A DNA stretch of 64,000 bases from Algibacter amylolyticus (lineage in GTDB: Bacteria > Bacteroidota > Bacteroidia > Flavobacteriales > Flavobacteriaceae), in NCBI RefSeq assembly GCF_014202225.1, contig NZ_JACHGE010000005.1, forward strand, positions 62,001-126,000. Direction: 5' to 3'. The notes below the pieces were generated by a model. It saw only the letters and a program-made list of their open reading frames with translations, searched no databases and had not been told where the DNA came from. Of this stretch, positions 1 to 64,000 are shown piece by piece. The translations under genes were made by a program, and so were the position numbers. Every line of letters starts with the position of its first letter. Position 1 is the stretch's first letter.

Positions 1-1115
1 TACGCACTTACGGCATCGGTTAACTCTAAATCGACTTTACAGTTTTTTACATTGTTTCCCACAAACGTGATTAACGGACCGTATAAGGCATCACCTTTAG
101 AGTTTTCAATAACACCATCTGTACCAATAGAAAACCCTTTTTCTTGACAACCAACAGCGGTAGAGCCCACGATTTTAGTTGGTGGTAAATTAGAGCTTAA
201 ATCGAACCCAGAACGCATATTTTTAACCGTACAATTAATTACGGTAACACCTTGTGTTCGTCTTCCGCTTAAACCTCCAGAAGGGTAGGTTCTAATACCA
301 TCTTCAGATAATGATTTGATTTCGTTAGGTTGAATTTTACCTGGCGGATAATCACTTTTAAATCCAACATTAAAAGCTAATCCAGAAGTTTCGGCCAGCA
401 TATCGTTAGTTGGTCTCATTTTACCTTCTACATAACAATCTTTAAAAAGTGTGTTTACAGCGCCTTGCATAAAAATGCCATGACCAAAGGCATGCGTTAC
501 CACCTTACATCCAAAAAATTTAGTATTGGTGCCTTCTACCAACAAAACCGAATGCTTATGCAAAGGAACAAGCGCTCCTCCGCCTTTACCTAACAAATGT
601 CCGTAACCGTATGGTGTAGAGCCATGAACAAATAAATCGGCATTTTTTATGGTGTTATCATCTCCCATAACGCGCAACATTTGCACGCGATGCGCAGGAA
701 CGTGACTACCAATATCTTTTCCTTTTAATCCTTCTATATAATTATTGTTGCCGCTTACCAAAAACTCACTAAACTCACTTTTAGGATAGTTTTTATGTAG
801 TTTTCCATCAATATTTAAAGTTACTCCCGTTAAAAAATACTGACTATTATTACCAGAAAAATGAATAAGAGAACCTATACGAAAATCGCCTTCCTTCTTA
901 TTATTTTCACCATATTTAAAAATACTTAAGGCTCCAATTTTAATAGAATTTACATGGTATTCACCAGGTTTCATTTTAACCAAAACATTGCTCTTTTTAG
1001 CGTATTTGGCTAACTTTTCTACAGAATTTATAAAAATAGTATCGCGTGAAGTATTTGTGGCTTTTACCGAAAACACTACTGTTAATAGTAAAATTGAGCT
1101 TATTATATTTTTCAT
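1..1115 (-). CDS. Secreted right-handed parallel beta-helix protein, cut by the window edge
   Basis: The frame is open from the ATG at 1113-1115 down to base 1 with no stop, so about 371 N-terminal residues are visible and the C-terminus lies outside the window. The first 19 residues form a signal peptide ending VKA, so the protein is exported. After it come short strands rich in N, G and V of the kind found in pectate-lyase-like solenoids, including stretches such as NNTIKNADLFVHG, NTKFFGCKVVTHAFGHG and VTVINCTVKNMRSGFDL. Such folds include polysaccharide lyases and glycosidases, but I see no signature that fixes a family. It lies 19 bp after the lyase-like gene at 1135-3630 and is probably the next gene of the same operon, so a role on the same sulfated glycan is inferred. 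Confidence 0.75.
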   Translation of the reverse strand, partial: MKNIISSILLLTVVFSVKATNTSRDTIFINSVEKLAKYAKKSNVLVKMKPGEYHVNSIKIGALSIFKYGENNKKEGDFRIGSLIHFSGNNSQYFLTGVTLNIDGKLHKNYPKSEFSEFLVSGNNNYIEGLKGKDIGSHVPAHRVQMLRVMGDDNTIKNADLFVHGSTPYGYGHLLGKGGGALVPLHKHSVLLVEGTNTKFFGCKVVTHAFGHGIFMQGAVNTLFKDCYVEGKMRPTNDMLAETSGLAFNVGFKSDYPPGKIQPNEIKSLSEDGIRTYPSGGLSGRRTQGVTVINCTVKNMRSGFDLSSNLPPTKIVGSTAVGCQEKGFSIGTDGVIENSKGDALYGPLITFVGNNVKNCKVDLELTDAVSA

Positions 1116-1134
1116 TTGAAATATTGAAAGTTTA

Positions 1135-3630
1135 TTAATTCTGAATCGTAGTTTCGGTATGTAGTAGCTTACCGTTTACATAGTCTTCTATCTTGATTTT
1201 AATATCATTTTGTTTGAAATTGGTAACTGTAATAACTTGTTTTCTGCCACCGCTTAAATAAACTACTACTTCATTTGCATTATTTGATTCTATTTTTTCG
1301 ATTGAAGACTTTCCTTTGTAAGGTTCTAGCACCGTTAAAAACTGTGTTTCTTCACTTTTAACCCGAACACCATAAGTCGCTCTATCCGGATTATTTCTTA
1401 TCCCTCTTGGTGCACCGCCATTAGGATAAGTTGCAGTAAACACTTCTGCTTTTTTTGGCCAGAGTGTGTGAACATCTAACTTCATATCTTTTTCTTGAAA
1501 CATCACTTTGGTTCCTTTTTTTGTTTGGTACCATTGTGCGTTTGTAAAGTATTTGTATTGAGAATTTAAATCTTCACTTAGTTTTGGCATTAGAGTTCCT
1601 TTGGCTTTTACGCCATTGATAGACTGCAATCCTATTGGGTGTAACATCCAATCGTAAGTATGTTTTTGTGGCGCTTTCATATAATCGGCTATCACGACGT
1701 AATCATTTGTGACTACCGATAATCGGCGTTGTAAAACAGGTTTAAAATCTGGATCGAAATCAAAATCATTCCATGGCGGAAATAATTCTTTGTTAAATAT
1801 TGGAATTCTGCGCCATCTAGCTTCCGTTTGTACAACAGTCGCTTGCATGATATCGCCCTTAAAAAACAATGTTTGGATTGATGGTAAGGCTTCTTGTTGC
1901 AACGCATCGACCACAACCATATTATGTGTTGCAGATGCTTGTACACTTTCCTTATACCCCGGATCACCATAGCCAAACCACACCATTTCGGTTCCAAAAT
2001 ATTTATGACCATATCGGTTTAAAGCGGTCATTCCGGTTCTATCCAAATGCCCGTGCCAACCTCCATGTGTACCAAACTTAAAATAGGCCTGAATTTGGTC
2101 TTTAGGATTTTGATCTTTTGGCTGAGAGCGTAAGGCTACCAAACCAACATTAGACACGTAATCTGATTCTGTTCTAGGATCTTTAACTTCTGGCAATTCG
2201 GCTACGCCATACAGCAAAGATTCCCAGCTATCTCTTTTAGACTTACTAACTACCCATGCTAAATCGTTACCATTAAAATGCCTATAAGCCAATTCGTAAA
2301 ACTCATGGGGTTTAGCCACTGTTCCGTCGTTATTAGGAATTAAATTGGCATCTTCATCCATCATAGGAATATAGGCGCTCACCATGTCCTTAAGTCCACG
2401 GGTGCTACTTCCTGTAGGTCCCCAAATATCAAATTTCATTCCTGTAAATCCTTCTTTGGCATTTTCAAAATCTTTACTTTTAAATCGAGTAGGAAAACGT
2501 CTGTCGTATAAATTCCATCCGTAATTTTCAAAAGCTTGGGCCGTAAGACAGAGCCTTTCTGTTACCAAATAGCAATATCCTGGTGTTCCTTCAAACCACC
2601 AACCATCTGCCATAATACCTTTAGTCATTTGATCTATTAGTCCGCCATCGCTTTCAACAAAATGATTAACGGCTGCCATATCTTGCAAGAAAAGGGATGT
2701 TATAACAGCTCCAACATTAGCACTTGCTTGATGATTCATTATACCAATAGGATCCATATGTGCCTTATCCTGTTTTAAATAAAGACGCATTGATTTTTCA
2801 ATGTTTGTTCGCTCTTTTTCAGATAAAACATCTTCACCATATAAAATATCGCAGGTTAATGCCAAATACATAAAAAAGAAGCCTTCGTGCACTTGCACCC
2901 CTGTTGTAGCAGCACCAAGAGATAAATAGCCCTCTTCTGGGTCGCAAACATCATTAACGAGCTTAACCGCTTTGTTTAAATAGACTTTATTCCCTGTAAA
3001 CTTATAGGCTAATACCACTTTAAAAAGAGCTTCACCATCTGCTGCTTTATACGCTAAACTTTTCCAGCGTTTAACCGGTCTTGGTTTATCGACCACCTTT
3101 CTTTCTGGAACTTTATAAGCATTTGCAAATTCGATAAGACCATCTAGATTTTGTTTTGCCCAATCTACATTTTCGGCCTTTGCTTTAGCTTCTTTTAAAA
3201 TCTCGCCTGTTACCAAAAGAAATGGATGAGGTTTATAGCGAACGGTAATAAACTCTAACGTTTCTTTACGCTTACTGTCTTTGTTTTGTATTTCCAAAAA
3301 ACTAGATTCTTGACCTCCAACAGGAATTCTGTTACTTACTTTTACATAAAACTCACCATGATACACTTGATTACCTTTCACTGAAATAAGTGTATCCTTA
3401 ATGGTAACCTGACAAGCTAAGGTTCTTGGGTTTTTAATTTGAATAGCATAAACTTGCTCGGTATCATGGTTATTCTTAATTTGGAATGCATACCTGATAG
3501 TTTCGTTTACTTTTGCTGCTTTAGACTGCTGAACATTACTTAAAATGATATTATTATTATTATTATTATTAGCAAAAGCGCTGATGCTGAAAAATAAAAT
3601 AACTAGAACAATTAGATTTTTGGTTGGCAT
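1135..3630 (-). CDS. Heparinase II/III-type polysaccharide lyase-like protein
   Basis: This 831-residue secreted protein has a signal peptide ending SAFA, followed at once by seven asparagines encoded by a pure AAT run. Residues about 28-140 look like an Ig-like beta-sandwich. Next comes a helical toroid region with IMNHQASANVG and, near residue 350, WFEGTPGYCYL, whose tyrosine fits the catalytic Tyr of these lyases. A beta-sandwich region follows with GTHGGWHGHLDRTG near residue 526. This layout is that of heparinase II/III and alginate-lyase-fold enzymes, which cleave uronic-acid-containing glycans by beta-elimination. The exact PL family and substrate are not readable from sequence alone. 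It lies 30 bp after the FAD oxidoreductase gene, in the operon that starts at the GH29 gene at 11921. Confidence 0.8.
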   Translation of the reverse strand: MPTKNLIVLVILFFSISAFANNNNNNNIILSNVQQSKAAKVNETIRYAFQIKNNHDTEQVYAIQIKNPRTLACQVTIKDTLISVKGNQVYHGEFYVKVSNRIPVGGQESSFLEIQNKDSKRKETLEFITVRYKPHPFLLVTGEILKEAKAKAENVDWAKQNLDGLIEFANAYKVPERKVVDKPRPVKRWKSLAYKAADGEALFKVVLAYKFTGNKVYLNKAVKLVNDVCDPEEGYLSLGAATTGVQVHEGFFFMYLALTCDILYGEDVLSEKERTNIEKSMRLYLKQDKAHMDPIGIMNHQASANVGAVITSLFLQDMAAVNHFVESDGGLIDQMTKGIMADGWWFEGTPGYCYLVTERLCLTAQAFENYGWNLYDRRFPTRFKSKDFENAKEGFTGMKFDIWGPTGSSTRGLKDMVSAYIPMMDEDANLIPNNDGTVAKPHEFYELAYRHFNGNDLAWVVSKSKRDSWESLLYGVAELPEVKDPRTESDYVSNVGLVALRSQPKDQNPKDQIQAYFKFGTHGGWHGHLDRTGMTALNRYGHKYFGTEMVWFGYGDPGYKESVQASATHNMVVVDALQQEALPSIQTLFFKGDIMQATVVQTEARWRRIPIFNKELFPPWNDFDFDPDFKPVLQRRLSVVTNDYVVIADYMKAPQKHTYDWMLHPIGLQSINGVKAKGTLMPKLSEDLNSQYKYFTNAQWYQTKKGTKVMFQEKDMKLDVHTLWPKKAEVFTATYPNGGAPRGIRNNPDRATYGVRVKSEETQFLTVLEPYKGKSSIEKIESNNANEVVVYLSGGRKQVITVTNFKQNDIKIKIEDYVNGKLLHTETTIQN
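3550..3570 (-). repeat. Trinucleotide microsatellite (AAT)7 inside a coding region
   Basis: Seven perfect ATT units on the plus strand encode seven consecutive asparagines directly after the predicted signal-peptide cleavage site of the lyase-like protein. Gain or loss of a unit keeps the frame, so slippage would change only the length of the mature N-terminus. Confidence 0.9.
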
Positions 3631-3660
3631 TGTATAAAAATTTGTTTTAATATTTGGTTA

Positions 3661-5043
3661 CTATCCTAAATAAGCATCATGATCCTTAAGTTCCTTTTCT
3701 AATTTGGCATATTCTAGGTCGTTAGGCCATACTTTATTAATAGCAGATAAACCTGCCATAGCTCCGGCACCTTGCCCTATGGCCATAGCAATTGGCGTTA
3801 CTCGTAACCCTGCACTTGCGTGATGATCTGCCCCAATGGCTCTTCCAGAGAGCACTAAGTTATCGACCTCATTAGTTAACAATGAATCTTTTGGAATGTA
3901 ATAAGCGCCTTCATCCTTTAAGTGTACGGTATCGGTATCGCCACCATCTGGAGAATGAATATCCAATGGATAACCTCCAACAGCAATAGGTTCTTTAAAA
4001 CGTACTTCGTTAATTAAATCTTCGGCAGATAACACATACTTTGCATGTGGATGACGCGACTCACGAATACCAATATGCGGTGCGGTACTTACAAAAGTAG
4101 CGTTTTCAAAACCTGGTGCATATTTTCTAAGGAAATTAAAAATCTCAACACACTGTTTACGTCCTAAAGTTTCCGCTTTACTTAAATCGAATGGGTTTAA
4201 TGGATTAAAACCTAGCACACGCGATGTATTAAAAATAAACTCCCCTTCGGTATTGGTTTCAAAAAATAGCACGTTGTCCCTTGGCACAGTTACTTCGCCT
4301 TTAGCTTTCGCCTTATTCCATAAATCGTAAAACCCCCAAGTTGAAATACGCTTGGTCTTTTTCAAAATTTCGGCTTTATCATCAGATCGCTCTTCGGCAT
4401 CAAACTGATCCCAATTATTAATCATGTATTCTCGAAGCTTTTCAGTATTCACATTCCCCACTTTAATATTGGTGGTCATGGGTTGCGATTTATTGTCTTC
4501 CGGACGACCTTCGGTAAAAGGTACTCCAGATAGTTTTACAATTTCGCTGTCTCCACTAGCATCAACAAAAACTTTTGCCGGTATTTCTTGTATGCCTCCT
4601 CTGTTATGAATAAATACTGATTTAATTTCTCTTCCTTCTTTTGAAATATCAATTAATCGGGTGTGATATAATATTTCTGCTCCTGCCTCAATAACCATAT
4701 CCTCTAGGGTTACCTTCAACATTTCAGCATCAAAAGGTGTTACTGTAGAACAATAGCCTGTACCATCTAAGATGTGCCCAGGACTAGCCCCTTTTGCCAC
4801 CAACCTAGTTACCATTTCGTTTGGCGAACCAAAAACCAATTGTCTTCCTGCTCTGTTATGAAACGTCATCATTGGACCAACACCCATAGCTGTTAACGAC
4901 CCACCTAAAAAACCAAACTGCTCGATAAGTAATGTTTTAGCTCCGGTTTTTGCCGATGCAATGGCTGCATGACTTCCTGAAACTCCGCCGCCTACAACTA
5001 TTACATCGTATCCTTCTATTAATGTTGTCTTAAATGTTTTCAT
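3661..5043 (-). CDS. Cytosolic FAD-dependent oxidoreductase (FAD_oxidored family)
   Basis: This 460-residue protein has no signal peptide. It opens with a Rossmann dinucleotide motif, DVIVVGGGVSGSHAAIAS, near residues 14-31, followed by GAKTLLIEQFGFLGGS, the usual ADP-ribose/FAD-binding layout. The C-terminal NLVLSGRAIGADHHASAGL then GQGAGAMAGL is typical of the PF12831-type FAD oxidoreductases often found in sugar-use loci of this phylum. The substrate is unknown. It sits 22 bp after an SSS symporter gene and 30 bp before a lyase-like gene. Because it stays in the cytosol, I infer that it acts on a sugar or uronate brought in by that symporter. It is not a succinate dehydrogenase or GidA-type enzyme by its C-terminal motifs. 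Confidence 0.8.
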   Translation of the reverse strand: MKTFKTTLIEGYDVIVVGGGVSGSHAAIASAKTGAKTLLIEQFGFLGGSLTAMGVGPMMTFHNRAGRQLVFGSPNEMVTRLVAKGASPGHILDGTGYCSTVTPFDAEMLKVTLEDMVIEAGAEILYHTRLIDISKEGREIKSVFIHNRGGIQEIPAKVFVDASGDSEIVKLSGVPFTEGRPEDNKSQPMTTNIKVGNVNTEKLREYMINNWDQFDAEERSDDKAEILKKTKRISTWGFYDLWNKAKAKGEVTVPRDNVLFFETNTEGEFIFNTSRVLGFNPLNPFDLSKAETLGRKQCVEIFNFLRKYAPGFENATFVSTAPHIGIRESRHPHAKYVLSAEDLINEVRFKEPIAVGGYPLDIHSPDGGDTDTVHLKDEGAYYIPKDSLLTNEVDNLVLSGRAIGADHHASAGLRVTPIAMAIGQGAGAMAGLSAINKVWPNDLEYAKLEKELKDHDAYLG

Positions 5044-5065
5044 TTATCTTTTTTCAATTTTTATT

Positions 5066-6613
5066 TTAAACTACAGCTGTTTTATTATTTAATTTTGAAT
5101 GTAGCAATGCTACAATTATAACTACTAAGGCACCTACCGGAAACCACCAAAAGAAGCTAATACCCTCGTAATGCATAAGGCCTATAACCAAAATGGCTAA
5201 AATGGCTCCTATTAAAATGCCTGTAAAGGATCCTTTTCTCATTAATGCTAAAAATGCTATCCCAATTAAAGTACCATAAGCATAGCCCGGTACTTTAAAG
5301 CCTAATGCCAACAACCCACCATCTTGGAAGAAACTGAACCCATAGGCTAAAAGCGCCAAAATAACACCCCAAACAATAATTGCTATTTTAGATATTTTAA
5401 CCACTTTATTTTCGTCCATGGTTTTTAGTTTTGGAACAATTAAGGTTCCTACGCCCATAACACTGGTTTGAGAAAGTGCGGTTAACGCAGAGTCTAAAGT
5501 TGAAATACCTGCGGCAAACATAGCGGCAATGATTAATCCAGAAATTCCGTTTGGTAATTCGTTAACTACGTAATACGGAAAAATTCTATCGGGTTCTGCA
5601 CTTATTGAAGCACTTACCAAATAGGACAATGGGTTAATATCGTAATAGGCCACTAAGCCGATTCCAACAAAGGCCATAATCCAGGTTGTGGCAACACCTA
5701 TAACAGAAAAAGCTACAGCTTTTCGTGCTTCTTTAAGATTTTTACAGCATAAGGCACGTTGCGTTACCACTTGGTCGACGGCATTAGAGCCAAATTCGAA
5801 AAATGTGCAACCTAAAATCCCTACCCAAAGCGTATAGGTTTTATGCGGATCTAAGGATAAATCCCATAATACTAACTTTGCTTTTTTATCTGCAATAGCC
5901 ATCATTTCACCAAAGCCACCCGGAATATCGCCAACGGCATAAAACAAGGCAAAAAAGGCTCCAAAAATAAAGATTACAAACTGAATAGCATCAGTCCATA
6001 CCACAGTAGTTATACCGCCAATATACGACCAAACAACCGCGAACAAAGCTATAATAGCAATACATACTACGGTACTTTGGCCCGTTATAACACTTAGCAC
6101 TAACGCTGTACCTAATAAGCGTACACCTTGACTCATGGTTGCTCCTATCATAAAAAAGGTTCGAGACAACTGACTAGTTTTTACCCCTAACCTGTTTTGA
6201 ATAAAATCGTATGGACTAAAAACACCTTCTTCGTAATATTCCTTTAATAGCACATAAACGAATAAGACATTTCCTAAGGCAAAACCTATTGTCATTTGCA
6301 AATAGGTTAGATTCCCTTGCATTGAAAAAATAAAAGCCGGAACCGCAATAAACGTAGCAACACTGGTTTTAGTAGCTATAAGCGATAACGAAACTGCCCA
6401 CCATGGTAAATTGTTTCCGCCTTTAAAAAAAGCATCTAAACCTTTGTCCTTGTTTTTAACTAACTCACCTATTAGTGTCGTACCCAACAAAAACACGATT
6501 AAAACCACCCAATTTAAAATAGAAAAACTACTGGAAGCAATATCGTTTCCATCTTGTGCAAATAGTGTTAACCCGAAAAACAATGTTATTATTAGAATTA
6601 AAGATTTCTTCAT
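5066..6613 (-). CDS. Sodium/solute symporter (SSS family)
   Basis: This 515-residue polytopic inner-membrane protein has about 13 hydrophobic segments. The segment containing YIGGITTVVWTDAIQF (about residues 196-211) is the hallmark of the SSS family, which couples Na+ entry to uptake of sugars, uronates or other small solutes. The N-terminus (MKKSLILIITLFFGLTLFAQ) reads like a cleavable signal peptide placed before the first core helix, a feature of many Bacteroidota SSS proteins. The gene lies between a GH88 gene and the FAD oxidoreductase gene, so the likely cargo is a monosaccharide or uronate released in the periplasm by the enzymes of the locus. Specificity cannot be read from the sequence. 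Confidence 0.88.
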   Translation of the reverse strand: MKKSLILIITLFFGLTLFAQDGNDIASSSFSILNWVVLIVFLLGTTLIGELVKNKDKGLDAFFKGGNNLPWWAVSLSLIATKTSVATFIAVPAFIFSMQGNLTYLQMTIGFALGNVLFVYVLLKEYYEEGVFSPYDFIQNRLGVKTSQLSRTFFMIGATMSQGVRLLGTALVLSVITGQSTVVCIAIIALFAVVWSYIGGITTVVWTDAIQFVIFIFGAFFALFYAVGDIPGGFGEMMAIADKKAKLVLWDLSLDPHKTYTLWVGILGCTFFEFGSNAVDQVVTQRALCCKNLKEARKAVAFSVIGVATTWIMAFVGIGLVAYYDINPLSYLVSASISAEPDRIFPYYVVNELPNGISGLIIAAMFAAGISTLDSALTALSQTSVMGVGTLIVPKLKTMDENKVVKISKIAIIVWGVILALLAYGFSFFQDGGLLALGFKVPGYAYGTLIGIAFLALMRKGSFTGILIGAILAILVIGLMHYEGISFFWWFPVGALVVIIVALLHSKLNNKTAVV

Positions 6614-6655
6614 CTGTCTATTGTCTTTATTTTCAGCTTTTATAAGTATTAGTTA

Positions 6656-7846
6656 TTAAGACTTCCAATTCTTTAATCTTAACAATGCTTCCATATAGTA
6701 ATAATCGGCATAAATGATTGGCTCATCAATTTCAGAGTTTTTTGGGTGATGCCCGGTAGAATGCAATAACAACCCCTGATTTTTATTACCACTCAAGTAC
6801 TTATCGGTAGACAATAGATCTATAAACCCTTTAGCAGCGTTATAATATTTATTTTTTAATGCATCTTCCTTAACAAAATTTGCTAACTCTAGCATTCCAC
6901 ATGCAGCAATTGCTGCAGCCGATGCGTCTTTTGGTGCATTAGGAATTTTAGGATCATCAAAATCCCAAAAAGGAATACCATCTTGGGGTAAGCGTTCCAA
7001 AAACTTATCGGCAAGTTTTATTGAAGTATCAAGAAAATCGTCCCTTCCCGTTTCTCTATATGAAAAGGCAAGTCCATAAATACCCCATGTTTGTCCGCGT
7101 GCCCACATAGAATTATCGGCGTAACCTTGATGCGCCACACCCCTTAAAAAAGCACCTGTTTTATTATCAAAAGCCCCTAAATGATAGGTAGAATAATCTG
7201 GTCGCACTAAGTTCTTCATGGTTACTTCGGCATGACTTTCGGCTATATCATACAACCTTTTTGAACCACCATTTTTAGCTGCCCAAAACAAAAGTTCTAG
7301 GTTCATCATATTATCAATAATGGTGTTATGAGGGTATTGTGGTTTCATTGGCCAAGAATGAATTGAGCCTACAATAGGATTATAAAGCGTTGCTAAAGTA
7401 TCTGCAGCTGCTAACATAACCTCTTTATATTCCGTGTTTCCAGTAAGTCTGTAACCATTACCGAAACTGCAATATACTTGAAAACCAATATCATGATCTG
7501 ATGCTGATGAATAAGCTATTTGTTTTATTGGTAACGTAAATTTCTCAGCTTCCTTTTTTATATATTCATCTCCTGAAGCTTCGTAAGCATACCAAAGAAC
7601 ACCAGGCCAAAAACCACTACACCAATCTTTTACACCAACAAGCTTCCAATTTCTAGAGCCTTTCTCTACATTTCTGGGAAAGCTATCTGCTGAAACTAAT
7701 GTTTTTAAAGTTTCTTTAGTTTTTAAAACATTTGATTCAAGAATTTTGTCAAGATTTAAACTTGCTGCTTCTTTTTTTTCTGAAAAACAACTGGTTACTA
7801 AAATCACTATCAGTAAACCACCCCCTACTTTTTTTGAAAACTTCAT
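6656..7846 (-). CDS. GH88 unsaturated glucuronyl hydrolase, copy 1 (lipoprotein)
   Basis: This 396-residue protein has a lipoprotein signal (VILVTSCFS). GH88 enzymes hydrate the 4,5-unsaturated uronic acid left at the non-reducing end by polysaccharide lyases, releasing it from the oligosaccharide. The two conserved aspartate motifs are present: SDHDIGFQVYCSFGNGY near residue 119 and TIIDNMMNLELLFWAAK near residue 180. WARGQTWGIYG and FWDFDDPKIPNAP complete the (alpha/alpha)6 barrel signature. Length is normal for the family. It is a close paralogue of the gene at 31626-32852. It lies 93 bp after a sulfatase gene and 42 bp before the symporter gene. Together with the lyase-like genes it implies that the target glycan contains glucuronic or iduronic acid. 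Confidence 0.92.
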   Translation of the reverse strand: MKFSKKVGGGLLIVILVTSCFSEKKEAASLNLDKILESNVLKTKETLKTLVSADSFPRNVEKGSRNWKLVGVKDWCSGFWPGVLWYAYEASGDEYIKKEAEKFTLPIKQIAYSSASDHDIGFQVYCSFGNGYRLTGNTEYKEVMLAAADTLATLYNPIVGSIHSWPMKPQYPHNTIIDNMMNLELLFWAAKNGGSKRLYDIAESHAEVTMKNLVRPDYSTYHLGAFDNKTGAFLRGVAHQGYADNSMWARGQTWGIYGLAFSYRETGRDDFLDTSIKLADKFLERLPQDGIPFWDFDDPKIPNAPKDASAAAIAACGMLELANFVKEDALKNKYYNAAKGFIDLLSTDKYLSGNKNQGLLLHSTGHHPKNSEIDEPIIYADYYYMEALLRLKNWKS

Positions 7847-7939
7847 ATTATACTTTTGTTTTTTATTAAGCTCATAGATTTAAAAAATAAAATCATGAAC
7901 ATTTCATTTAAATTATCTAAAATAATTCGACAACCTTTT

Positions 7940-9379
7940 TTAAAAACTCCAATACAATACACCACCAATTTTATCATTAAGTAATTTTTTTAACTCCTTT
8001 ACAACTGCTGGATTTTCTTTAGCTATGTTTTTGGTTTCATCAGGATTATTAACATGATCGTAAAGTTCCATACTACCACTTGCAGCCTCTATAAACCGGT
8101 ATTTTGAAGTACGAATAGTGGTTGCTTTAGCTGTATAGGCAATGGCAGCTCTTGAAGTTTCTTCTTTATTCTCTATTACCGGTACTAACGATTTACCTTG
8201 TACAAAATCTGGATTTGGCAATTTGCATAATTCTGCTAACGTTGGAAAAACATCTAAGGTTTCTACAATGGCATCAATACCTTGCCCGTTTTCTTTCATT
8301 TCGGGATTATAAATAATTAATGGGGAATGTAATGACTCTTCAAACAAACTATGTTTACCCCAAATAGCGTGTTCTCCTAAATGCCATCCATGATCTCCCC
8401 AAAGCACAACTATAGTATTTTTATCTGCTCCGGTTTCCTTTAGCTTTTTTAAAATATCGCCTACATGTTTATCGGCATAACTCACACAAGCCGCATAATA
8501 TCGTTTTAACTCCATGGCAAATTCATTATCAGTTCTTGGGTCTTTGTTATTCCGATTGTACTTCATAAACTCGCCTGATGGATGCCAAGTTGTTTTCCCT
8601 TGCGGTTTTTCTGGGTGTTGAATTTCAGGAATCTCTGCACCTTCATACATATCTAAATACTTCTTTGGTACGCCGAAAGGTAAGTGTGGTTTTATTAAAC
8701 CTATAGCTAAAAAGAAAGGCGTTTTGGCAGCTGCTAATTTTTCTATTTGGTTTAATCCTTCTTCTGCAATTAATCCGTCTGGGTAACTGGTATCTAAACC
8801 GTCTACAGATTCCATAACAGCGCGATGATCTGGAGTTCTTGCTTGTCCGTTTGCCAAACCATGCATAGCACCTCTAGGCGTTTTCCAACTTCCAACAGGC
8901 ATTAAATGCTTATCCCAGGCTCCTGGCATTTCAATAATCGAATCAGTATCCCAATTAGTGCCACCTCGACCTCCAGGATGGTGCGACACTTTACCAACAG
9001 AAACCGTTGTATAACCGTTTAGTTTAAACCACTCTGGCATACTAGGTGAAACCTTTTTCGCATTTGTTAATTCATCTTCGGCTCTAGCAAATAGTGCACC
9101 GTTACTTTGTTTTCTGTACTGTAAGCCATATTGCCCTGTTAATAAGGTATATCGCGATGGGCCGCAACTAGGGGCATTTACAAAATGATTGGTAAACTTT
9201 ACACCTTTGTTTGCCAAGGCATCTATATTTGGCGATTTAATATAATTGGCACCAAAGGATTTTAATTCTGGTCGTAAATCATCGATACAAATAATTAATA
9301 CATTTTTAGGTGGGTCTTGGTCTTGCTTATTACAAGAAAAAAGAAAGAACACAAAAATTATTAAAACTTGATATCTCAT
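7940..9379 (-). CDS. S1 sulfatase, iduronate-2-sulfatase-like (lipoprotein)
   Basis: Residues 68-77 contain the S1 sulfatase signature CGPSRYTLLTGQ, with Cys72 the residue converted to formylglycine; the Asp pair in IICIDDLRPE helps bind the metal. The spacing of DDLRP, SPNID and GVKFTNHFVNAP is like that of iduronate-2-sulfatases (subfamily S1_7 by resemblance). LWGDHGWHLGEHAIWGKHS supplies the C-terminal metal and sulfate-binding motif. I chose the ATG at 9377-9379 rather than the GTG 12 bases upstream, because the ATG start gives a clean lipoprotein signal (FFLFSCNKQ). It lies 30 bp after the SGNH gene, in the GH29-to-lyase operon. The exact sulfate ester removed is not known. No sulfatase-maturing enzyme is encoded in the window. 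Confidence 0.88.
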   Translation of the reverse strand: MRYQVLIIFVFFLFSCNKQDQDPPKNVLIICIDDLRPELKSFGANYIKSPNIDALANKGVKFTNHFVNAPSCGPSRYTLLTGQYGLQYRKQSNGALFARAEDELTNAKKVSPSMPEWFKLNGYTTVSVGKVSHHPGGRGGTNWDTDSIIEMPGAWDKHLMPVGSWKTPRGAMHGLANGQARTPDHRAVMESVDGLDTSYPDGLIAEEGLNQIEKLAAAKTPFFLAIGLIKPHLPFGVPKKYLDMYEGAEIPEIQHPEKPQGKTTWHPSGEFMKYNRNNKDPRTDNEFAMELKRYYAACVSYADKHVGDILKKLKETGADKNTIVVLWGDHGWHLGEHAIWGKHSLFEESLHSPLIIYNPEMKENGQGIDAIVETLDVFPTLAELCKLPNPDFVQGKSLVPVIENKEETSRAAIAYTAKATTIRTSKYRFIEAASGSMELYDHVNNPDETKNIAKENPAVVKELKKLLNDKIGGVLYWSF

Positions 9380-9409
9380 AGTAAATAGCACTTATAATTT
9401 ACTAAACTT

Positions 9410-10447
9410 CTATTTTAAAGCCTTTTTAATGGCTGCTTGAACCAGCGGCTCCATTACATCGTACCCTGCAGCATTTGGGTGTACTGTATCGCGACCTAAA
9501 TCTTTTTTCAACCCTTTATTTTCGTTAACCATTGCCGCATAATAATCTAAATACACAACCTTGTTATCTTTAGCATACGCCTTGAGCAACGTGTTTAATT
9601 CAATAATTTTATCTGCTGGTTCAATAGATGGACTCCAGGAGTAACTAGATGCTGGCAACACGGAGGCTAAAACCACTTTAATGTTATTTGCTTGGGCCAA
9701 TTCGACCATCGAAAAAATATTTCCTGCAATACGTGCTATACTAATTTCGCCTCTGTTTCCTGCTATATCGTTTGTACCTGCCGAAATAACTACAGCTTTT
9801 GGTTTTAACTCAATAACATCGGGCCTAAACCTTACTAACATTTGGCTACTCGTTTGCCCACTAATACCACGGTTTACATATGATGGATTTGCCTCAAAAA
9901 ATTGCCCGTGGTCTCTAGTCCAGTTATCAGTTATTGAATTCCCAATAAACACTATGCGTTGTTCTTTTTTAGCTGGTGCTTTTAATTGCTCATTGGCTTG
10001 TCTGTAACGGTTTAAATTCGCCCAATCTTCAGTTGGTGTTAATTGAATTTTAACAACTGTAGCCATACTATTTGGAGCTTCTTTAGGTAAAAACACTGTT
10101 AAATCGCCATCGACTAATTCTGTTTTTAATTTTTTATCTCCATATTCTAAATAAGCCTTCCTAACTTTCATATATCTATCTATTATTAGTTTTCCATCTG
10201 CTGGCCAATCATAAACATGTGCATAAACAACATCATCTTTTTTGGTGTAGCTTCCCCAACTCGGTTTTTCAAAAGGACTTTCGGTAGTACCATTAAAAGC
10301 TTCATCATTTGCTTTTTTCCACTCGGAAAGCTGTTCGCCATCTGAAAGTTTTAGAACACCTACCTGCCCTTGAGCAAAAACAGAACTAATACTAACTATA
10401 GTAAATAATGCAAATAGTATGGATGGATTGATTTTTTTCATTATCAT
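9410..10447 (-). CDS. SGNH/GDSL hydrolase with an N-terminal GH29-type beta-sandwich domain
   Basis: This 345-residue exported protein (signal peptide ending VFAQ) has two parts. Residues about 165-345 are an SGNH hydrolase: block I FIGNSITDNW (nucleophile Ser about 171), block II GISGQTSSQML, block III ISAGTNDIAGN and block V GRDTVHPNAAGY. Such enzymes are mostly carbohydrate esterases, for example acetyl esterases. Residues about 45-150 are not SGNH sequence: SPFEKPSWGSYTKKDD and VYAHVYDWPADGKL match the C-terminal domain of the GH29 fucosidase encoded next door (SPYEKPKWGRYTEKDG, LYAHVFDWPKDGLL). An ATG two codons downstream (MKKINPS) is an equally good start. It follows a terminator-like hairpin at 10470-10511. 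Substrate is inferred to be an esterified sugar in the same glycan. Confidence 0.85.
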   Translation of the reverse strand: MIMKKINPSILFALFTIVSISSVFAQGQVGVLKLSDGEQLSEWKKANDEAFNGTTESPFEKPSWGSYTKKDDVVYAHVYDWPADGKLIIDRYMKVRKAYLEYGDKKLKTELVDGDLTVFLPKEAPNSMATVVKIQLTPTEDWANLNRYRQANEQLKAPAKKEQRIVFIGNSITDNWTRDHGQFFEANPSYVNRGISGQTSSQMLVRFRPDVIELKPKAVVISAGTNDIAGNRGEISIARIAGNIFSMVELAQANNIKVVLASVLPASSYSWSPSIEPADKIIELNTLLKAYAKDNKVVYLDYYAAMVNENKGLKKDLGRDTVHPNAAGYDVMEPLVQAAIKKALK

Positions 10448-10469
10448 ATTTTTAAATCGTTCATCTTTT

Positions 10470-10511
10470 AAAAAAAAACATTGTAGTTCGCATAAAGCGC
10501 CCTACAATGTT
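10470..10511 (-). terminator. Rho-independent terminator or attenuator after the first GH29 gene
   Basis: A 10-bp perfect stem (AACATTGTAG / CTACAATGTT, 10477-10486 and 10502-10511) with a 15-nt loop is followed on the minus strand by eight or more T. It lies between the GH29 stop and the SGNH start, 109 bp apart. Because the downstream genes have no obvious promoter of their own in this gap, partial read-through with more fucosidase than downstream mRNA is plausible. Confidence 0.7.
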
Positions 10512-10556
10512 ATTTTTAAAATTATTAAGTTGCTTTAAAAGCTTTTTAAAAAAACA

Positions 10557-11921
10557 TTATTTAGCTAACTCTATTTTTACAACAGAAACAGGATAGCCTG
10601 GAGCCATCATTGGGACCTCAACTATAACTTCTCTAGAAGTTCCTAATGCTTTTAATTCCGTATCAGGATCTGTTAACATAGTTACCTTTTTAAACTTAAC
10701 GTCTTTATTTAGTTTTAATAATCCATCTTTTGGCCAATCGAAAACATGCGCATATAACACACCATCTTTTTCTGTGTAACGTCCCCATTTTGGTTTTTCG
10801 TAAGGACTAGCAGAAGCGCCATAAACAGATTCTCCATTTTTCTTTGTCCATTGTCCCATAGCCTCCAAACGACGAATACTTTCCGCTGGAAACCTTCCAA
10901 AGCCATCAGGTCCAATGTTTAATAAAAAGTTACCTCCTTTAGATACGATATCTACTAATTTCTGAATTAAATCCTCACTGCTTTTCCACTTATTATCAGC
11001 TGGTTTGTAACCCCAAGTACCATTCATAGTCATACAAGCTTCCCAATCGGTATCGATACCTGTATCTGGAATTTCTTGCTCAGGTGTTCCAAAATCTCCC
11101 GCAAACTGACCTGGTTTATTGTTCATTCCATCCATTCCTGTCCTACCTTTATCAACTCTATTATTTACAATAGTGTTAGGTTGAATGTCACGAATAAAAC
11201 TGTAAAGTTCTTTACCCATTTCGGTAGTATAGTCTGAAATCCAATCGCCATCAAACCAAACTACACCAATATCACCATAATTAGTTAAAAGTTCTTTTAC
11301 CTGAGGTTTCATGTAATTTTTAAAATACTGAGGAAACTCCGGATTAACAACTGATGGATCATCATGTTGTGCTATATTATAATTAGGATATAGGTTTCCT
11401 TGAGCTTGTGGATGATGCCAATCTACAATAGAATAGTATAAACAAAACTTAATACCTTGCTTTTTACAAGCTTCTGATAATTCTTTTACGATATCGCGTT
11501 TAAAAGGCGATGTATCCATTACATCATAATCCGATACTTTTGAGTCCCATAACCCAAAACCTTCATGATGTTTTGATGTAAGTACAATATACTTCATTCC
11601 CGCATCTTTAGCCATACTTACCCAAGCATCGGCATCAAACAAAACAGGATTAAACATTTCTGGAAATTTTTCGTAATCTTCTACGGTATAATCTAATTTA
11701 TCCATGGCCCATTCTGCGCCACCACCGGCTATTTTTGTACCGCGTTCCCCTCCAATTATAGAATATGCACCCCAGTGGATAAACATTCCGAATTTAGAAT
11801 CGCGCCACCATTCCATACGTTCATCGTCAGAAAGTTTTTTTACTTTCGATTTTTTTTGAGCATTTACGTTTCCTAAACAGAAAACCGATAACAATACTAC
11901 CAAGAGTGTTTTTTTCAACAT
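10557..11921 (-). CDS. GH29 alpha-L-fucosidase, copy 1
   Basis: This 454-residue secreted enzyme has a signal peptide ending NVNAQ. GH29 enzymes are retaining exo-alpha-L-fucosidases. Visible family features are WRDSKFGMFIHWGAYS near the N-terminus, YIVLTSKHHEGFGLWDSK with the conserved HH pair, and VVWFDGDW near residue 224, whose first Asp is the expected nucleophile. The C-terminal 80 residues form the usual beta-sandwich. It is the first gene after the promoter at 12058-12122, which carries the shared HTCS-type repeat. A terminator-like hairpin follows it, so it may be the most strongly expressed gene of its operon. It differs from copy 2 at 29408-31180 in being about 140 residues shorter at the C-terminus. 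Confidence 0.92.
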   Translation of the reverse strand: MLKKTLLVVLLSVFCLGNVNAQKKSKVKKLSDDERMEWWRDSKFGMFIHWGAYSIIGGERGTKIAGGGAEWAMDKLDYTVEDYEKFPEMFNPVLFDADAWVSMAKDAGMKYIVLTSKHHEGFGLWDSKVSDYDVMDTSPFKRDIVKELSEACKKQGIKFCLYYSIVDWHHPQAQGNLYPNYNIAQHDDPSVVNPEFPQYFKNYMKPQVKELLTNYGDIGVVWFDGDWISDYTTEMGKELYSFIRDIQPNTIVNNRVDKGRTGMDGMNNKPGQFAGDFGTPEQEIPDTGIDTDWEACMTMNGTWGYKPADNKWKSSEDLIQKLVDIVSKGGNFLLNIGPDGFGRFPAESIRRLEAMGQWTKKNGESVYGASASPYEKPKWGRYTEKDGVLYAHVFDWPKDGLLKLNKDVKFKKVTMLTDPDTELKALGTSREVIVEVPMMAPGYPVSVVKIELAK

Positions 11922-12057
11922 ATTTATTTAATTTAATTTTTTAGGTTATCCTATAATTTTATTTAAAACGGAGGTACCAAATCTCATTCCAATGAGGTAT
12001 TCCATTATTTAACTATAAGAAAGAACAATATTTTTTTTAGCTACTCTAAAGCTATTA

Positions 12058-12122
12058 CAATTTTATTATTTTTAAATGGCGTTTAATATAAATGATGGTT
12101 CAAATTCTTTAAACTATGTCTT
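12058..12122 (-). promoter_or_regulatory. Predicted HTCS-controlled promoter of the GH29/SGNH/sulfatase/SSS operon
   Basis: On the plus strand the 14-mers ATAAATGATGGTTC (12088) and TTAAACTATGTCTT (12109) are degenerate direct repeats 21 bp apart. A minus-strand -7 box, TAAAATTG (12058-12065), is exactly 22 bp from the nearer repeat. Spacing is identical to three other promoters in the window, at 31283, 32955 and 49001. The repeats are weaker matches here than elsewhere, but the fixed geometry supports them. The start codon of the GH29 gene is 137 bp downstream of the -7 box. Confidence 0.65.
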
Positions 12123-12169
12123 AATATGGCCAATTACGGCACTATAATTAGTATTTAAAGCTCTTTTTT

Positions 12170-14530
12170 TTACTTTACATTAATTGTTATTTGCTTTTCG
12201 GACTGGTTTCTCATAATTAACAATTCCATTTTGTCAGATTTATTTTCTGAATTAATTCTGAAAAAATCTTTAACCGTAATAACTTTTTGTCCTGACGCTT
12301 TAAGAATAACATCGCCCTTTTTAATACCATCGTTTTTTACAGCAGGACTTCCATTCCATGTTCGTAATATGATAACACCTTCGGCAGTATTTAAACCGTA
12401 AGCTGATTGTTCCTGCTCTGACTCTATACTTTTCAGCTGGTTTCTTAACCAAGCTACAACCGGATTATTTTCATTTTCTGAAGGATCTTTAATTTTAGGA
12501 ACTTCTGGTGTTTTCGCTATTTTTTTTAATGATTCTTTTTGAACTCCAAATTGATCCATTGGAAAATTCTTGAATCCTAATTTTAAAGCTGGCGAATTTT
12601 TAGAGACTGAAAAATCTAACTGCTCAGGATTTACAAACATAGGATCGCCGAAGGCACTATGTTTATCTCGATTGTAAATTTGTGGTTTCATCATAGCTGC
12701 CTCATTAGGAAATAGGTTATAATCTAAATCTTTACCCCAACCTAATAAACCAACATCTTGATAAGTATCGCCAACGATATTGTGTTTAAATACATCTTCG
12801 CTATTGGCAAACCAAACATGCGGATGTAGCGAATTGTTTACCATAATATTATTTTCCGCCACACGATTAAAACCTTCGCGTAATTTTAGACCGCTATTTA
12901 ACATTAAATTATTATAAATATGATAATTTGAAGATCCATCGTCCAAATCTATATCCCATCCATGATCGCAACGAAAACGGTTGTTTCTAATAATAGTTGT
13001 TTTTATAGCATCCCACTTATACATATCTGGAATAGCAGTTGTAAGGCTGTCCATTTTACCACGCTTAGGGTGCCAAAAACGATCGCGACCCCATGAATTA
13101 AATGATCCATGATCGCTAGTTTCTAAAACGGTATTAAACACATCGTTAAATTCTAAAACATGTCCGCCCCAAGTACCATCGCCAATATTAATACCAGCTC
13201 TTGGCACGTTGTAAATACTGTTATGGCGCACAGTAATATCCATAGCCATTGAAATTTGTACACCTGCGGTTTGCTTTTCAACACGACCTATTCTGTAAAT
13301 AAGATTGTTATCTACTAAACATTCGCGTGGAAATAATTCGTTTTTTGGTCCATGTACAGTATCCATATCTATAAAATGAACAAATTGTCCATAATTAAAG
13401 GATGGTGACCGCACTGCCGAAGGATCACCAATAAAAGATACGGCGCTACCACCACAATTGTAAATATGGTTTCCTTCTACTACCAAATCTTTATTGTATT
13501 TGCTAGCCATAATTACGTTTCCTCCTAAATTGGTGAATACACTATTTTCAACTTTACAGTTCTCGGTGCCTTCAAAAAACACAACTGCACCTCTGTAAAT
13601 GGTCCAATCGCTTCGCAGTAAAGGTTCGAAATCTTCCATGAAAGTACGTTGGGTATTTTCGAAAGTGATATTGCTAATTGTAACATTTTTAACAGGATTA
13701 TCTAAACTTCCAACTACTTGAATTAAATCTTTTAAAACGGCTACTTCAATATGGTCTTCATTTACATTTACACCTTCTGAAGGCCAGTAGTATAGCTTAT
13801 TAGTGTCTTTATTTAAGAACCATTCACCAGGACTATCCAATTCTTCAAACACATTTTCAACCATACGGTATTCTTTGTGTGGTTTAGACCCTCTGTTGTT
13901 TTGATGACCTCCTTTTAAAATTGGTGTTCCATCAGCATTTACACCTGTAATTTCAAAATGAAATCCGCCCCATCTTCCGCCGTGTAAGGCATGAAAAAGT
14001 GCGCCTTTAGGGTTTTCCCAAGAAGCAACACGTTCTTTTGAAATAGCATCGGCCGCATACCCTTGCCAATAATGGCCGTTTTCATCATAATTAGGGTAAC
14101 GTGCTAAAAGTTGAGCCTTTCCGTTAATAATTAATTGATCGAAATCTAATGAGTTATCAACTAGCGTTACATAAACATTCTCATTAAATTTTGTCCATTT
14201 AGAATCTAAAACAACAGACCCTTTTACATGCACTTCCGAAGCATCGGTACCAATAATTGAAACACCACTTAAAACCGCAGGAATTTCGATAGCTTGAGTT
14301 AAATAATAATCTCCGGGCAACACATTAATAATTATTTCAGCATCTAAATTATTCGATTTTAGCGCTTTTGCTTTATTGATAGCCTGATTAATACTAGAAA
14401 ACGGTTTTGCTTTTGAACCATCGTTTGCCGATGTTCCATTAACAGAAACATAAATTTCAATGGGTTTTGTGTTTGTAGCACATGCTAATACAAACGTGAA
14501 CAGAAACAGAAGTAAAATGTTGTTTTTCAT
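12170..14530 (-). CDS. Beta-helix glycosidase-like lipoprotein with C-terminal PDZ domain
   Basis: This 786-residue protein has a lipoprotein signal (TFVLACATN). Residues about 25-660 are a right-handed parallel beta-helix that opens with EIYVSVNGTSANDGSKAKPF. It contains LLARYPNYDENGHYW, GEWFLNKDTNKLYYWPSEG and repeated strands such as VEGNHIYNCGGSAVSF. This layout resembles GH141-type proteins (alpha-L-fucosidase or xylanase in known cases), but the family call is tentative. Conserved acidic stretches that could be catalytic include ETSDHGSFNSWGRDRFW and HGWDIDLDDGSSNYH. Residues about 690-786 form a PDZ domain, with GVIILRTWNGSPA, GIKKGDVILKASGQKV and a terminal strand. It is the last gene of the 11-gene operon that starts at 31180, 21 bp after an esterase gene. 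Confidence 0.78.
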   Translation of the reverse strand: MKNNILLLFLFTFVLACATNTKPIEIYVSVNGTSANDGSKAKPFSSINQAINKAKALKSNNLDAEIIINVLPGDYYLTQAIEIPAVLSGVSIIGTDASEVHVKGSVVLDSKWTKFNENVYVTLVDNSLDFDQLIINGKAQLLARYPNYDENGHYWQGYAADAISKERVASWENPKGALFHALHGGRWGGFHFEITGVNADGTPILKGGHQNNRGSKPHKEYRMVENVFEELDSPGEWFLNKDTNKLYYWPSEGVNVNEDHIEVAVLKDLIQVVGSLDNPVKNVTISNITFENTQRTFMEDFEPLLRSDWTIYRGAVVFFEGTENCKVENSVFTNLGGNVIMASKYNKDLVVEGNHIYNCGGSAVSFIGDPSAVRSPSFNYGQFVHFIDMDTVHGPKNELFPRECLVDNNLIYRIGRVEKQTAGVQISMAMDITVRHNSIYNVPRAGINIGDGTWGGHVLEFNDVFNTVLETSDHGSFNSWGRDRFWHPKRGKMDSLTTAIPDMYKWDAIKTTIIRNNRFRCDHGWDIDLDDGSSNYHIYNNLMLNSGLKLREGFNRVAENNIMVNNSLHPHVWFANSEDVFKHNIVGDTYQDVGLLGWGKDLDYNLFPNEAAMMKPQIYNRDKHSAFGDPMFVNPEQLDFSVSKNSPALKLGFKNFPMDQFGVQKESLKKIAKTPEVPKIKDPSENENNPVVAWLRNQLKSIESEQEQSAYGLNTAEGVIILRTWNGSPAVKNDGIKKGDVILKASGQKVITVKDFFRINSENKSDKMELLIMRNQSEKQITINVK

Positions 14531-14551
14531 AATTTAATTTAGTGTTGCTTT

Positions 14552-15418
14552 TTATTTTAGTGTTGCTTTTCCTTTTAAATACCCTAAAGATTGTAAAAAC
14601 TTATCGGCAGCTGTATTAGTTTCTTTATAGTATTTTGGACCTTCTTTTTTCCATTGATTGAAAAACCCATGTTCTTGACCTTCATAGATTATAAGCTCGC
14701 AACGGCTACCTACGGCGTCCATTCTAGCTTTATAATCTTGAGCTGTGGCCACAGGAATATGTTTGTCTTTAGTTCCTAATAAAAACAATGTTGGCGGCGC
14801 TCCTTTTGTAATGTTATGCATTGGTGAAATTTCCAAATATCTATCGCCAACACGCTCGTAACCATAGCCATTTTCACTGTTATCAATTACTGGATTATAT
14901 AGCACTAGTGCATTTGCTTTTGGACTAACAGACAAATCATCGGTAGCTTCGTTTAACCCCGGAAGCAATGTGGTTGCCGCTGCTAAATGTCCTCCTGCAG
15001 ACCCACCAGAAGCCACTATTTTATTGGTATCTATCCCAAGTTCTTTTGCATGAACTTTTAAATACCGCATTGCCGATTTAGCATCTTTAACCGCATCAAA
15101 AGGTGTAGTGCCTTGACGATTTTTTACACGATAATCCACTATTGCAGCTACCATACCTCGCGAGGCAAAATATTTTGATTGATCTTCAAACTGCGAAATG
15201 CTTCCACCATTCCAACCGCCTCCAAAAAAGAATACAATTGTAGGATACTGTTTTTTCTTCTTGAACTTTTCAGGAAAATAAACGCGTAACATTAACGAGT
15301 CGTTATTTACAACTTTATAAATAACATCTTTTGATACTGGAGCACCTTTTTCTTGAGCATTACACGATGCTAAAAACAATAAGGCCAAAAGGGTAAATAC
15401 TATCTTTTTAAATATCAT
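14552..15418 (-). CDS. Alpha/beta-hydrolase, carbohydrate esterase-like (lipoprotein)
   Basis: This 288-residue protein has a lipoprotein signal (LLFLASCNAQ). It shows the full catalytic set of BD-FAE/acetyl-esterase-like alpha/beta-hydrolases: an oxyanion loop FFFGGGWNGGS, the nucleophile elbow ASGGSAGGHLAAA (Ser about 139), the acid region LLGTKDKHIPV and the histidine in GQEHGFFNQW. It probably removes acyl groups, most often acetyl, from sugars so that glycosidases and lyases can act. The gene sits 13 bp after a heparinase-like gene and 21 bp before the beta-helix/PDZ gene. It is unrelated in sequence to the CE1-like esterase at 26115-26930. The precise ester is inferred only from context. 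Confidence 0.85.
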   Translation of the reverse strand: MIFKKIVFTLLALLFLASCNAQEKGAPVSKDVIYKVVNNDSLMLRVYFPEKFKKKKQYPTIVFFFGGGWNGGSISQFEDQSKYFASRGMVAAIVDYRVKNRQGTTPFDAVKDAKSAMRYLKVHAKELGIDTNKIVASGGSAGGHLAAATTLLPGLNEATDDLSVSPKANALVLYNPVIDNSENGYGYERVGDRYLEISPMHNITKGAPPTLFLLGTKDKHIPVATAQDYKARMDAVGSRCELIIYEGQEHGFFNQWKKEGPKYYKETNTAADKFLQSLGYLKGKATLK

Positions 15419-15431
15419 TTCTTAAGCTGTT

Positions 15432-18227
15432 TTATTTTTTAGTGTAAACGATTTCTACTTTACTATAGGCTTTTGCCAATTTAAACACCAACAAATCACT
15501 ATTATTTCTATTAACAGTACCTTTTCTACTTGCTACTAAAACATCGTTATCATACAATCTTAATTCGGCTGGTTCTCTTCCTTTTTCGAAAGGCATATTT
15601 ATGGTAATAGGCGCATCGTTTTGCAACACATATCCTTGTTCTGTTTTTTCAATAGACACTGAAAAAGGATTCCCCGAAGACACAATATCCCAACCGTTAT
15701 GTTCGTATTTAATCATACCTGAAAGAAATATAAATTCAAGGTTTTCTTTTGAATACCGTTCTATAGACAACAATCCGCGTTGGAAGAAATCTGCCTTTTC
15801 AACCACATCGCCTTCAGAAGCATTTAAAACAATTTTATCTGTTATTTTATCTGATTGTTCAACAGTAATAATTTGTGTGTTTGGATACGCTTCCATTGCC
15901 GAATATGATACATTTTTAATCGTATTTTTTTGCCCTTCCATAAACGGATTAAACACTACAGCAAATGGATTAATCCAAGCTGCCTCTTCACGTTTTAAAA
16001 TTAAAGTTGGAAGTGGTTTATCTAAAACTTCAGTTGGTGCAGTTCCTTTTGACAAAGCATTCGACTTTGGCGACTCCACAGTATAAATGCTTTGGTTGTC
16101 ACTTCCTTTTACCCAAAGTTTCATATAATTATTTGGCTGATTTTCACTTTTTAAGGTGAATAAGGCCGTAACATCATCTGATGTTTGGGTTTTAACTTTG
16201 TTGTTAAAAAAATCGTAGGCTTTTAAATCGCCATTATCTGAGCTTAAATCTTTGGTTGCACTTAACTTTAAATCGCGTCCTTGTTTATTGAATAACTCTA
16301 AGGATTGACCAAGATTATGATAAATGTATTCGTGTTTTTGTTTTCCAGGTTTTTGCTTTTTAGATCTAAATACATCTACTATATATTTTTGGTTTGTATT
16401 AGATTTTATAATAGCAGTAAAGCGCTGTTGATCGGATCTCGTTTTTGGCTCTACAAAAGTTACTTTGGAGAACGTTATTTTATCGAAATCAGCTTTTTTA
16501 CCCGATTCTGGATAGGCATTATCCAGAACAAACGGATTGTAGGAACGCATGTTGGCATAGTCAGACTTACCATCTACAACAACGGTGTTATGAGCAGGCA
16601 TGCGAGCATAATAATTTCTAAATGTAGGATGCCAATAACTTGGTCCTTTACCCGAATCTGGTCCTAAAACATAGTTGTTTGCAAACAATTCCATAGAAAT
16701 ACCATTTGCATGTGTGTGGTTTCCATAAGATGCCGCTGTAGATACCATTACGGCATCATTTCCTTCACCCATTCTTTGGTTAAACATGCTCACATTAGAA
16801 GCATAAAATGTTGGTGACGTTAAGTCCTTTATACTCACATTTTGAACATCACCTTGAGCCAAATCATCCACATAGAAAAACAATTCGAAATAATCATTAG
16901 CATGACGTTTGTATAGCTTATCGTCTATAATTTGATTCAACAAACCAGAAATTAAAGCTTCTTTTTCTTTTAAATCGTACTTTCTGTAGTTAGCTATTAA
17001 AAGTTCGAAGTTTTCAGGTGGTAATATTTTATGATTAGCATCGCCAAAACCAACTGTATATCCCGAAGGAAATAAATATTGAAAGGATGCTAATGCTGCT
17101 TTTTCAACTATAGGATAATTTAAAAACTCGTTGTTATTTGTTGCATGGTCTAAAAGTGTAAAAATGCGTAAAAGTGTTGTAATAACATGCACCGAATACG
17201 ATGATGATTCCGGCCACATACCATTTTCATGATCGTAAACTAAAAGCGATTCTCTAATAGCCAATTGTCTATCTGTAGAGGTATTAAAGGTATGATCTAA
17301 AAAGTACTCCTGTCCTTTACCATTACTATAATTTGAGTTACTTTCTAGAACCAAAGCGATATACGTTAGAAAACGTGCCTGAAATAAATTCCAGTTATTA
17401 TCAGGAATTCCTTTTTCTATAATTTGATCGCCCCATTTTTGAAACACCGCCACAGCATGATCTAAATTGGTATTATTTTCTTGAAAGTAATTATATAAAA
17501 AATCGTAAGCCGTTACTAAAGACACCACCATAGCTTCATGAATGACCTCGAAAGTTGCTAAACCAGAAATATTTTGTTGGTTCGACATTTTTAAATCGAT
17601 TGGTGCATCGCGATAAAACATACCATCGGTATAGGTTAAAAACACTGGTGCTGCAAAATCTGCATATTTTTTATCGTTGGTAAGCCAATATAAAAAAGCC
17701 GCGTCTTGAGCTAATCCCATAATTTGCTCGTTAATTTTTTCGATAGCAAAACCAGCTTTTGATGGATGAATCCATTCCATTTTACCAGTTTCTTTATGCT
17801 CTAAATACAAACCTTTAGGATCGTCAAAATAAGGCTGTACATCTTCTAATTTTGGACGTTTATAATCGGTTGCCCAATCGCGTGTTCCGGAAAAGCGCAC
17901 CGTTGCTACTGGAGCAGATCCATCAGAATGCGAAAAATTACCTCCTTTTAAATAGACCTTATCATGCTTAGTATTCCAGTTCATTTGTAATCGAGATACC
18001 AACCAGGTTGGGTCGTTCTCTACAAACTCCAAATACTTTTCTAAATTTTGTTTCTTCTTTTCAACTAAGTCTTTTTTCCAACTTACAGTTTCAAGCGTAT
18101 TTAAAAAATCGGATTTTGTTTCATTATTTACATAAATTCTTGGGTGGTTGCCACCTTGACCAATTACGGTAAGTGTCACCATTAAAAAACAAATCGATAT
18201 ATATATTTTAAGGACGTATTTAATCAT
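15432..18227 (-). CDS. Heparinase II/III-family lyase-like protein (931 aa)
   Basis: This large secreted protein begins, after its signal peptide, with NHPRIYVNNETK, a common start of Bacteroidota heparinase II/III-like proteins. The toroid domain carries PDNNWNLFQARF and NGMWPESSSYSVH (Tyr near residue 342). The beta-sandwich part carries SYGNHTHANGISMELF (His near 504), then YWHPTFRNYYARMPAHNTVVVDG. These are the Asn, Tyr and His positions expected for beta-elimination on a uronic-acid glycan. It is a paralogue of the adjacent 890-residue protein, separated from it by only 3 bp. The two share PTWLVSRLQMNW versus PEWMVSRLAMYW near their N-termini. Some ulvan lyases (PL40) have this general size and layout, but I cannot assign the family. 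Confidence 0.8.
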   Translation of the reverse strand: MIKYVLKIYISICFLMVTLTVIGQGGNHPRIYVNNETKSDFLNTLETVSWKKDLVEKKKQNLEKYLEFVENDPTWLVSRLQMNWNTKHDKVYLKGGNFSHSDGSAPVATVRFSGTRDWATDYKRPKLEDVQPYFDDPKGLYLEHKETGKMEWIHPSKAGFAIEKINEQIMGLAQDAAFLYWLTNDKKYADFAAPVFLTYTDGMFYRDAPIDLKMSNQQNISGLATFEVIHEAMVVSLVTAYDFLYNYFQENNTNLDHAVAVFQKWGDQIIEKGIPDNNWNLFQARFLTYIALVLESNSNYSNGKGQEYFLDHTFNTSTDRQLAIRESLLVYDHENGMWPESSSYSVHVITTLLRIFTLLDHATNNNEFLNYPIVEKAALASFQYLFPSGYTVGFGDANHKILPPENFELLIANYRKYDLKEKEALISGLLNQIIDDKLYKRHANDYFELFFYVDDLAQGDVQNVSIKDLTSPTFYASNVSMFNQRMGEGNDAVMVSTAASYGNHTHANGISMELFANNYVLGPDSGKGPSYWHPTFRNYYARMPAHNTVVVDGKSDYANMRSYNPFVLDNAYPESGKKADFDKITFSKVTFVEPKTRSDQQRFTAIIKSNTNQKYIVDVFRSKKQKPGKQKHEYIYHNLGQSLELFNKQGRDLKLSATKDLSSDNGDLKAYDFFNNKVKTQTSDDVTALFTLKSENQPNNYMKLWVKGSDNQSIYTVESPKSNALSKGTAPTEVLDKPLPTLILKREEAAWINPFAVVFNPFMEGQKNTIKNVSYSAMEAYPNTQIITVEQSDKITDKIVLNASEGDVVEKADFFQRGLLSIERYSKENLEFIFLSGMIKYEHNGWDIVSSGNPFSVSIEKTEQGYVLQNDAPITINMPFEKGREPAELRLYDNDVLVASRKGTVNRNNSDLLVFKLAKAYSKVEIVYTKK

Positions 18228-18230
18228 GTT

Positions 18231-20903
18231 CTATTTAATTTCAATGTAATATCCTGCCGGAAATTGTTTCTTCTTCATGTTATCTGTCTGAATAAATACC
18301 GGTTTATCAGAAGAATAAAAGTAGCTTCCGTTTTCAAATTTTAAAGCTGCTGAAACGGCTTCGTTTACTGCTTCAATAATAAAATTGCCGTTTTGTATTA
18401 GATTACCTTTTCCTAAATACAAATATTCAAACCTTCCATTTTTTTCTGAAGCAACTCCAAAAGTGCCCTGAAATTTTAATGCTTTTGAAGGTTTAAAAAC
18501 CGTATTTTCAGTAGCACTTAAAATAAACTGCGTACTGTTTTTAGAATCTACTTTTAAACTTACTAAATCTGTAGACTGACTAATTTTTGAAATGGAATTA
18601 ATATTTTTTTCTCCCGTTTCATAAGATTCAAAAACCGATACAAACGGATATTTTTTTCCGTTAATACCGTTTTGACGTACAATTAAAGTTGGTGTTGTTT
18701 CCGGACTTTTATTTACTTGCCCTGGCGTAATATCGCTTCTTAAGGTTGTTGGCGGTGCATCAACCGTGTAAAGAGCTCTGTTTTCTTGCCCCATCATCCA
18801 CATATTCACATGTAATGCTGGTGACACGCTGTTAATGTCCCAAGTAGCATTAAAATCTTCAGAAAAACTTACCTTTTTTTGATTCTTGAAAAAACTATAA
18901 TTCTTGTCATATTTAGTACCTAAATCGTTAACAGCTTCCAATTGTAATGGTGCATTTGAAGCATTTTTAAGCGAAACGCTATGGCCTAAATTATGATGAA
19001 TATAATCGTTGTTTTTTTGATCTGAACGAAAAACATCTACATAATAACCTGATGTTTCAGAAGTACGAATCATGGCTACTAAACGTCTTTTCTCTTTAGC
19101 TGAAACATCGGCAAAAGAAACATGCTCGGAGGTTTCAAACGTATTATAAAATCCTTTAGTAACATCTACCGAAGGGTCCATAGCATTTATTGTAATGTCA
19201 CCTTCGTTGTAACCCGGTACAATGGTATTAGAACCTGTAATTCCTCTGTGATAACCAGCATCTTTAGACCAATACGATTCGTAAGCCGAAGCATCTGGTG
19301 CTAAAGCCCAACCTTTACCGTAAAACTGCATGGCTAATCCGTTTTTAGCCAAATGAGATTGATAACGACCACCATATAAGGTAAACATAAGTCCGTTATT
19401 TTCGTCGTTTCCATTTCTCATAATAATATGTCTATGAAATGGAGAATAGGCTGCTTTATGAAATGGCAATTCATTTCCAGAACCTTGTAATGGCTGATTA
19501 AAAACAATGCCTTTCCAACTAGAAGCGCTTCTATCGTATTGTCCTGAAGCTATGTTTTTACGAATTACGGTTGCCATTTCTTTGGCTGTTTCGGTATCGC
19601 CTTCCCATGTAGCATAAGTTAATAACGACTCGAAAGCCGACATATTTGCTGGACCGCCACGCATATCGCCAAAAACAACCAAATTACCACGGGCATCTAG
19701 CCAGCCTAAATTAGCTAAAGACGCTTTACTAATAATTGGGTTTTCGCCTAAGGTATTAACACCTGCTTTGTAAAGTTTAATCCCCATATCTAGAACATAA
19801 GGAATCATGCCTGATGCATAACCAGGAGATTCTGGCCATAAACCTGTTGTTGAGTTATAATTGGCCATTATTTCTGGTAAGCCGGCATAATGGTCTCCAG
19901 ACTTTTCGGTGTAAAAGGGTATGTAATATTCGCGCCCTTTGCCATCTTCATAAAAGCTATTAGGCTCCAAAACAAGCATGCTTCCTAATATGTTTTTATA
20001 ACGATTTACATTCCAGTTTCCTTTTTTTCCTCCTCGTATTAAACCAATTTCTATAAAACGTTTAAAAACAGTTCCTGCAACATCGACTGGTTTTTTATTG
20101 ATGGTTTTTAAATGCTCATGCGGATGTTCATTTAAATAATCGTAAAGAAAATCGTAGGTAATGGCCATGGGCATTTGTCTATCATCATGAATAACTTCAT
20201 AATCATAATACCCCATTATGCCTCCCGGCTCGTAACCACCAGGACCTTTAGTAGATTTTTTAGGATCTAAAGGCGGCTCCATATAATAGGTTCCTAGTAA
20301 CCATGTCCATAAAATATCTGATGAAAACTTAGCGTATTTTTCATCCTGAGTAATAAAATAGGCAAAAGCCGATTTTTCTACCAGTTTTAAAATCTCCATA
20401 TTATTTTGACGAATCATGTGTCCTGATTCTTTATACGGAATTAAAACCGGGGTTTTATCGCCACTAGAACGACTAACACCCAACATATCGCCAGAAGCAT
20501 TATATGGCATTCTATCTTCCAAAGGCACATTTACATAGTCATTCCATTTACGCATACCGGGTAATCTTACGGTTGGTAATGGTGCATTACCTTCGCCATA
20601 ATCCCAATCTTGTCCTTTAATATAGCATTGCGTATAGCGTTCGCCATCTTTCCAATACATAGCTAAACGAGACACCATCCATTCTGGATTGGTAACATGA
20701 CGATTTACATGAACATCAATTTCACCTAAAAGATTTTCCCAAGACGCTTTTGCCCAAGGTTCGTTTTTAATTTTTTGTACTAATTGAGCACGTTCTATTG
20801 GTTCTGCATATAATCTTGGATGCTTTTCTGCATTTTGGGCAAGCAAAAACTGGGTTGCTAACAGCAACGTAAATGTAAAAATTATGTGTTTTTTAAAACT
20901 CAT
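18231..20903 (-). CDS. Heparinase II/III-family lyase-like protein (890 aa), paralogue of its neighbour
   Basis: The signal peptide ends FLLAQ and is followed by KHPRLYAEPIERAQ. Domain order matches the 931-residue neighbour: a helical toroid with GNWNVNRYKNILG and GLWPESPGYASGM (Tyr near 357), then a beta-sandwich with RYQSHLAKNGLAMQFY (His near 515). Compared with the neighbour's NHTHANG motif, the first His is kept and the second is replaced (HLAKNG), which suggests a different substrate subsite or altered activity. It follows a sulfatase gene by 17 bp. A pair of divergent lyases in tandem fits a heterogeneous glycan whose sulfate or branch pattern needs more than one enzyme. Substrate is inferred, not shown. 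Confidence 0.8.
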   Translation of the reverse strand: MSFKKHIIFTFTLLLATQFLLAQNAEKHPRLYAEPIERAQLVQKIKNEPWAKASWENLLGEIDVHVNRHVTNPEWMVSRLAMYWKDGERYTQCYIKGQDWDYGEGNAPLPTVRLPGMRKWNDYVNVPLEDRMPYNASGDMLGVSRSSGDKTPVLIPYKESGHMIRQNNMEILKLVEKSAFAYFITQDEKYAKFSSDILWTWLLGTYYMEPPLDPKKSTKGPGGYEPGGIMGYYDYEVIHDDRQMPMAITYDFLYDYLNEHPHEHLKTINKKPVDVAGTVFKRFIEIGLIRGGKKGNWNVNRYKNILGSMLVLEPNSFYEDGKGREYYIPFYTEKSGDHYAGLPEIMANYNSTTGLWPESPGYASGMIPYVLDMGIKLYKAGVNTLGENPIISKASLANLGWLDARGNLVVFGDMRGGPANMSAFESLLTYATWEGDTETAKEMATVIRKNIASGQYDRSASSWKGIVFNQPLQGSGNELPFHKAAYSPFHRHIIMRNGNDENNGLMFTLYGGRYQSHLAKNGLAMQFYGKGWALAPDASAYESYWSKDAGYHRGITGSNTIVPGYNEGDITINAMDPSVDVTKGFYNTFETSEHVSFADVSAKEKRRLVAMIRTSETSGYYVDVFRSDQKNNDYIHHNLGHSVSLKNASNAPLQLEAVNDLGTKYDKNYSFFKNQKKVSFSEDFNATWDINSVSPALHVNMWMMGQENRALYTVDAPPTTLRSDITPGQVNKSPETTPTLIVRQNGINGKKYPFVSVFESYETGEKNINSISKISQSTDLVSLKVDSKNSTQFILSATENTVFKPSKALKFQGTFGVASEKNGRFEYLYLGKGNLIQNGNFIIEAVNEAVSAALKFENGSYFYSSDKPVFIQTDNMKKKQFPAGYYIEIK

Positions 20904-20920
20904 TTTAGCTTGTACTAATT

Positions 20921-22597
20921 TTAATGAAGTGGTACGGTTTCTATGTCTGGGTTGTTTTTAGCTTCAAGATATTTTTTTAATATCTCTTGATCTAACTGTG
21001 AGCTATCGCCATATAGTTTACGCATATCTTTAAGCTCTTGTTTTAATTTTATAACCACATCGGCATAAGCGGGATCGCTAATAACATTTTTCATCTCTTG
21101 AGGATCTTTTTTACGATCGTATAACTCCCATTCATCAACATCATAATAAAAATGCGCCAATTTGTAATCTTGAGTAATGATAGCGTAATGTCTTTTTACC
21201 ATGTGAATTCCTGGGTATTCGTAATAATGGTAATACACAGCGTCTCTAGTCCATTCGTCATCATTACCTAATAGTAATGGAATTAAGCTTTCTCCTTGCA
21301 TATCTGAAGGCGGAACAATATGAGCAGCTTCTAAAATAGTTTGAGCAAAATCTAAATTTTGAACCATTTCGGTATTTGTAGTTCCTGGAGTAATTACATT
21401 TGGCCATTTAATTAATAACGGTGTTTTAAACGATTCATCATAAACAAAACGCTTATCGAACCAACCGTGTTCTCCTAAGTAAAATCCTTGATCTGAGGTG
21501 TAAATAATAATGGTATTATCATCCAATCCTGTTTCATCTAAATAATCTAACAAACGACCAACATTTTCATCAACCGACGCAATACAACCTAAATAATCTT
21601 GCATGTAACGTTGGTAACGCCATTTCATTAACTCGGTGTCGTTCATGGTTGGGTATTTCGTTTTAAAATCTTCCATCATAGGTCTGTAAACAGAATCCCA
21701 AACGGCTCTTTGTTCAACATTCATTGCACCAACTTCACGTTCAAAAGCTTCTAAATCCCATCCAGATTTATCTTTAATACCCAGCTCTTTCATGATTTCT
21801 GGATACATTTTAGAATCTCCAGCCCAATTCATATGGGTTAATAAATTCATTTCTGCTGTTTTAGCAGCTGTTCCTCTACCTTCGTAATCATCAAATAAGG
21901 TTTCTGGTTCTACAAAGGTTTTTTTAGTGTATTCTTTAAAATGGCGAGGTGCTGGCAACCACTCTCTGTGTGGGGCTTTTTGCATTGAGAATAGCATGAA
22001 TGGCTTATCATCGTTCTTATTTTTTTCTAACCACTCTAGGGTCATGTCCATGATAATGTCGGTAACATAACCTTCAACGGTAATTTGTCCATCATTTGTA
22101 TCAAAAATAGGATTGTAATACCTGCCTTGTCCTGGTAAAATTTTAAACTCATCGACACCTTTTGGATTATTACCAAAATGTAATTTCCCAAACATAGCCG
22201 TTTTATATCCTGCTTTCTGCATTAACTGCGGAAAGGTAGTTTGCGATTCATCAAACGGAAACACATTATCCACTTTACCGTGAATATGGCAATGCTTACC
22301 CGTTAAAATGGTTGCTCTTGAAGGCGCGCAAATAGAGTTTGATACACAAGCGTTGGTAAACTTTATACCTTCATTTGCTATACGGTCTATATTTGGTGTT
22401 TCAATTAAATGATTGCTATACGCGCTAATGGCTTGGTACGCATGATCATCGGACATCATAAATATAATGTTTGGTCGCTTTGCTGGTAATTCTTTTTTAA
22501 CCACCTTCGTTTCCTTGCTTTCGTTGGATTTACAAGAAACCATTCCTAGTAGAAAGCAAATAGATAACAATCTTAAAATAGATTTTTTACTCATCAT
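20921..22597 (-). CDS. S1 sulfatase, N-acetylglucosamine-6-sulfatase/heparan-type (lipoprotein)
   Basis: This 558-residue lipoprotein (LLGMVSCKS) carries the S1 motif NSICAPSRATILTGKHCH with Cys90 as the formylglycine precursor, the metal-binding MMSDDHAYQ, and the downstream GYKTAMFGKLHFG. A C-terminal TSDQGFYLGEHGWFDKRFVYDE provides the second half of the active site. These segments resemble the GNS/Sulf-like sulfatases (S1_11 and relatives), but several S1 subfamilies share them, so the sulfate position is open. It lies 11 bp after the GH97 gene and 17 bp before a lyase-like gene, in the 11-gene operon. The three sulfatases of the window are clearly different from each other, so they probably remove sulfates at different positions. 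Confidence 0.87.
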   Translation of the reverse strand: MMSKKSILRLLSICFLLGMVSCKSNESKETKVVKKELPAKRPNIIFMMSDDHAYQAISAYSNHLIETPNIDRIANEGIKFTNACVSNSICAPSRATILTGKHCHIHGKVDNVFPFDESQTTFPQLMQKAGYKTAMFGKLHFGNNPKGVDEFKILPGQGRYYNPIFDTNDGQITVEGYVTDIIMDMTLEWLEKNKNDDKPFMLFSMQKAPHREWLPAPRHFKEYTKKTFVEPETLFDDYEGRGTAAKTAEMNLLTHMNWAGDSKMYPEIMKELGIKDKSGWDLEAFEREVGAMNVEQRAVWDSVYRPMMEDFKTKYPTMNDTELMKWRYQRYMQDYLGCIASVDENVGRLLDYLDETGLDDNTIIIYTSDQGFYLGEHGWFDKRFVYDESFKTPLLIKWPNVITPGTTNTEMVQNLDFAQTILEAAHIVPPSDMQGESLIPLLLGNDDEWTRDAVYYHYYEYPGIHMVKRHYAIITQDYKLAHFYYDVDEWELYDRKKDPQEMKNVISDPAYADVVIKLKQELKDMRKLYGDSSQLDQEILKKYLEAKNNPDIETVPLH

Positions 22598-22608
22598 TAT
22601 TGTGTTAA

Positions 22609-24594
22609 TTAGTTAAGTTTAGTGATCTGCATAACAAAACCGTTATTGCTTTTCACATTTAGATTTAATTTTGATTTATTTGAAATTTTAATGTCTTCAA
22701 TATTAACTTTTGTTCTTGTGTTGATAGATTCATCATCGGTATATAATTTTGCAATATACTCTTGATTAGCATCTAAAAACGCAAAATTAAGCGCTACTTC
22801 TCGCCCTTTAATTCCGTTAATGCCACCAATAAACCAATCGGTGCCACTTCTGCGAGCAATAACTCCTAATTCTCCTATTTCGGCATGCAATACTTTAGTT
22901 TCATCCCAGGTGGTTGGTACGTTATTAAAAAACTCTAACTCCGGCTCGTTACCAATGGTTTTGGTATCGCCCCAAAGGCCATCGTCTTTAATAGGTGCCG
23001 CTGGTGCTTTATCGTACCAGTATAAAAATTGCAACGGACTAAATATGCAAACTGTTTTTGCCATTTGAGATGCATGAGAGCCCATTTTATCTACGCGTTT
23101 GTTATAATAACAAACCGTATTATCGGCAGCACCAGCTAACATTCTTGTAAACATGGTTATTAATGTATGCTCGTTTGGAACCGTTTCTTCATCGCCACGA
23201 ATACCTTCTTGGGTTAATAAATTTGGATAGGTTCTAGAAAACCCTGTTGGTCTATACTCATCGTGAATATCTATAACCAATTTGTATTTTGCTGCTTTTT
23301 TAACGGCTTCGTGCATCCAAGTGGTGGCATTCTCGTCGCCAACACGAACAAAACCATATTTCACACCAGAAACACCCCATTTTTTAAGTACCGGAAACAC
23401 CTCGTCAACTTTTCCCTCTAAAGCTCTACGGTTTATGTATAGCATGACTTTAACACCTTTTTCTTTGGCATATTTACAAATGGCTTCAATATCAAAAGGC
23501 CCTTTAGAACGTTTTGGATCTAGTGTAACCGTTGTAGCATCCGATTCGTTATCCATTTCATTTCCATACCATCCGGCATCAAAATGTACGTATTGCATAT
23601 TATGGCTAGCTACAAAATCTATAGCTGCAAAGCCACCCTGCGTTGTTAGGGTTGTTTCACGTAAAACTTTACCTGGCTCTACCCAAGAATCATCAATTGT
23701 AGATGGGGGATTTAAATTTTGAATGATGTAATTTTTCTCCAATAAATCGGCATAGCTATTACCCATCATAACAACACGCCATGGCGATTGAAACGGTAAT
23801 TTTTTATGCACTTTAGCACCTTCAATTTTTCGTTCGGAAATAACAGCACCAGTAATGGTATCTTGTTTTTGCTCGCCCATTTTTCCGTCTAGAGATGACA
23901 CAATACTATATTTTGAAGTATTGCCTCTACTAAAACTTAAACGTGCATAATCTACTAATTGTGCCTCGGCTAAAGCTATTTTTATGCTATCGTTAATTTC
24001 TATTAATAGCGGACGTTCGGCACCTTCTTGCAATGCTGTAATAGGAATTTTTCTGTATTCACCTTGGGCAGTTAACACACCCTTTTCACGTTTTGGAGTT
24101 GACCAAACTGGATAATCTTCAGGAAAATTAAAGTGAATATTTTCACTTAAACCAATGTCTTTAATATTGTTTTGTTCGGGAACTTCATAGGCAAAAGCAA
24201 CACCTTCATTATAAGCTCGTGCAATAATATTAAGTTTAGCCTCGCCTTGCTTAAGATATATTTTGGTTTGATTATAATGGTCTGGAATGGTACTTAACTC
24301 GTTAAATCGAGACGTCCATGTTGTGTTTTCGGAAGAATTTTCAATTTTTTCAACTGAAACTTTTCCTGAAAAATTTAAATCATCAGAAAGTAATTCTAAA
24401 ACAGATGTTTGAATAACTTCCTTGTCTCTATAAAACACAGAAAAGGTTAAATCGTTTTGATTTTCACCTTGTAAGAATATCATTTTCTTTGAAGCATCTG
24501 GAGATGAAACTGTTATAGCATCGTTGTTTTTACAGCTAAAACAGACCGCTACTAAACAGAGAAAAGTGATTTTTTTAATGATGCCGTATTTCAT
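22609..24594 (-). CDS. GH97 glycosidase, unusual active site (lipoprotein)
   Basis: This 661-residue protein has a lipoprotein signal (LVAVCFSCKNN) and the three-part GH97 layout: an N-terminal beta-super-sandwich (ISSPDASKK onward), a TIM barrel (AIDFVASHNMQYVHFDAGW, then the catalytic loops) and a C-terminal sheet. GH97 includes retaining alpha-galactosidases and inverting alpha-glucosidases. The strand that carries the retaining nucleophile Asp reads GVKYGFVRVGDE, with Gly414 at that place, as in the inverting SusB group. Glu469 in IRGDEETV matches the conserved acid. The base region reads VIDIHDEYRPTG rather than the SusB form HEP, so the mechanism and sugar are uncertain. It is flanked by two sulfatases, spaced 15 and 11 bp. 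Confidence 0.88.
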   Translation of the reverse strand: MKYGIIKKITFLCLVAVCFSCKNNDAITVSSPDASKKMIFLQGENQNDLTFSVFYRDKEVIQTSVLELLSDDLNFSGKVSVEKIENSSENTTWTSRFNELSTIPDHYNQTKIYLKQGEAKLNIIARAYNEGVAFAYEVPEQNNIKDIGLSENIHFNFPEDYPVWSTPKREKGVLTAQGEYRKIPITALQEGAERPLLIEINDSIKIALAEAQLVDYARLSFSRGNTSKYSIVSSLDGKMGEQKQDTITGAVISERKIEGAKVHKKLPFQSPWRVVMMGNSYADLLEKNYIIQNLNPPSTIDDSWVEPGKVLRETTLTTQGGFAAIDFVASHNMQYVHFDAGWYGNEMDNESDATTVTLDPKRSKGPFDIEAICKYAKEKGVKVMLYINRRALEGKVDEVFPVLKKWGVSGVKYGFVRVGDENATTWMHEAVKKAAKYKLVIDIHDEYRPTGFSRTYPNLLTQEGIRGDEETVPNEHTLITMFTRMLAGAADNTVCYYNKRVDKMGSHASQMAKTVCIFSPLQFLYWYDKAPAAPIKDDGLWGDTKTIGNEPELEFFNNVPTTWDETKVLHAEIGELGVIARRSGTDWFIGGINGIKGREVALNFAFLDANQEYIAKLYTDDESINTRTKVNIEDIKISNKSKLNLNVKSNNGFVMQITKLN

Positions 24595-24609
24595 TTTTGT
24601 ACGTTTAAA

Positions 24610-26100
24610 TTATTCTTCTCTAACCCAAATGTGGCTTTCGTCTAACAAGTTTTTATATTCTACCGCCAAAGCTTTTTTCATGTTTTGAAAAATTTCTGGA
24701 TTGCTTCCTGATAATTCTTCAGATTCGCTAATGTCTTTCTTTAAATTGAACAACACATGGTTTACTAATTTGGCGTTTTTAACTAAAGCCTCATTGCCAT
24801 CAGAAAGATTATGGATGTTTGGTAAAGGTTTTCCATCGGCTTCAATACTTGCCATAATTTTCCAGTCTCCTTTTCGCATGGCTACTTTTCTTTCGTTTAA
24901 AGCATCATAAAAGGCCCAAATTAATGGCTTTTCTCTATTAAAATCTCCATTTTCAAGAAGTGCTGTAAACGATTCGCCATCAAGGTTTCTATTTGGTAAT
25001 TTAGCTCCCGAAAGTTCTGCGAAAGTGGGTAGGTAATCTAAAGCAGAAACGACTTTATTCGTGGTTCCTGTAAAGGTCTTTTTACCAATCCAATTAATAA
25101 TTCCTGGTACTCTAAAACCAGCTTCGTTAGTCCAAAGTTTCATCCCTTTTAATGCTCCTGGCGAACCATAAGAATGTTTAGCTCTACTGTAACGCATAAA
25201 AGTTTCAGGACCATTATCTGAACTGAATACGATTAACGTATTATCCATATTCTTAGATTCGAAATATTCCACTAAACGACCAACAGCGATATCTACATTT
25301 TCAACATTAGCAAAATATTCAGCTTGTTCTCTATTTTCAGAAAGCGGTAAATATTTTTCAACTAAATTTTCAGGAGATGCAATAGGCTCATGAGGTTCGT
25401 GGAAAGTTACTTCTAAGAAAAATGGATTATCATCTTTTTTATTATCTAACCAATTGATAGCCTCGGTAACAATAATCTGGCTACTAAAACCTTCAATTTC
25501 GCCAACTTTTTCTCTATTTCTAATAAAGTTTTTAGGGTTTTTATGGCTTGGAGCTGCATTGTTATGCGTTGCAAACCAGTGGTCGAAACCAAAATCGTCT
25601 GGTTGTGGTTGTTCATCAGAATTAAAACGTGAGCTGCAGTGCCATTTCCCCACTAAACAAGTAGCGTAACCAACAGATTTAAGCATTGCAGGAATGGTTT
25701 GCTCGTGGGCTTGAAGGTGCACTAAATCTCGATTATCTGGACTCTTTTTAAGTCCTGGAATAAAATCGTAAATCCCTGCTTTATTTGGGCTTCTTCCTGT
25801 TAATAGTCCCGCACGCGAAGGCGAACACACCGGTGCTGTTGAATAGAAATCGGTTAGCTTAATTCCTGTTTCCGCTAGCTTATCTAAATTAGGTGTTTTA
25901 ATAATTGGGTGACCAAAAGAAGATAAATCGCCGTAGCCTAAATCGTCGCACAGTAAAACAACAATATTAGGTTTACTATTTACTAAGGATGAAGTACTTG
26001 TTATAACCTCCTGTGTTTCCTTATTTTCGCTCGTATTGTTTTTACAAGACAAACAAAACACCGCTATTAAAGAAAAAAGATAAACTGATTTAAAATTCAT
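24610..26100 (-). CDS. S1 arylsulfatase-type sulfatase (lipoprotein)
   Basis: This 496-residue lipoprotein (AVFCLSCKNN) has the motif APVCSPSRAGLLTGRSPNK with Cys92 as the formylglycine precursor. VVLLCDDLGYGDLSSFGHP is the classic metal site of arylsulfatase A/GALNS-like enzymes. VGKWHCSS, VTFHEPHEP and VFSSDNGPE complete the active site. The sequence GALKGMKLWTNEAGFRVP is the usual lysine-bearing loop. The subfamily is not readable with confidence; resemblance is to the exo-acting S1_15/S1_16 type. It lies between the CE1-like esterase gene (14 bp upstream) and the GH97 gene (15 bp downstream) and probably trims a sulfate that would block the GH97 or GH29 enzymes. Confidence 0.87.
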   Translation of the reverse strand: MNFKSVYLFSLIAVFCLSCKNNTSENKETQEVITSTSSLVNSKPNIVVLLCDDLGYGDLSSFGHPIIKTPNLDKLAETGIKLTDFYSTAPVCSPSRAGLLTGRSPNKAGIYDFIPGLKKSPDNRDLVHLQAHEQTIPAMLKSVGYATCLVGKWHCSSRFNSDEQPQPDDFGFDHWFATHNNAAPSHKNPKNFIRNREKVGEIEGFSSQIIVTEAINWLDNKKDDNPFFLEVTFHEPHEPIASPENLVEKYLPLSENREQAEYFANVENVDIAVGRLVEYFESKNMDNTLIVFSSDNGPETFMRYSRAKHSYGSPGALKGMKLWTNEAGFRVPGIINWIGKKTFTGTTNKVVSALDYLPTFAELSGAKLPNRNLDGESFTALLENGDFNREKPLIWAFYDALNERKVAMRKGDWKIMASIEADGKPLPNIHNLSDGNEALVKNAKLVNHVLFNLKKDISESEELSGSNPEIFQNMKKALAVEYKNLLDESHIWVREE

Positions 26101-26114
26101 TGGTTCGAATTATT

Positions 26115-26930
26115 TTATTTTTTAAAAAAATCGTTAAAAAACACCATGTGGTATTTTATAGAATTAGCCCAATATTGATTAGTATGACCTCCAGGGCGCT
26201 CAATATAATCATGTGGAATATTACGTTCTACAAGTTTTTTATGAAGTCTTACATTGGCATCATAAAAAAAATCGTCTACACCACAATCGAATAGAAATTT
26301 CAGATTCTTCCCGTTTAGCAAATGCACTAAATTAATTACGGTGTTTTCCTCCCAATTATCTGGGTTGTCGGCATACACACCTAAACGATCTGCCATATCC
26401 CAACGCAATGGAAATGGTCTAATATCAACTCCTCCACTCATACTTGCAGCTACTCCAAAAATATCAGGATGCTTAAATGCTAAATATAAAGCACCATGTC
26501 CGCCCATACTAAAACCAGAAATGGCTCTATTGTTTTTATTGGCAATGGTATTGTACTTGCTATCTACCTCTGCAATAAGCTCGTTTGAAATGTATGTTTC
26601 ATAACGCATACTCTCATCAACAGGGCTATCAAAATACCAACTGGTTTTATTGCCATCTGGACAAATGATGATTACATTATAAATATCGGCGTATTTTTTA
26701 ATTTGAGGTGCTTTACCTAACCACGCTTTATGATTACCGCCCGCACCATGCAGCAAATACACCACAGCAAAAGGGGCTCCCTTTTTGGTGTAGGCATCTG
26801 GTGTTATTACCACATTTTTTATAGTCTTATTCATGGATTTACTATATACCGAAAGACTATCAACCTTAGAGGCATATAACTGAATAGACCAACAAAAAAC
26901 AAGAATTACACCTACTACTTTCTTCATCAT
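26115..26930 (-). CDS. CE1-like esterase (esterase D/PF00756 fold), secreted
   Basis: This 271-residue protein has a signal peptide (VILVFCWSIQLYA). PF00756 features are seen: YLLHGAGGNHKAWLG for the oxyanion region, AISGFSMGGHGALYLAF with the nucleophilic Ser in GFSMGG, the acid region DCGVDDFFYDAN and the catalytic His in RPGGHTNQYW. In polysaccharide loci such proteins act as acetyl- or feruloyl-type esterases on glycans. It is also similar to S-formylglutathione hydrolases, but the signal peptide makes that role unlikely. The gene is 13 bp after the MFS transporter gene and 14 bp before a sulfatase gene. Confidence 0.85.
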   Translation of the reverse strand: MMKKVVGVILVFCWSIQLYASKVDSLSVYSKSMNKTIKNVVITPDAYTKKGAPFAVVYLLHGAGGNHKAWLGKAPQIKKYADIYNVIIICPDGNKTSWYFDSPVDESMRYETYISNELIAEVDSKYNTIANKNNRAISGFSMGGHGALYLAFKHPDIFGVAASMSGGVDIRPFPLRWDMADRLGVYADNPDNWEENTVINLVHLLNGKNLKFLFDCGVDDFFYDANVRLHKKLVERNIPHDYIERPGGHTNQYWANSIKYHMVFFNDFFKK

Positions 26931-26943
26931 TCTAAAAACCTTA

Positions 26944-28263
26944 TTATTTTTTTATCATAATATCTTCTAACTCTTCCAAAGTTTTCCCTTTAGTTTCTGG
27001 CATCATAAAAGCTACAAATAACAATTGTAAAACCATCATTCCTGCAAATACTAAAAACACCAAACCACCACCTACTAATTTTAATAGTAAAGGAAATACC
27101 GATGGAATAATGGCTGCTAACACCCAGTGTGTAGAACTACCAAAAGCTTGCCCTGAAGCCCTTAAGTGATTCGGGAAAATTTCTGAAATAAACACCCAAA
27201 TTACAGCTCCTTGCCCCACAGCATGCGCCGCTATAAATAAAAACAAGAAAAATGGCACTGCCATACCTGTCCATTCTAATAAGAATGCCGCAGATAAAAG
27301 CCCTAGTGACACAATGTATGCCACCGAACCAATGTACATCAAAGTTTTTCGTCCTAATTTATCAATTAAAAAGACGCCTAATAATGTAAAAACAAGATTG
27401 GTAACCCCTAAGCCTATACTATTTAATAATGCTGTACTTTCTCCTAAACCTGCAGCTTCAAAAATTCGTGGTGCATAATACAATACGGCATTAATTCCTG
27501 AAAACTGGTTGAAAAAAGCAATTAAAAAAGCTAATATTAACGGGAATCTATATTTTTTTATGAATATGGTTTCAGACTTATCACTTTTTTCTGAATGCGA
27601 ATTAAATTCTCTTACTTGCTCATCAACATCGGCTTCTGGATCTATAATTTGCAAGACCTCTCTAGCTTCAGCTTCTCTAGATTGTGATAATAACCAACGC
27701 GGACTTTTAGGTAATTTTAAAGCAAACAACACATATAAAACTGCTGGAATAGCTTCTACACCAAGCATCCATCGCCATGCATTCTCACCAATATCACTTA
27801 ATAGGTAATTAGATAAATAAGCAATCATAATACCAAAAACAATATTAAATTGGTACATAGCCACTAAACGCCCTCTGTCTTTTGCTGGTGCGATTTCCGA
27901 AATATAAGCAGGTGCAGCAATTGTAGATGCTCCAACTCCTAAACCACCAATAAAACGTGCAAAAGCAAATACGTAAGGATCGTTTGCAAAAGCAGAACCA
28001 ATTGCAGAAACAGCAAATAAAAGACCTATAACAATTAAAGTATTTTTACGACCAAATTTATTAGTTGGAATACCACCAAAAATAGCACCAACAACAGTTC
28101 CCCAAAGTGCCATACCCATAACTACTGCGCCATGAAAAGCTTCAGATGAACCCCAAAGTGCTTGTAATTTTTTATCGGCACCTGAAATTACTACAACATC
28201 AAACCCAAACAAAAAACCAGCTAAGGCAGCAGTAATGGACCATAATAATATTTTTTTATTCAT
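26944..28263 (-). CDS. MFS sugar/proton symporter (sugar porter family)
   Basis: This 439-residue inner-membrane protein has 12 hydrophobic segments. It carries the marks of the sugar porter family (XylE, GalP, GLUT): RFIGGLGVGAS with an Arg after helix 4, PAYISEIAPAKDRGRL, PKSPRWLLSQ after helix 6, GINAVLYYAPRIFE in helix 7, DKLGRKTL, and the terminal PETKGKTLEELE. Members import hexoses or pentoses with protons. In this operon it would bring monosaccharides released in the periplasm, for example fucose, xylose, galactose or mannose, into the cytosol. It is separate from the SSS symporter of the other operon, which suggests that at least two different products are imported. Confidence 0.93.
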   Translation of the reverse strand: MNKKILLWSITAALAGFLFGFDVVVISGADKKLQALWGSSEAFHGAVVMGMALWGTVVGAIFGGIPTNKFGRKNTLIVIGLLFAVSAIGSAFANDPYVFAFARFIGGLGVGASTIAAPAYISEIAPAKDRGRLVAMYQFNIVFGIMIAYLSNYLLSDIGENAWRWMLGVEAIPAVLYVLFALKLPKSPRWLLSQSREAEAREVLQIIDPEADVDEQVREFNSHSEKSDKSETIFIKKYRFPLILAFLIAFFNQFSGINAVLYYAPRIFEAAGLGESTALLNSIGLGVTNLVFTLLGVFLIDKLGRKTLMYIGSVAYIVSLGLLSAAFLLEWTGMAVPFFLFLFIAAHAVGQGAVIWVFISEIFPNHLRASGQAFGSSTHWVLAAIIPSVFPLLLKLVGGGLVFLVFAGMMVLQLLFVAFMMPETKGKTLEELEDIMIKK

Positions 28264-28307
28264 TTTAAAAAGTGTTAGTTAGATTATTTAATTGGTTTAA
28301 TTTCTAA

Positions 28308-29393
28308 TTATTTTAATGGAATAACCATATTCCATGTTTTTGTTCCGTTTCTAAAACCACCAGGACCATCCATAGTAGCAAAGAAAATATGTGTAGGTTT
28401 TCCGTTTTCCACAAATACAAACGGACGTTCTAATTGCCCTTGTTTTATTGTTTTACCGTTATTCCATTTTACTAATTTTGTATACGCTCTAGGGTTCTTA
28501 TCAACTACCCAATGGATGCCATCTTTGGAATGCGCTAAAAGTCCGTCGCCTTTTCCTCCGGTAATTAATCCGCGTTGATCTTTAGCTACCAAGTGAAATC
28601 CCTTATCATCGCTCCATAAATGCGGATCTTCCACTTCGCCTAAATGTTCCATAGAAAATAAAGGTTTTGTTCCTACTACAGTATATTCACTATCGAACGA
28701 AGGCGCTGTAGCTACACCAATACTCATATCGCTGTGTTTTATACCATCTTCTTGATAACTTCTTCCTTTAAAAAGCAATACTACCGAACCATCTTCTTTA
28801 ATTAATGGTGAAGGGTTTGAGGTTAAAAAGCTGTAATAGGTATCTGGTTTAATATCTAAAACTGGAGTGTCTAATCGTTTCCATGGCCCATTAGGACTTT
28901 TAGAAGTTGCAACACCTACACGTTTTTGCCAACGTGCGGCTATACACCATTTGCTACTTAAATTAAAATCTTCAATATTATTTTGGGTGACTTCCTCAAA
29001 CGGATGCGTAGACCCCATGTAATATAAAATATAAGTATCCTTATGTTTTACAATTTTAGGATTATGGCATGAGCGTCCATCCCAAAATTGTGCACCACGA
29101 CTTCCTAAAGCGACATCTTGAAATTTATATGGTCCTTCGGGTGTGTTTGATGTGGCATGAACAATTTCTGAGGCTACCATCCAACCTGGATGAAAAGGTA
29201 AAAACTTTGGCCAACGCGATGCATACATATGATACTGCCCATCGTCGCCCTTAATTACCGAACTCCCCCAAACCCAATAATCGTCCATTTGTAAACCACC
29301 ATTTATTGGCGCTTCTTCCAAATTATCGAAAATTGAATTCTGTGCCGTTGCACAAGAAAACGCAGTAAAAAAGAATAAAATTAGGTATCTCAT
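28308..29393 (-). CDS. Five-bladed beta-propeller glycosidase-like protein (GH43/GH117-like clan)
   Basis: This 361-residue secreted protein (signal ending FSCATAQ) shows repeating propeller blades: YWVWGSSVIKGDDGQYHMYAS, CHNPKIVKHKDTYILYYMGS, NPSPLIKEDGSVVLLFKG, VEDPHLWSDDKGFHLVAKD and LERPFVFVENGKPTHIFFA. This pattern is that of GH43, GH32, GH117 and related exo-glycosidases. Plausible acidic catalytic residues are the Asp before YWVWG, the Asp in VEDPHLW and the Glu in QLERPF, but I cannot name the family. It lies 14 bp after the GH29 copy 2 gene and 44 bp before the MFS gene. It probably removes a terminal sugar such as xylose, arabinose or anhydro-galactose from the glycan. Confidence 0.75.
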   Translation of the reverse strand: MRYLILFFFTAFSCATAQNSIFDNLEEAPINGGLQMDDYWVWGSSVIKGDDGQYHMYASRWPKFLPFHPGWMVASEIVHATSNTPEGPYKFQDVALGSRGAQFWDGRSCHNPKIVKHKDTYILYYMGSTHPFEEVTQNNIEDFNLSSKWCIAARWQKRVGVATSKSPNGPWKRLDTPVLDIKPDTYYSFLTSNPSPLIKEDGSVVLLFKGRSYQEDGIKHSDMSIGVATAPSFDSEYTVVGTKPLFSMEHLGEVEDPHLWSDDKGFHLVAKDQRGLITGGKGDGLLAHSKDGIHWVVDKNPRAYTKLVKWNNGKTIKQGQLERPFVFVENGKPTHIFFATMDGPGGFRNGTKTWNMVIPLK

Positions 29394-29407
29394 GTTTTAC
29401 GCAACCC

Positions 29408-31180
29408 TTAGTTTTTAATTGGTATTAACTTTACATCTTTCAAGTTAATGGCCTGCCATTTTCCGGCTACTGGCATTAAAGAAAACTCATAACTACCAGC
29501 TTTATCAACTTTAACCTCACCTAAATTAGTGGTTTTAAATCGCTTTGGATTATTACCCGTTACTGGAATTTTAACTGCCTTTTTTTCTCCGTTGAAATTA
29601 ATTTCAATTTCGGTCTCTTTTGCTCCTGAATATCCAAGTTCTACATTAAAAGTCCCTGGTTTATCTAAAACGAAAGACCAATAAACTCTAGCGGTTTCGC
29701 TATCCCAACTTCCAACACAATCTAAATGATCGTTATACAGCGCTCCTGGGCCTTGTAAATTTTCATATTGCGCTCTAAAGGCAGGTAATACAGCTACACC
29801 ATCTTCATTTTGTCCTAAAGGTTGAATTGGCAAGGCATTAGGCATTTCTTTTAATTTTAATACAATTACCGAAGCCACACTATCTGGCGCTTTTCCTGTT
29901 AAGTGTACTTGAATACCTTCATCTAAAGTTTTAGTATTAAACGTTCTGTTGTTATCTGTTAGTAAATAACAAGATTCTACATTGTTTTTAAGGCGGATAG
30001 GTAAAGTAGCGCCATCTTCCCAATTGTAAACATGTAAATATAAAAGCCCTTTATTATCAACCGTTTTCATGGTAATTCTCCCCCAATCTGGCTCTGTACT
30101 TGTAGGACTTGCTTGTGTTCCGTAGATAGCTTCGCTATTTTTATCCATCCATTTTCCAATAGCTCGCATACGCTCTACGGCTTCTGGTTTTAAAACCCCT
30201 TCGTTGGTTGGACTCACATTAAGTAAATAATTTCCGCCTTTACTACTTTGATCTATTAAATTGCGAATTAAATTAGGAATAGATTTAAATTTATTATCGT
30301 CTCTACGGTAGCCCCAACTCCCACTTACAGGTTGACATAACTCCCAATATCTTGCTTCTGGTTGATGCCTTGGTCCGTTTCTTTCGAAGGTTTTATGGTC
30401 TCCGGGATAATCATCACCCAAACGATCGTTTGTAATTATTCGAGGTTGTAATGCCGTTGTTATGTGATGTAAACTATCTACCACAGATTTGGTCATGGCT
30501 CTTGGTGTATCCCACCAAAAAATAGCAATTGGTCCATATTCAGTAAGCAATTGTTTTACTTCGGGAAGTGCTTTTTCGTAAACATACTCATCGCTACTTA
30601 CTCGTTTTAATGTTTTATCCCAACTATTTCCCATGCCTCCTGGGTGATGCCAGTCTTGTGCTTGCGAATAGTAGAACCCGAATTTAAGACCTTGTTTTTG
30701 ACACTCTTTAGCCAATTCTTTTAAAACATCGCGCTTAAAAGGTGTGGCATCAACAATATTATAATCGGTTGCCTTTGAGTCGAACATAGAAAACCCATCA
30801 TGATGTTTGGCTGTAATAACCATATATTTCATTCCGGCTTGTTTTGCTAGAGCCACAAATTCTTTAGCATCAAATTTTTCTGGATTGAATTGATCGGCAT
30901 ATTTTTCGTATTCGGCAATTGGAATTTTGCCCTTGTTCATAATCCACTCTGCACTATTAGAAACCGGCTTACCTTGATAAAATCCTGCTGGAACGGTGTA
31001 AATACCCCAATGAATAAACATGCCAAAACGAGCTTCTTCCCACCATTGCATACGTTCTGCATCAGTAATTTGTTGTGCATTAGAATCTGTTTCTGCCTTG
31101 GCTAATTTATCTTCTTTTTGTCCGCATGCAAAATTCAGCATCAAAACCATAAGTAAGCTCCAAATCCCGAATTTTTTCAT
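29408..31180 (-). CDS. GH29 alpha-L-fucosidase, copy 2, with extra C-terminal binding domain (lipoprotein)
   Basis: I placed the start at the ATG giving MKKFGIWSLL, ten codons inside the longest frame, because it yields a lipoprotein signal (MLNFACGQK). GH29 features are ARFGMFIHWGIYTVPAGF, YMVITAKHHDGFSMFDSK with the HH pair, and IAIFWWDTPRAM near residue 223 with the expected nucleophile Asp. The usual beta-sandwich follows (PDWGRITMKTVD, LLYLHVYNWEDGA). The last 130 residues (DCVGSWDSETARVYWSF, LDKPGTFNVELGYSGA) form an additional beta-sandwich that looks like a carbohydrate-binding or DUF5077-type module, absent from copy 1. It is the first gene of the 11-gene enzyme operon and lies downstream of an HTCS-type promoter at 31283-31347. 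Confidence 0.9.
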   Translation of the reverse strand: MKKFGIWSLLMVLMLNFACGQKEDKLAKAETDSNAQQITDAERMQWWEEARFGMFIHWGIYTVPAGFYQGKPVSNSAEWIMNKGKIPIAEYEKYADQFNPEKFDAKEFVALAKQAGMKYMVITAKHHDGFSMFDSKATDYNIVDATPFKRDVLKELAKECQKQGLKFGFYYSQAQDWHHPGGMGNSWDKTLKRVSSDEYVYEKALPEVKQLLTEYGPIAIFWWDTPRAMTKSVVDSLHHITTALQPRIITNDRLGDDYPGDHKTFERNGPRHQPEARYWELCQPVSGSWGYRRDDNKFKSIPNLIRNLIDQSSKGGNYLLNVSPTNEGVLKPEAVERMRAIGKWMDKNSEAIYGTQASPTSTEPDWGRITMKTVDNKGLLYLHVYNWEDGATLPIRLKNNVESCYLLTDNNRTFNTKTLDEGIQVHLTGKAPDSVASVIVLKLKEMPNALPIQPLGQNEDGVAVLPAFRAQYENLQGPGALYNDHLDCVGSWDSETARVYWSFVLDKPGTFNVELGYSGAKETEIEINFNGEKKAVKIPVTGNNPKRFKTTNLGEVKVDKAGSYEFSLMPVAGKWQAINLKDVKLIPIKN

Positions 31181-31282
31181 TTTTAAATTTTTTTGTTCTT
31201 TTAACACCATCTTTTTAAGACCATTTTTCAGATTTAAAACCTACTGTTTTCAGTTAGTTACATCGAAAAAATTATATAGACA

Positions 31283-31347
31283 CAATAATAAAAATTATAG
31301 ATTTTGTAGTATATAAATCATTGACCATAAATTATAAACTATTGCTC
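31283..31347 (-). promoter_or_regulatory. Predicted HTCS-controlled promoter of the 11-gene enzyme operon
   Basis: Plus-strand 14-mers ATAAATCATTGACC (31313) and ATAAACTATTGCTC (31334) form direct repeats exactly 21 bp apart. The minus-strand -7 box TATTATTG (31283-31290) is 22 bp from the nearer repeat. The second repeat differs by only one base from its counterpart at 33006 and from that at 49052. A position beside the -33 region fits an activator that contacts RNA polymerase. Confidence 0.75.
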
Positions 31348-31525
31348 ATTTGTTATATCTGCCCAACAATTCTGCATTTTAAGGGCGTTAAAGCTTTTAT
31401 TGCGGGCTAATAAAGCACTTTATAAATGAAAATTTAATGCTTTAATTACATCACTTATTAATAGCATTTTCCGATTGAACTAATCCTTAAATTCTAGACA
31501 CTTTTTAAAACAGAAACTATAATTC

Positions 31526-31566
31526 AAAAAAAATACCGACTTTAGAATTTCTCTAAAACCGGTATT
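31526..31566 (-). terminator. Rho-independent terminator of GH88 copy 2
   Basis: On the minus strand AATACC pairs with GGTATT and, inside, TTTTAGA pairs with TCTAAAG around a short loop. Eight T then follow. It lies 60 bp after the GH88 stop codon. The bases beyond the T run (GAATTATA) are the same as after the terminator at 33646. Confidence 0.8.
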
Positions 31567-31625
31567 AATCTTTATTTTTAATGATCGCTCTAACACTTAA
31601 CTGAGCAATACTATTTACCATTGTA

Positions 31626-32852
31626 TTACTTCATTACAACAGCACTATTAGTCTTATTAAGCTTATTTAAACGTACTAATGCTTCCATGTAGTAGTAATC
31701 AGCATATACGATAGGCACATCAATTTCTGAGTTTTTAGGGTAATGCCCTGTTGAATGCAATAACAAAGCTTGATTAACATCGCCACTTAAATACTCCTTA
31801 GATGATAATGCCTCAACATAACTTGTAGCGGCATCAATGTATTTTTTCTTTAAGGCCTCATCTTTAACTAAACCAGCCAATTCATACATACCACATGCTA
31901 CTACAGCTGCTGCAGATGCATCTCTTGGTGCGTTAGGAATTTTAGGATCATCAAAATCCCAAAATGGAATTTTATCTTCTGGTAAACGATCCATATAATG
32001 GTCTGCTAAACGAATTGCAGTGTCTAAAAATGCTTTATCTCCAGTTTCTCTATATGCCACGGCAAATCCGTAAACCCCCCATCCTTGACCTCTAGCCCAC
32101 ATAGACTCGGTTGCATAACCTTGATGCGTATAACCTCTTAAAAACTCACCAGTTTCCTCATCGAAAGAACCTACGTGATATACCGCATCATCCTTACGAA
32201 CAATATGCTGCATTGTTTTTTCGGCATGACTTTTAGCAAGATCATATAGTTTTTGATCACCTCCATTTTTAGCTGCCCAAAATAGCAACTCTAAATTCAT
32301 CATATTATCTATGATGGTGTTATACTTAAACTTATGTTTTTGACTAGGCCATGATAAAATAGTTCCTACAGTTGGATTATATAACGTAGCTAATGTATCG
32401 GCTGCAGCTAATAAAATTTCTTTGTATTCCTCATTACCAGTTAATCTATACCCATTACCATAGCTACAATAAACCATAAACCCAATATCATGATTATCGG
32501 CAGGTGTATAAGCTATTGTTTTAAGCGGTGCCGTAAATTTCTCTGCTTGCACCTTAATTTGCTCATCTCCAGAAGCCTCGTATGCATACCATAATGCCCC
32601 AGGCCAGAACCCACTACACCAATCGGTAACGCCAACAAAATCCCAATCTGTTTTATTATTTTTTACATTTCTAGGAAAACTATCGAAATTAGTTAAACTA
32701 GCAGCAACTTCTTTCATTTTAGTAGCATTCTGTTGTAATACTTTATCTGAATTAAACACTGCACTATCAGTCGTTGACACTTCCTTTTTTGTAGAATTAC
32801 AAGCAAGCATTAAAAATAACACTAAAACTAAAACTGGTTTGGTTATACTCAT
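31626..32852 (-). CDS. GH88 unsaturated glucuronyl hydrolase, copy 2 (lipoprotein)
   Basis: This 408-residue protein has a lipoprotein signal (LFLMLACNST). Both GH88 aspartate motifs are present: DNHDIGFMVYCSYGNGY and TIIDNMMNLELLFWAAK, plus WARGQGWGVYG and FWDFDDPKIPNAPRD. It removes the unsaturated uronic acid from the ends of lyase products. Long stretches are identical to copy 1 at 6656-7846, so the two arose by duplication, yet copy 2 is a single-gene unit with its own HTCS-type promoter (32955-33019) and its own terminator (31526-31566). Separate control suggests that one copy may be an early, sensing-related enzyme and the other part of bulk degradation; this is inference. Confidence 0.92.
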   Translation of the reverse strand: MSITKPVLVLVLFLMLACNSTKKEVSTTDSAVFNSDKVLQQNATKMKEVAASLTNFDSFPRNVKNNKTDWDFVGVTDWCSGFWPGALWYAYEASGDEQIKVQAEKFTAPLKTIAYTPADNHDIGFMVYCSYGNGYRLTGNEEYKEILLAAADTLATLYNPTVGTILSWPSQKHKFKYNTIIDNMMNLELLFWAAKNGGDQKLYDLAKSHAEKTMQHIVRKDDAVYHVGSFDEETGEFLRGYTHQGYATESMWARGQGWGVYGFAVAYRETGDKAFLDTAIRLADHYMDRLPEDKIPFWDFDDPKIPNAPRDASAAAVVACGMYELAGLVKDEALKKKYIDAATSYVEALSSKEYLSGDVNQALLLHSTGHYPKNSEIDVPIVYADYYYMEALVRLNKLNKTNSAVVMK

Positions 32853-32954
32853 TACATTTTCTTTTTAAACTTAATAAACTATGGGATAAATATTATTTAA
32901 TATCAATTAAATATAAAATTTAACAGCACTACAACCATTGTAATACTTGAAGTA

Positions 32955-33019
32955 CAATTTTAGGAATTAAAGATTATACTGTTATTAAATTATCATCCAA
33001 AAGCTATAAACTATCGCTC
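32955..33019 (-). promoter_or_regulatory. Predicted HTCS-controlled promoter of GH88 copy 2
   Basis: Plus-strand 14-mers TTAAATTATCATCC (32985) and ATAAACTATCGCTC (33006) are direct repeats 21 bp apart. The minus-strand -7 box TAAAATTG (32955-32962) is 22 bp away, the same sequence and distance as at 12058. The GH88 start codon is about 100 bp downstream. Confidence 0.72.
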
Positions 33020-33377
33020 ATTTACGGCTAAAAAAGGCTGTCACGAGGCTTTTAGAATAAAAGCAGATTAAAAATTAAAAAATATTGTAACTAAAAACAG
33101 TAAATTTTTATTCTCAATTATTTTTAATTAAACACATGGCAGCAGCGAAATACACCCCTGTAAATTAATAAACTAACATAAAAACTGTATCTAGAATAAC
33201 GTCATGAATAAAATCTGTGAAAACCAACATTTTTTTTGAAGCAAATAAGTAAAAAACCTCATTTTAGCCCTCAAACACCCATTTTATAGCCAAAAAGGCT
33301 TATAATTTATACTGATTGCACTTTGAATTATATTATGATACCTATAGTCTAAATATATTTACAGTATAATTAATTGT

Positions 33378-33497
33378 TGATGTAATGCTAGAGATTACAT
33401 CATTATCTAAAGCAATTAAATATTAAAATTTGAGTTAGTTAGTTTTAGTTTTTCTATTATAAGCAGTTATAGTTTCTATAACTGCTTATTTTTTTTG
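33378..33497 (+). ncRNA. Possible small plus-strand RNA (hairpin plus terminator)
   Basis: On the plus strand a 9-bp hairpin (TGATGTAAT / ATTACATCA, 33378-33386 and 33394-33402) is followed 56 nt later by a 14-bp terminator stem with T8. All genes here are on the minus strand, so a plus-strand terminator needs a plus-strand transcript. I found no exact TAnnTTTG promoter before it, so both the 5' end and the existence of the RNA are uncertain. Confidence 0.25.
33459..33497 (+). terminator. Strong plus-strand Rho-independent terminator without an assigned gene
   Basis: A 14-bp perfect stem (33459-33472 with 33476-33489, core AAGCAGTTATAG) has a 3-nt loop and is followed by T8 on the plus strand. 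No plus-strand gene precedes it in the window. Confidence 0.75.
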
Positions 33498-33645
33498 TAG
33501 CACCATACACTCTTCTTTAACGAAACAGACTAAACACAGCTGCTTTAAGCCCTTCTAGGAGCCATTAACTCCTTATTCTATAATCTAACAACACCTTTTA
33601 TTATAACAATACTAACAAATAGCCTAATGGCGTTATAGTATAATT

Positions 33646-33676
33646 CAAAAAAAACTCCAAGTAGAACTTGGAGTTT
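33646..33676 (-). terminator. Rho-independent terminator of the SusCD/FAS1 operon
   Basis: A perfect 10-bp stem (AAACTCCAAG / CTTGGAGTTT, 33652-33661 and 33667-33676) with a 5-nt loop is followed on the minus strand by eight T. It begins 43 bp after the stop of the last SusD gene. Confidence 0.88.
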
Positions 33677-33718
33677 AATTATTACCACCTTAATTGGTAA
33701 CTTATCTACGAAAAAAAA

Positions 33719-35335
33719 CTACTCTTCTATAAAATTATCTGGAATAGCTAATGGTAAAAACCAATTAGATGGATCCATTAATTTTGCTCTTACTTCATTC
33801 GCTTGACCTGTATTTCCAGATGTGTCAAACTTATTAAAAACAGCATCAGCTATAATTGCTGGGTTATTATCACGTTTAGCAAAGCGAAGTAAATCTTCCC
33901 ATCTATTACCTTCAAAAGCTAACTCTAATGCAGCCTCTTCAAGGATAAGCGCTCCAACTTCTTGGATAGCCTCATTTAATGCTAAATCTTCTGCAATACT
34001 AACTGGAGCCATACCAACACGCCCTCTTATACCACGATTACCAGAAATTGGTTGGTCGCTATTATTAACCGTATAATACTGATCGATATCAAAATTTAGA
34101 AAACCTTCTACATTATTAAATACTAAAGCATCCACTGGCTCTACATCTGGGTTATTAAAAATACCATTAACAATAGTTAAAGCATGTTGTGGGTAGCCTG
34201 CATAGTTTATAGCCTCAGCATATCTTAAATAAATTTTAGCTGCTCTATTCCATATAAAACGCTCATATTGGTATTTATATATTACTGATGCATCACCTTC
34301 ACCATCATACGATCCTATAATTCGAGTATCGCCTATGTAATTAAGTATTTCAACAGGTTCTCCTTCATAACCAGCTTTACCATTTCCAAATTTTAATATA
34401 GCCCATTCAGATGGTCTCATTTGGGTAGTAAGTGCTTCAAAACTTTCGTTTGGTTGGCGGTATTGGTCATCGAATGCTGTATAATCTATATGCTCGTTAC
34501 CTGCTATGTAATCTTGAGAAATACTAATCCATGACGTAGTAAATACATAATCACTTCCACTTGGCTCAACATTTACGGCATAAGAGTTTAAATTATATAC
34601 ATTTCCAATTACATTATCGTCTAAAAACTGCTTGTAATGTATGGCTGCTTCTGTATAATTTCCATTCCATAAATATAAATCTCCTAAAAGAATATCATTG
34701 TTAGGAATCATACTAGAAATATTATATCCTAATGAATTTGCATATTTAGTAACGTTTTCTACGTCTGCAATTTCTTGAAGATTAGAAATTAATTTATTAA
34801 TAGCTTGATTAAAATCTAATAAAGGGTACTCCGTTTCTAAATCTTTATTGGTTCTAATTGGCTTAGTAATATATGGTAATTCGCCATAATTAATAAGGAT
34901 TTGCATTTGTGCCCAAGTTCTAATTCTTAGAATTGAAGCATAGTCATCTAGCAATACATTATCGTAAGCATCAGTATCAATACCTTCTAAAGCAAAGTTA
35001 CAGTTGTTTATAATAGAGAATAATGTTGTTGGATCTGCAATACTGTTATCCTCACTAACATTGTGGTCGTTAATTTGACGTAAATCATCGGCTGTATTAG
35101 CATTTACATTCACTAAATCGGCACGCATTTCGCCAAGCATAACATATTGCCCTGCGACATCTTGCATTTGAGATAGTACACCAAATAAAGCTGATCGTGC
35201 ATCTATGGCATCATCTCCTAAGTAATCATCCTCAAGTAATACTTCTTCTGGCGAAACTTCTAAAATAGATTCACAAGACGTAAACAGAGTTAAACTTAAA
35301 AGTACTCCAAAGGTTATATTTATATATTGTTTCAT
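33719..35335 (-). CDS. SusD-family glycan-binding lipoprotein, second pair
   Basis: This 538-residue protein has a lipoprotein signal (LTLFTSCES). SusD proteins are surface lipoproteins that cap a SusC channel and hold the oligosaccharide to be imported. Visible family features are the TPR-like helical repeats (NGNYTEAAIHYKQFLDD), RIRTWAQMQILINYG and the C-terminal EAALELAFEGNRWEDLLRFAKR that defines the RagB/SusD C-terminal region. It is the last gene of the surface operon, 27 bp after its SusC partner, and is followed by a strong terminator. It is only distantly similar to the other SusD at 41773-43233, so the two pairs probably take different oligosaccharides. Confidence 0.93.
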   Translation of the reverse strand: MKQYINITFGVLLSLTLFTSCESILEVSPEEVLLEDDYLGDDAIDARSALFGVLSQMQDVAGQYVMLGEMRADLVNVNANTADDLRQINDHNVSEDNSIADPTTLFSIINNCNFALEGIDTDAYDNVLLDDYASILRIRTWAQMQILINYGELPYITKPIRTNKDLETEYPLLDFNQAINKLISNLQEIADVENVTKYANSLGYNISSMIPNNDILLGDLYLWNGNYTEAAIHYKQFLDDNVIGNVYNLNSYAVNVEPSGSDYVFTTSWISISQDYIAGNEHIDYTAFDDQYRQPNESFEALTTQMRPSEWAILKFGNGKAGYEGEPVEILNYIGDTRIIGSYDGEGDASVIYKYQYERFIWNRAAKIYLRYAEAINYAGYPQHALTIVNGIFNNPDVEPVDALVFNNVEGFLNFDIDQYYTVNNSDQPISGNRGIRGRVGMAPVSIAEDLALNEAIQEVGALILEEAALELAFEGNRWEDLLRFAKRDNNPAIIADAVFNKFDTSGNTGQANEVRAKLMDPSNWFLPLAIPDNFIEE

Positions 35336-35362
35336 TATATGTGTTTTTATATTTAGAATAAT

Positions 35363-38300
35363 TTATAGTCCTAATCTAACTCCAATTAATACAGAGCTAT
35401 ATTGCGGTGTATATCCTGCATCAATGCCTTGTAAATAACTTGACTGAGATGAACTTACTTCTGGATCATAACCTAAATAATCTGTAATTGTAAATATATT
35501 ATTTGCTGTTACATAAAACGTAGCATTAAAAATTTCTGGACTGTAAGATAGCGTAATGGTTTTAAGACGAATGTACGATCCATCTTCTATCCATCTATCT
35601 GAAAATCTTGAATTCCCTACGGCATCACCATAAACAGCACGTGGCACAGAAGTATTTTGATTTGCAACCGTCCAGCTATTTGCTACAGCCTGACTTTGGT
35701 TAGAGAAATCGCTCATAGCTTCGTTTTTCCAACGTAATGCATTATAAATGTCGTTACCTTGACTAAATGAGAACACTGTAGAAAGAGATATTTTATTGTA
35801 TGTAAACGTGTTAAACAATGTTCCTGTAAAATCTGGATTTGGATCTCCAATTACAACTCTATCATCTTCATTTATTACATTATCGGAAGCATCAGTATTA
35901 ACAAATCTTACATCTCCAGCAACAAACGCTTGTTCGAAACCTTTAAAATCGGTCCAGTTTAAACCATCGGCACTAGCCTCTGCACTATTATTATAAATAC
36001 CATTAGTTTTATATCCATAAAATAAACCTATTGCTCCGCCTTCTTGGTTTAAAATAGTAGCATTTATACCATCGACAGTTGTAATTTGAGTTTGTCCAGG
36101 AAGCGAAATAATTTGGTTTTTATATTGTGAAATATTACCACCAATATCCCAAGTAAATTTACTAGTATTAAAAATACGTGCATTAAGGCCTAACTCGAAA
36201 CCACGGTTTCTAACTTTTCCATCGTTATTTAAAAAACCTTCACTACCGTATATTGGACTAGATTCATTTAAATTTAATAACCCATCTGATACATTATTAA
36301 AGTAATCAAAATTTAAAGCCAAACGCTCATTAAACAACCCAACATCTAACCCTAGGTTGGCTTTGGTAGTTTCTTCCCATCTTATAGAACTATTAGCAAT
36401 GTTTCCATTTACTAAACCTGAACCTTCTAAAAATCTAGTTGAAACAAAGTAAGATTCAGCATTGTAATTACCAATACCATCGTTACCTGTTAAACCATAA
36501 CTAGCACGAAGTTTTAACTGATCGATAGCAGGCATATTTGCCATAAAGTTTTCTGATGAAACTAACCAAGCAGCTCCTATAGCAGGAAAGAAACCTCCTG
36601 ATTTATCATCTCCAAATCGAGATGAAGCATCAATAGATAAATTATAGCTTACAAAATATTTATTTAAAAACGCATAGTCTCCACCTGCATACAGTGATGC
36701 ATATTTCCAGTTACCAATACTACCAGATGTAACAAATGTTAACCTATCTCCACTATCTAAAGAGGTGAACTGATCGTCTCCAGAGTTTCCACTAATAGAA
36801 TACGAGTTATCATAGCTATTTTGGTTATAACGGAACCCTAAGTTAAATGAGAAATCGTGTATATGATCGACATTTACTTTATAGTTTAATTTGGTATCGT
36901 TATACACTGCAAATAAACTCTCGGCACTTACTTTTGATGTACGTACTAACTCATCGCCATATTGGTTAAACTCTGTAGCCAAACCTAAATCTGGCAAGAA
37001 CACGTTTTGTCTGTTTTTAATATAGTTAGCACCAACTAATGAACTTACACTAAGCTTATTAGTTATTTGATAAATAAATTTTAATTGGCCATATAAGTTA
37101 TAATCCTTAGCTTTAAAAATAGCATTATCTGTAATAGCTACAGGGTTACTAGCTCCTAACTCATCAATATCTTCATAAATACCAGTTACAACACCATCTG
37201 CATTTGGCGTAAACGGTGCTAAAAATGGTGCTTTTTGAAGTGACGTAAATATTGGCGAGGTACTTAGTAATCCATCATCAAACACATCACGCTCGGTATA
37301 TGCAACACTTAAATTAGTATTTAACGTTAGTCTTTCTGTAACGCTTGTTTCTGCATTAAAACGTGTAGTAAACCTATTGAAACCAGAATTTTCAACAACA
37401 CCTTCATTGGTTGTATACCCTATAGATAAACCATATTTAGAAATTTCATCACCACCAGTAACTCTTAAGTAATAATCATTTACGTAGTTATTAGTAAAAA
37501 TTTCATCTTGCCAATTGGTTGTATTATGATATTTTGAATAATCCTCGAAAGCGGTGTTTTCATTAAAAAAAGGAAGTCCTGCAATAGCACTATTTGAATA
37601 CAGACCAGAGTTGTTCATTTGATTGCTCAAATAACTTCTAAACTGGTTGCTATCCATCATAGGGATATTTTTAGGCGCAAAATTTAAACCACCTTGAATG
37701 TAAAAATCAATTTTAGTAGCAACGTCTTCCGCTTTATTGGTTTCTATAAGAATCACACCGTTGGCTCCTCTAGAGCCATACGTTGAAACCGCATCTTTAA
37801 TTACTGTAATACTTGCAATATCCTTTGGATTAATATCCGATAAAGGATCGTAGCTATATCCATTAATTAAATTATTGTTAGAGAACGTATTAGTCTCTAT
37901 CATCATACCATCTACAACTACCAATGGTTGTGTAGAACCGTTTATGGTATTGTAACCTCTAATAAATATATTAGCGCCAATTCCAGGAACGCCAGAACGC
38001 ATAATGGATCTTACACCACTTACTTCGCCATTTAAAATATTAGCAACAGACTCTCTAGGTGTTGAAATATCGCCTTCCTTTACAGAAACGGCATTGGTAA
38101 TTGAACTATTTGTTTGTTTTTCAAAAGGCATATCAACATCTTTATAATAAGAGTTGAATGCTTTTTCATGTAATTTAATTTCAACATTTGAACGTCCTTT
38201 TAAAGCTACCTCCTTAACATGGAAATTAGAACTAGAAACCGTAAGCGTTGCTCTGCTATCTGGCACTCTTAGTCTAAAATTTCCGGATTTGTCTGTTAAA

Positions 38301-38488
38301 ACAGAAGCAAATTTACCAACACGCACGTTAATACCTGCAAGTGGTTCACTATTAGTAGCATTTAAAACCGTTCCTGTTACGGTAAGTTTAGATTTTTCCT
38401 GTCCTTGCAAAGCAAAAGTAATTCCGAAAAATAAAATGAAAAGCAGGGAATATGTATTTTTTATTTTCATCATAGTCAGATAATTCAT
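35363..38488 (-). CDS. SusC-family TonB-dependent outer-membrane transporter, second pair
   Basis: This 1,041-residue protein has a signal peptide ending ALQGQ. A carboxypeptidase-like beta-sandwich follows (LTVTGTVLNATNSEPLAGINV), then a TonB plug with GVPGIGANIFIRGYNT, LVVVDGMMIETN, IASITVIKDAVSTYGSRGANGVILIET, and a C-terminal barrel ending in a short aromatic/hydrophobic strand (VRLGL). SusC proteins import oligosaccharides with energy from TonB. Three closely spaced ATG codons exist (38488, 38473, 38470); the two inner ones give a more typical MKIKN start. It lies 22 bp after a FAS1 gene and 27 bp before its SusD partner. Confidence 0.95.
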   Translation of the reverse strand: MNYLTMMKIKNTYSLLFILFFGITFALQGQEKSKLTVTGTVLNATNSEPLAGINVRVGKFASVLTDKSGNFRLRVPDSRATLTVSSSNFHVKEVALKGRSNVEIKLHEKAFNSYYKDVDMPFEKQTNSSITNAVSVKEGDISTPRESVANILNGEVSGVRSIMRSGVPGIGANIFIRGYNTINGSTQPLVVVDGMMIETNTFSNNNLINGYSYDPLSDINPKDIASITVIKDAVSTYGSRGANGVILIETNKAEDVATKIDFYIQGGLNFAPKNIPMMDSNQFRSYLSNQMNNSGLYSNSAIAGLPFFNENTAFEDYSKYHNTTNWQDEIFTNNYVNDYYLRVTGGDEISKYGLSIGYTTNEGVVENSGFNRFTTRFNAETSVTERLTLNTNLSVAYTERDVFDDGLLSTSPIFTSLQKAPFLAPFTPNADGVVTGIYEDIDELGASNPVAITDNAIFKAKDYNLYGQLKFIYQITNKLSVSSLVGANYIKNRQNVFLPDLGLATEFNQYGDELVRTSKVSAESLFAVYNDTKLNYKVNVDHIHDFSFNLGFRYNQNSYDNSYSISGNSGDDQFTSLDSGDRLTFVTSGSIGNWKYASLYAGGDYAFLNKYFVSYNLSIDASSRFGDDKSGGFFPAIGAAWLVSSENFMANMPAIDQLKLRASYGLTGNDGIGNYNAESYFVSTRFLEGSGLVNGNIANSSIRWEETTKANLGLDVGLFNERLALNFDYFNNVSDGLLNLNESSPIYGSEGFLNNDGKVRNRGFELGLNARIFNTSKFTWDIGGNISQYKNQIISLPGQTQITTVDGINATILNQEGGAIGLFYGYKTNGIYNNSAEASADGLNWTDFKGFEQAFVAGDVRFVNTDASDNVINEDDRVVIGDPNPDFTGTLFNTFTYNKISLSTVFSFSQGNDIYNALRWKNEAMSDFSNQSQAVANSWTVANQNTSVPRAVYGDAVGNSRFSDRWIEDGSYIRLKTITLSYSPEIFNATFYVTANNIFTITDYLGYDPEVSSSQSSYLQGIDAGYTPQYSSVLIGVRLGL

Positions 38489-38510
38489 ATTTAATTTTTA
38501 GTAATAATAA

Positions 38511-40052
38511 TTATTCTATTGGAGCTAATTCTGCATAATCAATACCAAACGTACGATCATATAATAGTAGCTCCGGTTCAGAAACATCAACTATAACTTT
38601 TAGTTTAGCGTAAAAGAAGTTCTCTTCTGAATTATCTATATAAACAGGGATATCGATAACATCTCCAATAGTTATTACACCATCTTCAAGATTACTAACT
38701 ATAATTGGCGGTATCTCTACTACAACAGGTCTAAAATCGGCGCCTATATAACTAAACTCAAATTTTAATTTTGTGTCTTGCGCAGCTCCTATAGGAGAAA
38801 ACTTTAAGTTTATATTGTAACTAGCAGACAATACATTATTAAAAGAAATTTCAAAATAATTATTAGAGTTATTGCTAGTAGGGTTAGCAGATAACCTTAC
38901 CACATTAGTAAATTGTCTTGAAGCAAAAACATCATATTTCTTTTGTACAGAAAAATCTGTTATTGAACCTATTGTTCTTTTATCAGTATTTTCAATTTCG
39001 TATCGTATAGGCTTATAAACAATACCTTTTGGATCGTAATTAAGCTCGTTTAATTCAAAAATATTACCGTTACTTAAATCAATATTTTCAACAATAGCAT
39101 TTGGATCAATTACCAGTTGATTTCCTCTTGTTGTGGTAACAGGATCGCTAGTTAGCTCATCAATTTCAACCTGCGGAAATATAGTTAGATTATCAAATAT
39201 TGTGCGATCTGTAGCATTTTGAGTTGAATCTGCCACTGGATGATAGAAATAATCATCTAATTGATCGAAAGCACTAGTATACAAATCATCTGTTAATCCA
39301 ATAAAAGTAAATCGTTGCTCTTCTGAACTTAAATTTCCAATTATTTTGAAATATGAATTAGTAGTACTAAAAACAGAATCATATACCGTTTGTCCTAAAG
39401 TATTAGTACCTATTTTAACACTATTAGCTTCATCAAATCCAGTTTCATTAAATGCACTTAAATAGTCCACGATTTTTGGATACTTATCGGCATTTTCATT
39501 TAAGTAGCCCCAAATATTTTGGTTTACTTCCAACACTTCGTCTATAGTATGTAAAATTCCGTTTGCAGTTAAAATATCTGCTTTAACAACATTTACATCG
39601 CCAAAACTAGAACCTTCATTATTATTAACAAATTCAACATACTTATCGTTGAACATTTTAACAAGTGTTTCTTCTTTGGTTTCCGCATTATAAGCAAACA
39701 AAGTATTATAAGAAAACAAACTTATGTGGTTACCTATAAGTTCTTTTAACAAATCTGGATTGTTAATAATATCTGCAGAAACTTGAGCAAAAGCGGCATT
39801 GTTTGGCGCCCATACCGTATAGGCTTGAGACGTTGCTAACTGATTGCTATAGCCCGTTTGTTTAAGATATTTTACAAATGTTGAATAGTCGGCATCTTCC
39901 GAAAGAACGGATAAAATGTTAGACTCCAACCTAGAATCGGCTTGTTCGTAATGCTCATCCCATGCATCGTCTTTACAACCAATGGTTGCAAGTAAGCATA
40001 GTATGGCTACAAAACGGCCAAATGTAAGCATTGCTTTATTTTTATTTTTCAT
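38511..40052 (-). CDS. FAS1-domain lipoprotein, third of the operon
   Basis: I chose the ATG giving MKNKNKAMLTFG, 19 codons inside the longest frame, because it avoids overlap with the upstream gene and gives a lipoprotein signal (LLATIGCKDD). Residues about 30-180 form a FAS1 domain: ADYSTFVKYLKQTGYSNQL, AYTVWAPNNAAFAQVS and DILTANGILHTIDEVLEV. A second, weaker FAS1-like segment may follow (KIVDYLSAFNETGF), and the last 170 residues look like beta-sandwich. FAS1 domains mediate adhesion or ligand binding in many organisms. In this operon, between SusCD pairs, it is probably a surface glycan-binding protein in the position usually held by SusE/SusF-like proteins. This is inference. Confidence 0.82.
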   Translation of the reverse strand: MKNKNKAMLTFGRFVAILCLLATIGCKDDAWDEHYEQADSRLESNILSVLSEDADYSTFVKYLKQTGYSNQLATSQAYTVWAPNNAAFAQVSADIINNPDLLKELIGNHISLFSYNTLFAYNAETKEETLVKMFNDKYVEFVNNNEGSSFGDVNVVKADILTANGILHTIDEVLEVNQNIWGYLNENADKYPKIVDYLSAFNETGFDEANSVKIGTNTLGQTVYDSVFSTTNSYFKIIGNLSSEEQRFTFIGLTDDLYTSAFDQLDDYFYHPVADSTQNATDRTIFDNLTIFPQVEIDELTSDPVTTTRGNQLVIDPNAIVENIDLSNGNIFELNELNYDPKGIVYKPIRYEIENTDKRTIGSITDFSVQKKYDVFASRQFTNVVRLSANPTSNNSNNYFEISFNNVLSASYNINLKFSPIGAAQDTKLKFEFSYIGADFRPVVVEIPPIIVSNLEDGVITIGDVIDIPVYIDNSEENFFYAKLKVIVDVSEPELLLYDRTFGIDYAELAPIE

Positions 40053-40083
40053 TCTTAGTTCTTTAGTTATTAGTTTAGTTTTA

Positions 40084-41760
40084 TTAGTTAACTGGCACAA
40101 ACTCAACATAATCGATTGGTATACCTCCAGATCTTATTGTTTCAAATCTAATGACGTGTGATCTTTGTTCAGGACAAAGCAAATCAGAAGTTACAATAAA
40201 TCGTCCCCAGCCTGATGAATCGTATGCTGTTACACCTTGGTTAGTTTGAACCGTTTTTAGCCCTCTAACATAACCAGCTTGTCTCATAGTAAGCGAATCA
40301 ACATCTTTCCAATTAGAGCCGAATACATCCTGAAGATTATCCCTCATATCCCATTGAGATCCAATAGGTTGACCGTCCCAATACACTTGAAACACTGGTC
40401 TTCCATTATTTCCTGTATTACCACAAACTCTAACTTCATATTTACCCTTTGGAAGTACTGGTGTATCCCATTCAACCCAAGTAACACCACCCATATTGAA
40501 AACAGTGTTACCACCGTCTTGAGGTGTTCCATATGATGGGTTTTTACTTTGTCTAAGAATTCTAATTCTCTCTCCTGTAGGAAAAACACGAGGGTTGGTA
40601 TAACCATGGCTGTAAGGCTCATTAGGTTCATTAGGACCGTACCATTTACCAAACGCCAACTTACCTACAGCTGGAGTAAGTGGGAAATCGAAAATTTGAT
40701 ATTTAGGCTTAGGCGTAAACACTGTAAGTAATTTATTTACCGTATGGTAAACCCCGTTTTTAGCAGGTAAATTACTTTGTTCGGCAAGTAATGATGTCCA
40801 AGTATCATTAGTACCAGTCTCTGTTTCATTAATTTTAAGCTCTTTGTCTGTTTTTAATGATTTTATAGCATTTTTAGGTAAAACCGTACTAACAAAACCA
40901 TCTTCCGGAAAATCTGCTGAATAATAGAAATCACTAGCAGCGTGATAAGCAATAAAACGATTTAATTCGTTGTTAACATCCAAATAATCTGAATTATCAG
41001 GCGAAATAACAGCTGCCAAATCAGCAAAGGAATTAATCCCGTTCTCAGCATATATCGCATCAGATTCTGCTAAAATGGTAAAATTAACTCTAATTCCATC
41101 TTCATTATAAATCTCAGAAAAGACATCATAGTAACCCGTTTGTTTTAAAGCTTCAACAAATATTGTATGTGTACCTGCGTCCTCTATAACTTTTGGCACA
41201 GCATCTACAAAAGGTGACAATACGCGATCTATAGCGTGTATTAACCCATTATTGGTAACAATATCATATTGATCTAATTTTGCCTCTCTGTTTATTTCCA
41301 CATTGGCAATACCACCACCACCAACAAAGGAAGTTGTTAAGTAATCGCCAGTATATGTTAATTCGTCAATACGACCTTCAAGAAATGCGCTTGCCGCACG
41401 TTTTGTTGGAAGCGTATGAAATTTTACAATAATTTTCAAGAATTCTATTTGGTCTTCAGAAGTTAATTCATCTACCGAACTAACATTCCATTTTTCCTGT
41501 AAAAATTCTTGTACAGCAATGTTTGTAGGTGCAAAACATGTATAAGAGCCATAACTTTGAAAAGCCGTATAGAATTCTGTTTTTTGCAAAATATCAACAT
41601 ACATAGAAAATTTCTCTGGATTAGACTCTAGAGTTCCTGCAATAGTCATTTCGTCCGTAGTAAAGAACGTACTTCCGTCAAGATTGTCGTTACAACTGTT
41701 TAATATAAACATGAACGCGAACAAACCTCCAATCCAAGTAATTAATTTAGTAGTTTTCAT
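40084..41760 (-). CDS. FAS1-domain lipoprotein with C-terminal carbohydrate-binding-like domain
   Basis: This 558-residue lipoprotein (MFILNSCNDN) has two FAS1 repeats: KFSMYVDILQKTEFYTAFQ then YTCFAPTNIAVQEFL, and THTIFVEALKQTGYYDVF then FTILAESDAIYAENG. Residues about 370-558 differ. They contain VEWDTPVLPKGKYEVRVCG, RPVFQVYWDGQPIGSQWD and a final IRSGGIPIDYVEFVPVN, the style of a galactose-binding-like beta-sandwich (CBM6/CBM35 type). The protein would therefore join an adhesion-type domain to a sugar-binding one. It is 12 bp after SusD of the first pair. A surface glycan-binding role is inferred from its lipoprotein signal and operon place. Confidence 0.82.
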   Translation of the reverse strand: MKTTKLITWIGGLFAFMFILNSCNDNLDGSTFFTTDEMTIAGTLESNPEKFSMYVDILQKTEFYTAFQSYGSYTCFAPTNIAVQEFLQEKWNVSSVDELTSEDQIEFLKIIVKFHTLPTKRAASAFLEGRIDELTYTGDYLTTSFVGGGGIANVEINREAKLDQYDIVTNNGLIHAIDRVLSPFVDAVPKVIEDAGTHTIFVEALKQTGYYDVFSEIYNEDGIRVNFTILAESDAIYAENGINSFADLAAVISPDNSDYLDVNNELNRFIAYHAASDFYYSADFPEDGFVSTVLPKNAIKSLKTDKELKINETETGTNDTWTSLLAEQSNLPAKNGVYHTVNKLLTVFTPKPKYQIFDFPLTPAVGKLAFGKWYGPNEPNEPYSHGYTNPRVFPTGERIRILRQSKNPSYGTPQDGGNTVFNMGGVTWVEWDTPVLPKGKYEVRVCGNTGNNGRPVFQVYWDGQPIGSQWDMRDNLQDVFGSNWKDVDSLTMRQAGYVRGLKTVQTNQGVTAYDSSGWGRFIVTSDLLCPEQRSHVIRFETIRSGGIPIDYVEFVPVN

Positions 41761-41772
41761 AATATTAGATTT

Positions 41773-43233
41773 TTAATTGTTTTCGTAGTAAGGGTTTTGA
41801 AGTAAATTTTTATTTAAATCAATTTCGTTTTGAGAAATTGGTAAGAAATAAGATTCTGCATCAGAATAAAAACTTAATATCTGTTCATAATCATCAGGTC
41901 CTGCTTTTAGATCTACTAAATCTGTAATAAGAAATTGATCTTCAAAATTGTTTCGACGCGCAAAACGTAATAAATCATACCATCGCTTACTTTCGAAGGC
42001 AAATTCTTTTTGGCGCTCTAGTAATAAGGCATTTGATAATGATGTTTTATCAATAGTAACATTAAAAGGCGCACCAGTTGCACGTTCGTGAACTTGCCCT
42101 ATTAACTCTGCTGCTTTATTTAAGTTTTGGTTTTCAGTTGAAAATATATAAGCCTCTGCTTGCATTAATAAAACCTCGGCATATCTATAAAATATAAACG
42201 TGTTATAAAACTCGTCATTTCCACGATATAACCCAGTTTCGTCAATACCTGCAAACTTAAATACTGTATTTAAATCCTCATCATAAGTAGCCTTATCTGC
42301 TCTTACATCATCTAAAAACTCCACATAAAGTTCTTTTGTGCCACCAAAAGGAGCGTAAGTAGGACTACCAAAATAGAATGCGTTTTGATATGTTTTATTT
42401 ATATCGTCGAACTGAAGTTCAAAAATTCCTTCAGAAGAGTTTCCTTCAAAAAAGATACTGTTAAACCATTCTGAACCATCAACTAAACTGTATCTACCCG
42501 AGTCAATAATATCTTGAGTGGCGTTAATACACTCGTTATATTGTTCGCTCCATAAATACACATCTGCTAAAATAGAAAGTGCCCCACCTTTAGTCATTCT
42601 TCCTTTATCATAACCTATTGCCTCGTATCCGATATTAAGATCTTCAACAGCCTTTTTTAAATCCGCCACTATTTGCTCAATAATTTCACTTTCGCTGCTT
42701 TTAGCAGGATAAAAATTAACCTGATTACTTGCAGTAGCTGTTAAAACCAAAGGCACTTCCTTAAAGTTTTTTACTAGTATAAAATATACTAACGAACGTA
42801 TGGCTAAAGCTTCTGCCTTAAAGGTAGCTGCCTCAGCTTCGGTAAACGATAAATCTTTTGCTTGAGCTTGATCTGTAAACTCTAACACTAAGTTACAATA
42901 GTTAACAGTGGCATAAAAATTATTCCAATTAACAAGAGAGTTGGTAGGTGTAATGAAATTTTTCATCATGTTTCGCTCATTATTCCCTGCTCTTACTGAA
43001 ACTAACATTTCAGCTCTTAACTCACCCCATTTTAACACTCTATCGGTAAACCCAGACTGGTTCATTGATGCATAACACCCTGCAACGGCAGATGCTACTT
43101 GTTCTTTATTCTGCCAAAACTCATCTTGAATAAGATTATCTTGCGGCTCAAGTTCCAAATAACTACTACACGACGCTAATGAAGCGATTAGTAAAGGAAC
43201 AATTGCGAATATTTTAATTATATTTAGTTTCAT
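41773..43233 (-). CDS. SusD-family glycan-binding lipoprotein, first pair
   Basis: This 486-residue lipoprotein (IASLASCSS) begins with YLELEPQDNLIQDEFWQN, the typical start of a mature SusD. The family helices follow (EQVASAVAGCYASMNQSG, ALAIRSLVYFILVKNFKEVPL, GALSILADVYLWSEQYNEC), and the C-terminal block LLLERQKEFAFESKRWYDLLRFAR is diagnostic. It binds the glycan at the surface and works as a lid on the SusC encoded 22 bp upstream. It is shorter than the second SusD (538 residues) and clearly divergent from it. Confidence 0.94.
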   Translation of the reverse strand: MKLNIIKIFAIVPLLIASLASCSSYLELEPQDNLIQDEFWQNKEQVASAVAGCYASMNQSGFTDRVLKWGELRAEMLVSVRAGNNERNMMKNFITPTNSLVNWNNFYATVNYCNLVLEFTDQAQAKDLSFTEAEAATFKAEALAIRSLVYFILVKNFKEVPLVLTATASNQVNFYPAKSSESEIIEQIVADLKKAVEDLNIGYEAIGYDKGRMTKGGALSILADVYLWSEQYNECINATQDIIDSGRYSLVDGSEWFNSIFFEGNSSEGIFELQFDDINKTYQNAFYFGSPTYAPFGGTKELYVEFLDDVRADKATYDEDLNTVFKFAGIDETGLYRGNDEFYNTFIFYRYAEVLLMQAEAYIFSTENQNLNKAAELIGQVHERATGAPFNVTIDKTSLSNALLLERQKEFAFESKRWYDLLRFARRNNFEDQFLITDLVDLKAGPDDYEQILSFYSDAESYFLPISQNEIDLNKNLLQNPYYENN

Positions 43234-43255
43234 ATGTCTTAAAATTATTTCAGTT

Positions 43256-46200
43256 TTAAAATGTAAGGTTTAATCCTACAGTTACTTCTTGAGATCTAGG
43301 TGTTTGATTAGTATCATAACCTAACTGTTGCCAGTTATTACTACTACCTGTTTCTGGATCGGAACCCGAATACTTTGTAAACGTTAATAGGTTAGTTCCT
43401 GTTACATAAACCGAAGCCTTCGTAAAATTCAATTTTTGAATGAATGTTTGCGGTAGATTGTATTTTAAAGTTACATATTTTAATCTCATAAACGACCCAT
43501 CTTCTAGAAAACGATCTGAACCTAAAGTATTTACTGGACTATTTAATACTGCTCTTGGTATATCTGTTACATCACCTTCAGCTCTCCAACGGCGTAATAC
43601 AGAAGTACTTTGGTTATCGAAACTATCCATACTTTCTGCATTCATTCGTGCTATATTTATAATTTTCTGATTATACCTGAAATTAAAAAACGCATTTAAA
43701 CTGAAGTTTTTATAACGAATATTTGGTCCGAAACCACCGTATAAAAGTGGATTAGCATTACCTAAATACACGACATCTAATCGGTTAATGTTACCATCTT
43801 TATTAACATCCTCGTATCTCGCATCACCAGCTCTAAACTCATAACCGCCATTAAAAACTAGAGTTTTAGGTGTACCATCTAAATCATAAATAATCTCATT
43901 ATTTTCATCACGAGCTATTAAATCATCACTTGTACTAAATACTCCTAAAGATCTGTACCCGTAAAAAGACCCAATAGGGTTACCTTCTTGTATTCTTTTT
44001 AAGTAACCGCCTTCTCCTGTTGTTAAAGGATTACCATCTTCGGAATCCTGAGCATCAGTAATTTTAGTAATTAAGTTATTGTTACGTGCAATATTGAAGT
44101 TTACTTCTAAACCAAAGTCTTTATTTTCTATAACCTTTGTTCTTACACTTAACTCAAACCCTTTGTTACTAATATTACCTAAGTTAAGAAAAGGCACATT
44201 AGAAAAACCTGAAGTAGAAGGAATAGATGTATTTTTAGACAATAAATCTCTAGTGTCTTTTTGATAAAACTCTAAATCTCCACTTACTCTGCGGTTAAAG
44301 AAAGAATAAGTAAGTCCTATATTTTTTTGAATAACAGTTTCCCATCTTAAATCGGTTAATTCCATATTGTTTGGAATTACTGGACGCTCATCAAGATAAT
44401 TATAATTATATGTTGAATACGTGTTGTATTGACCATAGTTAAAGCTTGGTGAGTTACCATTTACACCATAACTTGCTCTAATACCAAGCTCGTCAATAAA
44501 CTCCGCAGATTCCATAAAAGGCTCATCTGAAAGAATCCATTTACCCGCTATACTAGGGAAAGTACCATACCTGTAACTACTACCAAATTTAGAGTTACCT
44601 TCTGAACGAATACCACCACTTAATATATAACGATCTAAAAACTGATAGTTAAACATAAAGTTATAAGACAACGATCTGTTTTGTGTAAAACTAGACGATA
44701 GTGAATTTCCACTTCCTTCTATTCTTGTATTTGCAATTGGCGTTTGGATGTAACTACTTGGCGAGTTACTCGCTACAGCTGCATAGCCTTGACTCGTTTT
44801 CTCGAAAGTTTGAATAGAAGCACTAGTAAATAACGAATGGTTATCCCCTAAACCTGGACTCCAAATAAGTCTATTATCTGTACGCATTACAAAAAACTCT
44901 GCATCGGAGAAGGTTGCTCTATTAGCTGCTGAGTTTGTCCATGATGTCCCTAAGGCTTCTTCTGGAACAAAAAGCGCTCTTTTGTCTACATTAATATCAA
45001 ACGAAATAATAGAACGGAAATCTAAAGTCTTCATAGGTTTATAGTTAAACCTGAAAATAGGCGTTATCCTGTTATTTTCATTATTATTTGTTGATAACCT
45101 AGCCATAGCAACTGGGTTGTAATACTGCACTCCGTTACCTTGAAAAGCATCAATTGGTGTAAAGTATTGATCTGTTAAATTACCCTCTTCATCTAATTGA
45201 TATATAGATTGGTTTGGCATTTTTACAAGCGCTAATGCTCTTAGCGATTGCTGCCCTAAACTATTATCTTTGGCATAAGAACGATCTAAAGAACCATGTG
45301 TATAAGACAATTCTGATGATATAGTGATTTTATCAGATATGTTATAATCAAGTATTGCTCTAGTTGTAAATAATTTAAACGCACTACCTAGTGTAGTACC
45401 TAATTGATCTTTATAACTCGCAGATACACGGTATGATGATTTTTCACCACCACCAGAAACACCTAAAAAGTGTTCTTGTGTTGTTCCTGTTTGCGTAATC
45501 TCGTCTACCCAATCAATATTTTTGTTATACAAGTTATACAACTCGTACTCCGGATTGTATTCTATTTGAGGATATACCGTTTGATTGTTTGTTGCTATAT
45601 TTTCATCTTTAATTAATGTTGAATATTGATCACCATTTAACAACGGAATCCCATCTGGTTGCCATCCAACACTACCTTTATAACTGTATGAAAATCTTGC
45701 AGGACCTTTTGCTCCACGCTTTGTTTTAATAAGTAAAACTCCATTTGCAGCTCGCGAACCATATTGTGCAGTTGCGGCAGCATCTTTAAGTACCGATATT
45801 TCTTCGATATCATCTGGCGACACACCAATCATGGCAGCATATTGCTCCTCATCGGCAGATCCAAAATCAAAAAGCTCATCTACTTCCGTTTCAAAAGGAA
45901 CACCATTAATAACAATTAAAGGTTCTGAAGATGCATTTAAAGACGATGTACCACGAATACGAATAGACATTCCAGCACCAGGCTCACCCGAATTTGCTAC
46001 AATATCCACACCACTTAATCGACCTTGCAATTGATCTACAATACCAGATGATACTGTTTCACTAAGTTCCTTAAGCGAGATACTTTCAATAGCCGTAGCT
46101 ATTCTACGTTTATCCATTTCGAACTCTCCAGTAAATACCTTTTTTCTTGCACGTAGTACAATAGCATCTAACTCTGAGATATCCTCGGCTAACGCCACAT

Positions 46201-46507
46201 CGATTGTTGTTTCACTACCAGGAACAACCTCCTTAGTTATAAAACCAACATACGAGAACGTTAGGGTGTTTGTAGGGTCTGTAATGTTAATAGAGAAATT
46301 TCCATTAAAATCTGCAACAACCCCGTTAATAATTCGATTATTTTTATCTTTTTCGGCTATGGTAGCCCCTGTTAATGGTATGCCATCACTTTCTCCAACA
46401 ACGGTTCCTGTAACATTTATTTTTGACTGTGCTGATACGTTGAATACCGAAAACAGCATACAAAATACCACTAAGACATAAGAATATGACCTATATTTAT
46501 CCTTCAT
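43256..46507 (-). CDS. SusC-family TonB-dependent outer-membrane transporter, first pair
   Basis: This 1,083-residue protein has a signal peptide ending NVSAQ. A carboxypeptidase-like domain follows (INVTGTVVGESDGIPLTGAT), then a plug with VDQLQGRLSGVDIVANSG, MSIRIRGTSSLNASSEPLIV, IEEISVLKDAAATAQYGSRA and a 22-strand-type barrel ending in LNLTF. It imports oligosaccharides in a TonB-dependent manner together with the SusD encoded 22 bp downstream. It is the second gene of the operon, after a four-repeat FAS1 protein. An acidic insertion in the plug (VDELFDFGSADEEQ) is unusual compared with the second SusC. Confidence 0.95.
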   Translation of the reverse strand: MKDKYRSYSYVLVVFCMLFSVFNVSAQSKINVTGTVVGESDGIPLTGATIAEKDKNNRIINGVVADFNGNFSINITDPTNTLTFSYVGFITKEVVPGSETTIDVALAEDISELDAIVLRARKKVFTGEFEMDKRRIATAIESISLKELSETVSSGIVDQLQGRLSGVDIVANSGEPGAGMSIRIRGTSSLNASSEPLIVINGVPFETEVDELFDFGSADEEQYAAMIGVSPDDIEEISVLKDAAATAQYGSRAANGVLLIKTKRGAKGPARFSYSYKGSVGWQPDGIPLLNGDQYSTLIKDENIATNNQTVYPQIEYNPEYELYNLYNKNIDWVDEITQTGTTQEHFLGVSGGGEKSSYRVSASYKDQLGTTLGSAFKLFTTRAILDYNISDKITISSELSYTHGSLDRSYAKDNSLGQQSLRALALVKMPNQSIYQLDEEGNLTDQYFTPIDAFQGNGVQYYNPVAMARLSTNNNENNRITPIFRFNYKPMKTLDFRSIISFDINVDKRALFVPEEALGTSWTNSAANRATFSDAEFFVMRTDNRLIWSPGLGDNHSLFTSASIQTFEKTSQGYAAVASNSPSSYIQTPIANTRIEGSGNSLSSSFTQNRSLSYNFMFNYQFLDRYILSGGIRSEGNSKFGSSYRYGTFPSIAGKWILSDEPFMESAEFIDELGIRASYGVNGNSPSFNYGQYNTYSTYNYNYLDERPVIPNNMELTDLRWETVIQKNIGLTYSFFNRRVSGDLEFYQKDTRDLLSKNTSIPSTSGFSNVPFLNLGNISNKGFELSVRTKVIENKDFGLEVNFNIARNNNLITKITDAQDSEDGNPLTTGEGGYLKRIQEGNPIGSFYGYRSLGVFSTSDDLIARDENNEIIYDLDGTPKTLVFNGGYEFRAGDARYEDVNKDGNINRLDVVYLGNANPLLYGGFGPNIRYKNFSLNAFFNFRYNQKIINIARMNAESMDSFDNQSTSVLRRWRAEGDVTDIPRAVLNSPVNTLGSDRFLEDGSFMRLKYVTLKYNLPQTFIQKLNFTKASVYVTGTNLLTFTKYSGSDPETGSSNNWQQLGYDTNQTPRSQEVTVGLNLTF

Positions 46508-46529
46508 ATTTTATAAACTTTAAGTTTTA

Positions 46530-48854
46530 CTATTTAATATAATTAGAGGTTTCGTGAATTACCACTCTTTTAGAAAATAAGTTTGTTATACCACTTGTAG
46601 TAACAGACTCTCCGCTTTCTACATTCGTAATAGAAATTGAAGATGTTGTATTAACAACTGAAAACTCATCATAAATTTCGGCAAAGTCAACTATTTTACT
46701 GAAATACATTGAAGCAAAAGTTCCTGTAGTTTTACCATCTGTAGGTAATGCTTGTTGTATAAAATGTTTTCTAGCAAAGTTTAGAAGATCTCTTTTTGCA
46801 ATAGCTTTATCTAAATCGTCTAGCCCATCTACTGTAGAAGGATCTACAATTACACCATCGCTTATAGCTTGTGCAACTGCACTGTTATTAGGTGCAAATA
46901 ATGTAAAAGTTCTACTTAGGTTTAGAAAATTTAATAATTTATCATCCGACCCTACAATAGTAATAAACGCATCGGCACTTTCTAAAACTTCTAAAAAAGA
47001 AGAGAAGGTAGTAGCATTATCTACAAGCAAACTGTATGTAAAGCCTAATGGTCTTTCTATGATACTACTCATTTCATAAAAATTACCGTTAGCCGTTTCT
47101 TTGGTTTCTACTATTTGAGCAGATCTTCCTAATTGAATATCGCCTCCTCCAGCGGCAGAATTACCATCAAACGCATATACATACTCACCACTTCTTGTTT
47201 GATAATAATTATTAGAACCAAAATCAATATCCTCATCAACAATTTGATTAAGTACAATATCATTTATTGTTTTTGTAACATAAGCAACATCTGCAGAACT
47301 AGGACTTGAAGCTTCTGGATCTGGGTAAATACGATTACCGTTTCCAGGATCGCCAGTTACCTCCATATATACTACACCAGACACATTAATATCATATCCT
47401 GGTGGCAATCTTGGATCGTCTACTAACACCGTAATTTTACGAGTCGCACTATTTGGATCTGCAACATCAACAAATTGGTCATTTTTAACACCTAAAATAG
47501 TGAAACGTGATGATTTACTCTGTAATGCAGTATCAATTCCTAAATCTTGAATTGCCCCAAGCATAATAGAATAATTTTCATCTAATAAAAGTGGTCCCAT
47601 AATGGTTCCGAAACTATTGTTAGTATAAACAGTATTTACACCCACGAAAAAACCATTACTACAAAACCTTTTATCTACAACATCTTCTAGTTTATAATCT
47701 ACCAGACCTAGACTAGTATCGTAACTTTGACCTAACCTACTTGGGCAAATATCCCAATAATCATTAAAAAAATAAGGTGATAAAAACTTACCTACAACAT
47801 CTAAAGGCATATCATCATAAGAGTCGTAAAACTGACCCAAAATGCTATTACCGTCTAGATAGCTTATTAACGCATCATTGGTTGGAGCCAAAAACCCCCA
47901 AGCCTGCGCTAACGTTCCGTCTATATTTGTCGCGTAATTTTCATCAAATGGATTAAAAGGAAGCGCATCGTTTTCAACTCCTGTATAAAATCTAAACTGA
48001 AAAACCTCTTCTAGCTCACCTGTTTCTTCATTTATTTGATCGCCCAATGATCTAATTTCAGCGAAACGTTCAATCATTTTTTTAAACATAGAATATTTAC
48101 CTCCATACTCTGCAGCTGAAAGATTTTCGTATAAGTTTGGCTGTGGTTCAATTACTTTATCTAGAGCATAGATAATTCCATTTTCTGCTATTACATTCTT
48201 TTGAGAAACATTAGCATCAAAAACTTTCATATCTCCTTCATTAAAAGTCTCACCAGGAAACATAAAATCGTAATCTGAATATTCGACACCCCAAGTACTC
48301 ATATACGAATCAAGAAAATAGTCGACAGTTTTTTGCCTACCATTACTATAGTTCATTAAGTATTTTTGTTGGTCTAACTTATCCCATTCAAAAATATGTT
48401 GTAAAGTATCTTTATCAAATTCTCTATTAGCTGCTTGATATTGTGTTCTACGTCTAAAACTTTGACCTAAATAAAATCTACTTTTAAAATACGTTAAGGT
48501 TGTTGTATTCCAACCATCTGTAATAATTGTATTCTCAACTAAATGTTGAATTCTTTCTTGAGGAATAGCATCAAAAGTAGCGAAACCTTCATCGCTCATA
48601 AACTTCTCAAAAGCTTCATCTGTAGGAGCAAAAACAGTCCATGAGCCTCCCTTTTTTAAAGGTTCTGGATATAAGGTTTGGTCCAACGACTTTAAATAAT
48701 AATCAAATGTACCCATCGACTCCAGTTGGGTATAAATTGTTCCCGCCAAATCATCGGGACGGGCATACTCCAGCGGATCAGGCTTGCAACCAAATACAGC
48801 CATAATCATACAGAGTATAATTAAACTTTTTCTATGCATAATTTTTTTTGCCAT
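46530..48854 (-). CDS. Multi-FAS1-domain lipoprotein, first gene of the surface operon
   Basis: This 774-residue lipoprotein (IMAVFGCKPD) appears to hold four FAS1 repeats. The first has SMGTFDYYLKSLDQTLY and WTVFAPTDEAFEKFM. The second has YSMFKKMIERFAEI and WGFLAPTNDALISYL. A third, degenerate one has IMLGAIQDLGIDTAL and FTILGVKNDQFVD. The last has FSSFLEVLESADAFITI and FTLFAPNNSAVAQAI. An ATG five codons downstream (MHRKS) is an equally good start. It is the promoter-proximal gene, 22 bp before SusC, so it should be made in the highest amount. I infer a surface glycan-binding or glycan-capturing role. It could instead be a cell-cell adhesin. Confidence 0.82.
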   Translation of the reverse strand: MAKKIMHRKSLIILCMIMAVFGCKPDPLEYARPDDLAGTIYTQLESMGTFDYYLKSLDQTLYPEPLKKGGSWTVFAPTDEAFEKFMSDEGFATFDAIPQERIQHLVENTIITDGWNTTTLTYFKSRFYLGQSFRRRTQYQAANREFDKDTLQHIFEWDKLDQQKYLMNYSNGRQKTVDYFLDSYMSTWGVEYSDYDFMFPGETFNEGDMKVFDANVSQKNVIAENGIIYALDKVIEPQPNLYENLSAAEYGGKYSMFKKMIERFAEIRSLGDQINEETGELEEVFQFRFYTGVENDALPFNPFDENYATNIDGTLAQAWGFLAPTNDALISYLDGNSILGQFYDSYDDMPLDVVGKFLSPYFFNDYWDICPSRLGQSYDTSLGLVDYKLEDVVDKRFCSNGFFVGVNTVYTNNSFGTIMGPLLLDENYSIMLGAIQDLGIDTALQSKSSRFTILGVKNDQFVDVADPNSATRKITVLVDDPRLPPGYDINVSGVVYMEVTGDPGNGNRIYPDPEASSPSSADVAYVTKTINDIVLNQIVDEDIDFGSNNYYQTRSGEYVYAFDGNSAAGGGDIQLGRSAQIVETKETANGNFYEMSSIIERPLGFTYSLLVDNATTFSSFLEVLESADAFITIVGSDDKLLNFLNLSRTFTLFAPNNSAVAQAISDGVIVDPSTVDGLDDLDKAIAKRDLLNFARKHFIQQALPTDGKTTGTFASMYFSKIVDFAEIYDEFSVVNTTSSISITNVESGESVTTSGITNLFSKRVVIHETSNYIK

Positions 48855-49000
48855 AATTAATAGTAAATTAGTTTAATAGTTATTGTTTAGTTAATTAGTT
48901 ATTCGTTTAAAAATTTTAATCATCTCTAGATTTTAATATTAAATTATTAAGAATAGTTAAAATTTGAACATTGTTAATTTCCGTTAACAATTTGTTAATA

Positions 49001-49065
49001 CAAACTTAAAAAAGCAGGTGGTTATAGTTTATAAATTATTACTCTAAAGAGATAAATTATTGCTC
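49001..49065 (-). promoter_or_regulatory. Predicted HTCS-controlled promoter of the SusCD/FAS1 operon
   Basis: Plus-strand 14-mers ATAAATTATTACTC (49031) and ATAAATTATTGCTC (49052) differ by one base and are direct repeats 21 bp apart, the best-preserved pair in the window. The minus-strand -7 box TAAGTTTG (49001-49008) is a perfect TAnnTTTG and lies 22 bp from the nearer repeat. The adjacent HTCS gene is the obvious source of the regulator. Confidence 0.8.
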
Positions 49066-49267
49066 TTTTTAGGCGTATAAAGGGCTTAAATGGTTTTTTA
49101 ATAAAATTTAATCGATACTTTTCCTACTTACATAAGAAATAAAAATTAACATATTTAAGAATTACAATTGCTAAAAAATTATTGTAAGCGGTTAAAAATG
49201 AACAGTAATTAAGCGCCATTATCAATCCTAATTTCAGACTCAACTAATTAAGGAATTATATAAAATG

Positions 49268-49302
49268 AAAAAACAGCTTAATAAACTAATAAGCTGTTTT
49301 TT
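49268..49302 (-). terminator. Rho-independent terminator after the HTCS gene
   Basis: A 13-bp stem (49268-49280 with 49290-49302, core AACAGCTTA / TAAGCTGTT) has a 9-nt loop and T runs in both directions, so it can stop transcription on either strand. It lies about 50 bp after the HTCS stop codon. Confidence 0.85.
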
Positions 49303-49348
49303 TGTTTTAATACCATTCACAATAAGATTTAACAATTAAATTTCAACG

Positions 49349-52300
49349 TCATTCTTGTTGTTCAGATTCTGTATTACTTTGTTCGATAAATTGACTTGGT
49401 GTTACATTAAATAACTCCTTAAAGGTTTTACTAAAGTATGCTGTAGAGTTAAACCCCGTCATGTGTGTAACTTCCTTAATAGAGTAATCATTCTTTAATA
49501 ATAGCTCTGAAGCATAACGCAAACGTATGGTACGTATAAAGTTACTTGGGTTGCTCCCGGTTAAGTTATTTATTTTTCTGTAGAACTGAGAACGCCCAAT
49601 ATTCATTTCCTTTAACAAGTGCTCCTGTTTAAAATCAATATCACTTATGTTTTCTATTATTATTCTTGTTGCCTTATCTAAAAAAGCTTCGTCTAAATTA
49701 TTGGTAGTAACTTCGCTAGATGGGAAAACACCTCCAATTTCAGAAAAGCGCTTTCTAAGTCTTTTTTTAGATTCTAATAAATTAACAATTCTAGCTCTTA
49801 AAACTTTCGTTACAAAAGGCTTTGCTAAATACCCATCGGCCCCATGCTCGTAACCATGTATTCTATCTTCAACTAAGGTTTTTGCTGTAAGTAAAATAAC
49901 TGGAATATGGCACGTTTCGATATCTGACTTTATTAATTTACACATTTCAAAACCATCCATTTTAGGCATCATAACATCACTAATTATAATATCTGGCATG
50001 TGTTTTTTTACAGCTATTAAACCCTCGGCTCCATTAACGGCTTCTTTAACTATATATTCGCCATTTAAATCGTTACTTAAATGCACCCTAAGCTCTTTAT
50101 TATCTTCAACTATTAAAACGATTGGCAATTTACCTCCTTCTTCGTCTGTACTAGCAGAACTCTTTTGGTTAACTCTTGGTAAATCGTCATTAGAAATTAA
50201 CATATCATATTCAACAGCTTTCATAGAGTTTATTAAAAATTCATTTTTAACATTCTCGACTGTTTCTGCTTTACCGTCTAGATTTAAAGGTAATTTCACT
50301 ATAAACATAGTGCCTTTTTTATGCTTACTCTCAACCAGTATTTCGCCCCCGTGCAGCTCAACTAATCCTTTGGTAAAATTAAGACCAATACCAGTTCCCG
50401 CCTTATTTTCGTCTAAATTATAAAATCTAGAAAAAATACGCCTTATCTGTTCTTTATCAAGTCCAACTCCTGTATCTTTTACGATTATTTCTATGTAATC
50501 ACTTAATCCATCATTTTTCAAAAACGGCAGTTTTGCACTATTTCCGGAATCCTCTACTCTATTTACACTAATGGTAATATCGCCTCCACTATTTGTAAAT
50601 TTAATAGCATTAGAAATTAAGTTTGTAATAATTTTTTCTACTTTATCATAATCGAAAAGCGATATAATTTTTGATGAATCACTTTCAAAAGTATAATTAA
50701 TCTCTTTTTTAAAAGCTAAATCTTTAAATAGCGAAAATATATCTTGACTAAACTTAACAATATCCCCTTTTTCTAACTGAAGTGGCGACATGCCAACATC
50801 CATCTTTCTGTAATCTAATAATTGATTTACTAAATGCAACAAACGTCTGGCACTACGCTGAATTGATAATGCTGATGTTTTTACCGATTCTGGATCGCTA
50901 TTATAGTTGGAAAGTATTTTATCGACTGGATTTAAAATTAGAGTTAACGGTGTTCTAAATTCGTGAGATACATTAACAAAAAACTGAAGTTTCATTTGGT
51001 CTAACTCATGTTTCTGCTCTTCTTGAACTTTAGATGTATAATACTTAGCTACAATCCAAAACAGAAAAACACCTATTAAAAAATAGATTAAATACGCCCA
51101 CCAGGTTCTCCATAATGGTGGCAATATTTCAATATTAACAAAAGCTGTTTGATTTTTTTCCCACTCGGTATTTGCTGATGCTTTAACCTCAAAAGTATAA
51201 TCACCAGGCTCTAAATTAGAAAGGTTAACCACTCTATTTGATCCTAAATTAATAAAATCATCATCTAAGCCTTTCATTCTATAGGCATATTGTACCTGCT
51301 CTGGGTTAACAAAATAAAGTGCTAAAAACTCAAAGGAAATGTAGTTTTCATTATGCTTTAAAACTAAATCCTTAACCTCATCAATATCTTTGTGTAAAAG
51401 CACCCTTCCGTTTACAACATCTTCGGCAACTACTGTTTTATTATTTAATTTAAAATTGGTTATTCTAGGTTTAAGATTAACCGAGGCAGGAATAATGACA
51501 TCGTTTGGATGAAATATATTAAACCCATTAATACCACCTATTAGAATACGTCCATTTTGGGTTTTAAAAATAGATTTACTTTGAAACTCTGGTCCCTGTA
51601 AACCATCATGCGTATTAAAATTTTTAAATTGATGTGTTCTTGTATCCAATAGAGACAAACCTCCTTTGGTTGTTATCCAGATATTATAATTATCATCTTC
51701 TACAATTCCAACAACCAAGTTATTAGGTAAACCATCTAATGATGAGTAAGATTTTAATATATTTAGGTTTGAGTCTAACTTATAAACGCCCTTATCAGAG
51801 CCTACCCAGATATTTCCAAGATGATCTTCGGTAACATAATTTACACCAACACCTTCAAGGGCCTTAGCCTTAACTTGGTTAAAATTTATGGTTTTAGGAA
51901 TAAACTCTTTTAGATTATTTAAATTAACATAGTTCAACCCTAACGAGGTTCCAATAAACAATCTTTCATTGGAATCTGTAAACATACATAACACAGAGTT
52001 GCTAAGCAGTCGCTTTTCTTTCCCAAAATGACTTTTATAATTGGAAAAATGATTTGTTTTTGGGTTATACAAACTCACTCCTTCTGTTCGAAGCCCAAAC
52101 CAAATGCGGTTTTTAGAATCTTCGACACCTGTCCATACTGAACTTTGACCTATAGATAAACTATCTGAATCATTATGCAGATAAGCTTGAAAGGTTTTAG
52201 TTTCTGGATTAAATTTATTAACGCCACCATCTACGGTACATACCCAAATAGCGCCATCATGACTTTCAAAAGTATATAAGATTTGTGTGGAATTTAAAGT

Positions 52301-53557
52301 TTTTTTAGGATCGGGATCGTTTCCGTAGTGCTTAAAGGATTCTGTTTTTTCATCAAACAAATTAAGACCACCATTATATGTGCTAATCCAAATTCTTCCT
52401 TTTGAGTCTTGCATAACAGATTGTACCGTTTTCTCGCTCAACCCATTTGCATTATTAGCCTTGTAATAGTAATGTCCAAAGGAGTTGTTAGACAAATCTA
52501 ATTTACTAACTCCCTTATCGTAACTGCCAATCCAATAGATACCATTTCTATCTTCAATAATTTTAGTAGGTTTATTGTTTGGAAGTGAAAATGGATCTGC
52601 ATAATCATTTAAAATATGCTTAAGCAGTACAGCATTATTGTTCTCCTTTTTGAAGATATACAATCCAAAAACATCTGTAGAAACCCAAAACAAACCATTT
52701 TTATCTTGGTAAATATCAAAAATTGGCACACTCCTATCCGATAAAGAAACATGTTTAAAATAATTTTGGTCCTTATCCCAAAATATAAGGTTAGAAAGAT
52801 CGTTTCCTATCCAGAAATCGCCATCAGTATCAATTACAACCTTTTTAGGTATATGGTCTAACTCATAAGATTCTTTATTTTCAATATAAACTCTATCAAA
52901 ATTATCTTTTTTAGCGTTATACCTGTTTAAATGTGCGCCTTTTGTACCAATCCATATAATGTTATTTTCATCCTTTAAAATTACATTAACACCATTATTA
53001 TCTATAGATGTTACGTTGGATTGATCATTAATATAATACGAGTAGGTAAAATTATTTTGATTACCAGAATAATCACTTAAAATGATTTTAATGGCACCAA
53101 TATTAGTAGCCACCCAAAGGGTATTATTAGCAGAGTCAAACAACAAATCATTAATAATCTTTTCAGAACTATTAGACATTGCAATTTGCCCATATAAATT
53201 TACCCTAGTAAACTTATTGGTTTTTTTATTGAATAAATTTAGGCCATTGGTGGTTCCCACCCAGAGGTTTCCTTCATTATCCTCGGCAATTGCATTTACT
53301 CTATTATTACTTATGGAAGTAGAATCGTTTAAAACAGACCGGAAAACCTCAAACTCATAGCCATTATATTTATTAAGACCATCAATAGTACCAAACCACA
53401 AAAAACCTTCTTTATCTTGAAAAATTTCTTCGCAAGTACTACTAGAAAGTCCATTATAAGTATCTAAATTTTCAAATTTTATATTATTGAATTGCCCGTA
53501 ACTAAAACAGGCTATTAAACAACATAAAACACTAATACAACCTTTTTTTATACTCAT
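49349..53557 (-). CDS. Hybrid two-component system sensor/regulator (HTCS)
   Basis: This 1,402-residue single-protein signalling system follows the HTCS order. After a signal peptide, residues about 25-680 are two-component-regulator propeller repeats (DKEGFLWFGTIDGLNKYNG, DNEGNLWVGTTNGLNLFN and more). A Y_Y_Y domain ends at about 805, followed by a membrane helix at about 816-837. HisKA has His865 in NVSHEFRTPLTLI. The ATPase has NLISNAIKFT and DTGVGLD. The receiver has IVEDNKELR and Asp1194 in IIISDVMMPKMDG. An AraC-type DNA-binding domain forms the last 120 residues (GFNSTAYFSKTFKELF). It senses an oligosaccharide in the periplasm and activates transcription. The four repeat-bearing promoters in the window are its likely targets. 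Confidence 0.96.
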   Translation of the reverse strand: MSIKKGCISVLCCLIACFSYGQFNNIKFENLDTYNGLSSSTCEEIFQDKEGFLWFGTIDGLNKYNGYEFEVFRSVLNDSTSISNNRVNAIAEDNEGNLWVGTTNGLNLFNKKTNKFTRVNLYGQIAMSNSSEKIINDLLFDSANNTLWVATNIGAIKIILSDYSGNQNNFTYSYYINDQSNVTSIDNNGVNVILKDENNIIWIGTKGAHLNRYNAKKDNFDRVYIENKESYELDHIPKKVVIDTDGDFWIGNDLSNLIFWDKDQNYFKHVSLSDRSVPIFDIYQDKNGLFWVSTDVFGLYIFKKENNNAVLLKHILNDYADPFSLPNNKPTKIIEDRNGIYWIGSYDKGVSKLDLSNNSFGHYYYKANNANGLSEKTVQSVMQDSKGRIWISTYNGGLNLFDEKTESFKHYGNDPDPKKTLNSTQILYTFESHDGAIWVCTVDGGVNKFNPETKTFQAYLHNDSDSLSIGQSSVWTGVEDSKNRIWFGLRTEGVSLYNPKTNHFSNYKSHFGKEKRLLSNSVLCMFTDSNERLFIGTSLGLNYVNLNNLKEFIPKTINFNQVKAKALEGVGVNYVTEDHLGNIWVGSDKGVYKLDSNLNILKSYSSLDGLPNNLVVGIVEDDNYNIWITTKGGLSLLDTRTHQFKNFNTHDGLQGPEFQSKSIFKTQNGRILIGGINGFNIFHPNDVIIPASVNLKPRITNFKLNNKTVVAEDVVNGRVLLHKDIDEVKDLVLKHNENYISFEFLALYFVNPEQVQYAYRMKGLDDDFINLGSNRVVNLSNLEPGDYTFEVKASANTEWEKNQTAFVNIEILPPLWRTWWAYLIYFLIGVFLFWIVAKYYTSKVQEEQKHELDQMKLQFFVNVSHEFRTPLTLILNPVDKILSNYNSDPESVKTSALSIQRSARRLLHLVNQLLDYRKMDVGMSPLQLEKGDIVKFSQDIFSLFKDLAFKKEINYTFESDSSKIISLFDYDKVEKIITNLISNAIKFTNSGGDITISVNRVEDSGNSAKLPFLKNDGLSDYIEIIVKDTGVGLDKEQIRRIFSRFYNLDENKAGTGIGLNFTKGLVELHGGEILVESKHKKGTMFIVKLPLNLDGKAETVENVKNEFLINSMKAVEYDMLISNDDLPRVNQKSSASTDEEGGKLPIVLIVEDNKELRVHLSNDLNGEYIVKEAVNGAEGLIAVKKHMPDIIISDVMMPKMDGFEMCKLIKSDIETCHIPVILLTAKTLVEDRIHGYEHGADGYLAKPFVTKVLRARIVNLLESKKRLRKRFSEIGGVFPSSEVTTNNLDEAFLDKATRIIIENISDIDFKQEHLLKEMNIGRSQFYRKINNLTGSNPSNFIRTIRLRYASELLLKNDYSIKEVTHMTGFNSTAYFSKTFKELFNVTPSQFIEQSNTESEQQE

Positions 53558-53675
53558 ATTGGATTTAAAAGCTATTAAAAATCTACTATACAGCTAATTA
53601 TTAACTACATAGCATTTATTTAAACTGAATTCGCCATATTTAAGGAAGGTTAATTTAATGAAAAAATTAAAACAA

Positions 53676-54647
53676 CTAATAGTATATTTCTAAAAACTCT
53701 GCCTTATTAGATGAAATTTTCACATTATCGATTGCAGCAGGCAATAATATAGTTTCTCCTATTTTTAATGTGTATTTTTCATTGTTGGATTCAATTTCTA
53801 AAGCTCCACTAACACACATATAAATTACAAAAGAATCTAACTTAGTGTAATCTTTAGTAATTTCTCCTTCAACTTTAATAAAGTTAGTTTTAAAATACGG
53901 AGAATGTACTAAGATGTTGGATGTATTTACCTCTTTCTTATAATCCGTTTTAAAATTATCGAAATATTTAAAGTCTATTGCATCTAAAGCTAATTCGTTG
54001 TGTAATTCGCGTTCTTTACCCGTTGTAACATCAACTCTATTATAATCGTAAATTCTATAAGTGACATCTGATGTTTGCTGTATTTCAGCTAATAATACTC
54101 CAGCTCCAATAGCATGAATACGTCCAGTAGGAATATAAAAAGTATCTCCCTGTGCAACGGTTTCATGATGCATAACGTTTAGTATAGTATCCTCTTCCAA
54201 TTGTTTAAGATATTCTTCTTTATCAATCTCAGATTCGAAACCTACAATTAATTCAGCATCTTTATCGGCTTGCATGACATACCACATTTCATTTTTTCCA
54301 AATGAGTTATGACGCTCCTTTGCTAATTCATTACTTGGGTGTACTTGAATTGATAATGGTGTTTTGGCATCAATAAACTTGATTAATAACGGAAAGTCTT
54401 CCCCAAAAGTTTTATAAACAGATTCACCTACAAAAGCACCTTTATACGTTTGGATTAGTTGTTTAAGAGTTTGTCCTTTTAAAGCGCCTTTTAAAACCTT
54501 AGTTTCATCTCCTTTTACATCGGATATCTCCCATGATTCACCTATACTTTCCTCATTATAATCTTTGTTAAGGTGTGTTTTTAATTTTTCTCCTCCCCAA
54601 AGGCGGTATTTATAAAGTGGCTCGAATTTTATAGGATATAATTCCAT
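53676..54647 (-). CDS. manA: Mannose-6-phosphate isomerase (type I, short form)
   Basis: This 323-residue cytosolic enzyme interconverts mannose 6-phosphate and fructose 6-phosphate. The N-terminus (LYPIKFEPLYKYRLWGG) and the zinc-site motifs are those of class I isomerases: SIQVHPSNE, FGKNEMWYVM and IPTGRIHAIGAGVLLAEIQ. GESWEISDVKGD is also typical, and the length matches Bacteroidota and Bacillus forms. It lies 118 bp upstream of the HTCS gene on the same strand. Its place beside a glycan regulator suggests that mannose is among the sugars released, which would suit a glucurono-mannan backbone, but it may also be a housekeeping gene. A terminator at 54944-54979 lies upstream and isolates it from the alginate operon. 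Confidence 0.92.
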   Translation of the reverse strand: MELYPIKFEPLYKYRLWGGEKLKTHLNKDYNEESIGESWEISDVKGDETKVLKGALKGQTLKQLIQTYKGAFVGESVYKTFGEDFPLLIKFIDAKTPLSIQVHPSNELAKERHNSFGKNEMWYVMQADKDAELIVGFESEIDKEEYLKQLEEDTILNVMHHETVAQGDTFYIPTGRIHAIGAGVLLAEIQQTSDVTYRIYDYNRVDVTTGKERELHNELALDAIDFKYFDNFKTDYKKEVNTSNILVHSPYFKTNFIKVEGEITKDYTKLDSFVIYMCVSGALEIESNNEKYTLKIGETILLPAAIDNVKISSNKAEFLEIYY

Positions 54648-54943
54648 GAATGTTATATTTTAATTAATTTTTATGATTTGAATTGAGAACTGCAATTTAG
54701 TATATTTTTTTGCTTCAGCCATTTTCTAAATTAACTATAAACTAATAATACATTGCTGTATCTATAGATTAGCTTGAAGACTGTAAAATTAAAATTTCCA
54801 AATTGCTATTCACCATAACTTATTATTCATTTATATAAAATATAACCCATTTGCCCCATATTTAATACTAATTAGGGTTCTACAAGGTTTAAGTTCTATA
54901 TTGAAACTCGCTCTCTTTTTTGCGTAAAACTTAAAAATGCATA

Positions 54944-54979
54944 TAAAAAAATACCGACCTAAATTTATAGATCAGTATT
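54944..54979 (-). terminator. Rho-independent terminator upstream of manA
   Basis: On the minus strand a 12-bp stem with G-U pairs (AATACTGATCTA with TAGGTCGGTATT) is followed by T7. It lies 537 bp beyond the SDR stop codon and about 300 bp before manA, so it ends either a long alginate-operon mRNA or the predicted short RNA starting near 55300. Confidence 0.75.
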
Positions 54980-55301
54980 TTCAAACAAACTAACTCAAAC
55001 TAATGTAAGCCTAAACCATAAACTCACATTGTTATCTGAGACCTTTAATCTTGAGTTTATTACATCTATGTAATTATAAAATACAACAGACTACAAGACC
55101 CTTATTTATCTATTACTCATGTAATTATTTATTTAATAACATTTAGTAATACCAAATCAATGCCCCCGACACGTATAATAATTGTTTCTTTTATGAGTAC
55201 TGATACCAAGTAAAAACCGAAATCTTAATAATAAACAAGAAGACTCTACTACTTGCTAAAAATCAGTGTTATTCTACTTGATTTATTGGTGAACCAAACT
55301 G
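54944..55301 (-). ncRNA. Candidate GntR-controlled non-coding RNA
   Basis: A minus-strand promoter (TTTG at 55337-55340, 21-nt spacer, TATTTTTG at 55308-55315) overlaps two GntR-type operators and points into 350 nt that end in the terminator at 54944-54979. Reading from every ATG in this span gives at most five codons, so a protein is unlikely. Hairpins such as ATTACATAGATGTAAT lie inside. It could be a regulatory RNA of the alginate response or a long leader of manA with an attenuator. The RNA itself has not been shown. Confidence 0.4.
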
Positions 55302-55315
55302 GTTTACCAAAAATA
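55286..55315 (-). promoter_or_regulatory. Orphan tandem GntR operator with overlapping promoter
   Basis: Two operators, TTGGTGAACCAA (55286-55297) and CTGGTTTACCAA (55299-55310), are spaced 13 bp start to start. The second runs into a minus-strand -7 box TATTTTTG (55308-55315). The same layout and the same 13-bp spacing occur before the PL7 gene. No coding gene follows. Confidence 0.65.
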
Positions 55316-55515
55316 CGTTATTTTTATGATAAAACACAAATAATATTAAGGAGAAATTACTTTTTACTTAAAAAATTTCTCAATACCAATAAAACTATCG
55401 CTCGTCGTAACGACCTCAACCAATTCAATTTAGGCTTGGTTTAGATTTTTTCTAACCACGGTTGCTTTAAAATATGTGTTAAGCTTAAAAAAATCAAAGC
55501 CTTAATATCTATAAA

Positions 55516-56286
55516 TTACATATTATAAACACCACCATTAATATCTAGTGTAGCTCCGGTTATAAATCCATCATATTCTGAAGCTAAAAACAACACTGCT
55601 CGAGCAACATCGGCAGCATTACCTGCACGGTTAATTGGAATTCCGGATATGGTTTGGGCTGCCGATTCTTTGGTAGTATGCGTATTATGAAATGATGTAC
55701 CTAGAATAAGCCCTGGAGCCACAGCATTAACCTTTGTTCCCTGACCTCCTAATTCTGTTGAAAGCGCTCTAGTAAACGTTAAAATAGCCCCCTTACTTGT
55801 AGAATATACTAATGAACCTGGATGACCACCTTTACGTCCTGCAAGTGATGCTAAATTTACAATACTACTTGTCTCATTTTTTGCTAGATAAGGCGATGCA
55901 GCTCGTGTTACAAACATCATTGAAGTTAGATTAATATCCATAACCTTATGCCAAAATTCAGCCTCCATTTCGTTAAGCATTTTACGTGCCACTAAAGATC
56001 CTGCATTGTTAATTAGAATGTCTAAGCCTCCTAAAACCTCAACAGTTTTCTCAACCATGGCATTAGCATCGACCTCGTTAGTTAAGTCTCCACTTATAGC
56101 GACTGCTTTTTGTCCTTTACTTATGGCGTATTCAGTTAATTGATTTGCTTTTTCTGCACTAGAAAAATAGTGTATAGCTACATTTGCGCCGCTATCAATA
56201 AAATGCTTTGTTATAGATTCACCAATTCCTTGTGCTCCAGCTGTAATCAATACATTTTTACCCGCTAGTTTAGTATTATAATTCAT
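55516..56286 (-). CDS. Short-chain dehydrogenase/reductase, probable DEH reductase of alginate catabolism
   Basis: This 256-residue cytosolic SDR has the cofactor motif TAGAQGIG at residues 15-22, the structural NNAG, and the catalytic YSTSK after SIVNLASLAG. The final DITGGATL-like region (FITGATLDINGG) is normal for the family. Alginate monomers rearrange to 4-deoxy-L-erythro-5-hexoseulose uronate (DEH), which an SDR reduces to 2-keto-3-deoxygluconate. Being in the same operon as PL6, PL7 and GntR genes, this is the best candidate for that step. KduD-type oxidoreductases are similar and are the alternative. The kinase and aldolase for the next steps are not in the window. It is the last gene of the operon, 83 bp after gntR. 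Confidence 0.82.
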   Translation of the reverse strand: MNYNTKLAGKNVLITAGAQGIGESITKHFIDSGANVAIHYFSSAEKANQLTEYAISKGQKAVAISGDLTNEVDANAMVEKTVEVLGGLDILINNAGSLVARKMLNEMEAEFWHKVMDINLTSMMFVTRAASPYLAKNETSSIVNLASLAGRKGGHPGSLVYSTSKGAILTFTRALSTELGGQGTKVNAVAPGLILGTSFHNTHTTKESAAQTISGIPINRAGNAADVARAVLFLASEYDGFITGATLDINGGVYNM

Positions 56287-56369
56287 ATTTTATTATGTTA
56301 ATTGAGTTGATAATCCTAAAAACACAGAATTATCTTATAGTTAGTTTTATTATTTTATATACTCTACCT

Positions 56370-57080
56370 TTAGCTTACACCACAGTATTCGTACAATAAC
56401 TTAAAGTGCTTTTTCATCATTTTTTCTGCCAATACAGGGTCCTGATCTTCAATAGCTTGGTAAATATCTACGTGTTCTTTAATTCTTAGATCATCTAGAT
56501 TATCGTAATCTTTATGGTACTTTTTAAAATCTACAATTATTTGAGGTGTAATACCGAACATAATTTGATTCATGGTTACATTTCCACTAGCCTTAGCAAT
56601 TGCTAAATGAAACAATAAATCTTCTTGAACAGCATCCTCTCCACTTGATAATTTAGCCTCATGGGCATCAAGCGCTGCTTTAATGCCTTTTAAATCTTCT
56701 TCAGTACGTCTTTCTGCTGCTAAACTTACCGCCTTAAGTTCTAGTAAAATTCGTGTCTCTACTAAAGATTTAAAGTCCGGTAAACCAAGGTTTAAAATAT
56801 CCTTAATCATCCCTTTCATGGCTATAGTTCCAATATTTGCAATAAAAGTTCCGCTTTGAGGCATAGATATTAATATCCCATAAGACTCTAACTTAAGTAT
56901 GGCCACTCGAACACTTCGTCTACTTACCCCAAACTTTTCGGCTAGTATACGCTCTGCAGGTAACTTATCACCAGGCTCCAAATGTTTTTCGCTAATTAAA
57001 TCACTTATTTGAGAAATTATCTTTTTAACTCGATTAGTAATTTCTTGATTTTCATTTTTCGAAAGGACATCTAAATTCAT
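56370..57080 (-). CDS. GntR-family transcriptional regulator, FCD (FadR) subfamily
   Basis: This 236-residue DNA-binding protein has an N-terminal winged helix with the classic GntR block LEPGDKLPAERILAEKFGVS (residues about 36-55) and RRSVRVAILKLESYG. Residues about 95-230 are an FCD ligand-binding domain with the usual metal-binding Asp/His set (EDLLFHLAIAKASGN, EHVDIYQAIEDQD, MKKHFKLLYEY). FCD regulators of uronate catabolism respond to sugar acids, so DEH or 2-keto-3-deoxygluconate are likely effectors. Its own promoter contains one operator half-overlapping the -7 box (57096-57112), so it probably represses itself along with the alginate operon. It lies 73 bp after the PL6 gene. Confidence 0.93.
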   Translation of the reverse strand: MNLDVLSKNENQEITNRVKKIISQISDLISEKHLEPGDKLPAERILAEKFGVSRRSVRVAILKLESYGILISMPQSGTFIANIGTIAMKGMIKDILNLGLPDFKSLVETRILLELKAVSLAAERRTEEDLKGIKAALDAHEAKLSSGEDAVQEDLLFHLAIAKASGNVTMNQIMFGITPQIIVDFKKYHKDYDNLDDLRIKEHVDIYQAIEDQDPVLAEKMMKKHFKLLYEYCGVS

Positions 57081-57095
57081 TATTTAAAAATTTAA

Positions 57096-57112
57096 TTAGT
57101 ACACCAAAAATA
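57096..57112 (-). promoter_or_regulatory. GntR autoregulatory promoter/operator
   Basis: TTAGTACACCAA (57096-57107) differs by one base from the operators before the PL7 gene and overlaps a minus-strand -7 box TATTTTTG (57105-57112). Only one operator copy is present here. No clear TTG is seen at the -33 position. The gntR start codon is 16 bp downstream of the operator. Confidence 0.65.
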
Positions 57113-57153
57113 TATATAACTATTAAAACTAGATGTTTAAAAAAACGGTTTTG

Positions 57154-59490
57154 CTAGTTAATAGTTCCAAGGTTTAATTTATCTGTTCCTTTACCTAGTA
57201 AAGGAGAATTTTCGCTTAATATGAATGTATCACCATCAAAACCTGGGTTAAGGCTCCAAAGATTCTCCACATTATATTTTTGGTCGCCAGTAACAAATAA
57301 TTTATCAGATTTATAAAAATTATTATTCAAAATATCCACTACAGGCTCTCCTACAACTAAATGCATTTTTAAACCTTTTGATTCATTAAATATGTTGTTT
57401 TCAATAGCATTAACCTGAACACCATATAACGACATAGCTGCTTCATATTTGTTTTTCTTACCGTGCCCTACATTATTAAAAACATTATGATCTACTTCTA
57501 GAAATGGCCCAAATGTACTTTCGTCTTTTCCTCCACGATATAAACGCAATGCAGCACCTTGTAAATCTGTAACTGTATTATTTTTCATGATAAAATACTC
57601 CACATTATACGCACCAATATCATCGGTTTCTTTATCTAAAGCAGTAATGTGACCTGAGATATTTTTAAATGTTGAATTTTGAATGCTAATGGTATCTGCA
57701 AACGTGCCTTTAGATACTCGCAATACATCAAAAGAATGATTAACTACCATATCTTTAAACTCACAATTATCTATAAATAATTTATAGTTTTCAATCATGG
57801 AGTTTTTACTTGTGCTTATTACAGAATTACCAGCGTAATCCGGAGATTTTGTTCCATCGAACGCAACGTTTTCAAGAGATAAACTACCACCGTCTTGAAT
57901 TTCGAAAGCCATCATACGCTCAAATAAAACAGTAGCTTTTTTATTCCCAGAGGTTTTAAAGGTTAACGGGTGGTTTATTTTAACTGCTTTAGTTATCAAA
58001 TATGTTCCACCTTCCTCTAACTCTATAATATCTCCAGGCTCAGATGTTTTTACAATATCATACAAGGTATTGATACCCGATGCTACTTGAATTGCTTTCC
58101 CAGAATTTAAGGCTACCTCTCTATCTTCTTTGGAATACCAAGTCGTTCCTGTATTTTCTTTAGTCGCCACCTTTGGGCTAATTGTAATTTTGTTTTTAAT
58201 TTTATCTGAAGTTGGAATTAAAAATCCTTGTTCATTTTTAACTAATGTAATATCTACATTTTCAAAACCTTCCTTAATTGAAGTTTCTCCGTTTATACCT
58301 AGAAAGTTATCCTTAAAAGTAATACCACTTATATCATCGTAAATAGTGAAAATATCTTTCTTGTTTTCGTTATAAAATATATTTCCAGAAATTTCTGAAG
58401 TTTTTGGAGCTTGACTTCTTTCTGCATCGCTACCCGCACATAATTGAATATGTTCGCAATTAATAAAGGTGTTATTATTTAATTTAGAATCGATTACTGG
58501 CACATAACGATTTGGTGGCGAATTTGGCACACCATTCATCATTACAAAAGCACCTCTAAAACGATACCCTGTTAAACCAATATGATAATTATTAATTACC
58601 GTTTGCGTTTCATTAATAATACGCACACCACCTGTACTTGGTTTGTTGTTTCCAATAAACACATTTCCATCAACTAAAGTTTCATTTCCATGGCGCATGG
58701 TTAAAGTTCCTGTACACTCAAAAAAAGTATTGTATTTAAAAGTGTTTTGGCATGCTTTGTTTGAAATTATTTCGTGTTCGCCATTAGTTCTATCAAAATA
58801 ATTAGATTCTACTAAGGTATTTGAATTCTCTAAGGCATGGTGACTTGTTCCTATACGTAATGTTTCGCCTCCATTATTTCCGTATGTAGGGCGCGGACCA
58901 AAATAATTATGATCTATTTGATGATTATTAGCGCGACTTTCTTTAGTATCTAAACCAACAATCATAGTTACACCAAGGTTCTTTTTACCTACAATATGGT
59001 TATGATCAATACGGTTATTTTTCCCGTAGATGGTAATCCAATAATCTTGAACTTGACGCTCTGGGTTATTATAATTATCGATAACACATTCGGTTAATCT
59101 GCTATTATTAGCCATTTCCTCTCTGTTTTTTCTGAATGAAATTACAGCGTTAGTGGGCGTGTAACCGTTTCTAAATACGAGTCCTTCAACAACTAAATAC
59201 TCGCCAGCTAATTGAAGGTTTGAGTTGCCTTCTAAAGTTACTTTACCTTTTTCTTCAACAGTTAAAGTAATAGGGTCCTCGGCCGTTCCTTTGCCTTCAA
59301 AAACTAACTCTGCATTATTCCAAACACCATTAGCTAAAGTAATAACATCACCTGGGCTTGCATTTTTAACAGCCTCATTAAATTCGGAAACATCTTCAAC
59401 TAATCCGGCATTAGATTCTTCATTTTTACATGAAAATGTTAATGTTAAGAGGACTATTGCTAGAACTAAAAATTTTAATTGATTTTTCAT
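57154..59490 (-). CDS. PL6 alginate lyase, two-domain type (lipoprotein)
   Basis: This 778-residue lipoprotein (LLTLTFSCKNE) is a parallel beta-helix of the chondroitinase B/alginate lyase family. The first helix holds the full active site: NNGGETLRIGTSHHA for calcium, NGEHEIISNKAC with Lys245 as base and LTMRHGNETLVDGN with Arg266 as acid. The 21-residue spacing between them equals that of known PL6 enzymes. Residues about 450-778 form a second beta-helix domain, as in the long AlyGC-type enzymes. It depolymerises alginate to unsaturated mono- or oligouronates. The gene is 40 bp after the Nramp-like transporter gene and 73 bp before gntR. Confidence 0.94.
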   Translation of the reverse strand: MKNQLKFLVLAIVLLTLTFSCKNEESNAGLVEDVSEFNEAVKNASPGDVITLANGVWNNAELVFEGKGTAEDPITLTVEEKGKVTLEGNSNLQLAGEYLVVEGLVFRNGYTPTNAVISFRKNREEMANNSRLTECVIDNYNNPERQVQDYWITIYGKNNRIDHNHIVGKKNLGVTMIVGLDTKESRANNHQIDHNYFGPRPTYGNNGGETLRIGTSHHALENSNTLVESNYFDRTNGEHEIISNKACQNTFKYNTFFECTGTLTMRHGNETLVDGNVFIGNNKPSTGGVRIINETQTVINNYHIGLTGYRFRGAFVMMNGVPNSPPNRYVPVIDSKLNNNTFINCEHIQLCAGSDAERSQAPKTSEISGNIFYNENKKDIFTIYDDISGITFKDNFLGINGETSIKEGFENVDITLVKNEQGFLIPTSDKIKNKITISPKVATKENTGTTWYSKEDREVALNSGKAIQVASGINTLYDIVKTSEPGDIIELEEGGTYLITKAVKINHPLTFKTSGNKKATVLFERMMAFEIQDGGSLSLENVAFDGTKSPDYAGNSVISTSKNSMIENYKLFIDNCEFKDMVVNHSFDVLRVSKGTFADTISIQNSTFKNISGHITALDKETDDIGAYNVEYFIMKNNTVTDLQGAALRLYRGGKDESTFGPFLEVDHNVFNNVGHGKKNKYEAAMSLYGVQVNAIENNIFNESKGLKMHLVVGEPVVDILNNNFYKSDKLFVTGDQKYNVENLWSLNPGFDGDTFILSENSPLLGKGTDKLNLGTIN

Positions 59491-59530
59491 ATTATAATCG
59501 ATTTATCAAATTTGATTTAAAATAGACTTA

Positions 59531-60808
59531 CTAAAAGTACTTTGTCATGATGCCTAATACGCCAGTATACGACACTACACAAGAGAAAAACAAAGCGGCA
59601 AACAGACCAATATTTACCCAAATACTGGTTTTATAACCTTTCATTATTTTTTTATTATTTGCTAATAAGATGATTCCTAAAACTACAAGTGGTAAAATAA
59701 AGACATTAAAAACTTGAGATAGAATTTGAATTTCAATTGGGTTGCCTCCAAAAGCAGGTCCAATTAAAGCGACTAAACAGGCTACCGCTGTAATAATTTT
59801 AAATTGTTTAGAACTTGTATCTAACTCACCAGATTGATAATCGGCAACCAATAAAGGAGCTATTAATAAACAAGGAAATATAGAAGATAAACCAGCACTT
59901 AAAGCTCCAAAAAAGAAAATAGTAACAGCCCATTTTCCTGCAACTGGCTCTAGTGTATTTGCCATATCTAAAACTTGCGTAACCACTTTACCATCATAAA
60001 ACAAAGCACCTGCAGCTACCGCCATAATAGTTCCACTAATTACAAATATTAAAACTGCAGCGGTAATAGAATCCTTTTTCTGTTGATCTAAGTTTTTAAT
60101 AGTCCAACCTTTTCCTTTAACAAATAACGGACGCGAAAGAAAAGTTGCAGCTGCCATAGTAGTACCAACAAATGCGGCAACTAACATTTTACCATCTGGA
60201 ACATCTGGTATAGATGGTATTAAACCAGAAACCACATCCATAGGTAATGGTTGTACGAGGCATAACGATAGCACAAACGAAAGCCCCATTAGCGTTACAA
60301 AAATGACCAATACTTTTTCGAAAAACGTATACTTACCAACTAGCATTAGCAGGTAAAAGACAACAATTATTATAATAGCTGTTATTAATACGGTTTCATA
60401 TTTTAACCCTTCTAAGCCGTCAAAATTAACGGCTAATATTTCATAAATTATATTGGAAGAAATACCTAAAATCCCCATTAATGAATTCCATTGACCAAAG
60501 GTAATACCCACTATAATTAAAATAGCTAGGAGCTTACCGTACTTCAAGTGCTTTTTAAACCCAAAAAGTGCCGTTTCGCCCGTAATTAAAGCATAATTTC
60601 CGTAAACAAACATGAGTACACCAGAAAAAACACAACTTAACAATAACACCCATAATAGCTGCATATTAAATTGGCTACCCGCAACAATCATAGAAGTTAC
60701 GCTTCCTGTACCTATAGTATAGCCAATTGCAAAAATACCTGGACCAAACCCCAATATTATGGCTATAATTTTTTTTAATAAAGATTTTTTCTCTTTTGAT
60801 TCTGACAT
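59531..60808 (-). CDS. Nramp-fold transporter lacking the metal-binding motif
   Basis: This 425-residue polytopic inner-membrane protein has about 11 helices and starts with ILGFGPGIFAIGYTIGTGS, the place of the Nramp first helix. In metal-transporting Nramps the motif DPGN lies here and an MPH motif lies in helix 6. In this protein the first reads IGTG (residues 32-35) and the second region reads FVGTTMAAATFLSRP, so the metal ligands Asp, Asn, Met and His are all missing. It therefore probably does not carry Mn2+ or Fe2+. Its operon of alginate lyases, a gluconate kinase fusion and a uronate reductase suggests a sugar-acid cargo such as DEH, gluconate or unsaturated uronate, which is inference. 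Confidence 0.85.
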   Translation of the reverse strand: MSESKEKKSLLKKIIAIILGFGPGIFAIGYTIGTGSVTSMIVAGSQFNMQLLWVLLLSCVFSGVLMFVYGNYALITGETALFGFKKHLKYGKLLAILIIVGITFGQWNSLMGILGISSNIIYEILAVNFDGLEGLKYETVLITAIIIIVVFYLLMLVGKYTFFEKVLVIFVTLMGLSFVLSLCLVQPLPMDVVSGLIPSIPDVPDGKMLVAAFVGTTMAAATFLSRPLFVKGKGWTIKNLDQQKKDSITAAVLIFVISGTIMAVAAGALFYDGKVVTQVLDMANTLEPVAGKWAVTIFFFGALSAGLSSIFPCLLIAPLLVADYQSGELDTSSKQFKIITAVACLVALIGPAFGGNPIEIQILSQVFNVFILPLVVLGIILLANNKKIMKGYKTSIWVNIGLFAALFFSCVVSYTGVLGIMTKYF

Positions 60809-60854
60809 TATATTTAGTTTAGTTTAGTTGCTATCTATTTTTAAATTGGAGTGG

Positions 60855-62741
60855 TTAATTCCAATTGGTATGATGAAATTTACCCGAATTATCGTCTGTA
60901 CGCTGATAGGTGTGTGCTCCAAAATAATCGCGTTGCGCTTGTATAATATTTGCCGATGAATTTGCGGTTGCATAGGCATTTAAAAAATTAACAGACTCGC
61001 TTAAACAAGGTGCTGTTAACTCCTTTAACACACATTCTGAAACCACTTTATTAATTGATGGCTTTAAGGCTTTTACACGATTTATAATTAGCTTGTTTTT
61101 TAATATATTATCATCTTCTTTTAAAACAGGAATTAGCTCTACCATAAAATCCGATTTAATAATACAGCCATTGGTCCATATTCTAGCAATTTCGCTTAAA
61201 TTTAAATGCCAACCATAAGATTTTCCTGCTTCAGAAATTAATTTTAAACCTTGATAATGGTTTATTATTCTTGCAAATTGATAAGCATTACAAACATCTT
61301 CAATTTCTAAATTTAAAATAGACGGATTAATGTTTAGGTTTATACTAGCCTGAAGTCTTTCGTCTTTATAAAATGACGTATAACGCGCAAATAATGCCGA
61401 AGCAATTAAAGTACTAGGAGCGCCTAATTGAGCGGCAGCAATTGTTGTCCAGTTTCCTGTACCTTTATTACCTGCTTTATCTACAATTTTATTTATTAGC
61501 CAATCGTTACCATCTTTTTTCCTTAAAATATCAACAGTAATTCCTAGCAAATAACTATCAGCTTTAGGTTTCCAAGACTCTAAAATATCGGCTACTTCAT
61601 CAGGAGTTTTACCCATTGTTTTTAAAATGGTAAATACCTCGGCCAATAATTGCATTTCAACATATTCAATGCCATTATGAACCATTTTTACAAAATGCCC
61701 ACTACCCTCTTCGCCTATATAAGTACAGCATGGTAAATTGTTATCATCTTTAGCAGCAATACTTTCTAAATACGGTTTTACTAGGTTATATATTTCCTTA
61801 TTTCCACCTGGCATTATAGAAGGTCCTTTAAGCGCACCTTGCTCGCCTCCAGAAACACCAACACCAATAAAATGGATGTTTTTAGATTTTAAATAATCGT
61901 AACGCTCCTTTGTTTTAATGTAGTTTGAATTACCACCATCAATTAAAATATCGCCTTCTGATAAAAAAGGGATTAAATCTTCAATTACATAATCTGTTAT
62001 TTTACCCGCATTAACCATAAGCATGATTCTGCGTGGTGTTTGTAGCGAATTTACAAAGCCTTGAATATCTGAAAATGCTTGTGCGGAATCTAGCTCTTTA
62101 TGACTATTTTTAAAATGTATGGCAACATCTTCTTCCGTTCCTTTTACTTCGCGATTAAACACGGAAATATTAAATCCTTTTTGAGCCAAGTTTCTACTTA
62201 AGCTTTTTCCCATGACACCTAATCCAAATAACCCAAATTCTGATTTCATTTTTATGTCCTTTGTTATTTTATCAACTATTTCTTCTGGTGTTAAACCAAT
62301 ATTTATTTCTAGAGCGTTAGATGGATTTTCGAGCGTATCAAATTGCGATTGCAATAAGCTGGAATCCATAAAATGATTTTCTCTTTTATTAAGTCGTTCT
62401 ACAATCTGATTATAACTTCCTACCAAATGCACCCATGCTGTTTGGTCCTCAACCCCTTTACTTAATAATGTTCGGTAAGATTCTTTTAAAGCCGAACAAA
62501 CAATAACACAACTGCTTTTTTGAAGTTCTGTTTTAGCCAACTCATTAAGTGTTTGTAACCACCCTAAACGATCGGCATCATTTAAAGGAAGGCCGCTACT
62601 CATTTTATCTATGTTTGATTGTGGATGAAAATCATCACCATCAAAAAATGGAATTTTAAAACGTTTAGCAAGCATTTGCCCGATAGTACTCTTTCCGCAG
62701 CCCGAAACGCCCATTATATAAATAACCTTATTTGAATTCAT
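60855..62741 (-). CDS. Gluconokinase/6-phosphogluconate dehydrogenase fusion
   Basis: This 628-residue cytosolic protein joins two enzymes. Residues 1-160 are a GntK-type gluconate kinase: IMGVSGCGKSTIGQ with Lys17 in the P-loop, PFFDGDDFHPQSNIDKM and NDADRLGWLQTLN. From about Met165 a full 6-phosphogluconate dehydrogenase follows: GLFGLGVMGKSLSRN with its NADP site, LMVNAGK, IDGGNSNY, GVSGGEQGALKGPSIMPGG and GSGHFVKMVHNGIEY with the catalytic Lys and Asn. It would convert gluconate to ribulose 5-phosphate and make NADPH. No stop or frameshift separates the parts, and the linker is short. NADPH supply for the downstream SDR is one possible reason for its place in an alginate operon. It lies 21 bp after the PL7 gene. 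Confidence 0.95.
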   Translation of the reverse strand: MNSNKVIYIMGVSGCGKSTIGQMLAKRFKIPFFDGDDFHPQSNIDKMSSGLPLNDADRLGWLQTLNELAKTELQKSSCVIVCSALKESYRTLLSKGVEDQTAWVHLVGSYNQIVERLNKRENHFMDSSLLQSQFDTLENPSNALEINIGLTPEEIVDKITKDIKMKSEFGLFGLGVMGKSLSRNLAQKGFNISVFNREVKGTEEDVAIHFKNSHKELDSAQAFSDIQGFVNSLQTPRRIMLMVNAGKITDYVIEDLIPFLSEGDILIDGGNSNYIKTKERYDYLKSKNIHFIGVGVSGGEQGALKGPSIMPGGNKEIYNLVKPYLESIAAKDDNNLPCCTYIGEEGSGHFVKMVHNGIEYVEMQLLAEVFTILKTMGKTPDEVADILESWKPKADSYLLGITVDILRKKDGNDWLINKIVDKAGNKGTGNWTTIAAAQLGAPSTLIASALFARYTSFYKDERLQASINLNINPSILNLEIEDVCNAYQFARIINHYQGLKLISEAGKSYGWHLNLSEIARIWTNGCIIKSDFMVELIPVLKEDDNILKNKLIINRVKALKPSINKVVSECVLKELTAPCLSESVNFLNAYATANSSANIIQAQRDYFGAHTYQRTDDNSGKFHHTNWN

Positions 62742-62762
62742 TTGCTATTTAAATAAGATTAA

Positions 62763-63821
62763 TTATTTTAGAGTTGGCATGGTTCCTTCGCCAACGGTTG
62801 CTTCTTTAAACCAAACTTCGGCATAACAACCATTTGCATATTGTTTAGCAATATCGCCACCGTAAGTTTCGGCACCAGCATGCCATACGATATTATCTTC
62901 AGGGTCTTTTCCGTTTGTTTGATTGTAGGCACCTTGTTTAAAATAATTAATTTCGCCGGCATAAGCGCTATCGCGCTCTACACCATCTCTACCTATTGCA
63001 GCGTACAAGGTTTTTATTTGTTCTGGCATATCTGCCTTTGTGGAAAAATCAGACTTCAACAAGTTTTTAGTAAACGTTACTGTATCATGGCCTTTACTCT
63101 TAAAAGTAAGATACATGATACCTTTATAAACATTTATCTCATAACTAAACTCTTCGCCTAAAGCAATACCATCCTTAGGTTCTTCAGGATACGTTTCTGA
63201 ACTAGCACCAACAACAGACATATCATAACCCCAAACAGGTGTTGAATAATCCCATCGTTTCGAGTTATCGCCAGCCGTATTAATTTCGTAATTCCAAAAC
63301 ACAGAACCTTTTGAATGACCAGGAAATTTTTTGTAAAAGATTTTTATGGGTTCGTTTTCATGACCTTCATCACTATGAATTTGACCAACTACTACCGAAT
63401 ACGAAGCCGCAACTCTAGCATCGCCAGAAACTGAAACATGCTGCACCTTTAAGGTTCCTGTTAACTTGCCACCTGTTTCTGGTATCCAATGTTTTTTCTG
63501 CCCTAACTCTGTTCTTGTATTACTAGATGTCCTAGACGTAATGCCGGAGTTTGGCGTTTTATAAACCACCCAATTAGTTTCCCCATCCGCAGCTACATAA
63601 AAGAAATCTTTGTGTTCAACATGTATTAAATCATTATAACTTTTACCATCACCACAAAGAATTTTCCATTCTGCCATAAAAGGAATAACATCACTTGGAT
63701 AAATAGTAGTTATAGCTTCCTTTTCTGTTGCTTTTTTAGGTTTATTATTACAACTGCTCAATGCCAGTACACAAATCAATAAAAATGAATGTGTAAAAAT
63801 ATTAGTGATTTTGTTGGTCAT
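62763..63821 (-). CDS. PL7 alginate lyase (lipoprotein)
   Basis: This 352-residue lipoprotein (LALSSCNNKP) is a jelly-roll alginate lyase. All three PL7 signature regions are present: NTRTELGQK near residue 102, VVGQIHSDEGH near 146 and YFKQGAYNQTNG near 293. The QIH form of the second motif is known to go with action on guluronate-containing blocks rather than pure mannuronate. It is the first gene of the alginate operon. Its promoter region at 63958-63987 carries two tandem GntR operators, so it should be induced when the regulator binds an alginate breakdown product. With no SusCD in this operon, the lyase may feed other importers. Confidence 0.95.
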   Translation of the reverse strand: MTNKITNIFTHSFLLICVLALSSCNNKPKKATEKEAITTIYPSDVIPFMAEWKILCGDGKSYNDLIHVEHKDFFYVAADGETNWVVYKTPNSGITSRTSSNTRTELGQKKHWIPETGGKLTGTLKVQHVSVSGDARVAASYSVVVGQIHSDEGHENEPIKIFYKKFPGHSKGSVFWNYEINTAGDNSKRWDYSTPVWGYDMSVVGASSETYPEEPKDGIALGEEFSYEINVYKGIMYLTFKSKGHDTVTFTKNLLKSDFSTKADMPEQIKTLYAAIGRDGVERDSAYAGEINYFKQGAYNQTNGKDPEDNIVWHAGAETYGGDIAKQYANGCYAEVWFKEATVGEGTMPTLK

Positions 63822-63957
63822 CTTATTTTAAAGTTTTAGTTTAAGTCGCTATTAATCAGGATACGAAAAAGAATATCTTCTAATTAAAACCCAAATGGCA
63901 TTGAACTTAACATAAAATAATTTAGTTCAATTTTACATTAATTTCTAAAAACAGAAA

Positions 63958-63987
63958 TTGGTACACCAAATTGGTACACCAAATATA
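63958..63987 (-). promoter_or_regulatory. Tandem GntR operators overlapping the alginate operon promoter
   Basis: Two identical palindromes TTGGTACACCAA (63958-63969 and 63971-63982) are spaced 13 bp start to start. The outer one runs into a minus-strand -7 box TATATTTG (63980-63987, TAnnTTTG). A bound repressor would cover the promoter. The -33 region falls beyond the visible sequence or at its very edge. The PL7 start codon lies 137 bp downstream of the nearer operator, so a leader of about 150 nt is expected. Confidence 0.78.
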
Positions 63988-64000
63988 GAGACTATTTTGC

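Follow-up and report, generated by a model that had tools for sequence, protein, structure and literature searches.

The question raised by this locus is whether four promoters sharing one rigid arrangement of direct repeats, spacer and -7 box answer to a single regulator, and whether that regulator is the HTCS encoded beside them. The window, by which we mean the whole 64,000-nucleotide stretch of Algibacter amylolyticus DNA analyzed here, carries all four HTCS-type promoters on its minus strand, in a large cluster of genes for sulfated-sugar breakdown. Promoter 1 (12058..12122; far repeat 12109-12122, near repeat 12088-12101, separated by a 22-bp spacer from the -7 box TAAAATTG at 12058-12065) lies upstream of an alpha-L-fucosidase-family gene (10557..11921, minus strand). 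Promoter 2 (31283..31347; far repeat 31334-31347, near repeat 31313-31326, box TATTATTG at 31283-31290) precedes another alpha-L-fucosidase-family gene (29408..31210, minus strand), and promoter 3 (32955..33019; far repeat 33006-33019, near repeat 32985-32998, box TAAAATTG at 32955-32962) precedes a Glyco_hydro_88-family (GH88) gene (31626..32852, minus strand). Promoter 4 (49001..49065; far repeat 49052-49065, near repeat 49031-49044, box TAAGTTTG at 49001-49008) is upstream of the fasciclin/SusC/SusD genes that start at 48854. The sequence-only reading had described four sites with 21-bp and 22-bp spacings, and a coordinate check found this correct to the base: the repeat period is exactly 21 bp in 4/4 pairs, and the complement of each box on the plus strand is followed by exactly 22 bp to the near repeat at all four sites. 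The repeat copies are uneven in their match to the two-copy pattern described below, with no mismatch at 49031, one at 32985, two at 12088 and three at 31313.

The proposed binder of these sites is a protein of 1402 aa encoded on the minus strand at 49349..53557. Its domains (Reg_prop sensor, Y_Y_Y, HisKA, HATPase_c, Response_reg and HTH_18/AraC) place a sensor propeller, a histidine kinase, a receiver and an AraC-type HTH in a single chain, the combination that defines an HTCS. The S/CHIP motif in the receiver is a mark of HTCSs (PMC11253607), and CHIP was found in the receiver of this protein sequence. The first gene behind promoter 4 encodes a fasciclin-domain protein (46530..48854); a SusC-like TonB-dependent receptor (43256..46507), a SusD-like protein (41773..43233), a second SusC-like TonB-dependent receptor (35363..38488) and a second SusD-like protein (33719..35335) are encoded on the same minus strand.

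The general form of the repeat is familiar. Bacteroides HTCS motifs are tandem direct repeats with an average of 21 bp between sites (Ravcheev et al. 2013, PMC3878776), and the window sites have this form too, with direct repeats of a period near 21 bp upstream of operons in the linked sugar locus. The two are alike in having an AraC-type HTCS, proposed in the case of the window, and sites before the operons of one sugar locus and a few distant genes, and they differ in half-site sequence and lineage (PMC3878776). The 21-bp HTCS repeat itself is already published, and the window motif is a further example. HTCSs had been called a class with poorly known sites. Few of them have known targets, but with a tandem repeat near 21 bp already published for Bacteroides (PMC3878776) the sites are less obscure than was said. 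The distance to the promoter box was measured for the window sites, whereas section 8 of PMC3878776 gives none, and the open-access papers on HTCS repeats, promoters and regulons that we consulted did not, in their main text, say how far an HTCS repeat lies from a -7 box.

We searched the 4.35-Mb genome with a two-copy repeat pattern that was drawn up after seeing the four window sites and that allowed up to three mismatches. The search returned 19 matches, whereas a control with the reversed pattern returned 6; of the 19 matches, 11 fell on the same strand within C5:16-111 kb, a 95-kb stretch of the window's contig (C5) that reaches past the window. The excess over the control and this one-stranded cluster place the pattern above chance. 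A scoring matrix of 65 positions (repeat, 21 bp, 22 bp and box), trained only on sites from other genomes, gave 16 matches in C5:1-146000, all above 20 bits. Fifteen of these are co-oriented and include the four window sites, which scored 35.3 bits (promoter 1), 44.8 bits (promoter 2), 47.2 bits (promoter 3) and 39.2 bits (promoter 4). In 75 other HTCS-query loci, together 1.31 Mb, the matrix gave no match above 20 bits. The earlier count of four promoters was right in that all four exist and too small in that the window edge cuts off the rest of the cluster. With the same matrix, the HTCS gene's own upstream region showed no site above 10 bits. The only other matrix site in the window (33297..33361, plus strand, 30.0 bits) faces the opposite way, in the 867 bp that separate the GH88 gene from the SusD-like gene, and may be a chance match; a transcript from it would be antisense to 33719-35335.

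Of the 396 other family genomes searched, 19 had an ortholog of the HTCS (54-73% identity), and repeat matches were found in every one of these (138 matches compared to 42 for the control). The 20 genomes lacking a close HTCS ortholog gave 32 matches compared to 44 for the control, none with fewer than two mismatches. All zero-mismatch matches (11/11) and 19/20 one-mismatch matches lay no farther than 180 kb from the HTCS gene, a span of at most 8% of the sequence, and in 18/19 genomes the HTCS was no more than 11 kb from a site; in G383 it was 73 kb from the nearest one. G323 has another copy of the ortholog on contig C9, and the 20 kb examined beside that copy contained no site. The motif is therefore kept in genomes with an orthologous HTCS and stands at control level in those without a close one, the pattern expected of an HTCS motif of the kind described by Ravcheev et al. 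2013, and this co-occurrence supports the putative assignment of the sites to the window's HTCS.

The box distance was evaluated at 94 of the 138 repeat matches, in the stretches around them, the remaining 44 being outside the sample; removing one opposite-strand duplicate in L214 left 93 sites. These sites had no part in proposing the distance and were located by the repeat only, and a box was scored when at least five of six letters matched. A box stood at exactly 22 bp in 68/93 sites compared to 1.3% for each other distance, confirming that the proposed distance is conserved, and a good box at 22 bp was missing in 25/93. Seven further sites on C5, also found by the repeat alone, had a TA-initial box-like octamer at 22 bp in six cases and at 21 bp in one; at three of the seven (C5:15999, 29551 and 55057) an equal or better TAnnTTTG match occurred elsewhere in the 50 bp scanned. 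Of the six octamers at 22 bp, two fit no other form than TAnnTTGY, which PMC9723704 gives as the SM5 box. The Bacteroidetes primary-sigma -7 box is TAnnTTTG, with TAnnTTGY as the SM5 variant (PMC9723704, PMC7366714), and the boxes here, mostly TAAnATTG-like with a TAnnTTGC minority, resemble it. In Flavobacterium psychrophilum the -7 box was mapped at -12 to -5 (PMC9723704). The sequence at the fixed place is box-like, and its role as a primary-sigma box at -12 to -5 is putative; positions relative to the start, taken from PMC9723704, would set the tandem half-sites with the near one abutting the -35 region. TTG was found at the would-be position of the -33 element, which the near half-site abuts, in only 12/93 sites.

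The main rival to the HTCS, real but weaker, is a stand-alone regulator of the cupin-AraC type whose gene (C5:816-1679) is at the cluster's far end. Dimers of AraC-family proteins also use 21-bp direct repeats, and this gene encodes an AraC-type HTH beside the cluster. Its orthologs (at least 50% identity) occur in 16/19 motif-bearing genomes compared to 5/20 non-bearing ones, 223 bp from the HTCS ortholog in G121 and 212 bp from a site in G370. However, in 12/19 genomes its best match was either off the site-bearing contigs (8) or more than 1 Mb from the nearest site (4), unlike the HTCS with its close linkage. G321 and G014 have only 39% relatives of it, yet G321 has the box at 22 bp in 6/6 sites, while G110, with a 65% cupin-AraC ortholog and no close HTCS ortholog, has no match with fewer than three mismatches. 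Ownership of the sites by the cupin-AraC protein is on these grounds unlikely. Fragmented assemblies may mask its linkage in some of the eight off-contig genomes. Common descent alone, in which promoters were duplicated within the cluster and inherited with no present role in binding, could account for the 15 like-oriented contig sites all preceding genes of one cluster. It would leave spacers about as conserved as half-sites, and we found the opposite: the 22-bp spacer holds 0-0.4 bits per position, the information being limited to half-sites and box, and merging similar sites (80% identity over 65 bp) reduced the 93 sites only to 85 groups, 62 of which keep the box at 22 bp, which makes this explanation very improbable. 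A third alternative, that strong promoters in general carry the repeat as an AT-rich upstream activator or as a site for a nucleoid protein, agrees with its AT-rich half-sites in the matrix consensus, but is the least credible of all given the control-level counts in the 20 genomes without a close HTCS ortholog and the lack of any matrix match above 20 bits in the 1.31 Mb of other loci.

We consider it highly probable, from the sequence comparisons above, that the window sites are binding sites of the window's HTCS, bound by AraC-type domains as a tandem dimer next to the -35 region of primary-sigma promoters. Very probably, this one sugar-sensing regulator turns on about 15 operons through the common layout. 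Binding, start sites, activation and ligand are the parts that we infer. The periplasmic propeller domain would sense a sugar freed from the cluster's sulfated glycan, upon which the kinase would phosphorylate the HTCS receiver. Two AraC-type DNA-binding domains would then bind head to tail, one per 14-bp half-site (GAAYnATAATTTAT, read in the direction of transcription), with two helical turns between copies. With the box at -12 to -5, the half-sites would fall at about -69/-56 and -48/-35, and the bound regulator would replace the -33 element and touch RNA polymerase. We propose that the box distance is nearly constant because the regulator would take the place of that element and make this contact. 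In this way a single HTCS would activate about 15 operons that point the same way along about 103 kb, and probably also a few that lie far from them.

Comparable arrangements occur elsewhere in the AraC family. With the 21-bp period and the near half-site placed, by its distance to the box, against the -35 region, the window sites resemble class II activator sites of the AraC/XylS type. The half-sites of E. coli AraC at araI1-I2 are head to tail and 21 bp apart beside the -35 element, like the window sites, although AraC binds arabinose and acts at a sigma70 promoter, unlike the window's HTCS. XylS at the Pm promoter has a 21-bp period with positions -70/-56 and -49/-35. In Pseudomonas, the XylS site is a pair of 15-bp direct repeats beside -35, as here, and in each repeat two boxes are read by two HTH motifs; but XylS is a soluble benzoate-sensing activator of sigma32/38 promoters, whereas the proposed regulator in the window is a membrane HTCS and the promoters have a -7 box of the Bacteroidetes type (PMC5481539).

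Among regulators of polysaccharide loci in Bacteroides, HTCSs and ECF sigma factors are the commonest (PMC11501099), and a 65-position model that places about 15 operons, along with a few distant ones, under one sensor highlights how a fixed distance to the promoter box helps in finding HTCS targets: it makes a loose AT-rich motif specific, with nothing above 20 bits in those 1.31 Mb. If other HTCSs follow the rule, it would become much easier to predict regulons and to build sugar-inducible promoters for the phylum, and if a general grammar is true, sensors could be matched to their own promoters by sequence alone. Such a grammar, in which the near half-site replaces the -33 element at a 22-bp coupling and only the half-site letters vary with the HTH, is possible, though we lean slightly against it. 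In a common register, which is an alignment made after the sites were seen, the window's class (class A) reads GAAYnATAATTTAT and class B reads nAMCATnTGTTnn. Among the matches listed, 13/34 class B sites have a box in the corresponding position, which is 24 bp past CATnTGTT. Genome-wide matches of class B stayed at about the control level in several genomes (G002, 13 compared to 12; G001, 5 compared to 6), so its support is the box peak only. Class C (the genome's own HTCS at C4:332 kb and its relatives) has 21-bp pairs (13 compared to at most 1 elsewhere, this genome's site counted twice), no fixed box distance (2/18 sites) and no genome-wide match in 8/18 genomes; the lack of a fixed box counts against a general 22-bp grammar.

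The 21-bp repeat is enriched beside other HTCSs too. Among the spacings in the 1.5 kb flanking HTCS genes, 21 bp was ahead for the window's class (16/40, next 12) and for class B (20/60, next 14), came narrowly first in class C (15/60 compared to 14; 8 compared to 3 at 12/14 letters) and was tied in a small mixed set (6/20). Of 399 directed regions taken from around 77 mixed loci, 46 had a repeat at 21 bp at 11/14 letters, one of them a run of N, compared to 24 at 22 bp and 25 at 20 bp; no box distance prevailed, with 2-3/46 at each of 22-25 bp. When spacing and box distance were scanned together, with five close-ortholog loci (L096-L100) left out as they were from the mixed-loci count, spacing 21 came first at 9/14 letters (133, then 101 for spacing 20), spacing 20 was ahead of 21 at 10/14 letters (43 compared to 37) and spacing 22 was ahead of 21 at 11/14 letters (15 compared to 4). 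A single-sequence search around the seven other HTCS genes of this genome, which has no power, gave 21 bp as the best of 17 spacings tried in 5/40 regions, and the genome's HTCS at C6:122 kb had no match at E 1e-250 in 348 other genomes searched. A gene at L056:3664 that had been taken as SusC-like by length was rejected, Pfam giving a DUF1592/cytochrome protein. If the general grammar holds, helix 1 of the HTH would set the outer half-site letters and helix 2 the inner ones; helix 2 carries KCF in classes B and C, which share CATnTGT, and KTF in class A.

The four promoter elements proposed in the window by the sequence-only reading were located at exactly the positions claimed, and along the minus strand each consists of two 14-bp half-sites, far and near, separated by 7 bp, and of an 8-bp box that starts after a further 22 bp. 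The boxes of elements 1 to 4 are, in order, TAAAATTG, TATTATTG, TAAAATTG and TAAGTTTG. Cluster genes lie downstream of all four on the minus strand, as had been proposed: a fucosidase-family gene (10557-11921) behind element 1, a second fucosidase-family gene (29408-31210) behind element 2, a GH88-family gene (31626-32852) behind element 3 and the fasciclin/SusC/SusD genes (from 48854) behind element 4. The hybrid two-component system (HTCS) at 49349-53557 (-), the proposed binder of the repeats, contains the expected propeller sensor, kinase, receiver and AraC-type HTH. Four of the 38 frames of at least 120 aa in the window are on the plus strand, and these overlap longer minus-strand frames. 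Three fasciclin-domain proteins occur among two SusC/SusD pairs (window 38511-41760 and 46530-48854); two of the longest frames overlap by 26 bp.

We scanned the 4.35-Mb genome, a test the same reading had suggested, with the pattern WTAAAYTATNNYTC-N7-WTAAAYTATNNYTC, allowing up to three mismatches, and recovered 19 matches versus 6 for the control, the pattern read backwards. Eleven of the 19 are located at 16-111 kb of the window's contig (C5). Each of these eleven is on the plus strand, thus pointing to minus-strand genes, and upstream of a cluster gene; seven fall outside the window because it starts at C5:62001. At C5:22906 the match extends across the start of the longest frame, so that the gene there would in fact have to begin further inside. 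A TA-initial octamer was found at 22 bp in six of the seven new sites (TATATTTG, TAATTTTG, TAGTTTTA, TATTTTTA, TAATTTGC and TAGATTGC) and at 21 bp in the remaining one (TAATTTTG). Both TAATTTGC and TAGATTGC match TAnnTTGY, the SM5 variant of the box described in Flavobacterium psychrophilum (PMC9723704). The octamers with a TTTTA end are weak boxes, and at C5:15999, 29551 and 55057 an equal or better TAnnTTTG match lies elsewhere within the 50 bp scanned.

Among 396 other genomes of the family, sampled evenly from a larger group, 19 encode a protein 54-73% identical to the entire HTCS, and one of these genomes has two copies of it; the next-best matches reach at most 39% identity across the whole protein, or 42% across a part. 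Named relatives with 51-63% identity are from Maribacter and Flavobacterium, and the HTH is more conserved than the sensor among the 19 orthologs compared. The scan of related genomes also bore out the proposal, as the pattern was present in 19/19 ortholog genomes (138 matches versus 42 for the control), whereas of 20 genomes lacking a close ortholog, which included two of the same genus, 14 had matches (32 versus 44; Mann-Whitney p 3e-6). Matches within 180 kb of the HTCS gene, a span of no more than 8% of the sequence, were 11/11 of those with no mismatch, 19/20 with one, 23/32 with two and 32/75 with three.

We evaluated the 22-bp spacing at sites picked by the repeat alone, in stretches beside HTCS genes and around nearby or clustered matches. 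The fetched stretches held 94 of the 138 matches (44 lay outside), and removal of one overlapping opposite-strand duplicate left 93. With a box defined as at least 5 of 6 letters of TAnnTTTG, the spacing was reproduced at these independent sites: the box starts at exactly 22 bp in 68/93, compared to at most 5/94 (average 1.3%) at each of the other distances between 0 and 69. Grouping at 80% identity gave 85 groups, 62 of them with the box at 22 bp, and by number of mismatches the box was there in 9/11 (0), 14/20 (1), 20/28 (2) and 25/34 (3) sites. A strict box (TAnnNTTG or TAnnTTGY) was found at 22 bp in 59/93 sites, at 21 bp in 4 and at each other distance in no more than one. The spacer carries 0-0.4 bits of information per position, and TTG occurs within its first 8 nt, the expected place of a -33 element, in 12/93 sites.

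A 65-position matrix including the box, trained solely on the 93 sites of other genomes, recovered the four window elements in C5:1-146000. It produced 16 matches above 10 bits in this region, every one above 20, with 15 on the minus strand extending from 8 to 111 kb. The count of four promoters thus reflects the limits of the window, as the matrix gives 15 like-oriented sites in C5:1-146000. Four matrix sites (C5:14914, 8323, 60996 and 12119) had been overlooked by the pattern, and two of the fifteen (C5:22940 and 60996) overlap a longest-frame start. The first genes behind the out-of-window sites include those for a GH95 fucosidase, a sulfatase, CBM6, alginate-lyase-family and T9SS-secreted proteins; together with the fucosidase-family genes in the window, this gene content fits a fucose-rich sulfated glycan as the putative cluster substrate. 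The single plus-strand match, a 30-bit copy at window 33297-33361 (+), lies between the GH88 gene and the SusD-like gene, which are 867 bp apart, and a transcript from it would be antisense to the SusD-like gene (33719-35335). The matrix gave no match above 20 bits in 1.31 Mb from 75 HTCS-query loci, some matching only part of the kinase, or in ten stretches around this genome's other HTCS or Reg_prop genes. It exceeded 20 bits at three of five places fetched for pattern matches: C1:818558 (about 8559 in locus L062), at the start of a T9SS-tail protein; C2:48026 (about 8027 in L063), before a SusC/SusD pair; and C2:433952 (about 3453 in L056), before a DUF1592/cytochrome protein. These three distant full elements in the same genome suggest that the regulon is scattered beyond the cluster.

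The proteins scanned in C5:1-126000, all but the four at C5:18359, 38611, 57451 and 59498, include besides the HTCS two regulators, a GntR protein (window 56370-57080) and a cupin-AraC protein (C5:816-1679, L046) at the distal end of the cluster. The cupin-AraC is a serious alternative, since its orthologs go with the cluster, occurring at 50% identity or more in 16/19 HTCS-ortholog genomes versus 5/20 without, yet we consider it very improbable that the sites belong to it. The two regulators are told apart by their position relative to the sites. In the 19 genomes the best AraC match was on a site-free contig in 8 and over 1 Mb away from the nearest site in 4, although fragmented assemblies may conceal some linkage, whereas the HTCS was within 11 kb of a site in 18/19 and within 650 bp in 7. 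Genome G321 is without a close AraC (39%), yet has the box at 22 bp in 6/6. Counting against the HTCS are genome G383, with the nearest site 73 kb off, and the second HTCS copy of genome G323 (contig C9, L190, 61% identity), with no site in the adjoining 20 kb fetched; this copy may have altered specificity. The HTCS and the cupin-AraC may share the cluster.

With the HTCS as the binder, and the box placed at -12 to -5, where it was mapped in F. psychrophilum (PMC9723704), the half-sites would lie at about -69/-56 and -48/-35. Each protein would use one HTH unit for the outer GAAY and the other for the inner ATAATTTAT, and two proteins would sit head to tail on the same helix face, the nearer contacting polymerase where the promoter has no good -33 element. 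In repeat period and coordinates, these inferred positions would equal the geometry of XylS at Pm and of AraC at araI1-I2. XylS at Pm is described as binding 15-bp repeats of two boxes each (PMC5481539). The HTCS receiver has a CHIP motif, in agreement with the published autoinhibited type (PMC11253607), so that binding would be expected to depend on phosphorylation. Site binding, activation and the ligand of the HTCS are putative. Ravcheev et al. predicted motifs for 16 Bacteroides HTCSs, each a direct repeat averaging 21 bp, and proposed HTCS dimers two turns apart (PMC3878776). Our element shares this direct-repeat form in a different family of the phylum, and given those repeats it belongs to a known kind and is new as a member. 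No fixed distance from repeat to -7 box was found in the text consulted from open-access papers on HTCSs.

A repeat agreeing at 11 of 14 letters was present at 21 bp in 41 of 349 intergenic regions, which came from 87 other HTCS-query loci including five close orthologs; at other spacings it was present in 4-20 regions. A second class (class B), comprising this genome's HTCS at C2:654 kb and its relatives, has the half-site AMCATnTGTT; at loci fetched by the repeat alone, the box was 24 bp after CATnTGTT in 13/34 sites (background 1.2%; best other distance 3), which by our own alignment would be the 22-bp place in the register of the window's HTCS and its relatives. A third class (class C; HTCS at C4:332 kb, half-site GCAACATTTGT, L267-L309) keeps the 21-bp spacing, with repeats beside its own gene and 10/13 genome-wide matches within 600 bp of its HTCS. 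No box at a constant distance was found for it (2/18 sites), and this class may have a different mode of action or depend on a different sigma factor. Because class B keeps the box place and class C is without a fixed box, the 22-bp rule holds for two HTCS classes and is not established for HTCSs in general. Cluster proteins of 361-914 aa without a Pfam match at the cut-offs used (window 1135-3630, 18231-20903 and 28308-29393; L048:8336-11080) are candidates for undescribed enzyme families.
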